This document shows, in pieces, positions 1 through 30,383 of a stretch of 30,383 nucleotides of DNA. The notes under the pieces were generated by a model, which worked only from the letters and a program-made list of their open reading frames with translations, searched no databases and was not told the origin of the DNA. Numbering within the stretch: position 1 is the first letter of the stretch; each line of letters starts with the position of its first letter. The stretch is from a virus, in IMG/VR virus record IMGVR_UViG_3300047491_000982, positions 1 to 30,383 of that record. One strand, given 5' to 3'. Made by a program: the position numbers and the translations under genes.

Positions 1-193
1 CTTCAGCCGTATTATAACTAAAAAAATTACTGTTGTTTAGCAGTAATTTAGTGATAAATCCTAAATACCCAACATTATTATTGGTTACAAGCAATGATTT
101 AAATTTCTGATAATCAGGATTGTTAAGGTCGATGTTGTGTACCTTTAATAATTTTTCTGCTTGTTGAACATTTTCTATAATAGATGACTTCAT
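1..193 (-). CDS. Unknown phage protein, 3' end cut by window edge
   Basis: The N-terminal 64 residues are visible; the gene runs off the left edge. It begins MKSSIIENVQQAEKLLKVHN and continues with a segment containing NNPDYQKF and GYLGFITKLL, which looks like a compact helical protein. The ATG at 191-193 is chosen because it is the first in-frame start and sits 17 nt after a GTATTTAT element. I do not recognise the family and propose no function. Confidence 0.7.
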   Translation of the reverse strand, partial: MKSSIIENVQQAEKLLKVHNIDLNNPDYQKFKSLLVTNNNVGYLGFITKLLLNNSNFFSYNTAE

Positions 194-210
194 AATAAAC
201 ACTATATAGA

Positions 211-218
211 ATAAATAC
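211..218 (-). promoter_or_regulatory. GTATTTAT element, possible second-class promoter
   Basis: On the minus strand GTATTTAT lies 17 nt upstream of the ATG at 193. The same octamer precedes three other start codons in the window (5714-5721, 12354-12361, and plus-strand 16507-16514) at 17-22 nt. None of these four genes has the TGTAAC-N16-CGTATA promoter immediately upstream. Its role as a promoter is inferred from position only. Confidence 0.4.
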
Positions 219-238
219 TTACATGAAAGTGTTTGGCT

Positions 239-517
239 TTATTCAATATAGTTTTTGTTTTTAACTTTAGCCGCCATAAATAATTGATTATCTAGTTCAG
301 ACACATAAAATAATTCACCATCGTTTACATGGTAATCATCATATGACATTTTGAAAACACTATGTGCTGTCAATAAAGTATCGACTTTAGGTGTGCAGAA
401 AATAAGTAATTTAAGTTTTAAATCAGTATTGTTATAAAATACCCATCCCTCATAAGGAGTTTCTTTTTCACATGAAAATGCGAAAAGAACAAGTATAATT
501 GTAATTATCTTTCTCAT
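239..517 (-). CDS. Small lipoprotein
   Basis: A 92-residue protein with a type II signal peptide: MRK, then the hydrophobic stretch IITIILVLFAFS, then the lipobox cysteine at residue 16 (FAFSC). It should be lipidated and exported after infection. The mature part contains WVFYNN and an acidic C-terminal half and has no domain I recognise. Phage lipoproteins of this size sometimes act in superinfection exclusion, but nothing here shows that. The ATG at 515-517 gives a complete signal peptide, which supports the start. Confidence 0.8.
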   Translation of the reverse strand: MRKIITIILVLFAFSCEKETPYEGWVFYNNTDLKLKLLIFCTPKVDTLLTAHSVFKMSYDDYHVNDGELFYVSELDNQLFMAAKVKNKNYIE

Positions 518-526
518 CTTTTAATA

Positions 527-838
527 TTATTGAAGCCATTCGCTGTAATTTCTTTTCTGATACATAATAAAAGGAATAATTTCTTTTATCTTCTCAGGAT
601 GATAAATATCTGTCTTACCTGCATATTGACACATATTAATAATTTCACTAATATCATCAATTTCTTTTGGTGCTACTTTGATAATTTTCTTATATGATTC
701 CCAATATTCGTCTTGTTCACAAAGCAATTTCCATAAAGGCTCAATATCTTCTTCTTTTTCAACTAATATTACGCCTTCATGTTTTCTAACCCATTGGGTA
801 TCACCAGTAAATTCTTTTGGTCTAATTAAAATTTTCAT
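527..838 (-). CDS. Unknown 103-residue protein
   Basis: Starts MKILIRPKEFTG; this ATG at 836-838 is preferred over a longer in-frame opening because the upstream gene ends at 840, giving a 1-nt gap typical of this genome. The middle is acidic (EKEEDIEPLW) and the C-terminus aromatic (YQKRNYSEWLQ). No signal peptide or membrane segment is visible. I do not recognise the family. It belongs to a tight run of small genes ending at 2028. Confidence 0.75.
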   Translation of the reverse strand: MKILIRPKEFTGDTQWVRKHEGVILVEKEEDIEPLWKLLCEQDEYWESYKKIIKVAPKEIDDISEIINMCQYAGKTDIYHPEKIKEIIPFIMYQKRNYSEWLQ

Positions 839-839
839 A

Positions 840-1106
840 TCAGTATAAATCTTCGCTATGTAATTTATTTCCTCTAACATCGTCAATATCCAATACTTGC
901 TTGGCTTTCAATGCGATTTTCAATGCTTCTTCCCTGTTGACGAATTTACCTTCGGAAGTTAAGAAACCTTGATGTTGTGGATTTCTTGATATATCTTTGG
1001 ATTGCCATAAAATATTATGATGTCTATGACCACAATAAATTAATGGTTGTCCTCCCATATCAACATCTTTGGGGTCATGTATTGCACTGCAAAGGATTCT
1101 TAACAT
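840..1106 (-). CDS. Conserved small phage protein (GHRHHNIL / GFLT-FVNREEA type)
   Basis: An 88-residue protein starting MLRILCSAIHDP at the ATG 1104-1106, immediately after the upstream stop at 1108. The block GQPLIYCGHRHHNILWQ, followed by QGFLTSEGKFVNREEALKIA, matches a pattern I know from many unrelated phage genomes, where an HRHH-type motif is followed by GF(L/W)T..G.FVNREEA. The function of that family is unknown. The clustered histidines and the cysteine could bind a metal; this is inference. Confidence 0.8.
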   Translation of the reverse strand: MLRILCSAIHDPKDVDMGGQPLIYCGHRHHNILWQSKDISRNPQHQGFLTSEGKFVNREEALKIALKAKQVLDIDDVRGNKLHSEDLY

Positions 1107-1107
1107 A

Positions 1108-1344
1108 TTATCTTTCAGTTTCTTGTCCACATTTAGAACATACGAAATTATCTTCATACATACCCGATGAACTGAATAGAAATGTATGAACACAATTTTT
1201 TCGAATTTCATTTAATTTAGAACCAATGCCACGCAATTTCCTTTCAGTTGTGCGATATTCTTCTTCCAGTGCAATTACTTCAAGATTGTCATGTCCAGTA
1301 TATTGCACGTTACGATTATAAGTGGGGAATTTTCTGTCGCTCAT
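1108..1344 (-). CDS. Small protein with C-terminal zinc-knuckle-like motif
   Basis: A 78-residue protein. Residues about 20-48 are charged and predicted helical (EVIALEEEYRTTERKLRGIG), probably a short coiled coil. The C-terminus has NCVHTF about 20 residues before NFVCSKCGQETER; the C, H and CxxC residues could form one zinc site. Such small zinc proteins are common among phage early genes, but no specific role can be assigned. It is separated by only 1 nt from both neighbours, so it is almost certainly co-transcribed. Confidence 0.75.
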   Translation of the reverse strand: MSDRKFPTYNRNVQYTGHDNLEVIALEEEYRTTERKLRGIGSKLNEIRKNCVHTFLFSSSGMYEDNFVCSKCGQETER

Positions 1345-1345
1345 A

Positions 1346-1612
1346 TCATTTTTGAATTAAATTAAAATTTACAATTTCTACAATTTTATTGTATTCCTTA
1401 TTCATCATTGCTAAATCTGTTGTGTAAATTTCATCAAAGGTATAACCTTTTGAATCTAAAACAGATACAATGCCAATATATCTTTTGTTCTTATAAAAAT
1501 AATCTCTTGGAGAATTACGTTTGGTTGGCTTATGTTTCTGTACCATTGACCATATTTGAAAGTCTTCAGCATCTTTGCAGATTACTGCAACAATTTTACC
1601 CATTTTATTCAT
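1346..1612 (-). CDS. Unknown 88-residue protein
   Basis: Begins MNKMGKIVAVICKDAEDF; a second ATG at 1601-1603 would remove only three residues. The alternation of a hydrophobic strand (GKIVAVICKD), helix (FQIWSMVQKH) and another strand (RYIGIVSVLDS) suggests a small alpha/beta fold, perhaps nucleotide-binding in style, but there is no P-loop or catalytic motif. The start overlaps the upstream stop as ATGA (1609-1612), indicating translational coupling. Confidence 0.75.
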   Translation of the reverse strand: MNKMGKIVAVICKDAEDFQIWSMVQKHKPTKRNSPRDYFYKNKRYIGIVSVLDSKGYTFDEIYTTDLAMMNKEYNKIVEIVNFNLIQK

Positions 1613-2028
1613 TTCTTTCCGAATTTTGCTATAACATTTTCTGCCTTACTCATATCACCACGATATGAAAAATGATGTCGGGAATCAAGCAATTCTTGCA
1701 ATGCTTTTATGGTTTCAGGATGTTCTTTAGCCAGTTTAGTCTCTCTACAAGCAACCTTTATTAACCACTGGTATTTCTTCGTTTCACTATCACGTTTTGC
1801 TTTTTCACCTTTTTTTTGTGCAGTTGAAAGCATTTTACGATAGTCTTTGTTGGCACGTATTTCTTCTTCGCTTAAACCAGTTTTTACTTTAAGTTGTCTA
1901 AGCACTTTTGCTTCATCCTTATTTGGATAATGCTTGGTTGGATCATGGGCAATCTTACCTGCCTTTCTTCCTGAAACATAACTACCATTATAGTAGTCTT
2001 CTTCTTCATATTCTACAAAAAATCCCAT
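1609..2028 (-). CDS. Unknown basic helical protein, 139 residues
   Basis: The N-terminus MGFFVEYEEEDYYNGSYVSG is acidic and aromatic; the rest is strongly basic and helical, with RKMLSTAQKKGEKAKRDSET and KKYQWLIKVACRETKLAKEH. The charge pattern would suit nucleic-acid or ribosome binding, but there is no recognised domain. It overlaps the next gene by 4 nt (ATGA). Confidence 0.75.
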   Translation of the reverse strand: MGFFVEYEEEDYYNGSYVSGRKAGKIAHDPTKHYPNKDEAKVLRQLKVKTGLSEEEIRANKDYRKMLSTAQKKGEKAKRDSETKKYQWLIKVACRETKLAKEHPETIKALQELLDSRHHFSYRGDMSKAENVIAKFGKK

Positions 2029-2032
2029 GACT

Positions 2033-2239
2033 TTATTTATATTTAACCCATTTTTTAATTAATTCCTTATCACTTCGTTTATCAAGCGGAAATGAATCAA
2101 CTTTAACAAATCCACACCATCCTTTGAGTGGCATGATGTATGCTTCTTTCCTCTTACATCTTTTACAAATTCTTTTCGATGGATAAGGTACTAAATTGTT
2201 TCGCCAGTTATGACCGAATATGCTACATATTAAACCCAT
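2033..2239 (-). CDS. Small zinc-binding protein, DUF1660-like
   Basis: A 68-residue protein starting MGLICSIFGHNWRNN. The arrangement C-x3-GH-x-W followed by RICKRCKRK matches the general pattern of the DUF1660 family of short phage/prophage proteins: one Cys and one His near the N-terminus and a CxxC about 20 residues on. The family function is unknown. The ATG at 2237-2239 is preferred because it starts the conserved motif and lies 20 nt after the promoter-like element at 2260-2287; a longer ORF upstream would run through that element. Confidence 0.75.
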   Translation of the reverse strand: MGLICSIFGHNWRNNLVPYPSKRICKRCKRKEAYIMPLKGWCGFVKVDSFPLDKRSDKELIKKWVKYK

Positions 2240-2259
2240 AATATTAGTTTTAATACAAA

Positions 2260-2287
2260 TATACGTATAAAATCTAGAATATGTTAC
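2260..2287 (-). promoter_or_regulatory. Promoter-like element, TGTAAC-N16-CGTATA (copy 1)
   Basis: On the minus strand the -35-like box is complementary to 2282-2287 and the CGTATA box to 2260-2265, with exactly 16 nt between. It lies directly behind the stop codon of the gene at 2289 and 20 nt ahead of the start at 2239. It is one of 11 copies with identical spacing. Confidence 0.8.
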
Positions 2288-2288
2288 A

Positions 2289-2615
2289 TTAATTCTTGCA
2301 GATTTTGAAAAGCACAGGCAATCCACTTTCAGATACTGGTCTGTTTTCGTCAACAAAATATTCAGTCCCAAGTTCATCTAAATTAAAAGTAACCAATGTC
2401 ATGGTATCAATTTCAGTACCATCCTCAGTTACAATATATTCATCGTTATCAACAAGACCATAGAATATTTCATCATTTTCCTCACGTTTTCTTCCAGATG
2501 TATATGTTTCAGGAAGAAAACCAAGTTCTTTCAGATTTTCGATAATTCTGCCTTCACGTTTTTTATTAATTTTTTTGGCGTTATCACGTTGAATTTGAAT
2601 CCAGTCAGTTTTCAT
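2289..2615 (-). CDS. Unknown acidic 108-residue protein
   Basis: Starts MKTDWIQIQRDNAKKINKKR with a basic N-terminal helix, then becomes acidic with DNDEYIVTEDGTEIDTMTLV and DELGTEYFVDENRPVSESG. No signal peptide, membrane segment or known motif. Its stop codon (2289-2291) touches the promoter-like element for the next gene. Confidence 0.7.
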   Translation of the reverse strand: MKTDWIQIQRDNAKKINKKREGRIIENLKELGFLPETYTSGRKREENDEIFYGLVDNDEYIVTEDGTEIDTMTLVTFNLDELGTEYFVDENRPVSESGLPVLFKICKN

Positions 2616-2626
2616 ATATTTTTAAT

Positions 2627-2893
2627 TTAAAAATACATCCTTAGTTTTTTATGTGTTTTAAGTAGTTTCTTTTCCAACTTTTCAATTGAAAATTCTTTAT
2701 TTGAAACACATTCAGTTATTTTACAAACGGTTATCCATTTGCTTCTGCGTTTGAAGAAACAGTTGTATCTAACTAAATACTGTAATTCCAGTATAACAGT
2801 AACGTTATTTATGTTATCATTACATCCACCGTTTGGATTAATGTATTCGAAAATTCTGCTTCTGCTGTTTAAATCTTTAATTCTTATTGCCAT
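2627..2893 (-). CDS. Unknown 88-residue basic protein
   Basis: The preferred start is MAIRIKDLNSRSRIFEYINP at 2891-2893. A longer in-frame opening to 2980 adds a hydrophobic segment that runs through hairpin-rich and promoter-like sequence and looks spurious. The body has GGCNDNINNV and a basic patch (FFKRRSKW) and ends in a lysine-rich helix. No family recognised. A loose copy of the promoter element lies 9 nt upstream. Confidence 0.65.
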   Translation of the reverse strand: MAIRIKDLNSRSRIFEYINPNGGCNDNINNVTVILELQYLVRYNCFFKRRSKWITVCKITECVSNKEFSIEKLEKKLLKTHKKLRMYF

Positions 2894-2902
2894 ATTTTTA
2901 TG

Positions 2903-2932
2903 TATACGATTAGTCTGTATAAAAAAAGTCAC
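2903..2932 (-). promoter_or_regulatory. Degenerate copy of the promoter-like element
   Basis: The minus strand has CGTATA (complement of 2903-2908) preceded at 18 nt by GTGACT (complement of 2927-2932), instead of TGTAAC at 16 nt. The position, 9 nt ahead of the start at 2893, fits a promoter. The imperfect upstream box and spacing make it much weaker than the other 11 copies. Confidence 0.35.
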
Positions 2933-3273
2933 TTGATGATAAGGTGGTATAGATAAAGACAAATTCACCGACAAAAACACAGACCTCTCTCCACATCAAG
3001 GGCAAAGACAAATACTAAGTCTTGTTTGTGAACCAATTATCTCGAAAGTAACTTGTTTCACTACATGGTCTTTTTGTGAAAAGCCATAAAAAACTTTAGT
3101 TTTGTGGAAAGAGCGAGAAATGTGCCACTATGGCGAACCATAGTCTAGCGCATCATAAATTAACTTGTCGTTAAAGAATAAATTTCTTTATAGTATATTA
3201 TTTAGAACCTTATCACCAAGTGTGAAGAAAGATAGACTAGGCTTGTGCTTTGTCTATCTCTCACCTTAGTATT
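2933..3273. ncRNA. Gene-free hairpin-rich stretch, candidate structured RNA
   Basis: About 340 bases without a convincing ORF, in a genome where genes normally touch. Several simple hairpins follow one another: 3005-3023 (AAGAC/GTCTT), 3067-3085 (GG-CTTTT/AAAAG-CC with one bulge), 3090-3103 (AAAAC/GTTTT), 3127-3144 (perfect 7-bp stem ACTATGG/CCATAGT with a 4-nt loop) and 3230-3259 (8-bp stem). An outer 5-bp stem around the 3127-3144 hairpin (TGTGC/GCGCA) pairs with a G-U only on plus-strand RNA, so the strand is unclear. It could be an RNA gene, a long 3' untranslated region of the 3274-4203 gene, or a DNA-level site. Confidence 0.45.
3230..3259 (-). terminator. Possible terminator hairpin after the 309-residue gene
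   Basis: AGATAGAC at 3230-3237 pairs perfectly with GTCTATCT at 3252-3259, leaving a 14-nt loop. On the minus strand the stem begins about 14 nt after the stop codon at 3274 and is followed by TTCTTC. The stem is AT-rich and the T-run is short and interrupted, so it is a weak candidate. Confidence 0.35.
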
Positions 3274-4203
3274 TTATTCTTCTGTTGAAGATAATTGACT
3301 CAAGAAAGTATCAACCGTTTCTTGGAAACGTGCATCAACTTTGATTCGCATGGAAGCGATTTCTTTGATCTTCGCCTGACGATTCTTCTCAAACTCATTA
3401 CGAGCCTGTTGAAGTGCTTCGCCATACGCTTTCACTGCGTTTTGGTACTCAGTGCGCAGAACTTGATTCTGCTTTTCTGCATCAGCAGATGCATCGGCAT
3501 TCACCTTTGCAATACGTGCATTTTCCTCTGTCGTAAGGTTCTTAACCTTCGCCTTGAAGTAATTCACGGTCTGTTCATGCTTTCTATGAATTGCTGCGAA
3601 TTCTTCATGAACATTAAGCAATTCTTCTGAAGTGTGATGCACTTTGATTTTGACAGGCGTTTTCACACCATCTTTAATTGTCATCCATTCAATGGATGGG
3701 ATGGTCGGGAGTTCGCTCCTCAACCTGTCAAGAGGGGAACGTTGGTGAATGAACTGACCAACATGGGAAGCATATGCTTCTGCTTCAGTATACTGAGCAA
3801 TCTCAGCAACCGTAAGTTGCTCCCAACCAAAGGTTTCGTCAACCTGCGGTAAGACCTCTGCCTTTACCATTTTGGGTTCAACAGGCATTTCGCCATCCCA
3901 AATAGCCTTTTCCAACTTGGCTTTGATAAGCATTTCATCCTTTGCCTTGATGTTTTCCATCAAGAATGCCTGACAAGCATGAAGTTTACACTTTTCTTCA
4001 ATCAAGCCAACTACGTTACTAGGCAACCTAACGCCTTTGACCGTAACATAGTCAGTGCCATCAACCTCAACACTTTTTTCATAGTTGTTAACGGTTGACA
4101 ACAAATTTGTGATTTCACCTGCTCTTTGATTACAAAGATTAGAGATTGATTGTGCTTGGGAAAGGCTAAGACCTTGGTTCGGGGTGAGTGAATTTTTCTT
4201 CAT
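3274..4203 (-). CDS. Conserved coiled-coil phage protein, 309 residues
   Basis: Starts MKKNSLTPNQGLSLSQAQSI and continues SNLCNQRAGEI. The C-terminal third (about residues 205-300) is a long, charged, alanine-rich helix including NADASADAEKQNQ and ALQQARNEFEKNRQ, a probable coiled coil. No enzyme motif is visible and I cannot name the family. Two things stand out: its bases are visibly more G+C-rich than neighbouring genes, and it is isolated, with a 93-nt leader (4204-4296) and about 340 nt of gene-free sequence behind it. That is what a highly expressed or separately controlled protein would look like, or a gene from a different source. Confidence 0.85.
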   Translation of the reverse strand: MKKNSLTPNQGLSLSQAQSISNLCNQRAGEITNLLSTVNNYEKSVEVDGTDYVTVKGVRLPSNVVGLIEEKCKLHACQAFLMENIKAKDEMLIKAKLEKAIWDGEMPVEPKMVKAEVLPQVDETFGWEQLTVAEIAQYTEAEAYASHVGQFIHQRSPLDRLRSELPTIPSIEWMTIKDGVKTPVKIKVHHTSEELLNVHEEFAAIHRKHEQTVNYFKAKVKNLTTEENARIAKVNADASADAEKQNQVLRTEYQNAVKAYGEALQQARNEFEKNRQAKIKEIASMRIKVDARFQETVDTFLSQLSSTEE

Positions 4204-4296
4204 GATTTTCAGTATTAAATTTTACAGTTATTATTTAATCAAATTTTCTTCGACAAATCTAATTCATTTTTTTATATCCTGCAAGAGTTTTTCAAA

Positions 4297-4641
4297 TTAT
4301 TTTTTATTTTTTTTGAAAATAAAAAATGGTTCATAGGATTCATTGTATGCAGGTCTACCATATTCCACCTTCCAACCTGCATTACGATATATTTCTTCGA
4401 AATCCATATAGTGTTTATCAAAAATTTCATGACGTTTAATTTGAAAATCTTCTTCATTATATCCACTTATTATGGCACTTAGATATCTGTTTATGATTTC
4501 ATCCTGTTTAATAGTTGCTCTACTACCATCCCATTTTTCAACAATTAATTCATTAACTGCATTAATGATTTCATCAGGAATTTGATTAAGTTTCAATTCT
4601 GTAATATCTTCAGGCTTGATAGGTAATACTTTATTTTCCAT
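4297..4641 (-). CDS. Unknown protein, tandem paralogue A
   Basis: A 114-residue acidic helical protein starting MENKVLPIKPEDITELKLNQ. It shares its layout with the next gene (4645-4983): an N-terminal IKPEDI/IKAEEI, then AVNELI/AVNNLL, an EII..YL helix, a FEEIYRNAGW/FEEFFEDYW block and a C-terminal YEPFFIF/YEPYYMF. The two are about the same length and 3 nt apart, so they arose by tandem duplication. No catalytic motif is recognised. Confidence 0.75.
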   Translation of the reverse strand: MENKVLPIKPEDITELKLNQIPDEIINAVNELIVEKWDGSRATIKQDEIINRYLSAIISGYNEEDFQIKRHEIFDKHYMDFEEIYRNAGWKVEYGRPAYNESYEPFFIFKKNKK

Positions 4642-4644
4642 TTT

Positions 4645-4983
4645 TTAATTTATATTAGTAAACATATAATACGGTTCATACATATTATCAACAGGTTCAA
4701 TTTCAGCAATATATAAAATTTCCCAATAATCTTCAAAAAATTCTTCAAATGCCAACATGCCATTGGCTTTTTCATAAATTGCTTTACGTATTTCACGTGT
4801 ATCATCCTGACCAGTTACTTTCAAGTATTCAGCAATTATTTCAGATTCTTTGATAACAGCAATACTAACATAGTCATCATAATTTTTCCTCAATAAATTA
4901 TTAACCGCCTGACACATCAATTCTCTTGATAATATTTGCAGACCTTTAACAATTTCTTCAGCCTTAATCGGTTTTATTTCCAT
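4645..4983 (-). CDS. Unknown protein, tandem paralogue B
   Basis: A 112-residue protein starting MEIKPIKAEEIVKGLQILSR. It is the divergent tandem copy of the gene at 4297-4641; the same blocks occur in the same order, ending NMYEPYYMFTNIN. The retained C-terminal Y-E-P-aromatic motif is the best-conserved part and is probably functionally important. Function unknown. Confidence 0.75.
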   Translation of the reverse strand: MEIKPIKAEEIVKGLQILSRELMCQAVNNLLRKNYDDYVSIAVIKESEIIAEYLKVTGQDDTREIRKAIYEKANGMLAFEEFFEDYWEILYIAEIEPVDNMYEPYYMFTNIN

Positions 4984-4993
4984 AGAATTTTAA

Positions 4994-5152
4994 TTAACAA
5001 TATGTGTAATACCATCCCAAGTTGTGATACTCAAGTAATTCAGGATATTTTTCCAAAAAACCATCAATCACTGGTTTTGCTTCTTCGTCATTCATATGAA
5101 ATGTTGCACAACGAATGTTTTCGATTATTTCTTCAAGTTGTTCAGTGCTCAT
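4994..5152 (-). CDS. Unknown 52-residue protein
   Basis: Begins MSTEQLEEIIENIRCATFHM and ends HNLGWYYTYC. The ATG at 5150-5152 overlaps the preceding stop as ATGA, and the gene fills the gap between two other genes exactly, which supports it as real. It is mostly acidic and helical. Function unknown. Confidence 0.65.
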   Translation of the reverse strand: MSTEQLEEIIENIRCATFHMNDEEAKPVIDGFLEKYPELLEYHNLGWYYTYC

Positions 5153-5445
5153 TTGAATTTGATTTTAATTGTATCGGTAGGTATGGTAGAATCCTCTAAC
5201 CAAGGTGATTTAGTCCATACAAACGTGCTATCGTTTATTTTTCTAATTCTTACATCACCATTGAGTGCATACACTTGTCCTTGAGCATAGCAATTTTCCA
5301 TTGCTTTCTTAACAGCAGTTGCAAGTTCATATGCTTCTTTACGAATTTGTTCATCCCTTTTTTCGCTGACTTTATATGCAACGAAAAATATTGCCAATAA
5401 GATAAAACATAAGATAATGAGTTGAAATTTTGCACTTCTATCCAT
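5149..5445 (-). CDS. Small membrane-anchored protein
   Basis: A 98-residue protein. Residues about 8-25 (LIILCFILLAIFFVAYKV) form one transmembrane segment near the N-terminus, followed by a basic and acidic helix (SEKRDEQIRKEAYELATAVK), so the C-terminal part probably lies on one side of the inner membrane. The C-terminus looks like beta strands (DSTFVWTKSPW). It sits behind promoter copy 2 (5469-5496) with a 23-nt leader. No family assigned. Confidence 0.75.
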   Translation of the reverse strand: MDRSAKFQLIILCFILLAIFFVAYKVSEKRDEQIRKEAYELATAVKKAMENCYAQGQVYALNGDVRIRKINDSTFVWTKSPWLEDSTIPTDTIKIKFK

Positions 5446-5468
5446 AATAAGTTTTATTTGATATTTAT

Positions 5469-5496
5469 TATACGAAAGATAAGTTGAAAAGGTTAC
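5469..5496 (-). promoter_or_regulatory. Promoter-like element (copy 2)
   Basis: The minus strand has GTAACC opposite 5491-5496 and CGTATA opposite 5469-5474, extended to CGTATAAT, with 16 nt between. It lies in the clean 63-nt gap between the stop at 5509 and the start at 5445, so it is not constrained by coding sequence. Confidence 0.8.
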
Positions 5497-5508
5497 AGAA
5501 AAAGTAAA

Positions 5509-5694
5509 TTATTTTTCGTTGTGTTCTCTTTGATATCTAATATATTGAATAGTACCAGTAATTGCCACAAATCCAAAAATAATCGTACAGATGAATCCCC
5601 ATAAGTTATTATTGGGTTCTACCATTGTCATATATGCTGAGTAAATATATATGATTAAACATACTATATATATGCAAATCCATAAAATTTTCAT
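5509..5694 (-). CDS. Small protein with two transmembrane segments
   Basis: A 61-residue protein. Two hydrophobic helices (residues about 3-22, ILWICIYIVCLIIYIYSAYM, and 33-51, GFICTIIFGFVAITGTIQY) are joined by a short polar loop (MVEPNNN), and the tail is basic (YIRYQREHNEK). It is an integral inner-membrane protein with both ends probably in the cytoplasm. Function unknown. A GTATTTAT element lies 19 nt upstream of its start. Confidence 0.7.
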   Translation of the reverse strand: MKILWICIYIVCLIIYIYSAYMTMVEPNNNLWGFICTIIFGFVAITGTIQYIRYQREHNEK

Positions 5695-5713
5695 GTAAAA
5701 TAGTGTTTATCAT

Positions 5714-5721
5714 ATAAATAC
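5714..5721 (-). promoter_or_regulatory. GTATTTAT element
   Basis: Minus-strand GTATTTAT lies 19 nt before the ATG at 5694, in the gap between 5694 and 5732. It resembles the elements before the gene at 193 and both homing endonuclease units. Confidence 0.4.
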
Positions 5722-5731
5722 TGGTTTTAAT

Positions 5732-5938
5732 TTATTTATCCAATAATAAGTTCAGTGCTTCTTTTAGCAACGCAAGATGTTTCTGTTCTTGCAATATGTA
5801 TTCATTTATGGTCATGTTAAGATGTTTTTCATCTATCTTGAGCATATAATGAAGTTCTTCTTCTTTTTCCATGACAATTTTCATCAGTTCAGTAGTCTTT
5901 ACGTGATGAACTTGTCTCATTCTATTTTTTATATTCAT
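5732..5938 (-). CDS. Small helical protein, 68 residues
   Basis: Starts MNIKNRMRQVHHVKTTELMK; the remainder is one long charged helix (KIVMEKEEELHYMLK and EYILQEQKHLALLKEALNLL) and probably forms a coiled coil or helical hairpin. No motif recognised. The start overlaps the stop of the next upstream gene as ATGA. Confidence 0.65.
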   Translation of the reverse strand: MNIKNRMRQVHHVKTTELMKIVMEKEEELHYMLKIDEKHLNMTINEYILQEQKHLALLKEALNLLLDK

Positions 5939-6096
5939 TTCAGGTATTTTCTTAAAAGTTTTTTTGCGTTTAACCTGTCTCTCTTTTTACTTTTAACAGT
6001 ACCGATTTCAACCTCCCACCAATTTACCCAACCTTTTCGTGGGTGATTATCGGTATAGTTGTAAAGCAACTTGTTTCTTAATCCGTATGGTTTCAT
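5935..6096 (-). CDS. Very basic 53-residue protein
   Basis: Starts MKPYGLRNKLLYNYTDNHPR and contains KGWVNWWEVEIG; the C-terminal 20 residues are almost all lysine, arginine or leucine (KSKKRDRLNAKKLLRKYLK). It exactly fills the gap between two genes, with a 1-nt overlap upstream (TAATG) and a 4-nt overlap downstream (ATGA), strong support despite its size. The high positive charge suggests nucleic-acid binding; this is inference. Confidence 0.7.
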   Translation of the reverse strand: MKPYGLRNKLLYNYTDNHPRKGWVNWWEVEIGTVKSKKRDRLNAKKLLRKYLK

Positions 6097-6626
6097 TATA
6101 CAAATGATGATTTCATGGTTCTGATTGCCTGAATTTCATCAGGTAATATCATTGCAGTAAAACCGCTTGATTGATAGAAATTAACCTCATCCCCATCTTC
6201 ATCATATTTGCCATCTTTTAATCTCTTACAAAAAACACGATGACCATCAGGATAATAATCATTAAACATTGCCATACCACCGCCTTCATAAGACGTTTTG
6301 ATTACAACGAATTCACCGCCTTCAAGAACAAATTCTTTTGGAGTGGGATTGGGAAGAATTGCATCGATGAATTTCGTTGCAGTTGCGTCAGACATTTTAT
6401 GTCCAAGACGAAAATCAAATGAATGAATAATGTCTTTCACCAAAGATTTTTTATCGGATTCAATATGCGTTCTATTGAAATGCCTTTCGCCAATTTTAAT
6501 CTCGTGATTGGTTAACTCATCGCTTAATGGTTTATTGCTATACACAAACATTGCAGGAATTTTTCCATACACTTTCATTCCATTTTCAAGTTTGATAACA
6601 TCACCTTCCTTCAGTAAATTTTTCAT
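6096..6626 (-). CDS. Unknown 176-residue protein
   Basis: Begins MKNLLKEGDVIKLENGMKVY, suggesting a small beta-barrel-like N-terminus (EGDVIKLENG-MKVYGKIP). A second beta-rich block occurs near residues 99-150 (EFVVIKTSYEGGGMAMFNDY, with PDGHRVFCKRLKDGKYDEDG). Short homologues with this KEGDVI start are common in large phages but have no known function. It is the last gene transcribed before promoter copy 3 upstream. Confidence 0.75.
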   Translation of the reverse strand: MKNLLKEGDVIKLENGMKVYGKIPAMFVYSNKPLSDELTNHEIKIGERHFNRTHIESDKKSLVKDIIHSFDFRLGHKMSDATATKFIDAILPNPTPKEFVLEGGEFVVIKTSYEGGGMAMFNDYYPDGHRVFCKRLKDGKYDEDGDEVNFYQSSGFTAMILPDEIQAIRTMKSSFV

Positions 6627-6652
6627 ATCAATTTTTATTAAGTTATATTGAT

Positions 6653-6680
6653 TATACGTAAATGAATTATAAATTGTTAC
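6653..6680 (-). promoter_or_regulatory. Promoter-like element (copy 3), overlaps the 3' end of the glycosylase gene
   Basis: The minus strand has GTAACA (opposite 6675-6680) then 16 nt then CGTATA (opposite 6653-6658). The upstream gene stops at 6667-6669, inside the element, so the -35-like box is coding sequence and spells the terminal residues CNN of that protein. It drives the gene starting at 6626. Confidence 0.8.
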
Positions 6681-7011
6681 AAATTAATTTTGCGCATTCA
6701 GGACATCTGCCAGTCAAATCTGCAATTGATATGTTAATATCAATTTTAGCAAATCTTTCGTTTGATTTTAAATGTGATAGGTCTGGTTGTGTGTATGGTG
6801 AGTTATGATTATAACCCCTGTTAAGCATTTCCGCAACTAGATCATCATGTCTTTTCTGCATACTTTCAGGTTCAATCTGAACGACTGGACTTATGCGTTT
6901 TGCAATGCTATGCTTCTTCTCAAAATTGTGTTTATGCTTGTGAATCTCATTGTGTTCACCAAGCAAATGATTTCTGCACAATAATTTCGGATCAACTCCC
7001 CACATTCTCAT
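6667..7011 (-). CDS. Pyrimidine-dimer DNA glycosylase (Pyr_excise / DenV-like)
   Basis: A 114-residue protein with the characteristic start MRMWGVDPKLLCRNHLLGEH followed by NEIHK. The block H15-LLGEHNE22 aligns with the HLMAEYRE segment of T4 endonuclease V, in which the last glutamate is catalytic. After a histidine/lysine-rich helix comes RHDDLVAEMLNRGYNHNSP, also typical of Pyr_excise proteins. The enzyme removes UV-induced pyrimidine dimers by N-glycosylase/AP-lyase action. The C-terminus has CPECAKLIC, a possible extra metal site. The ATG at 7009-7011 is chosen because it begins the family motif; the longer opening runs into promoter copy 4. Confidence 0.85.
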   Translation of the reverse strand: MRMWGVDPKLLCRNHLLGEHNEIHKHKHNFEKKHSIAKRISPVVQIEPESMQKRHDDLVAEMLNRGYNHNSPYTQPDLSHLKSNERFAKIDINISIADLTGRCPECAKLICNNL

Positions 7012-7041
7012 AATAAGTAAATTTTTGTTAAACTTACCAAT

Positions 7042-7069
7042 TATACGTAACAAATCAACTAAAGGTTAC
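7042..7069 (-). promoter_or_regulatory. Promoter-like element (copy 4), overlaps the stop of the upstream gene
   Basis: The minus strand has GTAACC opposite 7064-7069, 16 nt, then CGTATA opposite 7042-7047. The upstream gene ends at 7059-7061 inside the element; its last residues LICNL are encoded by TTAATTTGTAACCTT. It precedes the glycosylase start by 30 nt. Confidence 0.8.
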
Positions 7070-7607
7070 AAATTAATTGCTCATATTTATATTCAGTAAT
7101 TTGCATCTTATCATCAAGATAACCTACGATATTAACACTTGATTCACATTCCCATCCACCACTGTAATAGTCTTGGGTTGTTTCAAATACAACATCAACC
7201 ACCATATAGTAAGTATATGGCATTGAGTACCTTTTCATATCATCGTCAGTATGTGGCTTGAATACTGAGAGTAACTTTTTAAAATCATAATCATTGAATA
7301 AATCTTCAATACCAACATTTGAAATTTCTTCCTGCAAAATACTGTCAAACGTTCTTAAATTAAAAAGAAGACAATTTTTGGGGTTTTTAACATAGTCTAA
7401 GCCAACAAATTGAAGAAAATAGTCAGCATTCATTGGCTGATTATGTTGTCCCTCATTGGTATTAATCGTATACTCTGGAAGTATGTCCCCAATACTATTT
7501 GGTTTTTTTCTACCTTCTTTTAATTCAAAAATATAGTTTTCGGATAATTCATATACCTCTACCGCCAATAAACATCTTACTGTGCTTGTACCTTCTTTCC
7601 TTAACAT
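7059..7607 (-). CDS. Unknown 182-residue protein
   Basis: Starts MLRKEGTSTVRCLLAVEVYE. It has alternating strands and charged helices, including FNLRTFDSILQEEISNVGIE and MPYTYYMVVDVVFETTQDYY. No catalytic motif, signal peptide or membrane segment. It ends LICNL, nearly the same as the next gene's LICNNL, because both ends are part of the promoter-like element rather than because the proteins are related. Confidence 0.75.
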   Translation of the reverse strand: MLRKEGTSTVRCLLAVEVYELSENYIFELKEGRKKPNSIGDILPEYTINTNEGQHNQPMNADYFLQFVGLDYVKNPKNCLLFNLRTFDSILQEEISNVGIEDLFNDYDFKKLLSVFKPHTDDDMKRYSMPYTYYMVVDVVFETTQDYYSGGWECESSVNIVGYLDDKMQITEYKYEQLICNL

Positions 7608-7609
7608 GA

Positions 7610-7903
7610 TTAATATTTTTTAATGTAATAAAAATTCAATTCTTCAGAATTACCATAAAATCTACCATCATCAGTATCTAAAACACAAATGATGTTTAAT
7701 AAAAGATGCATTTTTTGATTATCAGTAATGTCAGGAACAACAAGCGGTTCATTATTATCCGACACATCAAATACCTTACCAACAACCATTTTTTTTCCAT
7801 CACGACCATTGAAAGTATGTGCTTGAATATCTCCGCTACATTTCTTTATAATTTCTAAATCATATGGTAATAATACACCATACATAAAACACTGCTTACT
7901 CAT
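7610..7903 (-). CDS. Unknown 97-residue protein
   Basis: Starts MSKQCFMYGVLLPYDLEIIK. The sequence is beta-rich (KMVVGKVFDVSDNNEPLVVP) with an acidic C-terminal half. It overlaps the methyltransferase gene end by 4 nt (ATGA). No family recognised. Confidence 0.7.
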   Translation of the reverse strand: MSKQCFMYGVLLPYDLEIIKKCSGDIQAHTFNGRDGKKMVVGKVFDVSDNNEPLVVPDITDNQKMHLLLNIICVLDTDDGRFYGNSEELNFYYIKKY

Positions 7904-8823
7904 ATCTTTTTGATAATTAAATTTAATAAATTTCCAGTGATTCCACCACTAACTGGTTTAAAACCAAGGGTATCTAAAACAGCATATAATTCATAATCCC
8001 AATCACATTCTGTTAATTGATTGAAAAATCCAGTATATCCCCTATCATTTTCATCAACAATTCCCCAAAAATTTTCATCTTTATTTTGAACTGTCATGAT
8101 ATTTGCGGTGAATATGAAATATCCTCCCTTTTTCAATGCATGATATCCTTGTCTAAAATAGTTAAATCTATCTCTTTGTGAACAGTGTTGCAATACATTC
8201 ACAGCGTATATAATATCAAACAAATTTTCATTAAGTAGATAATCAGGAATGCCACTTTTATCAATTTCAATGAAATTCTTATATTTTTTCAAGTTACGTG
8301 GAATGATATAATCAATGCCAAAATAATTACATCTGTCTTTGTATTTGAAAAACATATTACCATATCCAAAACCAATTTCCAGTAGATTTATTTTTTCTTT
8401 GGAATTTTCGATTTGTTCATCTATAAATTTAATGAATCCAAGTCTTTCGGGAATGGTAAATGTATTGTTGTTAACATCATCAATTGTTTTGCTTGGCTGA
8501 CCACATACACTTAATTTTGGAAAACGTTTTCTGCATTGAACCCAAAAATCCTTGTTGTCGATATTATTCGGATGAAATCTGTCAATTGCTTTTTGATTTA
8601 CAATTATCCTATTTTCATTTTCAGCATTACCTAAACCTTCAACATAGAGTGTAGTTATTGAATTTGTATAAACTTTGATAGTTTTTTCTCCAACTGGTAC
8701 TTTTGAAGCATATTCATCTTTTGCTAATGAAAGAGATTTGATGAAATCCAATGATTCAATATAATTTGGAAATACATATGGTTTCTTACTCCTACTTTTT
8801 TTTGCTAATTTATATTTTTTCAT
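7900..8823 (-). CDS. Class I SAM-dependent methyltransferase
   Basis: A 307-residue protein. The C-terminal half is a Rossmann methyltransferase: motif I LLEIGFGYGN at about residues 147-156, an acidic end of strand beta-2 at YFGID171, then FDIIYAVNVLQHCSQRDR (motif IV region) and GYHALKKGGYFIFTANI, the usual post-motif helix and strand. The N-terminal 130 residues are basic at the start (MKKYKLAKKSRSKK) and may recognise the substrate. The IxxRN-type LQH segment resembles small-molecule/protein methyltransferases more than DNA base methyltransferases, since no NPPY or PCQ motif is present. ATG 8821-8823 is chosen over a longer opening that would overlap the upstream gene by about 90 nt. Confidence 0.8.
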   Translation of the reverse strand: MKKYKLAKKSRSKKPYVFPNYIESLDFIKSLSLAKDEYASKVPVGEKTIKVYTNSITTLYVEGLGNAENENRIIVNQKAIDRFHPNNIDNKDFWVQCRKRFPKLSVCGQPSKTIDDVNNNTFTIPERLGFIKFIDEQIENSKEKINLLEIGFGYGNMFFKYKDRCNYFGIDYIIPRNLKKYKNFIEIDKSGIPDYLLNENLFDIIYAVNVLQHCSQRDRFNYFRQGYHALKKGGYFIFTANIMTVQNKDENFWGIVDENDRGYTGFFNQLTECDWDYELYAVLDTLGFKPVSGGITGNLLNLIIKKI

Positions 8824-9208
8824 CGGTACACATTTTTTTAAGTTCTTCCCAAGTTGGTTGTGTGTTCTCAGGTACGAAAAATTCAATACCACTGTCAATA
8901 TCTGTTAGAAACCAGTTAGGATCACTTCTATCAATATATTTTAAAACTGGTTTATCATCAATCATATGAAGATATGCACTATCATATGGTGCACCATCCA
9001 TAATGAAATGGTCAACAGATGATGAAAAACTAACAGGGAAACTTTCCTTTGCATTGGCAAGTGTCTTGTTAAGATTATACCAATCTTTAATAAAGTTACC
9101 TGATTCAAATAGAACTATTTCCTTATCCACTGAGAGGGAAACCTTCTCATATCCTAGATTTTCTTCGTTTCCCTCATCATATATTATGGTAACAAATCCT
9201 CTTTTCAT
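8810..9208 (-). CDS. Unknown 132-residue protein
   Basis: Starts MKRGFVTIIYDEGNEENLGY. An acidic, beta-rich N-terminal part is followed by DHFIMDGAPYDSAYLHMIDD and VLKYIDRSDPNWFLTDIDSG. No known motif. It overlaps the downstream methyltransferase start by 14 nt, so the two are likely translated together. Confidence 0.75.
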   Translation of the reverse strand: MKRGFVTIIYDEGNEENLGYEKVSLSVDKEIVLFESGNFIKDWYNLNKTLANAKESFPVSFSSSVDHFIMDGAPYDSAYLHMIDDKPVLKYIDRSDPNWFLTDIDSGIEFFVPENTQPTWEELKKMCTDEKI

Positions 9209-9211
9209 TAT

Positions 9212-9739
9212 TTAATCAAAATTTTTAAATTCTGACAAATCCCAACACTCGGCATAATCCAACAGATTATCAGGTGAACCAATGCATTTCATTTCGCCAA
9301 CCTCATCCCTGTTGGTCTTTTGTTCTTCCCAAATTCTATTGAGTTGGTCTTCGCTGAAGAAACCCATTGGAAATAATTGACGTGAAACCACATCCAATGT
9401 AATTAAGGTATTTTCAGGAAGTTTAGAATGTAAGTAGTATGCATGCATAACTGCACTACCTGCTGATAACAAGTGTTGTGCAATTGCAATGAATGCACCA
9501 AGACTTATTCTAAGTGTGGTCATGTGTTTCAATCTTGATAGAAAGACTTGCATTTGAAAACCTTCAAGCAATGGTTTGAAATGCTTAAATATTTCCGAAT
9601 TTTTATCGAGTTCGTAAATATCCGTACCAATTGCTTCGTCTTTTGACATCAATAGTTTCATAAAAACCATCATTTCATCACTATCCATTTCAGTGTGTGG
9701 AGTGTGCTTTTCAAAAATTTTTTTCAGTCTTTCTTTCAT
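9212..9739 (-). CDS. Unknown helical protein, 175 residues
   Basis: Starts MKERLKKIFEKHTPHTEMDS. It is mostly alpha-helical and contains an alanine-rich segment ISLGAFIAIAQHLLSAGSAV that could pack against a partner but is not long or hydrophobic enough to be a confident membrane segment. The C-terminus is acidic (WDLSEFKNFD). Family unknown. It follows promoter copy 5 with a 19-nt leader. Confidence 0.75.
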   Translation of the reverse strand: MKERLKKIFEKHTPHTEMDSDEMMVFMKLLMSKDEAIGTDIYELDKNSEIFKHFKPLLEGFQMQVFLSRLKHMTTLRISLGAFIAIAQHLLSAGSAVMHAYYLHSKLPENTLITLDVVSRQLFPMGFFSEDQLNRIWEEQKTNRDEVGEMKCIGSPDNLLDYAECWDLSEFKNFD

Positions 9740-9758
9740 GATATATGTTTTTATTTGT

Positions 9759-9786
9759 TATACGTAAAGTGGAATGAATTTGTTAC
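9759..9786 (-). promoter_or_regulatory. Promoter-like element (copy 5), shares the upstream stop codon
   Basis: The minus strand has GTAACA opposite 9781-9786, 16 nt, then CGTATA opposite 9759-9764. The TAA at 9783-9785 that ends the upstream metalloprotease-like gene is the TAA inside the TGTAAC box. Confidence 0.8.
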
Positions 9787-10517
9787 ACGGCATTTTCAAT
9801 TCTTTTTAATTTAAAATTGTAAATTTTTTCTTTGACAAGATAATTAAAATATTTATAATACGCAGGTATTCTTTGAAAAAAATTCAACTCTTTATCAATA
9901 AAACGATCTCTGAAATCATAAAACAGTTGAAAAAAGTAAGGTAACTCTTTCATAATCAACATATGTGCATATCTATCAGCATCTTTTTCATCATGATCAC
10001 TTCCTTTTTCTTTTACTGCAAAATGATGCCCAAGTTCGTGAAAAAATGTAGAATAATAACTACCCATATCATTTAATCTCAAAGTATCAGTTAATAATAT
10101 TCTTGGATATTTATATTCTTCGATTGGAACATACTTTTCATTATTTCTTTTGCAGTATTCTTCGAACGTTATGGAATAATATTCTTCAATCTTGCGTCTT
10201 GATTCTATATATTCTTCCAATACTTTGGTATGAGTTCCCATATTAGCATCATGAATATAGATATATTTGCCAATTGCCCAATCATCTTCATTTGGAGTTT
10301 TTTTATTAATCTCTTTGGATGATTTGTAAAGCACAGTAATACCTTCTTCAGTACAAATTCTATCCAGTGTATCTTGGAGTAGTTTCATTATTAGTGGATG
10401 CTTTTTATATTTATAAAATATAAATGAAACTTCCAATTTCAACATCATAATTGCTAATAAAACGAATACAAATAAAATTAAAAGTATTATAAGCCATACG
10501 TTAATTAAAGTTCCCAT
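9783..10517 (-). CDS. Membrane-anchored HExxH metalloprotease-like protein
   Basis: A 244-residue protein. Residues about 5-30 are a strong transmembrane helix (VWLIILLILFVFVLLAIMML). The soluble domain contains FFHELGHHFAV with zinc motif HELGH at 160-164, followed by DHDEKDADRYAHML where E177 or a nearby Asp could be the third ligand, as in gluzincin/minigluzincin peptidases (M48, IrrE/ImmA-like architecture). It would sit at the inner membrane facing the cytoplasm if the N-terminus is an uncleaved anchor. Substrate unknown: cleaving a host repressor or membrane protein is possible but unproven. Confidence 0.75.
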   Translation of the reverse strand: MGTLINVWLIILLILFVFVLLAIMMLKLEVSFIFYKYKKHPLIMKLLQDTLDRICTEEGITVLYKSSKEINKKTPNEDDWAIGKYIYIHDANMGTHTKVLEEYIESRRKIEEYYSITFEEYCKRNNEKYVPIEEYKYPRILLTDTLRLNDMGSYYSTFFHELGHHFAVKEKGSDHDEKDADRYAHMLIMKELPYFFQLFYDFRDRFIDKELNFFQRIPAYYKYFNYLVKEKIYNFKLKRIENAV

Positions 10518-10527
10518 GATTTAAATT

Positions 10528-11007
10528 TTAATCGTTATCACAATTTTCTGTAACATAATATTGATACGCAATATCAAGATTTGCCATTAATAATTCAACT
10601 TCATAATCTGTTTGAGTTGCCAATACCACAATACCTCTTTTGGTATTTTTCACCGCTTGTTTGAGCAGTCCATAATTATTGTATGTTTTATTCAAACCCA
10701 ATACAATTGTCATTACGTTTGGTGATTTTCCCACTTCAATCATTGGTAAACTTGAATTGAATGGAACTAATTTCTTATATGGTGGATCAATGAGATTTTT
10801 ATCAATATCATAAACAAACACATCTGACAATACAAAACGAATCTTATTTATTGGAACACCATTGTTAAGCAGTCTGTTCTTGCAAAGTTTGATTATTTCT
10901 TTTTCTTTCGAAGAATATGCTTTTTGCGTAACTTCGATTGTAAAATAATCTCCACTAACTTTCTTTACGAATTTGACGAAAGGGAATTTAGATGTGAGAA
11001 CAAACAT
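10528..11007 (-). CDS. Unknown 159-residue protein
   Basis: The first ATG is at 11005-11007 (MFVLTSKFPFVKFVKK); a longer opening uses a TTG and overlaps the upstream gene, so it is less likely. The sequence has an alpha/beta pattern: KKLVPFNSSLPMIEVGK, then NVMTIVLGLNKTYNNYGLLK and GIVVLATQTDYEVELLMANL. This could be a small Rossmann-like fold but no nucleotide-binding loop is evident. Confidence 0.7.
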   Translation of the reverse strand: MFVLTSKFPFVKFVKKVSGDYFTIEVTQKAYSSKEKEIIKLCKNRLLNNGVPINKIRFVLSDVFVYDIDKNLIDPPYKKLVPFNSSLPMIEVGKSPNVMTIVLGLNKTYNNYGLLKQAVKNTKRGIVVLATQTDYEVELLMANLDIAYQYYVTENCDND

Positions 11008-11011
11008 GATA

Positions 11012-11563
11012 TTATTCAATTAAATCGTTAAACCATATGTAGTCATTCTGCGACTTATCGCCAGTGTTATTGTCACAGTAATAAAATTTTAAATACAAAT
11101 CTAAAATGTCTTCGTCAATTAATTTATTAATTAATCTGTTGGCACGTCTTTCTGCCTGAGACCAATCACCACACCTCTTACCTCTTGACCAAGCATTATA
11201 TGCATCGTCATGGAGTTCAATTACAGTGAGAACACCATCGCTAACTTGAAATTTCTCTGCAAAATTTCTTGCAATCATTCCATGATGATTATCACCAGTT
11301 TTGGGTTGATTACGATCTACCTGATGCTTGAAAGTATCATGCAACATCGCAATTAAACGCAAATCTTCATAATCTTCATCATCTTTGTAGTACTTGTTGA
11401 TGTTATCCAGTACCTCTTTTATGTGATAGATTACCTGTCCTTCAATATGTCCTTTTCTTGGTTGTCCCCAATTACATCCAATAATAAAATCTTCTTCATT
11501 GCAAATTGCAGTTTCAATTTCATTATTAGGCTTTATTATATTTAAAATTTCATGATTTTTCAT
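11012..11563 (-). CDS. HD-domain phosphohydrolase
   Basis: A 183-residue protein with the spaced metal ligands of the HD superfamily: H39 in KGHIEGQVIYHI, the HD pair H75-D76 in LIAMLHDTFKH, histidines 93-94 in GDNHHGMIARNF, and H118-D119 in VIELHDDAYN. These bind one or two metals and hydrolyse phosphoester bonds, typically of nucleotides or (p)ppGpp. With MazG, Nudix and DHFR nearby, a nucleotide or alarmone substrate is plausible but inferred. It overlaps the homing endonuclease end by 14 nt. Confidence 0.75.
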   Translation of the reverse strand: MKNHEILNIIKPNNEIETAICNEEDFIIGCNWGQPRKGHIEGQVIYHIKEVLDNINKYYKDDEDYEDLRLIAMLHDTFKHQVDRNQPKTGDNHHGMIARNFAEKFQVSDGVLTVIELHDDAYNAWSRGKRCGDWSQAERRANRLINKLIDEDILDLYLKFYYCDNNTGDKSQNDYIWFNDLIE

Positions 11564-12332
11564 TTTTCAATATATAATTATCGAATTTTGGATTATTACT
11601 TAAACACCTATACTTAATCATTGATGGAGATGTTCCTAATTTTTTTGCAGCACTACCATATGATGGAAATTCCTCATTATCTATTATTACTGGTATGTTT
11701 TGTTTTCCAAAATATTTTCCACTATGAAAATTAGACATTTTTCTTTTAGATTCATCCGAATGTTTTTTATTTTTAAAACTACCATTACCATCAACACATC
11801 TTTTTTTAGTGTCTTCACTAATTTTTCTTTTCATTTCATTGGCTTTTTCCACACCATACATTTCTTCATATGTTTTACCTTTGCTGTGTACAGAATGTGT
11901 TTTAAAATATTCACTGAGTTTTTTACTTAAATGTGCTCTATGTTCATCAGATACAATTACGTGTTTCTCAATTTTTGATTTACTTATTTTTTTAAAAATT
12001 TCTTCTTTATTTGGGTGATTACTAAAATCATTACCACCAGTTGCAATAGTATTTATATTAAATCCATATTTTCCGAATGGTTTAATTGTATCTAAGTAAA
12101 ATTGCTCAAATTTTTTGAGTACTGATATATCGTTAACAATTTCAATAATTGTAAAAATAAATGTATTTTCACCATATTTATCAAATGCATTTTGCATTAT
12201 AACATTAACATGTTTATTTGTTCTTAATTCATTTAAGTGCCTTTTCCACCTTCTATCTAAATCAACAGCAGAGCCAACATATGTTTTATTGTTTGCAATG
12301 CATTCTATTTTATAAATTCCACTTTTTTTCAT
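11550..12332 (-). CDS. GIY-YIG homing endonuclease with NUMOD3 and NUMOD1-type repeats
   Basis: A 260-residue protein. N-terminal nuclease domain: GIY at residues 5-7, YVG at 18-20, catalytic arginine R27 and catalytic glutamate E76, at the spacing of I-TevI. The centre holds NUMOD3-like repeats (SDEHRAHLSKKLSEYFK and HSDESKRKMSNFHSGKYFGK). The C-terminus has an IENR1/NUMOD1-type segment, EEFPSYGSAAKKLGTSPSMI. It is free-standing, between the HD gene and the NADAR gene, and cuts a phage DNA target for its own spread. Upstream it has an inverted repeat, a GTATTTAT element and CATACTAAA sites. Confidence 0.9.
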   Translation of the reverse strand: MKKSGIYKIECIANNKTYVGSAVDLDRRWKRHLNELRTNKHVNVIMQNAFDKYGENTFIFTIIEIVNDISVLKKFEQFYLDTIKPFGKYGFNINTIATGGNDFSNHPNKEEIFKKISKSKIEKHVIVSDEHRAHLSKKLSEYFKTHSVHSKGKTYEEMYGVEKANEMKRKISEDTKKRCVDGNGSFKNKKHSDESKRKMSNFHSGKYFGKQNIPVIIDNEEFPSYGSAAKKLGTSPSMIKYRCLSNNPKFDNYILKNEKS

Positions 12333-12335
12333 TTT

Positions 12336-12389
12336 ATTTAGTATGATATACTAATAAATACTTTCATTTCTTAAATTATCATACTAAAT
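12336..12389 (-). promoter_or_regulatory. 13-bp inverted repeat and palindrome ahead of the homing endonuclease, probable operator
   Basis: ATTTAGTATGATA (12336-12348) is a perfect inverted repeat of TATCATACTAAAT (12377-12389), separated by 28 nt. The first arm also forms a local palindrome TAGTAT-GAT-ATACTA (12338-12352). The GTATTTAT element lies between the arms. This is the architecture of an operator around a promoter; the same CATACTAAA half-site recurs at 16480-16488 before the second endonuclease unit. Confidence 0.6.
12354..12361 (-). promoter_or_regulatory. GTATTTAT element of the first homing endonuclease
   Basis: Minus-strand GTATTTAT lies 21 nt before the ATG at 12332 and is centred between the arms of the 13-bp inverted repeat, the position expected for a promoter under operator control. 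Confidence 0.45.
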
Positions 12390-12396
12390 TAAAAAT

Positions 12397-12885
12397 TCAT
12401 AATTTGTTCTTTGTGAGTTCATCACGTACACGCATTAATGCTTTTCCTAACAAGTTCTGACCCAACCAGTTGGCTTCGTCAAGAACCTTATCGTCTCTCC
12501 AGTGTAAACCAATTCCCCAAATTGTATCAAAAGGACTTGCTTCCACAATTATTTTATCTTCTGTTGCAATTAAAAGTGCCCTATGTCTTATGTTTTGTTT
12601 GTATTTGGCATAATTAACATCAACCATTATATCATAAGACACTTTCGACCATTCTTCGGCATTGAAATTTTTAACCATTCTTCCCAATTCTTTACAGGTT
12701 TTTGGGTGAGGGGTTTTAATTATTTCTTCTGCTGTTTCAATATCGCCGAAATGCAATGCTTTTTCATACATGAATGCTTGTTCGGTGCTGTAAAAATTCA
12801 AATTTTTGTATTTGAATCTACAATCATCCCAATTGGAGAACTCTGAACCCCAAAAGAACACATATTTATCAGTAACTCTTTCCAT
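12397..12885 (-). CDS. NADAR (YbiA-like) N-glycosidase domain protein
   Basis: A 162-residue single-domain protein starting MERVTDKYVFFWGSEFSNWD. Family hallmarks run in order: FWGSEFSNW near the start, YSTEQAFMYEKALHFGD, PKTCKELGRMVKNFN, NIRHRALLIATEDKIIVEAS, PFDTIWGIGL and WLGQNLLGKALMRVR. NADAR proteins act on N-glycosidic bonds of ADP-ribose and riboflavin-pathway intermediates, and some remove ADP-ribose from guanine in DNA; phage copies are thought to counter host ADP-ribosylation or NAD-based defence. That role is inferred here. ATG 12883-12885 lies 1 nt from the MazG stop. Confidence 0.85.
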   Translation of the reverse strand: MERVTDKYVFFWGSEFSNWDDCRFKYKNLNFYSTEQAFMYEKALHFGDIETAEEIIKTPHPKTCKELGRMVKNFNAEEWSKVSYDIMVDVNYAKYKQNIRHRALLIATEDKIIVEASPFDTIWGIGLHWRDDKVLDEANWLGQNLLGKALMRVRDELTKNKL

Positions 12886-12886
12886 G

Positions 12887-13210
12887 TTATTTATCTCTTG
12901 TATATTCTTTTGATTTTGCCTCCCATTTCTTGTTCTTTTCAAGCAATGCATCCAATACCTTATCGTATGGAATTCCTTTTAGTCTACAAGAAGCAAGTTG
13001 AATTGACAATATCACCTGTAAGGAATCTGCGCATTCTTCAATGAAATGTTCTTCATCATATGGTTTATGGGTGAAACCCAACAACTTAATTAATTCCTGA
13101 GAGAATTCCCCGAATTCTTCATTGAATTTCAATACCTTTTCAGGGATTGATTTACTATCCATTGCGTTAACCCTTTCGATATCGGCAATTACTTTTTCAA
13201 ATTTGTTCAT
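12887..13210 (-). CDS. MazG-like nucleoside triphosphate pyrophosphohydrolase
   Basis: A 107-residue all-alpha protein. The metal-binding motif of the MazG/dUTPase-like superfamily is present: EEFGE at 31-35 and EECAD at 58-62, giving the EExxE...ExxxD pattern. Such proteins hydrolyse (d)NTPs to monophosphates, and phage MazG proteins may also alter (p)ppGpp. It lies directly before NADAR and behind promoter copy 6 with only a 7-nt leader, so it is probably the first gene of that transcript. Confidence 0.85.
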   Translation of the reverse strand: MNKFEKVIADIERVNAMDSKSIPEKVLKFNEEFGEFSQELIKLLGFTHKPYDEEHFIEECADSLQVILSIQLASCRLKGIPYDKVLDALLEKNKKWEAKSKEYTRDK

Positions 13211-13217
13211 AATATAT

Positions 13218-13245
13218 GATACGAATAATGTTTATATTTTGTTAC
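13218..13245 (-). promoter_or_regulatory. Promoter-like element (copy 6), very short leader
   Basis: The minus strand has GTAACA opposite 13240-13245, 16 nt, then CGTATC opposite 13218-13223 (one base from consensus). The ATG at 13210 is only 7 nt away, so if transcription starts at the usual distance the mRNA would be almost leaderless. Confidence 0.75.
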
Positions 13246-13247
13246 AA

Positions 13248-13499
13248 TTAATCTTCTTCGTAATTGAGACTGTTGTAATATTCAAGAATATCTTCGGGTG
13301 CAGGATAATATTCAAGTTTATTATCTCTTGCCAATTCAGTCAAACCAAATTCTTCATCGGTTTCAATTTCATTCATTAAAGATTCGACATCTGCTTTTGT
13401 TGGTTCATCCCAATATCCAACAAAGTGAACAACTGGAACACCTTCATCGTTTGCCATTTCGGGATGGACAACTATAATCCCATGTGTAAATTTTTCCAT
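13248..13499 (-). CDS. Unknown acidic 83-residue protein
   Basis: Starts MEKFTHGIIVVHPEMANDEG. The N-terminal half has strands (GIIVVHPE, VPVVHFVGYWDEP) and the C-terminal half is strongly acidic (DVESLMNEIETDEEFGLTEL and LEYYNSLNYEED). Acidic small phage proteins of this kind sometimes mimic DNA, but there is no direct evidence. It sits directly behind the Dda helicase gene. Confidence 0.7.
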   Translation of the reverse strand: MEKFTHGIIVVHPEMANDEGVPVVHFVGYWDEPTKADVESLMNEIETDEEFGLTELARDNKLEYYPAPEDILEYYNSLNYEED

Positions 13500-13501
13500 T
13501 A

Positions 13502-14923
13502 TTAATCCAATTTAGTCGTTAATACTGTTGCGGTCATTGATGGTCTTGTTAATGCCACATATTTTATTTGATTTCTTTCCTTTAACACCCAATTGTCATT
13601 GATATCGTTCTCCATGACAAACACGTGAGAATATGTTGAACCTTGGCTCTTATGACCAGTTATTGCATAACCATAATCCATATCTTTGACAATTACATCA
13701 GCAGTGCTTCTATATAAGCCGCTTCTATATTTATCAATGGTTTTCATCAGAATATTTGAACGTCTGAACGCATAGTATTTATTCCATGCTTTCTTATTCC
13801 TTTTGCCCATATCCCTAAAGAAATCATGCAATTGAGCATAAAGATGCAAGTTCTCATGATCTTTGGTATCAATAATAAACACATCTTGAAACCTGAATTG
13901 ACCACGTGCAAGGTTTTCCCTTAACTTAACATTATATCCATTAACACCAAAAGCATTGGTTTCTAATTTTGACTTATCAATAACAAGGTAGTCAGCAGAA
14001 TTTTCAATGATATTATATCTTTGGTTCTCAGAACTTACACTCCTATAACCCATAAGAATATCGCCAACCTCCACAATATCTTTACCTTTGCCAATTAGTT
14101 CATCCCGAATGACTTTATTTGATGCTATGATTGTTTCGTTTTTCCAACCAATCACTTTGGCAAAATCGGTATCTTTCTTGAAATCATCTGAACTATACTT
14201 ATCAAGAATCGCTTTGCGGAATTCTCTTTTGTCAACAGTAAAAATAACACCTTCGCTAAATTCATTCATGTTGCTTTTTCTTTCAAAGCCACCATCAATA
14301 CGATTCAAATTGTTTCTCAATGCATCGTAAATATATGCAAGTGGATTTGTATCATTCTGCCTTTCAATCTTTTTGAGTTGATGGAATTGATGTGTAACAT
14401 TACTGAATGCTACGCTTTCTTTTTCGCCAACAGGCGGTATTTGAGCAGGATCGCCCATAAACAATACTTTTGTTCCACTACCATTCGTTTTATCCAAAAT
14501 AAGGTCGTATAATTCACGATTAATCATTGATGCTTCGTCAATGATAACAAAATTATAATCGGTGATTTTCGGAATTGCAATTGGATTAAACTTAGGATCG
14601 TTTGGGTTAAAATTATCCAAATCCACATCAGGTCTTAAACCAAGCAAACCATGTAGTGTTTGACCTTCTTTGTTGGTTGTGTTCATAACAACCTTCTTGG
14701 CTTTATGCGTTGGTGCTGAAACAACAACACCATAACGATAACCATCAAGAATTTTCTTAATGATTGTCGTTTTGCCTGTACCTGCGTAACCTGCCAACGT
14801 AAAAAATGTATTACCATTTTTGAGCCATTCCCTGATTTTCTTCAAACCATCGAATTGCTCATCGTTAAAGGTTATAATTTTTCCTGTCGGGAGTAATAAT
14901 TGATTTTCATCTAATGTAGTCAT
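13502..14923 (-). CDS. dda: Dda-like SF1 DNA helicase
   Basis: A 473-residue protein of the RecD/Dda SF1B family. Walker A is GYAGTGKTT at residues 45-53; motif Ia is VVSAPTHKAKKV; Walker B is FVIIDEASM with DEAS at 129-132; motif III is MGDPAQIPPVGE at about 156-167. Near the C-terminus GYAITGHKSQGSTYSHVFV and YVALTRP are motifs V and VI. T4 Dda is a 5'-3' helicase that helps origin initiation and displaces proteins from DNA; length and order match. The start overlaps the Nudix stop by 17 nt, and no other ATG precedes the Walker A, so this start is retained. Confidence 0.92.
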   Translation of the reverse strand: MTTLDENQLLLPTGKIITFNDEQFDGLKKIREWLKNGNTFFTLAGYAGTGKTTIIKKILDGYRYGVVVSAPTHKAKKVVMNTTNKEGQTLHGLLGLRPDVDLDNFNPNDPKFNPIAIPKITDYNFVIIDEASMINRELYDLILDKTNGSGTKVLFMGDPAQIPPVGEKESVAFSNVTHQFHQLKKIERQNDTNPLAYIYDALRNNLNRIDGGFERKSNMNEFSEGVIFTVDKREFRKAILDKYSSDDFKKDTDFAKVIGWKNETIIASNKVIRDELIGKGKDIVEVGDILMGYRSVSSENQRYNIIENSADYLVIDKSKLETNAFGVNGYNVKLRENLARGQFRFQDVFIIDTKDHENLHLYAQLHDFFRDMGKRNKKAWNKYYAFRRSNILMKTIDKYRSGLYRSTADVIVKDMDYGYAITGHKSQGSTYSHVFVMENDINDNWVLKERNQIKYVALTRPSMTATVLTTKLD

Positions 14924-15512
14924 GCCTGTAGTTTTTATTGAAATAGTTCAATGCTGATTTAATTGTTTCATCATGATTGAATGCCCATTCGTATGTATCA
15001 CAATACGCATAAAAATCTAGCAATTTCATCCATTGAACACTTTCTGTTTCGTGACAAGTAAATGCATGAATATGAGAAGGAAATTTATCGGGTTCATTTT
15101 TAAAATCATAAACACTCACATAGAGCATAGAAACGTTTTGACGTTTATCTGCATTAGGATTATCTTTAATTTCAAACGGTTTACCACCATTATTAAAAAT
15201 TAATTGGTCATGAATATCTGGAAGATATAAAGATGTTTCTTCATAAATTTCTCTTGTAACTGACTCATAGCCAGTTTCATTCCAATCAAGATATCCGCAA
15301 GGAACACACATTTTGCCTTTTTCATCCATCATTTTCATTGACCTTTTGGTCACAAGGACATAACTTCCGTGTTCGGTAAATGCGAATACTACACCAACAA
15401 CAGCATTTGCTCTTGAAATCCAATAATCAATATTGGTACTAACACCATCTTGATTGGTTACTTTAACTTGAATCCTACTATTCGGAACGTTATTAAATTT
15501 AGGTGCTTCCAT
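14907..15512 (-). CDS. Nudix hydrolase
   Basis: A 201-residue protein with a complete Nudix box at about residues 73-95: G-YLDWN-E-TGYESVT-REIYEET, matching GX5EX7REUXEE, with Ser in place of the final Gly. Strands around it (AVVGVVFAFTEHG and VLVTKRSMKMMDEKGKMCVP) fit the fold. Family members hydrolyse nucleoside diphosphates linked to other groups, such as dNTPs, NADH, ADP-ribose or capped RNA. ADP-ribose or NAD-related use would fit the neighbouring NADAR gene, but the substrate cannot be read from the sequence. Confidence 0.88.
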   Translation of the reverse strand: MEAPKFNNVPNSRIQVKVTNQDGVSTNIDYWISRANAVVGVVFAFTEHGSYVLVTKRSMKMMDEKGKMCVPCGYLDWNETGYESVTREIYEETSLYLPDIHDQLIFNNGGKPFEIKDNPNADKRQNVSMLYVSVYDFKNEPDKFPSHIHAFTCHETESVQWMKLLDFYAYCDTYEWAFNHDETIKSALNYFNKNYRHDYIR

Positions 15513-16092
15513 CTGTAATTTTTTTACAATTATACGAATTCTTTTTCGATTTTGTTACATCAATTTTGCTTTTTAATTCAGCAATTTCCTTTTTTTGTGC
15601 TAAAACCTTCTCTTTCAGTGACCAAATTCTCATACAACCTAAACGTTCTATTTTTAATTGGTCATCAACGCTCAGTTTTTCACATTTGGAATTGATTTTT
15701 GCGTTCTTTACAATTCTGGCATAAATCCTTCCGTTTGCGTATCTGTCACAGATGATTATACCTGCATGTTCAGGAACTTCGTCTTTTACTTTATCGTATA
15801 ATTCTTTGGGAAATGCGTAATAAAATTCCTTGACATACTTGCTTTTGTGCTGATGCCATTTTTTAAAATCTGCTCTAAAATCGCTTACAGATATTTTAAT
15901 CTCAACTTCTTTAACCAAATTGCTTTTGGTTAAAACGAACAAATCCATCTCATGCCCAAAATGAAATCCCCATGAAATATTAGGAACAATTATGTGTGTC
16001 CTGATATTAAACATCTTAGCGACTGCAATTTCTATTTCAGCAGTGGAAATTGGTTTTGATTTAACTTCAGGTTCTTTTGTTTTTCTGCCCAT
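15499..16092 (-). CDS. MmcB-like PD-(D/E)XK nuclease-fold protein
   Basis: A 197-residue protein. The segment GHEMDLFVLTKSNLVKEVEI followed by KISVSDFRADFKKWHQHKSK contains the D...EIK core of PD-(D/E)XK nucleases and the SDFRAD motif seen in MmcB-type DNA-repair proteins; FYYAFPKEL and VPEHAGIIICDRY also fit that family. Residues 150-180 form a coiled coil with a basic tail. A role in DNA repair or nucleolytic processing is likely. The promoter of the next gene lies inside its 3' coding end, so residues DVTKSKKNSYN are partly dictated by the promoter sequence. Confidence 0.7.
   Translation of the reverse strand: MGRKTKEPEVKSKPISTAEIEIAVAKMFNIRTHIIVPNISWGFHFGHEMDLFVLTKSNLVKEVEIKISVSDFRADFKKWHQHKSKYVKEFYYAFPKELYDKVKDEVPEHAGIIICDRYANGRIYARIVKNAKINSKCEKLSVDDQLKIERLGCMRIWSLKEKVLAQKKEIAELKSKIDVTKSKKNSYNCKKITDGST
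15531..15558 (-). promoter_or_regulatory. Promoter-like element (copy 7), fully inside coding sequence
   Basis: The minus strand has GTAACA opposite 15553-15558, 16 nt, then CGTATA opposite 15531-15536 (CGTATAATT). It lies within the last 20 codons of the MmcB-like gene and 18 nt before the Nudix start at 15512. Confidence 0.8.
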
Positions 16093-16382
16093 TAAATATA
16101 ACTTCTAACAAAACCACCATCATTATATCCAGTACTTTTTAATTGTGCTTCCTTCAAAACAATTTTGGTTTTGGATTTGATTGCTTCTTCTTTTAAATCA
16201 AAATCAACTTCTTCTTTCTGATGAAAAAAGAATGAATTTTCTCCGCTATAATCAGGATGGTCATCAAATGATAATTCAACATTATAACCATTTTCTTTTA
16301 GCCATTTTTCTAATCGAAGCATCATTGTTGATTTTCCAACATTTGCAGTCCCTGCGATAATGATTTGTAATTCTTGTTCCAT
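16092..16382 (-). CDS. Small P-loop NTP-binding protein
   Basis: A 96-residue protein starting MEQELQIIIAGTANVGKSTM. The Walker A motif GTANVGKST follows the first strand directly, as in GTPases and small kinases. The later FDDHPDYSGENSF could supply metal-coordinating acids. It is too short for a full GTPase or thymidylate-kinase fold, so it is a minimal P-loop domain of unknown use. Promoter copy 8 lies upstream with a 66-nt leader, the longest of the set. Confidence 0.75.
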   Translation of the reverse strand: MEQELQIIIAGTANVGKSTMMLRLEKWLKENGYNVELSFDDHPDYSGENSFFFHQKEEVDFDLKEEAIKSKTKIVLKEAQLKSTGYNDGGFVRSYI

Positions 16383-16448
16383 GTTTTTTAATTAAAATAA
16401 AGATTGATTTTTTGTGAAATTAATATTCACTTATAATTTTTTTCTAAT

Positions 16449-16476
16449 TATACGAATTCTTTTTCGGTTTTGTTAC
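16449..16476 (-). promoter_or_regulatory. Promoter-like element (copy 8), divergent from the endonuclease unit
   Basis: The minus strand has GTAACA opposite 16471-16476, 16 nt, then CGTATA opposite 16449-16454, extended to CGTATAAT. It faces leftward to the P-loop gene and is back-to-back with the plus-strand promoter region of the ribbon-helix-helix/endonuclease unit. Confidence 0.8.
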
Positions 16477-16478
16477 AA

Positions 16479-16514
16479 ACATACTAAACTTTTTTGAAAC
16501 TGCAACGTATTTAT
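16479..16514 (+). promoter_or_regulatory. CATACTAAA site and GTATTTAT element before the plus-strand unit
   Basis: ACATACTAAAC at 16479-16489 matches the CATACTAAA half-site of the inverted repeat at the other endonuclease. GTATTTAT at 16507-16514 lies 22 nt before the ATG at 16537. The spacing between the two elements (about 17 nt) is similar at both loci. Operator and promoter roles are inferred. Confidence 0.5.
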
Positions 16515-16536
16515 ATGTACATAACATATACACACA

Positions 16537-16713
16537 ATGAAGAAAGAAAAAAAAATTTATTACACTTTCAGAATTCATTCTGAACAATTAGAATATCTTA
16601 GAAATAAAGCAATAACTGAATTCACAACAGTTACTCAATATCTCCTTGATTTAGTTAGCAAAGATATGAAAGAAAATAATGAGAAACAAATTAAATCTAA
16701 ATGTAATGAATAA
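16537..16713 (+). CDS. Ribbon-helix-helix DNA-binding protein, 58 residues
   Basis: Reads MKKEKKIYYTFRIHSEQLEY, then LRNKAITEFTTVTQYLLDLV. The pattern of a basic N-terminus, an alternating strand (IYYTFRI) and two helices separated by TEFTTVT is that of the CopG/Arc/MetJ ribbon-helix-helix fold, which dimerises and binds DNA with the strand. It overlaps the GIY-YIG endonuclease start by 8 nt, so the two are translated together. It is the likely regulator of this unit, and perhaps of the other endonuclease, through the shared CATACTAAA sites. Confidence 0.75.
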   Translation: MKKEKKIYYTFRIHSEQLEYLRNKAITEFTTVTQYLLDLVSKDMKENNEKQIKSKCNE

Positions 16714-17536
16714 AATATGTGGAATATATAAAATTACTTCGCCAACTGGTAAGATTTATATCGGGCAAAGTATTGATTTAAATAAGAGAAAAGCATATTA
16801 CAAAAATTTGCGATGTAAAAATCAAACTAAGATATATAATTCAATATTAAAATACGGATGGGATGCACATACATTTGAAATAATTCACGAATGTGATAAA
16901 TCAGAATTAAATGAATTTGAAAAACATTATATTAAATTATTTGATGCATTTAATAGCATGCATGGTATGAACTTGACAAGCGGTGGAGATAATAATATAG
17001 AAATTAGCGATGAAACTAGAGTAAAAAGAATATTAGCCGCTACAGGAAAAAAACACACTGACGAAACTAAAGCAAAAATAATAGAATCAAATAAACGTAG
17101 GATTATTAGCGATGAAACTAAATTAAAAATGAGTATTGCTAATAAAGGGAAGAAACATAAAAGTCATACCGTATCTGAAGAATCTAAATTAAAAATGAGT
17201 ATTGCTAAAAAAGGGAAAATTCTTTCAGAAGAACATAAACTGAAAATAAGTTTGGCTTGTAAGGGTATCACAACAAATAAAAGTCATAAACATAGTGAAA
17301 AAACAAAATTATATTTAAGCCAAATTAGAACAAGATATAAACATAAAACAGGTTACCATTATGGTAATTACGAAATATATAATAACGAAAATAAGTTAGT
17401 ATATAAATTTAATGAACATTTTATAAATAAAATGAATGAACTTGGATTACCACCAAATACATTTAAAAAATCTTATCAAACACGATTAAAAATAAATAAG
17501 GGTAATTATTTAAATTGGTATGCAATAAAATTATGA
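16706..17536 (+). CDS. GIY-YIG homing endonuclease with NUMOD3 repeats
   Basis: A 276-residue protein starting MNKICGIYKITSPTGKIYIG. GIY at residues 6-8, YIG at 18-20, R28 and E72 are the catalytic residues. From about residue 108 there are four to five NUMOD3-type DNA-binding repeats, each with S/T-(D/E)-E-(T/S)-K-x-K-x-S/I and a following GK. The C-terminus (HFINKMNELGLPPNTFKKSY) resembles a helix-turn-helix. ATG 16706 is chosen because it begins the GIY domain; a longer opening uses a non-ATG codon. It lies on the opposite strand to all other genes, beside DHFR, a sign of independent insertion. Confidence 0.9.
   Translation: MNKICGIYKITSPTGKIYIGQSIDLNKRKAYYKNLRCKNQTKIYNSILKYGWDAHTFEIIHECDKSELNEFEKHYIKLFDAFNSMHGMNLTSGGDNNIEISDETRVKRILAATGKKHTDETKAKIIESNKRRIISDETKLKMSIANKGKKHKSHTVSEESKLKMSIAKKGKILSEEHKLKISLACKGITTNKSHKHSEKTKLYLSQIRTRYKHKTGYHYGNYEIYNNENKLVYKFNEHFINKMNELGLPPNTFKKSYQTRLKINKGNYLNWYAIKL
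17118..17208 (+). repeat. 25-bp direct repeat coding for NUMOD3 units
   Basis: CTAAATTAAAAATGAGTATT plus GCTAA occurs at 17118-17142 and again at 17184-17208, 66 bp (22 codons) apart. Identity at DNA level means the two adjacent NUMOD3 repeats duplicated recently. Confidence 0.8.
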
Positions 17537-17542
17537 ATTATT

Positions 17543-18061
17543 TTATATGCGTATATAATTTACAATTTTATACATTAAATTATTTTTACTTTCAAGCCAT
17601 TCAGTTGATTTGATTTCTTTGAAATATTTATTTAATTTATCTATAGGAAAATATTTTAAATTTTCACCAGATATTCTTTGGTCAACAAATGTGATTATTG
17701 CTTCATCACACTGGTCAATAAGTGAATCATACACCATCGCACCACCTGCAACATAAATTATGTTGGTATTGGTCATGACCTTTGATGCAGTGAGCATATT
17801 CTCAATGCTTTGAAATTGGAAAACGTTCTTTCTTCTGTTTTCAAAATACACACCGCCGTTTAAAACGAAATATCGTCTACCTTCCAGTGCTTTTTCAGGC
17901 AATGTTAAATAAGTATTATATCCAACGATAATAGAACTACCCATAGTGGTATTCCTAAAGTGTTTAAAATCTTCAGGTATATGCCAAGGTATTTCATTAT
18001 CAACGCCAATAACCCCATCAATGCTGACTGCGGATATTGCTATTAATTTAGGTTTATTCAT
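17543..18061 (-). CDS. folA: Dihydrofolate reductase
   Basis: A 172-residue protein of normal DHFR length. The N-terminus has KLIAISAVSIDGVIG and DNEIPWHIPEDFKHF; W26 and D31 correspond to the W22 and D27 substrate-binding residues of E. coli DHFR. SSIIVGYNTY and IIYVAGGAMVYDSLI are the NADPH-binding segments. It regenerates tetrahydrofolate for thymidylate synthesis, raising precursor supply during phage replication. Its 3' end is convergent with the endonuclease on the other strand, 6 nt away. Confidence 0.92.
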   Translation of the reverse strand: MNKPKLIAISAVSIDGVIGVDNEIPWHIPEDFKHFRNTTMGSSIIVGYNTYLTLPEKALEGRRYFVLNGGVYFENRRKNVFQFQSIENMLTASKVMTNTNIIYVAGGAMVYDSLIDQCDEAIITFVDQRISGENLKYFPIDKLNKYFKEIKSTEWLESKNNLMYKIVNYIRI

Positions 18062-18071
18062 TAATTAAAAT

Positions 18072-18632
18072 TTATTGATTATATATTGACTTGTAGTGTT
18101 TTCGCAATTCCGATAATGAAATTGGTTTACTGATATATACTTTATTTTCCTTGTATAATTTATATATTGTTTCAGCATAGCAGTCATCGAAAACCTTGAG
18201 AACTTCCTCTTTCCAACAAGTTGTGCAACTTGGGTCTATCATCATTTCGCTCAAATATCGTAAGCCAACTCTCACAATATCGGTTTTACAAACATACTTA
18301 ACTTTGAATTTTGTCCATTCATTAGCACACTTTTTGCAATGATTAACTGGAAGCGTAACTATTGAAAGTGTGGAGTTTACATTACCAAATCCAAATGTAA
18401 ATGACCCTCTAGTATTTGCATTGCCAGTGACGTAACAATAATTATCTACAATAAATTCTTTACGTGCATGACATTTAGGACAAACATTATCATGTACTTC
18501 TTTTGACTCTTTTTGATCTTCCCATTCACTATTGGCAATAACGTTACATTTAGACAGTACTTTTTCCTTATCGGCATTAAGTAATGTTTTCTGTTGTTTC
18601 GTAAATCTGCCAAATAATTTAAGAAAATTCAT
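18072..18632 (-). CDS. Unknown protein with zinc-ribbon cysteines, 186 residues
   Basis: CPKCHAR at about residue 51 and HCKKCANEW at about 98 form a four-cysteine zinc ribbon with about 45 residues between pairs. A further CTTCW lies near residue 136. The rest has no known motif; the C-terminus is helical (PISLSELRKHYKSIYNQ). It may bind nucleic acid or protein. Family unknown. Confidence 0.75.
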   Translation of the reverse strand: MNFLKLFGRFTKQQKTLLNADKEKVLSKCNVIANSEWEDQKESKEVHDNVCPKCHARKEFIVDNYCYVTGNANTRGSFTFGFGNVNSTLSIVTLPVNHCKKCANEWTKFKVKYVCKTDIVRVGLRYLSEMMIDPSCTTCWKEEVLKVFDDCYAETIYKLYKENKVYISKPISLSELRKHYKSIYNQ

Positions 18633-18634
18633 AA

Positions 18635-19207
18635 TTAAGCCAATTTTTTATCTTTTATCAATCCACGTAAGAATACATTTTTAACACCGCCAACAAAACG
18701 AACCCATTCCTTGTAATACTCAGGAAACATTTCTTGTAATCTCTCAGCACTCTGTGATTTAATTAAATCATAATTTTCAACAGGCATCGCTTCCCTTGCA
18801 TCAGGAGACATTTTAATATGGACGATGTAATCCCAAAAATCAGGATAGTCTTCCTTATTAAATACTCTCTCATCTACAATAAAACATAAAGCAGTCAATG
18901 CATTATTTAAATCTGGTTCGTGAAAAAATGCAAACTCAATGTCGTTATCTGATAGTGAATCACCAATTTGATTCAATGTTCCCAATGGATTTCCTTCGTG
19001 ATCTCTTTCATCATTAGTTGTCCCACCATTCAAAATAATCCATGTTTCATACCTCTGTATGAAATCCCATACCTGATGTTGTGGATTATTCATACCAAAT
19101 CTATGGGCATATCTTAAAGCACAGTGCCCACTCATAATACCCTTGTATATGTCGCTAATATTAAAAGGAACAAAGAAATACATCCTATATTCTAATTCAT
19201 CATTCAT
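18635..19207 (-). CDS. Conserved phage protein, 190 residues, possible peptidyl-tRNA-hydrolase-like fold
   Basis: Starts MNDELEYRMYFFVPFNISDI, then YKGIMSGHCALRYAHRFG. The strand-loop-helix with GxxxGHCALxYA resembles the start of PTH2-type proteins, and related phage proteins often carry YFFVPYNIS..KGIQ.GHA. TWIILNGGTTNDERDHEGNP also looks conserved. The fold assignment is tentative and no active site can be confirmed. Family role in phages is unknown. Confidence 0.7.
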   Translation of the reverse strand: MNDELEYRMYFFVPFNISDIYKGIMSGHCALRYAHRFGMNNPQHQVWDFIQRYETWIILNGGTTNDERDHEGNPLGTLNQIGDSLSDNDIEFAFFHEPDLNNALTALCFIVDERVFNKEDYPDFWDYIVHIKMSPDAREAMPVENYDLIKSQSAERLQEMFPEYYKEWVRFVGGVKNVFLRGLIKDKKLA

Positions 19208-19222
19208 ATAATTTGTTTTTAA

Positions 19223-19786
19223 CTAATGTTTTACTCTTATTTTATTTTTTTGAAATGCAATTATTGGTATTCCATTATCATATATACCTTCGCCAATTCT
19301 AAACCCAGTTGGTAAATGCTTTGAAATTATCATTTGATACATTTCAGATTTTTGTGCATCAGACAATAAATCATTACCCATTTTCGATTCGGAATGTAAC
19401 ACATATAACGTATTTTCATTATGACTTGTTACGTATTTTTGAATAATTAATGAAACTGTTTTAATGATTCTCAATAACTCGCTCAATGTCGTCTTCTTAT
19501 ACTGTGTAGTAACTCCTTCAACAGCGTAGGCTAAATTAATAGCACCGTGATTTAAATTAAAAACTGGTGGTAGATTAATTAACTCTGCATTTGCGTTTTG
19601 TGCATAAACTTCTACTTTTGCACCGTCATCTAATTTGAAATCACCAATTAATTTAATACCATTACTTACTGACTGAGCATCGTTATCGTAATACGCAAAG
19701 TCATAATTTGAAATATTATTGAAATCAAAGACCTCATTAAGTTCTTCATTAATAATATGAAGTGCTTTTAATCTATCGATTTTCAT
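19223..19786 (-). CDS. Unknown 187-residue protein
   Basis: Starts MKIDRLKALHIINEELNEVF at 19784-19786; this ATG is preferred because the upstream gene ends at 19788. The sequence has alternating strands, for example GAKVEVYAQNANAELINLPP, and a helix LSELLRIIKTVSLIIQKYV. The C-terminus has LPTGFRIGEGIYDNGIPIIA. No known motif. Confidence 0.7.
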   Translation of the reverse strand: MKIDRLKALHIINEELNEVFDFNNISNYDFAYYDNDAQSVSNGIKLIGDFKLDDGAKVEVYAQNANAELINLPPVFNLNHGAINLAYAVEGVTTQYKKTTLSELLRIIKTVSLIIQKYVTSHNENTLYVLHSESKMGNDLLSDAQKSEMYQMIISKHLPTGFRIGEGIYDNGIPIIAFQKNKIRVKH

Positions 19787-19787
19787 T

Positions 19788-20009
19788 TTATTCTTTTCTA
19801 TCAACTAATTTATCTTCGGGTAACCATTCGGTTACACATTCGTTTTTCTTCCCAATATTTTCACGCCACATGACAAGATATTCTGTCTTGAAAAACCTTT
19901 TACGTTTCTTACCCAATGCAACTGCTTTGAATGCTAATACTGGATAAAATTCATACCACAATAATCTTCTTTCACATGTGGTGGTTTTTAATTTAAAAAA
20001 ATCAAACAT
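19788..20009 (-). CDS. Unknown basic 73-residue protein
   Basis: Starts MFDFFKLKTTTCERRLLWYE. Ends at 19788 and starts 2 nt after the next gene's stop at 20011, a normal junction here. It contains KAVALGKKRKRFFKTEYLVM, a basic patch. Function unknown. Confidence 0.65.
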   Translation of the reverse strand: MFDFFKLKTTTCERRLLWYEFYPVLAFKAVALGKKRKRFFKTEYLVMWRENIGKKNECVTEWLPEDKLVDRKE

Positions 20010-20010
20010 G

Positions 20011-20262
20011 TTAATTTCCAAATTTAAGTTTTTCAAGTTTCTCTATTTGCTTTTGCAATGATGCAATTTTGCTTGTGAGCATAATATCGGCACGAATCAT
20101 TGCTTTTTCTTTGGTATCATGAAAATCATTTCCGTGAAAGTATTCATTACAATATTTTCCCTTACAACTTAAAAATTTTTTACCACTAATGGAATCAACC
20201 AATTCGCCCTCTTTTTCTAAAATGCCTTGTGTTAAGACATATTTTGTAATGTAAAATTTCAT
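20011..20262 (-). CDS. Unknown 83-residue protein with C-terminal coiled coil
   Basis: Starts MKFYITKYVLTQGILEKEGE. A two-cysteine segment SCKGKYCNEYFHGNDFH could bind a metal together with its histidines. The C-terminus SLQKQIEKLEKLKFGN is a short coiled coil. The layout of an N-terminal MKFYITKY strand plus KEKAMIRAD is seen in small Bacteroidetes-phage proteins of unknown function. Confidence 0.7.
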   Translation of the reverse strand: MKFYITKYVLTQGILEKEGELVDSISGKKFLSCKGKYCNEYFHGNDFHDTKEKAMIRADIMLTSKIASLQKQIEKLEKLKFGN

Positions 20263-20279
20263 ATTTTTTAAATTAAGAA

Positions 20280-20672
20280 TTAATTCTCATTCCATTTACG
20301 TTTTGGCAATAAATCAGAAACATCTTCCTTTTGAGACATTTTTTTCTCAAGTTTACGCCATTCTTTATCAGACATATCTTTCTTCCAATTATCCCAAAAT
20401 GTATACCATTTCCAATAATCGCCATTTGCTCTGTCTTTTGCAGATTCAGGGTCAACTCCAAATTTGGATAATTGTTGAAGACATAATTGTTGTATTTCAC
20501 TGACTTTCTTTAATGATTCTTCTATTTCAGGAGTCATTGGATATCTGTCATGATGAATATCATGATTTGTTCTCCAAATATAAGAACCAAATCCATCAAT
20601 CATAAAATATAATGCATATTCTGCATAATTTTCGATTTCTTTCTTTTCTTCATCTGTCATAAACGTAGTCAT
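20280..20672 (-). CDS. Unknown 130-residue helical protein
   Basis: Starts MTTFMTDEEKKEIENYAEYA. It has an aromatic and acidic central part (NGDYWKWYTFWDNWKKDMSD) and a lysine-rich C-terminus (LEKKMSQKEDVSDLLPKRKW). No motif recognised. A second in-frame ATG lies four codons on. Confidence 0.7.
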   Translation of the reverse strand: MTTFMTDEEKKEIENYAEYALYFMIDGFGSYIWRTNHDIHHDRYPMTPEIEESLKKVSEIQQLCLQQLSKFGVDPESAKDRANGDYWKWYTFWDNWKKDMSDKEWRKLEKKMSQKEDVSDLLPKRKWNEN

Positions 20673-20673
20673 A

Positions 20674-21588
20674 TTATCCTTTTCTAATTTCAGCCAATTT
20701 CTTCTTACCAGTCATCCACTCACGGATTTCTTCAACAGTGTACCAACCGAAATTATTATCATCGTCACTGTAATTAACCCAATACATGATATCATACTTG
20801 GTATTATATTGTTTCTTATTTTCTTCACGTTTCTCCGCATCTTCATAGTTAATCCACTTCGGTGAACATGCCATGAAATATTTTGCACCCCTATATCCGT
20901 TCTTATTGCCATGCTTTTGAAGAATTTTCTTCATGCCAATTTTTTCTTCATAATCTTCACGGTCATAATATTCCTTATCGGCACTATACATCAAATCCAA
21001 TGTTTCTTGCGGAATTCTGTCTCTAATTAAAAGAGACATGGAAGAACCTGCAAACGGATTCATTGCTCTCAGATTGACAACGGCAATGGTTACGTTTTTA
21101 TTCAAAAAAGCCTGATATAGTTCCCTAAGATATTCGACTTCTGTCGCTCCCATGACTGCCACTCCGAAACTGCTTTCATCCCATGCAGTCAAAACATTAT
21201 CTTTGTCTTTTCGAAATACGTACTCTGAACCTTTTTTTATATCATCTGCTTTTATTTTTTCGTAATGTAAAAAATCTTCTTTATACTTATCAAAGTTATG
21301 AGGAATTTTAGTCTCTTTTTCAGGATTCCACATTGATACTCTGTCCATATAGAGAATCGCAAACTTTTTCTTTTTGAACGTTTCCTCAAAAAAATGGACA
21401 GGAGGTACGTTTGTAATGCTTCTGCATTCAACACCCATATTCTTATTGGTTGATTCGGGAATTCCACATATCCTTTTAATACCTGCAATACCCCATTCAT
21501 GTTCAGCACAATAGTCATAACCAAGTGAAATGCCAACAAATTTGTCGTCAACTACAATAAGACCTTCATCATTACTTGCTTTTCTCAT
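20674..21588 (-). CDS. Unknown 304-residue protein
   Basis: Starts MRKASNDEGLIVVDDKFVGI, then SLGYDYCAEHEWGIAGIKRI. Other recognisable blocks are LTAWDESSFGVAVMGATEVE and VNLRAMNPFAGSSMSLLIRD near the middle, and YTVEEIREWMTGKKK at the end. Similar GYDYCxEHEWG starts occur in other large phages, to my recollection, with no function assigned. No nuclease, kinase or protease motif is evident. It lies behind promoter copy 9 with a 19-nt leader. Confidence 0.75.
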   Translation of the reverse strand: MRKASNDEGLIVVDDKFVGISLGYDYCAEHEWGIAGIKRICGIPESTNKNMGVECRSITNVPPVHFFEETFKKKKFAILYMDRVSMWNPEKETKIPHNFDKYKEDFLHYEKIKADDIKKGSEYVFRKDKDNVLTAWDESSFGVAVMGATEVEYLRELYQAFLNKNVTIAVVNLRAMNPFAGSSMSLLIRDRIPQETLDLMYSADKEYYDREDYEEKIGMKKILQKHGNKNGYRGAKYFMACSPKWINYEDAEKREENKKQYNTKYDIMYWVNYSDDDNNFGWYTVEEIREWMTGKKKLAEIRKG

Positions 21589-21607
21589 AATATTATTTTT
21601 TTACAAT

Positions 21608-21635
21608 TATACGAAGAATATTTGAAATATGTTAC
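21608..21635 (-). promoter_or_regulatory. Promoter-like element (copy 9)
   Basis: The minus strand has GTAACA opposite 21630-21635, 16 nt, then CGTATA opposite 21608-21613 (CGTATAATT). It lies between the corrinoid adenosyltransferase stop at 21643 and the start at 21588. Confidence 0.8.
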
Positions 21636-21642
21636 AAACTGA

Positions 21643-22218
21643 TTAATGTTTTTTCCAAGTATGAACACCGAAACCTTCTCTATGGTTTAAATATCTGGAC
21701 AGGACAAATAAATAATCTGATAATCTGTTGATGTATTTCAACACATTTTTGTCAACTTCCACATTATCAGACAATTCAACAATTCGTCTTTCACATCTTC
21801 TACAAATCGTTCTGCTCATATGACATTGAGTGGCAGATATATGACCCATTGGCAATATGAATTCCTTCAATTCAGGCAATTCTTCATTCATGTTGTCAAT
21901 TCTGTTTTCGAAAAATAAAATATCTTCTTCTGTGATTGACAATTGCTTTTTATAATTGCTTGACAACTCACTATCATCCATTGCTAATTGAGAACTGATA
22001 TTAAACAATTTTCTTTGAATCTCAGTTAAATCTTCAGATGTGGCAATATAATAATTCAAATCAGATAAATTAGCAAGTATCAATCCAATTGAAGAATTCA
22101 ATTCGTCAACAGTACCATATGCTTCAACTCTCAAATCATATTTTTTGACTCTTAATTTATTTGAGCCAAAGAGTCCTGTTGTCCCATCATCACCAGTTTT
22201 TGTATAAATCTTTGCCAT
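21643..22218 (-). CDS. pduO: ATP:corrinoid adenosyltransferase (PduO/MMAB type)
   Basis: A 191-residue protein. MAKIYTKTGDDGTTGLFGSN contains the N-terminal ATP-binding signature (TKTGDDGTT at residues 6-14); VEAYGTVDELNSSIG at 31-45 is the second family motif; SRTICRRCERRIVEL at about 135-149 matches the RTxxRRAERR motif with key arginines; LSDYLFVLSRYLNHR ends the four-helix domain. The enzyme transfers the adenosyl group of ATP to cob(I)alamin to make coenzyme B12, needed by class II ribonucleotide reductase and mutases. It is unusual for a phage. The start at 22216-22218 begins the motif and follows the upstream stop by 1 nt. Confidence 0.88.
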   Translation of the reverse strand: MAKIYTKTGDDGTTGLFGSNKLRVKKYDLRVEAYGTVDELNSSIGLILANLSDLNYYIATSEDLTEIQRKLFNISSQLAMDDSELSSNYKKQLSITEEDILFFENRIDNMNEELPELKEFILPMGHISATQCHMSRTICRRCERRIVELSDNVEVDKNVLKYINRLSDYLFVLSRYLNHREGFGVHTWKKH

Positions 22219-22219
22219 T

Positions 22220-23647
22220 TTAATATCTCCACCTATTTCTATTTTCCATATTATTTTCGTCCCAAATATCATTATTGATTACCCAAAGATTGACACCAAT
22301 TGAAATTATCAATGCGATGATGAAAACAATTACCTTTGCTAATGTCGATGGTTCAACATCAATATAATCAAATTCTTTGAAACTTCTTCTTTGGTACTTA
22401 TTCAGATTTTTGTCAAGATAATCGTAATATTCATTCCAAGTCTGTTCATTAAGCACTGGATATTTTGATTTAACCCTGATGGTTGTATCAACACTACTCA
22501 CTTGTTTTGGTACTGGTAATACATTTGGTAACTTATCACCTGCCTTACCCAATATTCTTTGCTTTGTTTTCTTATCAACTGGTAATACTTGCGGTAATTG
22601 CTTCTTAACCACACTATCCTTATATGTATAGAGTTCCAGTACCTTATTCTTCGCTTCCACAGTCAAAACGTCTGAAAGTGCCCAAGAAAAAGCATGTGAC
22701 CATTGTATTTCATTTCCTTTCTTACCAATACAAACCACAAGTTCATTCATATTGCCTTTAACCCAATAATTCTCTTGTGAATAAGCAATTGACATTGGCT
22801 TATTTTCAAATACCAATACCCAAAGTCTTAATTGATTGCTTACACCAAATTTACCATTCAGCCTTTTGAATTTCTCCTGAATGTCTTTAGATACATTGCC
22901 ACCCAATATGGTTGGATATTCCAAACCAATTTGATTGTTACTGCCAAAGAAACCTGATTTATATTCGGGATATTTAAACAGACCCAAAGTATCTGCTTGT
23001 TTATCGGTTATCAACGAAATGTTGAATATGGTCAAATCTGATGCTTTGATACGATTTTCATAGGAATGCTGACTAACATATGGTTTGCGAGTATTGTCGC
23101 TACCATCCCATTTTGTTTCATAAACATAGGATATTAGACCAACACGTTTTCCTTCAAATTTAGTACCTCTACTGCCACTACATCTATCATTTGGGGCATA
23201 ATTTCTTCTCTCTTTAATAATGTGTTTTCCAGTATTAAATTGACGAATAATTTCCTCATATTGACATTCAGAAATATTAATTACTTCACCAAGATTGGTT
23301 TTTATCCACCAACAGGGGTCAACATCCTCTTGATGCGAACAGTCATAGGTTTCGGTGCACCATTGAGTATTTCCTTTGCTATCACTGCCACAAGCATATG
23401 TTCTCGTACAAGTTTCGTGCTTCCAATAATTGTATGGCTCTTCTTCGTATGCAGAGACAACACTTGAACCCCAATATTCATCAAACTGAACCGCAACGTG
23501 GTCAATAACCAATTTGCTAATAACGATTGAAATCAGCACAACTGCGATAGGAACGAAAAATTCCCACCATGCATATTCACGCTTGTTGAAATAATAAAAA
23601 ATTCCAGTAACTATTAGTGGAATTAGTAATGCAAAGTAAATACTCAT
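22220..23647 (-). CDS. Large cysteine-rich membrane protein, 475 residues
   Basis: Two N-terminal hydrophobic helices (residues about 2-19, SIYFALLIPLIVTGIFYY, and 30-50, FFVPIAVVLISIVISKLVI) and one near the C-terminus (LAKVIVFIIALIISIGVNLW) anchor it. Between them is a domain with many Cys and Trp residues (CTRTYACGSDSKGNTQWCTE and TYDCSHQEDVDPCWWIKT), probably disulfide-linked or metal-binding. The downstream part has repeats of the type KKQLPQVLPV / DKLPNVLPVPKQV. Similar large membrane proteins occur in tailed phages with no assigned function. It is the first gene behind promoter copy 10. Confidence 0.75.
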   Translation of the reverse strand: MSIYFALLIPLIVTGIFYYFNKREYAWWEFFVPIAVVLISIVISKLVIDHVAVQFDEYWGSSVVSAYEEEPYNYWKHETCTRTYACGSDSKGNTQWCTETYDCSHQEDVDPCWWIKTNLGEVINISECQYEEIIRQFNTGKHIIKERRNYAPNDRCSGSRGTKFEGKRVGLISYVYETKWDGSDNTRKPYVSQHSYENRIKASDLTIFNISLITDKQADTLGLFKYPEYKSGFFGSNNQIGLEYPTILGGNVSKDIQEKFKRLNGKFGVSNQLRLWVLVFENKPMSIAYSQENYWVKGNMNELVVCIGKKGNEIQWSHAFSWALSDVLTVEAKNKVLELYTYKDSVVKKQLPQVLPVDKKTKQRILGKAGDKLPNVLPVPKQVSSVDTTIRVKSKYPVLNEQTWNEYYDYLDKNLNKYQRRSFKEFDYIDVEPSTLAKVIVFIIALIISIGVNLWVINNDIWDENNMENRNRWRY

Positions 23648-23662
23648 AGTTTTTTCCTTTAT

Positions 23663-23690
23663 TATACGTTAATGGGATTTGAATTGTTAC
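23663..23690 (-). promoter_or_regulatory. Promoter-like element (copy 10), shares the upstream stop codon
   Basis: The minus strand has GTAACA opposite 23685-23690, 16 nt, then CGTATA opposite 23663-23668. The TAA of the upstream gene (23687-23689) is the TAA of the TGTAAC box. The start at 23647 is 15 nt away. Confidence 0.8.
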
Positions 23691-23956
23691 ATCAATTTTT
23701 CTTTTTCAGCCAAATATTTATTCAATGCTTCACATGCTTTTGGATTATTCTTCAGATATTCTTCAAAGGCTATAATTGCCTTATTTAGTTCGTCAAAGTC
23801 TTTTTGAATTTTAGCAAGATTATCTTCTTGTTTTTTAAATTCTTTTTGCCATTTTTCGTCGAAATTATCAATATCTTCCTTTATTTTCTTTTCGGTTTTT
23901 TCAACAATTTCCAGTTGCTCTTTCTGGTTTGTGAATATGTTAAATATACTAAACAT
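23687..23956 (-). CDS. Coiled-coil protein, 89 residues
   Basis: After MFSIFNIFTNQKEQLEIVEK the sequence is a long charged helix (TEKKIKEDIDNFDEKWQKEF and KKQEDNLAKIQKDFDELNKA) with a heptad-like pattern, probably a dimeric coiled coil. The C-terminal part has NNPKACEALNKYLAEKEKLM. No enzyme motif. Confidence 0.75.
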   Translation of the reverse strand: MFSIFNIFTNQKEQLEIVEKTEKKIKEDIDNFDEKWQKEFKKQEDNLAKIQKDFDELNKAIIAFEEYLKNNPKACEALNKYLAEKEKLM

Positions 23957-23958
23957 GA

Positions 23959-24432
23959 TTAATTATTTCTAATTTTTACAATCTCAATCATTTTATTAAT
24001 CGCACCTAATTCAGCATCTTCTTGTGTGGGATATTCGCCATTATCGCCATACATGTACGTACCATCAGATATTTCAAACCATTCAGCAACAGTATGGTCT
24101 TTAATCCAATTTTCTTTTGGCAGATACCAAAGAACTTGCCAGTTGAAATTAATTCCTTCTGTATAAAATTCAGGTCGGCTATGCACATACAAACCATGAA
24201 CATCCCTAAACCAACGCAATGTTTGTGAAATTGTAGGTGCAGCATATGTATACGGCAACTTAATATCACTATTATGCATTATTTGAGTTTCAATACTACT
24301 CCATTCCCTATCGGGATTGAAATATCTCCTGAGTTTCTTGTTTATGGCATAAAAATAAGCACATGGTTCATTAAAACCAAGTGCTTTTAATTCCTCTGCC
24401 ATTTGAAGTGTGACAAAATCTTTTTCGTTCAT
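23959..24432 (-). CDS. Conserved phage/prophage protein, 157 residues
   Basis: The first ATG is at 24430-24432 (MNEKDFVTLQMAEELKALGF); a two-codon longer opening would use a TTG. The succession LKALGFNEPCAYFYAINKKL, YAAPTISQTLRWFRDVHGLY and YPTQEDAELGAINKMIEIVK matches a protein common in Bacteroidetes prophages and phages, in which the same LGF(D/N)EPC, APT..QA.RWFR...GLY and T.EEAE...L.K.IEI blocks occur. Its function is unknown. Confidence 0.8.
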   Translation of the reverse strand: MNEKDFVTLQMAEELKALGFNEPCAYFYAINKKLRRYFNPDREWSSIETQIMHNSDIKLPYTYAAPTISQTLRWFRDVHGLYVHSRPEFYTEGINFNWQVLWYLPKENWIKDHTVAEWFEISDGTYMYGDNGEYPTQEDAELGAINKMIEIVKIRNN

Positions 24433-24434
24433 AG

Positions 24435-24701
24435 TCAATCAAATTCTTCGCATACAAATGCATTGTTAATATTATCGGCTTTCTTTTTGATATCAATTAA
24501 CATTTCCCTTCTACCATCTGAAATATTAGGGTCATTAATACCTTCGTTATATATTTTCAAGAATGCTCCTTTTAACTCACGTTTTTCAACATTATGTTTC
24601 CTAGCATTTTTTTCGGTGCATTTTTTCTTAACAAGAAATTTACAATTAGCACAACAAAATTTGCTTAGAATTGCTTCAAAATTTTTTACAGGATCATTCA
24701 T
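24435..24701 (-). CDS. Unknown 88-residue protein with cysteine cluster
   Basis: Starts MNDPVKNFEAILSKFCCANC, with C17, C18, C21 and C28 (CCANCKFLVKKKC) and another Cys near the end (FVCEEF). This clustering suggests one metal-binding site, zinc or iron-sulfur. ATG 24699-24701 overlaps the small membrane protein's stop (ATGAATGA). A longer in-frame opening reads through that gene in another frame and is discarded. Confidence 0.65.
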   Translation of the reverse strand: MNDPVKNFEAILSKFCCANCKFLVKKKCTEKNARKHNVEKRELKGAFLKIYNEGINDPNISDGRREMLIDIKKKADNINNAFVCEEFD

Positions 24702-24840
24702 AATTTTTCGATTTTCCGTAAAGAAAAATAAGAATACTAAGGAAAAAAATACCTGATGCAACTGCATAATGTTTTTCAAAAAACACTATCCACCCTACAA
24801 TTAGGAATATCCAACCAATAACTATTAATTTATTTTTCAT
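24694..24840 (-). CDS. Small protein with two transmembrane segments, 48 residues
   Basis: Reads MKNKLIVIGWIFLIVGWIVF, then a short FEKHYAVASG loop and a second hydrophobic helix IFFLSILIFLYG. It ends at 24694, overlapping the next start by 8 nt. It is the first gene after the tRNA locus on this strand. Function unknown. Confidence 0.6.
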   Translation of the reverse strand: MKNKLIVIGWIFLIVGWIVFFEKHYAVASGIFFLSILIFLYGKSKNYE

Positions 24841-24856
24841 AATTATTTTAATTTAG

Positions 24857-24931
24857 TAGCGAAGGATGGATTCGAACCATCATTCCATCAGGTACTAACC
24901 CCCAATATGTTACCAATTACACCACCTCGCT
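24857..24931 (-). tRNA. tRNA gene with abnormal anticodon arm
   Basis: A 75-nt cloverleaf. The acceptor stem AGCGAGG/CTTCGCT (24925-24931 with 24858-24864) and T arm GATGG-TTCGAAT-CCATC are good. The D arm is GTGT-AATTGGTA-ACAT. The anticodon arm should be 5+7+5 but fits only as ATTGG with a 10-nt loop (GGGTTAGTAC) and CTGAT, or as a 6-bp stem with an 8-nt loop. U33 is not in a normal place, so the anticodon cannot be read safely: UUA, UAG or AGU are possible. Confidence 0.7.
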
Positions 24932-24941
24932 AGATATTAAG

Positions 24942-25060
24942 TAGTCAGGACAGGATTCAAACCTGCACGAAAGCCACATTTTACTCTTTCCCCCTTGCAC
25001 GTGCCATTTGTCGCCACTATGTGGAGGCTGGGGAGCGTCTATCAATTCCGCCACCTGACT
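24942..25060 (-). tRNA. Leucine/serine-type tRNA gene with about 29 extra bases in the anticodon loop
   Basis: A 119-nt gene. The acceptor stem AGTCAGG/CCTGACT (25054-25060 with 24943-24949), the T arm GCAGG-TTTGAAT-CCTGT and the D arm GCG-GAATTGATAGA-CGC, of leucine type, are clear. A variable arm GAAAG/CTTTC is present. Between TCCCC and GGGGA (anticodon stem) there are 36 nt instead of 7, including CCAC-ATA-GTGG and the palindrome GCACGTGC. This may be a small intron-like insert, a decayed tRNA, or a functional non-standard RNA. No anticodon can be assigned. Confidence 0.6.
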
Positions 25061-25071
25061 TATATAAGCAA

Positions 25072-25175
25072 GGTTTAACTCAAAGATTTATGAGTTGCTC
25101 AGAGGTTTCGTAACATGTAGCCACAATACTGCATCATCCTACTAATCTGACTTCTTCCTCTTATGTTGTTAAACC
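25072..25175. ncRNA. Possible small structured RNA between tRNA genes
   Basis: GGTTTAAC at 25072-25079 and GTTAAACC at 25168-25175 are an 8-bp inverted repeat bracketing about 88 nt; inside, AACTCA/TGAGTT and AGAGG/CCTCT can pair. It lies in the gap between the second and third tRNA-like genes and may be an RNA element of its own. It has no T arm, so it is not a standard tRNA. Confidence 0.35.
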
Positions 25176-25179
25176 AGTG

Positions 25180-25348
25180 TAGTCAGGACAGGGATCGAAC
25201 CTGTATGTAATTTTTGTATCACCTGATATCAACCCATGTTAACGCAAGAATCGAACTTGCCTGAAACTATTACGTTCACCCAAAATAAACAGATCGATTA
25301 ATTTCTGCTTACTAAATTAGGCGTGTCTACCATTTCCACCACCCGACT
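25180..25348 (-). tRNA. Composite leucine-type tRNA with a second T arm inside
   Basis: The outer ends form a full tRNA: acceptor AGTCGGG (25342-25348) pairs with CCTGACT (25181-25187); D arm GTG-GAAATGGTAGA-CAC is leucine type; T arm ACAGG-TTCGATC-CCTGT is good. Inside are a 5' anticodon half CCTAATTTAG, a 26-nt insert with hairpin AGCAGA/TCTGTT, and a 3' half TTGGG; then a complete second T arm GCAAG-TTCGATT-CTTGC (25244-25260) followed by GTTAACA (25237-25243). The partner of GTTAACA may be TGCTAAC (25351-25357, one mismatch). So two tRNAs appear interleaved or recombined. Confidence 0.5.
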
Positions 25349-25357
25349 ATGTTAGCA

Positions 25358-25779
25358 CCCTCTCTTATTTTCTTACCCATTTAATTCCTGCTGAACTTAT
25401 CCGAGTTTCTGTAAACTGAATTACATTCAAGGGTACAGGATTAAGAGTTAGGGTCACGATGATTAAGGCTTACCTATCTGTCCTTTGCGATATCTCATAC
25501 TCCAGAGTTGGTTATAATCATCTTGCTGAGAACTCATTCGTGTTGTAGTGCATTTTGGTATTTCATCTGAAATCCACTCTCCGTTATTCCTTTCTCAAGG
25601 GAACAACACGTATAGGATTACTCCACTAAGTCTTACATATATGCCTGTAAGGGCGAACATTACTTAATATCCTGTTAATTCAGGACTATCATCTTTATGC
25701 AATGTTTACTATTTACACCAACGCAATTGTTGGGATTATTTCATTGCAAGGGGTCAATGTTTAGCCTATCTGTTGTTTT
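25358..25779 (-). ncRNA. About 420-nt gene-free structured region
   Basis: No ORF of interest. Several strong hairpins: 25583-25607 (GTTGTTCC/GGAATAAC, with a G-U on the minus strand, suggesting minus-strand RNA), 25632-25651 (CTTACA/TGTAAG), 25670-25685 (TCCTG/CAGGA), 25718-25733 (CCAAC/GTTGG) and an enclosing 7-bp stem TGCAATG/CATTGCA (25698-25704 with 25742-25748). It lies just ahead of the tRNA genes on the minus strand and may be a long non-coding RNA or a processed leader. Confidence 0.5.
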
Positions 25780-26049
25780 TTATTTCAATTCATGTGGTTT
25801 TACAAGAACAGTATCACCCTCACTAAATGCACGTGATGTACTCCATATGTAACTAACATCATCTTTTATTTTTTTCACTTTGAATTTAGTAAAAACTTCA
25901 CCACTTGATACTTTTTTAATCAAAACAACCTTCACTGGATTTGCAATTGCACCTGAAAGAATAATGGCAAAAAGTATTATACTGAGTGCTATTACAATAA
26001 TTCCCAAAGCATAATCACTAGCAGTAGCGTTAGAATTTTTTACTATCAT
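25780..26049 (-). CDS. Small membrane protein, 89 residues
   Basis: Starts MIVKNSNATASDYALGIIVI. Residues about 13-33 (ALGIIVIALSIILFAIILSG) form one transmembrane helix, followed by a small beta domain VKVVLIKKVSSGEVFTKFKV ending DTVLVKPHELK. It lies 1 nt from the LemA-like gene, so the two probably act together at the membrane. A longer opening overlaps the LemA gene and is discarded. Confidence 0.7.
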   Translation of the reverse strand: MIVKNSNATASDYALGIIVIALSIILFAIILSGAIANPVKVVLIKKVSSGEVFTKFKVKKIKDDVSYIWSTSRAFSEGDTVLVKPHELK

Positions 26050-26050
26050 T

Positions 26051-26599
26051 TTATTTCTTTTCAAGCAAATCACGATTGTCTTCGCCAGTAGCATATGCTT
26101 CTTTGGTCTGTGCTGATGTAACTAACTTAACATCAAAGGCAGGTCTTCCACTAAGAATCATACTATTTGGAAATGTAGAGCATAAATTTCTATGTGTTCG
26201 ATTAATGTCAAGTAGTTTCTTTTGTTCGACAGTAAATCCTTCACGACTTCCTTCAATAGTGTTCATCAATTTAGCATATAGGCTTGGGTCAAAAGTTGGA
26301 TTACTTTCTTGAATCCATTTCATCAGTGTTTCCTTACCTGCATTGCCATCATTTCCGTAACGAGCATCCATCATCCCAACGTAGATTTCCCTGAAACCTT
26401 CTTTGTATTGGTCAGTGACATTTGCTTCATCTTTGATTGTTTTCCACATTTTGTCAAAAACAATTTCGCAATTTTTCTGTTGAGCATTAAACTCATTTCT
26501 AATTAAAACCTCTTTGTTGCTCAAGCCAACTGCCCAAACTGCACCCCAAATCAATAATACTAATACAACACCCAATCCAATTAAAGTACCTGTTTTCAT
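26051..26599 (-). CDS. LemA-like membrane protein
   Basis: A 182-residue protein with an N-terminal transmembrane helix (TLIGLGVVLVLLIWGAVWAV), then NKEVLIRNEFNAQQKNCEIV as the start of the LemA helical bundle. The C-terminal part LLDINRTHRNLCSTFPNSMI with RPAFDVKLVTSAQT matches the FPN...I...F end of LemA proteins. LemA proteins are membrane proteins of unclear role with the N-terminus outside. Here the bundle is near normal length. It pairs with the small membrane gene at 25780-26049. Confidence 0.75.
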   Translation of the reverse strand: MKTGTLIGLGVVLVLLIWGAVWAVGLSNKEVLIRNEFNAQQKNCEIVFDKMWKTIKDEANVTDQYKEGFREIYVGMMDARYGNDGNAGKETLMKWIQESNPTFDPSLYAKLMNTIEGSREGFTVEQKKLLDINRTHRNLCSTFPNSMILSGRPAFDVKLVTSAQTKEAYATGEDNRDLLEKK

Positions 26600-26627
26600 T
26601 TTTTAAATTTATTAATTTATTAATTAT

Positions 26628-26909
26628 TTATAGTTTTTTATATAATTCTAATCCTTTCAATCCATTATTACTATAATGTGAGAATCCTTTTCCTTCAAAC
26701 TTTTCAACTATCAAATCATATGTTTTTTTTTCACAAAATATTTTCTGTGGTTCAGTAAATCTGAGAAAATACGCATATGTATCCAAATCATTAATTCTTT
26801 TGATTTCTGCCTCCATGACATCAATGCTTTCTGAAATAAGAAAGCCATCAGGTTTTGAACCCCAACCTTCTTCATATTCAGTGCATTCCGAAATAAATAA
26901 TTCTTTCAT
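26628..26909 (-). CDS. Unknown 93-residue protein
   Basis: Starts MKELFISECTEYEEGWGSKP. It contains DGFLISESIDVMEAEIKRIN and ends in a helix plus NGLKGLELYKKL. A small alpha/beta protein; no motif recognised. It lies behind promoter copy 11 with a 17-nt leader. Confidence 0.7.
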   Translation of the reverse strand: MKELFISECTEYEEGWGSKPDGFLISESIDVMEAEIKRINDLDTYAYFLRFTEPQKIFCEKKTYDLIVEKFEGKGFSHYSNNGLKGLELYKKL

Positions 26910-26926
26910 GATATTGTTTTTCTTAT

Positions 26927-26954
26927 TATACGAAACAAAGATATAAAAAGTTAC
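26927..26954 (-). promoter_or_regulatory. Promoter-like element (copy 11), shares the upstream stop codon
   Basis: The minus strand has GTAACT opposite 26949-26954, 16 nt, then CGTATA opposite 26927-26932 (CGTATAATAA). The TAA ending the upstream gene (26951-26953) is the TAA of the TGTAAC box. Confidence 0.8.
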
Positions 26955-27337
26955 AACATATTTGCAAAATATTCAATAGATTTTTCACAATATTTTGAGT
27001 GACTAATAATTACTGCTCTTAAAAAGAATTTTCTACCCTGATTGGTTTCAGTATCGTAAGCCTTGAGAGCCGATAATAATCTCTTGAATGGTTCTAATTT
27101 AAGTTGAACTTCTGCTTTTGTATCTTCAGATACATTGACATTCAATTCAACCAACTCCAAATTATCCCATACTGTTGGCGATATTTCATCACCATAATAT
27201 TCTCTAATACCTTCAAATGTTGTCTCAGCAGTCATAAGGCTTGGCATTTCACCAGTAAATGTGCTTAATGTTGCACCCATCACATAGATATGAACAAATT
27301 CTTTGGTATCTATTTTTCTCAGTGTCTTGAATTTCAT
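26951..27337 (-). CDS. Unknown 128-residue protein
   Basis: Starts MKFKTLRKIDTKEFVHIYVM. Strands and helices alternate (GEMPSLMTAETTFEGIREYY; LELVELNVNVSEDTKAEVQL) and a basic helix KPFKRLLSALK-type segment lies in the C-terminal half. It lies between the ligase and promoter copy 11. No family recognised. Confidence 0.7.
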   Translation of the reverse strand: MKFKTLRKIDTKEFVHIYVMGATLSTFTGEMPSLMTAETTFEGIREYYGDEISPTVWDNLELVELNVNVSEDTKAEVQLKLEPFKRLLSALKAYDTETNQGRKFFLRAVIISHSKYCEKSIEYFANML

Positions 27338-27348
27338 TCTTTTTAGGA

Positions 27349-28533
27349 TTAAATGTCTTCTCTGAATCTAAGTGCAACTGGAAACCTTGGTTTGCCATAT
27401 TTGGTATAACCCTGATACTTAACAGTTACGATTTTATTTAAAACAAGTGAGGGGTCATCCGCATATTTTTTCAACTCATCAAGACTGCCTTTCATCTTGG
27501 CATCAAATGTTTCACCATTTTTCAATTCACAAGTAAACACTGCTTTTCCTGCCATGCTACCCTTTGTTCCAACTTTGATTCCAACAATCTTAAATTCGTC
27601 ATCATCAAATTCTTTCACCTTTTGAAGATCATATGAACGTTTGTTAACGTACAAGGCATCCATATTCCTGACCATGCAACCTTCGTATCCCAATGAGATG
27701 AAATGGTCAAAAGCATCCATCAATTCATCTTCATCATTGACAACAATTGTTTCAACAATATGAACTGGAGTGTTTTCAAATACTGGAATCAAGGATTGCA
27801 ATACTTCATTACGTTCACCATTAGTCATTGTTGGATGATAAAAGTCATACACGTGATACTGAACTGCTTCACAACCATCAATTGGCTTCTCTTGACGAAT
27901 ATAACTTGATAGTTCTTCAAATTTATCGTGATATTCGTGGTTATATAGTTCACCATCAAATGGTAAATCAATATAACTTTCTTCAAGTGCCTTGATAATG
28001 TGTGGAACGCTTCTAATTGGTTTACGTGTTCTGCTCCATAATGTTGTTTTGTAAATATGAGCCATCACATTTAAACCATTGATATCTTGACCATCCTTAT
28101 CATCGTTTTCTGTTAAACTTCTATGACCATCCAATTTCGGTTGACATAGTGCAGGGTATTTGATTTTATGCCCTTGCTCACTAAACTTATGAGCAAGCAT
28201 AGGAAAATAACCACCTTCAATTATGGCATCAGTTTTACCTGCTTGTGCATCTTTAATATTGTCAACATAACCCTTTTTGAGTTGTTTCTTCCAATCAGAT
28301 TCTGCTTGTAATATTGCTTGTTCAAATGCGGTTGTTTCATTGGCTTTGCCAATATTCTTACCTTCAAGTACTTGTTCAGTGCTTTGCTGAATCTTACCAT
28401 CAATCTGTCCGTATTCGGTAAAAATTGTGGGAATGTCAACAACCATTACAACATATGTGACCCATTGTTGAATTGCACCAGTACTTGTTTTTTTGTAGAG
28501 AGTTGGAAATCTCTTTGCTTCAAATGTTGCCAT
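27349..28533 (-). CDS. lig: ATP-dependent DNA ligase with N-terminal WGR-like domain
   Basis: A 394-residue protein. The nucleotidyltransferase motif I is CQPKLDGHRS with the nucleophilic lysine K133. Motif III-like PFDGELY, motif IV YEGCMVRN and motif V LQKVKEF follow in order, then an OB domain (TVKYQGYTKYGKPRFPVALR). Residues 1-90 contain QQWVTYVV, EYGQIDGKIQQ and KNIGKANETTAFEQA, a WGR-like nucleic-acid-binding domain seen in some large-phage ligases. It seals nicks during replication and repair. The start at 28531-28533 follows the gene at 28536 directly. Confidence 0.9.
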   Translation of the reverse strand: MATFEAKRFPTLYKKTSTGAIQQWVTYVVMVVDIPTIFTEYGQIDGKIQQSTEQVLEGKNIGKANETTAFEQAILQAESDWKKQLKKGYVDNIKDAQAGKTDAIIEGGYFPMLAHKFSEQGHKIKYPALCQPKLDGHRSLTENDDKDGQDINGLNVMAHIYKTTLWSRTRKPIRSVPHIIKALEESYIDLPFDGELYNHEYHDKFEELSSYIRQEKPIDGCEAVQYHVYDFYHPTMTNGERNEVLQSLIPVFENTPVHIVETIVVNDEDELMDAFDHFISLGYEGCMVRNMDALYVNKRSYDLQKVKEFDDDEFKIVGIKVGTKGSMAGKAVFTCELKNGETFDAKMKGSLDELKKYADDPSLVLNKIVTVKYQGYTKYGKPRFPVALRFREDI

Positions 28534-28535
28534 AA

Positions 28536-28682
28536 TTATTTTGTATTGTATATTAAATTCCATTCATAATACATTTCGGGAAACCATTTTTCCAATGTGC
28601 TTTTACATTTAACAATCTGTGTTAATGATTCCCAATAGAAAGTTTCACTTCTTTCACTAATAATATATTCTGAAAATGTCAT
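28536..28682 (-). CDS. Unknown 48-residue protein
   Basis: Reads MTFSEYIISERSETFYWESL then TQIVKCKSTLEKWFPEMYYE. It fills the space between the ligase and the repeat protein without overlap and uses a normal ATG (28680-28682). It is acidic and aromatic. Function unknown. Confidence 0.6.
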   Translation of the reverse strand: MTFSEYIISERSETFYWESLTQIVKCKSTLEKWFPEMYYEWNLIYNTK

Positions 28683-28685
28683 AAC

Positions 28686-29066
28686 TTACTTTTTATTTTT
28701 AATATCACCACTATTTGTTCGCACACTTCCGTATACTGATCCACATCTAACATCACCTGATGATGTTTGAATATTTCCACCTACAGTACCACATTCGATA
28801 TCGCCTGATGATGTTTGAATGCTTCCAGTAACATCATTACATTCGATATCACCTGATGATGATTGTAGGTTTTTCACATTGCCTTTTACTGTAATTTTGT
28901 CGCAATTATCGACATTGAGTTCATCGACATCCCCTTCAATTGAAATGTTAATTGTTTTTGAATCATGGTCGGCAGTGACATCCACACCATTGATTATTAC
29001 CCTGTTGTTGGTAACAACAACTGACCTACCTACATAGGATTTTCCGTTAATATTAATGCTTGACAT
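28686..29066 (-). CDS. Beta-helical repeat protein, common phage family
   Basis: A 126-residue protein starting MSSININGKSYVGRSVVVTN. The N-terminal NNRVIINGVDVTADHD and NISIEGDVDELNVDNC match a widespread phage family of unknown function. The C-terminal half is built of 16-residue turns SSGDIECxxVxGxIQT, repeated three times plus one partial unit (NSGDIKNKK), the pattern of a right-handed beta-helix as in DUF4097-like proteins. A longer opening with an extra nine residues starts earlier but this ATG begins the family motif. Confidence 0.85.
   Translation of the reverse strand: MSSININGKSYVGRSVVVTNNRVIINGVDVTADHDSKTINISIEGDVDELNVDNCDKITVKGNVKNLQSSSGDIECNDVTGSIQTSSGDIECGTVGGNIQTSSGDVRCGSVYGSVRTNSGDIKNKK
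28753..28868 (-). repeat. 48-bp tandem repeats coding for the beta-helix turns
   Basis: TCACCTGATGATGTTTGAAT recurs at 28753, 28801 (one change) and 28849 (diverged at its end) on the plus strand, each 48 bp apart, equal to the 16-residue protein repeat. Confidence 0.85.
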
Positions 29067-29113
29067 AAGTATTTTTGAATTAAATTTCACTTCGTAAAGA
29101 TAATCATAAATAT

Positions 29114-29278
29114 TTAAAATACAAGACCTTTATCGGAATAACTTACATATTCGTCATGTTGTAATATACCTAAGAATGCTCTAATCTTCGTAGGTGACAT
29201 TTCATGAATTGTACGATTGATTGTTGTAGGAATATTTTTATCAACATGGTCAGCACATGTAATTACCAGTCGTGTTTA
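29114..29278 (-). pseudogene. purA: C-terminal part of adenylosuccinate synthetase beyond two in-frame stops
   Basis: Directly behind the TAA at 29279-29281 is a second TAA at 29276-29278, then 53 open codons in the same frame, reading TRLVITCADHVDKNIPTTIN, then RTIHEMSPTKIRAFLGIL and a tail ending DKGLVF, and a final TAA at 29114-29116. T-R-L-V-I-T-C-A-D-H matches the conserved strand/GTP-binding region near the C-terminus of phage and archaeal PurA proteins (xRLxITxxDK). So coding continues across the double stop. It may be a pseudogenised end, an assembly error, or readthrough. Confidence 0.7.
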
Positions 29279-30253
29279 TTAGGAAAGATTGTGTTGTCTA
29301 TCACAACTTAGAGCATATTGGAGCATATCCAAATCCAACATTGACCTTCTGAAAACACCTTGTGAACCAGTATCAAGATTGGTTTCTTTTGGATTAATTT
29401 TTATGTAAGAATTGTCTTTGTCTTCATTACTTAAAAAACCATTCCCATGCCGTGTTTGATATGCACGTGTAACATAATATGTTATAATATGATTTTTATG
29501 GAGTTTATTCTTTTTGATGATTTCCATTGCATTCTTTGATGTGGTATTGCTTCTTGTTACATGTGGGAAAAATCCATAATTTTGGTCAAGCAAAATTCCC
29601 TGACCACCTTCAAATATCAGATTTTGGATTCCATAAAGAGCATCACCCAAACCATTCACCACCATATATCGGTACACCAAATCATCACATGCTGATATAA
29701 AATCATCATATTGTTTATCCATTAATTTAAGTTGTTCTTCGGAAAAAACAACATTATTATAATAGTACTCTCTAATAAGTCTTAATTTTTCATTCCTGAT
29801 TTTAGGAAAAAGTAAATCACGAATATATAGGTGAAAATAATCTTCGTTTCGTTGGATTGTTTTACCAAATCCAACACCTACCGTACCATGAGAATTGTTC
29901 ACGGAATCGGATATGTTTAGATATTTGTCATATGGAGTAGTCACCATTGCATTTAAATTGTAATATACATCAGGAAAGATTCCACGTAAACGAAGTGCAT
30001 CGCCTTCTCTCAAGACCCCAATTGGGTCAACAGTACAATATTCTGACCAGTATGTAGGAACACCCCTAAGTGTGCCTGAACCAAAATTCGAAAACACATG
30101 CCTGATATCATCAAGGACAACGGTATGTCCTACTTGATGTCCCGCCTGATGTCTTACAACTAATGTTTTTTTCGAGCCATTACACAATGAATTTACCGTT
30201 GCACCCTTACCCTCGTCACCAAAACCTGTACCGACCACCACACTGATATTCAT
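29279..30253 (-). CDS. purA: Adenylosuccinate synthetase, truncated by double stop
   Basis: Starts MNISVVVGTGFGDEGKGATV. The GDEGKG phosphate-binding motif is at residues 12-17 with catalytic Asp13, and HQAGHQVGHTVV supplies the conserved His region. IFEGGQGILLDQNYGFFPHV and TRSNTTSKN are the next PurA motifs. It makes adenylosuccinate from IMP and aspartate using GTP. Asp13 is retained, unlike PurZ of Z-genome phages where it is Ser or Gly, so normal IMP use is expected. The ORF stops at 29279 after 324 residues, before the last PurA strand, which continues in frame beyond. Confidence 0.85.
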   Translation of the reverse strand: MNISVVVGTGFGDEGKGATVNSLCNGSKKTLVVRHQAGHQVGHTVVLDDIRHVFSNFGSGTLRGVPTYWSEYCTVDPIGVLREGDALRLRGIFPDVYYNLNAMVTTPYDKYLNISDSVNNSHGTVGVGFGKTIQRNEDYFHLYIRDLLFPKIRNEKLRLIREYYYNNVVFSEEQLKLMDKQYDDFISACDDLVYRYMVVNGLGDALYGIQNLIFEGGQGILLDQNYGFFPHVTRSNTTSKNAMEIIKKNKLHKNHIITYYVTRAYQTRHGNGFLSNEDKDNSYIKINPKETNLDTGSQGVFRRSMLDLDMLQYALSCDRQHNLS

Positions 30254-30270
30254 ATAATTACATATTAAAT

Positions 30271-30383
30271 TTAATTCCACTTTCTAATCATTACTGGAAT
30301 ATTATTATCGTTTATAAAATTCTTTAACAATGGATAAAATTCTCTTGAGATATATATTGACGAATCGCCATTAGTATCAATAT
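30271..30383 (-). CDS. Unknown protein, C-terminal 37 residues only
   Basis: Only the end is visible: IDTNGDSSIYISREFYPLLK then NFINDNNIPVMIRKWN and a TAA at 30271-30273. The 5' part is beyond the window. No family can be named. Confidence 0.6.
   Translation of the reverse strand, partial: IDTNGDSSIYISREFYPLLKNFINDNNIPVMIRKWN

Follow-up and report, generated by a model that had tools for sequence, protein, structure and literature searches.

Candidate ECF-type middle promoters of a presumed Bacteroidota jumbo phage and their probable phage-encoded sigma factor

Eleven copies of a two-box element, TGTAAC-N17-CGTATA, precede minus-strand genes in the window (the whole stretch of DNA analysed, 30,383 nt), itself a segment of a jumbo-phage contig of 327,676 bp (G001). 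They are very probably middle-type promoters of a Bacteroidota jumbo phage, read by the host core RNA polymerase associated with a phage ECF sigma factor, SigA. In the literature covered, with bioRxiv and most subscription journals outside the scope, neither a pair of ECF sigma factors nor such a motif was found for Bacteroidota phages.

The Elements of the Window

A pattern search of the window finds the element at each of the eleven places given in the preliminary description, always on the minus strand (11/11). The places were right, but the leading T had been omitted, the true length of the element being 29 nt (e.g., 2260-2288). The distance from TGTAAC to CGTATA measures 17 nt and not the 16 nt first proposed; with a 16-nt spacer, the window contains no site, either exact or with one mismatch. 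TGTAAC is exact in all eleven copies, CGTATA in ten (the copy at 13218 has CGTATC), and eight carry CGTATAAT (Table 1). As had been claimed, a gene follows at 7-66 nt: in 11/11 cases a minus-strand ORF of 68-475 aa begins there with an ATG, the gap being mostly 15-30 nt. Such regularity was rightly held not to be due to chance, since 11 sites are observed when 0.12 are expected (at most one mismatch). With the same tolerance, none of 100 dinucleotide shuffles reaches 11 sites (maximum 2), and the plus strand of the window has no element. The mRNA made from the 13218 element is predicted to be leaderless or nearly so, because in phage 7-11 starts lie 6-9 bp from the element (PMC8948821). At Rfam gathering scores, a tRNA is the sole match in the window.

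Table 1. Positions of the elements, of late-type motifs and of the SigA gene (window coordinates unless G001 is indicated).
Feature	Position	Strand	Context
TGTAAC-N17-CGTATA	2260..2288	-	20 nt to ATG of ORF 2033-2239 (68 aa); CGTATATTTG there also matches the host TANNTTTG word
TGTAAC-N17-CGTATAAT	5469..5497	-	23 nt to ATG of 5149-5445
TGTAAC-N17-CGTATAAT	6653..6681	-	26 nt to ATG of 6096-6626
TGTAAC-N17-CGTATAAT	7042..7070	-	30 nt to ATG of 6667-7011
TGTAAC-N17-CGTATA	9759..9787	-	19 nt to ATG of 9212-9739
TGTAAC-N17-CGTATC (one mismatch)	13218..13246	-	7 nt to ATG of 12887-13210
TGTAAC-N17-CGTATAAT	15531..15559	-	18 nt to ATG of 14907-15512; spacer one base off that of 16449
TGTAAC-N17-CGTATAAT	16449..16477	-	66 nt to ATG of 16092-16382
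TGTAAC-N17-CGTATAAT	21608..21636	-	19 nt to ATG of 20674-21588
TGTAAC-N17-CGTATAAT	23663..23691	-	15 nt to ATG of 22220-23647 (phrog_2087, unknown function)
TGTAAC-N17-CGTATAAT	26927..26955	-	17 nt to ATG of 26628-26909
GTATTTAT late-type motif	12354..12361	-	21 nt before GIY-YIG homing endonuclease gene 11550-12332; G001:287211 by alignment
GTATTTAT late-type motif	211..218	-	17 nt before gene running past window start; G001:299354 by alignment
GTATTTAT late-type motif	16507..16514	+	22 nt before 58-aa ORF 16537-16713; G001:283058 by alignment
SigA, ECF sigma gene	G001:10693-11481		Outside window

Distribution on the Parent Contig and Related Contigs

On G001, 45 exact sites are found and none for the backward pattern; 41 of the 45 are intergenic, where 11% would be expected. 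In the logo of these sites, the choice of sites fixes the 12 word positions, and only the flanking columns constitute free evidence. The matrix scan proposed in the preliminary description, made with a PWM from the eleven sites on G001 minus the window, bears out the enrichment, with 34 matches at a score of at least 20, 33 of them intergenic. A same-strand start lies within 150 nt of 23 of the 34 matches and an opposite-strand start near none, while five column-permuted matrices give 0-1 matches each across the whole of G001.

The same holds for related contigs. These were collected with a pattern scan returning at least 118 stretches, chance matches among them, and used solely for finding contigs; records beyond the 12 analysed mostly have 0-3 sites, and the site counts given here cover the 12. 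Together, G001 and the 11 others contain 361 exact TGYAAY-N16/17-CGTATA sites, of which 347 are intergenic and 294 are followed within 150 nt by a start on the same strand (18 in the opposite-strand test). A two-box search run without any prior motif ranks the element first in 11 of the 12 contigs, with a spacer of 16 or 17; in the twelfth (G029), the top word is TGCAAT-N16-CGTATA. Five contigs use both spacer lengths, with at least four sites of each length.

That the repeats are some other regular element, such as operator or packaging sites, is conceivable, the evidence for promoters coming from sequence. Nevertheless, the strict match in strand between element and downstream gene, the two fixed boxes, the gap to the start codons in the window and the match to a known sigma consensus (see below) leave this reading almost no weight.

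Promoter Class

From its sequence, the element is best described as an ECF-type promoter. The -10 word is CGTATA, including the leading CG; the -35 word, TGTAAC, often continues with (A/C)TTT, and the spacer has 16-17 nt. This is the two-box layout of ECF promoters, with an AAC-type -35, a CGT-type -10 and a 16-17-nt gap. Moreover, the consensus is one base away from that of SigW, TGAAAC-N16,17-CGTA(T), and has the same two spacers (PMC2375139). The element had been taken for a sigma70-type extended -10 promoter built on TATAAT; the CG-led -10 word, the TGTAAC box and the spacer fit the SigW type instead (PMC2375139). In Bacteroidetes, both the classical sigma70 and the -10/-35 boxes that go with it are absent (PMC7366714), which leaves the TATAAT reading without an obvious host reader. 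The stated difference from the TTTG/TANNTTTG promoter of Bacteroidetes is borne out on G001: CGTATATTTG occurs in 3 of the 45 exact sites, and the other 42 are devoid of the TANNTTTG word in that register, at the -7 region. For these 42 sites, the host type was rejected.

The arrangement of a box and TATAAT also resembles that of T4 middle promoters. A T4-MotA-like activator bound to TGTAAC, with the host sigma-A on TATAAT, would account for this resemblance, and the phage does carry T4-like genes (rIIA, rIIB, a Dda-like helicase). We regard this explanation as highly improbable: the motif-free search has the leading CG within its top word (CGTAT), the spacer and the words are those of an ECF promoter, with a sigma gene available for it, and the host sigma reads TANNTTTG (PMC7366714).

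Concerning the reader, the preliminary description favoured a phage-specific sigma factor, in agreement with two such genes found on G001, outside the window. It also considered an altered host polymerase. The search for a phage polymerase covered the multisubunit type, through its beta-prime domain PF00623; this domain is found in 0 of the 12 records, 14 of 14 control genomes being positive, and an altered polymerase is therefore not needed.

An ECF Sigma Gene Leading the Promoter Cluster

The SigA protein of G001 matches Pfam Sigma70_r2 and r4_2 over cut-off, with no other sigma region over cut-off, and TIGR02937 (sigma70-ECF) with 82.2 bits for a cut-off of 42.9. The 11 SigA proteins have 169-262 aa, and that of G001 has about 65 extra N-terminal residues without family match. 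Among solved structures, SigW comes closest to the SigA alignment (E 1.5e-31), and the ten fold matches at E <= 0.001 are all ECF sigmas. In the SigA model, region 4 superposes on SigR with a TM-score of 0.84 (by target); over the whole chain, the TM-scores of the top 10 are low, at 0.22-0.27 (by query), single domains alone superposing well.

In all 11 contigs analysed for this, the promoter cluster is headed by SigA. Summed over them, the sites within 20 kb of SigA and on its strand number 6 upstream and 157 downstream, counts that are limited by contig ends in some cases, the start of SigA lying 4 kb (G007) and 11 kb (G029) from the upstream end. The first site is at most 1.5 kb from the SigA start in 9 of the 11. 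Autoregulation, with the sigma factor's own promoter before its gene, is usual for bacterial ECF sigmas and is not required. No exact SigA-type site is found within 160 nt upstream of the 11 SigA genes, and this usual autoregulation is therefore not seen. A host-type promoter pattern precedes SigA in 5 of the 11; over G001, such promoters (22 same-strand vs. 11 opposite) are weakly separated from chance.

SigA and its sites share a contig in 11 of the 12 cases. The exception, G010, has 20 exact sites and SigB (see below) but no SigA on its 246 kb. The G010 record is linear, and a SigA gene may lie outside it.

Of the 11 SigA proteins, that of G029 is the only one without the lysine of the V-K pair of region 4, and the G029 box is TGCAAT. 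A TGCAATATTT-N12-CGTATA scan for other phages returned 22 stretches, with more than one match solely in G029 (7 matches, 5 stretches); the covariation of lysine and box therefore stays a single case. As a query of the collection, the SigA alignment gave no conserved stretch, and four single SigA proteins matched nothing but the contig of origin or others that encode an identical protein. For an unbiased survey, SigB was therefore used instead of SigA.

Might the promoters be read by a host ECF sigma that the phage has captured, SigA having another role? ECF sigmas are plentiful in Bacteroidetes (PMC7366714), and two cellular sites, those of SigW and BldN, are close to the box. However, a phage ECF gene heads the cluster, box and phage sigma changed together in G029, and PTm1, a jumbo phage of Tenacibaculum that matches neither the SigA nor the SigB model, has no SigA-type site. 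Reading by a host factor is accordingly judged very unlikely. In PTm1, AGTATTTATA, the motif that goes with SigB, is at control level only; this phage is rich in TATATTTG, found in 35 upstream regions in sense vs. 3 in antisense. Against reading by SigA, a related ECF sigma is encoded by the crAss-like phage cr10_1, which has no SigA-type sites.

A Second ECF Sigma Factor and a Late-Type Motif

The second ECF sigma, SigB, goes with the AGTATTTATA motif, which precedes terminase, portal and tail-sheath genes. The distributions of the SigA-type motif and of AGTATTTATA are separate. For the remaining SigB records, the analysis covered pattern and family counts. In the window, three late-type motifs are present (Table 1), one of them before a 58-aa ORF that overlaps the start of a GIY-YIG endonuclease ORF (16679-17536).

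The roles could be exchanged, with SigB on the TGTAAC-CGTATA promoters and SigA on those of the late type. Both ECF sigmas do occur in the same genomes, and G010 has sites with SigB and no SigA on its contig. Several observations make this exchange very unlikely. Region 4 of SigB is nearly unchanged in G029 despite the changed box. G039, where a SigB relative (28% identity) is the only sigma on the contig, has 35 AGTATTTATA sites but 1 TGTAAC-N17 and 0 TGYAAY-N16 sites. Finally, it is SigA that heads the cluster, and the search for solved relatives, run for SigA alone, puts SigW first. The pairing of SigA with TGTAAC-CGTATA and of SigB with AGTATTTATA is thus preferred.

Two relatives of SigB are found in GTDB genomes, one (43%) on a 19-kb contig of a Bacteroidota MAG and the other, weak and partial, in a Flavobacteriales MAG. 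They give only a hint of the host phylum.

Proposed Mechanism and Significance

In the proposed mechanism, SigA would be made early, in at least some phages from a host-type promoter. Its region 4 would bind TGTAAC(A/C)TTT and its region 2 would melt CGTATA, transcription starting some 6-9 nt past CGTATA and giving very short leaders. SigA would then activate the cluster that it heads, together with the window's replication/metabolism block, and the virion genes would come under SigB at a later stage, through their AGTATTTATA promoters. With fair though clearly lower confidence, we extend this scheme to a group of Bacteroidota jumbo phages, in which a cascade from host sigma-A to ECF SigA (TGTAAC-N16/17-CGTATA) and then to ECF SigB (AGTATTTATA late promoters) may replace the T4-type MotA/gp55 logic by two specialised ECF sigmas, the -35 code of SigA having been rewritten at least once, from TGTAAC to TGCAAT in G029, along with the recognition helix.

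For giant phages of a phylum whose promoters are not those of textbooks, the analysis maps promoters across a whole genome and names a candidate reader. With their natural spacer and -35 variants, the two sigma-promoter pairs make specificity directly testable in vitro, and they could become orthogonal expression parts in Bacteroides and Flavobacterium.

Comparison With Known Systems

Phage ECF sigmas are already known in 7-11 and phiEco32. The closest tested precedent is Salmonella phage 7-11, where the sigma factor gp47, annotated as ECF-like, was shown experimentally to read GTAAtg-(16)-aCTA with the host RNA polymerase (PMC8948821). The likeness lies in a promoter of two parts, 16 nt apart, whose -35 box contains GTAA; however, the -10 word is aCTA instead of CGTATA, and the eight promoters reported are of the late class (PMC8948821). 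Phage 7-11 is also smaller (89,916 bp). With the SigA model, gp47 scores 49 bits, vs. 192-267 for the 12 proteins that built the model and 50-79 for the SigB paralogues, about as low as gp47; it is not among the matches of the SigB model. By these scores, gp47 is a distant relative of SigA, below the level of an ortholog. The phiEco32 factor gp36 is likewise a phage ECF-type sigma with promoters before middle and late genes, but its promoter, tAATGTAtA, is a single element without a -35 box (PMC8948821, PMC7881722), and, unlike SigA, gp36 is said to have no homology to region 4 (PMC8948821).

Group 2 jumbo phages, among which PTm1 is placed, also have sigma factors and no RNA polymerase, and are thought to redirect the host polymerase (PMC7824862, PMC13282480). 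Their sigmas are described as of a minimal HTH form or of an RpoD-like form, unlike the ECF sigmas analysed here; both papers name sigma genes, the word ECF is absent from the two main texts, and no promoter is given in the passages covered (PMC7824862, PMC13282480).

Bacillus SigW is a stress sigma of the cell and was solved together with its anti-sigma, RsiW, whereas SigA is phage-encoded. The third base of the SigW -35 box is A instead of T; the five other bases of this box, the CGTA(T) -10 word and both spacer lengths are shared with the promoters described here (PMC2375139).

Elements in the Window and Its Parent Contig

The window, a virus record 30,383 bases long, is the reverse of bases 269189-299571 of a 327,676-bp jumbo-phage contig, IMGVR_UViG_3300042261_001312 (G001), with 99.99% identity and 3 mismatches. 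All 11 promoter-like elements assigned to its minus strand in the preliminary description are present. Their spacing had been put at 16 nt and their coordinates left out the first T; the actual spacer is 17 nt, and the window has 0 exact N16 sites. TGTAAC is exact in 11/11 elements, CGTATA in 10/11 and CGTATAAT in 8/11. As had been claimed, each element faces a minus-strand gene 7-66 nt downstream: an ATG that starts an ORF of 68-475 aa is found for all 11, at 20, 23, 26, 30, 19, 7, 18, 66, 19, 15, and 17 nt (ordered by coordinate). Allowing one mismatch, 11 elements compare with 0.12 expected, and 0 of 100 shuffles reach 11. Two elements have spacers that agree at 16 of 17 bases and a common A/T-rich stretch directly downstream, with unlike sequence farther upstream; this pair may perhaps be a copied promoter cassette.

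Across G001, exact TGTAAC-N17-CGTATA sites (here SigA-type sites) number 45 and the backward control 0; 41 of the 45 are intergenic, against 11% of random places. The whole-genome matrix check proposed earlier, with a matrix built from the 11 window sites and run on G001 minus the window part (score at least 20), yielded 34 matches, 33 of them intergenic. Enrichment before genes was also seen: 23 of the 34 have a start on the same strand no more than 150 nt away, against 0 in the opposite-strand test; some distances to short genes may be missing, as gene calls come from our own simple caller. Five permuted matrices gave 0-1 matches each across the whole of G001. When up to one mismatch is allowed, G001 has 60 sites, and their flanking columns, which played no part in the picking, are also biased: T occupies positions 2-4 after the -35 word in 43, 47, and 50 sites and lies two bases 5' of CGTATA in 50, and A is found 15-18 bases upstream in 38-40. 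A 10-kb segment carries 17 exact sites, some without a called ORF start within 100 nt, which perhaps precede very small genes or small RNAs.

Among 10 window proteins scanned are a methyltransferase-like protein, a Dda-like helicase, an ATP-dependent DNA ligase, two GIY-YIG endonucleases, and an adenylosuccinate-synthetase relative. The last may have a PurZ-like role in 2-aminoadenine DNA, but its listed solved relatives are named adenylosuccinate synthetases. Megablast of window positions 3000-24000 against 50,697 phage records gave no near match.

Features of the window, of G001, and of the crAss-like phage cr10_1
Feature	Location	Strand	Remarks
Element pair with shared spacer	window 15531-15559, 16449-16477	minus	
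Late-type motif before GIY-YIG gene	window 12354-12361	minus	
Late-type motif before GIY-YIG gene	window 16507-16514	plus	short ORF between motif and gene
Protein gene	window 22220-23647		distant relatives in Tenacibaculum and Prevotella jumbo phages
tRNA-Leu gene	window 24856-24931	minus	
Stretch upstream of tRNA-Leu	window 25055-25696		about 0.6 kb without any ORF of at least 40 aa
Adenylosuccinate-synthetase relative	window 29279-30280	minus	333 aa; matches phrog_1211 ('2-aminooxy adenylosuccinate synthetase')
Dense SigA-type segment	G001 797-10444	minus	
SigA	G001 10693-11481	minus	262 aa
ECF sigma	cr10_1 23703-24266	minus	129 bits; related to SigA family

Conservation in Related Phages

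When regions upstream of genes are searched for two-box words without a motif being supplied, the element ranks top in 11 of 12 large phage contigs. Its inner part (AACAT...GTATA or CGTAT; few copies in G017) supplies the top words of G017 and G032, and the top pair of G029 is TGCAATA-N16-CGTATA. Nine of the 12 contigs were first found via the motif or a window gene; G022, G029, and G032 were found only via SigB, a second phage ECF sigma. Spacers of 13-20 other than 16 or 17 account for 0-1 sites in these contigs.

Exact sites by spacer length
Contig	N16	N17
G001	0	45
G007	0	20
G012	9	17
G005	24	14
G010	14	6
G006	17	9
G009	43	2
G017	4	6
G011	57	1
G022	25	0
G032	29	0
G029	12 (TGCAAT)	

Over the 12 contigs, 347 of 361 exact TGYAAY-N16/17-CGTATA sites are intergenic, and 294 of the 361 have a same-strand start within 150 nt, against 18 in the opposite-strand test. 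A further 20 records were chosen from 37 SigB loci, not all independent because several share near-identical SigB genes. TGYAAY-N16 sites occur in 14 of them (145 sites versus 4 for the backward control; a single site in each of four records) and TGTAAC-N17 sites in six; G024, G025, and G026 have neither.

A Candidate Reader

Matches to sigma70 region 2 were found in 10 of the first 20 records. Two sigma families, SigA and SigB, are prominent. G001 SigA exceeds the Pfam region 2, Pfam region 4, and NCBI ECF cut-offs, and among solved structures SigW is the closest relative of the SigA alignment (E 1.5e-31). Its predicted model is middling (mean pLDDT 77.8, pTM 0.37); all 10 fold matches with E at or below 0.001 are ECF sigmas, with low whole-chain TM, and region 4 gives target TM of 0.75-0.84 against SigR, SigE-DNA, and SigW-DNA domains.

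SigA stands at the head of its own promoter cluster in 11 contigs: summed over these, same-strand sites within 20 kb number 6 upstream versus 157 downstream. In nine contigs no more than 1.5 kb separates the SigA start from the first site; the distance is 2.6 kb in G012 and 7.4 kb in G007. G029 has two sigma genes besides SigB; of these, the gene that precedes the first site by 556 nt was counted as SigA. G010 has sites and no SigA on its contig. The V-K pair of SigA region 4 is conserved in 10 of 11 proteins and reads V-L in G029, the one phage among those analysed whose -35 box has changed; by analogy with SigE structures, this position would lie in the recognition helix and touch -35 DNA.

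In the 160 nt upstream of each of the 11 SigA genes there is no exact site of either the SigA type or GTATTTAT. Five of these genes (G001, G007, G009, G017, and G029) are preceded by a TTG-N17..23-TANNTTTG pattern, consistent with early expression by a host sigma, not as a general rule. A stretch like TTATTTAGAATGA-ATAAATT is common to G001, G009, and G017 within 150 nt before SigA.

The ECF sigma of cr10_1, an uncultured phage, is accompanied by none of the SigA-type sites, so the presence of an ECF sigma is not enough to imply the motif. The Tenacibaculum jumbo phage PTm1, grouped in a review with phages having other sigma types (PMC7824862), has no SigA-model or SigB-model match and no TGTAAC-N15..18-CGTATA. 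Its upstream regions hold GTATTTAT 0 times sense and 2 antisense, and TATATTTG 35 times sense and 3 antisense.

A Second Motif

After removal of SigA-type regions, GTATTTAT (late-type motif) is the commonest 8-mer upstream of G001 genes (60 sense, 10 antisense); in each of the other 11 contigs its count ranks first or second. AGTATTTATA outnumbers its backward word in 12/12 contigs and is 82-100% intergenic there (G001, 33/35 versus 3/7 for the backward word). It also does so in 20/20 SigB records, some narrowly (G040, 8 versus 6); its count is 0 in G003, where no sigma region was found, and 6 versus 5 in PTm1. We infer that SigB reads this motif.

G001 has 87 intergenic GTATTTAT sites no farther than 150 nt from a start; 56 of them sit 14-24 nt before it and 75 fall within 20-260 kb, while 50 of the 60 SigA-type sites found with up to one mismatch lie outside that range; three genes have both motif types upstream. 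Among the 85 genes behind late-type sites, 20, mostly large, were scanned for families: terminase, portal, tail sheath, two virion proteins, ribonucleotide reductase, exonuclease, a Mom-like/homing endonuclease fusion, and an HNH-type homing endonuclease; one more gave a weak match of unknown function, and 10 matched no family. Of the 40 genes behind SigA-type sites, 10 were scanned: six encode rIIA, rIIB, two endonucleases, and endolysin-like and kinase-like proteins, two match families of unknown function, and two match none. Both window GIY-YIG homing endonuclease genes, inside the SigA-type block, have late-type motifs ahead, as if each carried its own late promoter.

Comparison with Known Systems

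Taken together, the elements have good comparative support as a putative phage-encoded ECF-type promoter system. Cellular promoters of like form are TGAAAC-N16,17-CGTA(T) for SigW and CGTAACN16CGTTGA for BldN (PMC2375139). Among phage proteins, phiEco32 gp36 reads tAATGTAtA, and phage 7-11 gp47 with host polymerase reads GTAAtg-(16)-aCTA (PMC8948821); the present system would work in like manner to that of 7-11, although by score test SigA and gp47 are not orthologues. Sigma factors are mentioned in two jumbo-phage reviews, but the word ECF turned up in neither main text (PMC7824862; PMC13282480). Phage-encoded ECF-type promoter systems are already known as a kind. What is new is the natural variation in spacer and boxes of the SigA-type promoter and, on the proposed pairing, the occurrence of two ECF sigmas with separate motifs in one jumbo-phage group.
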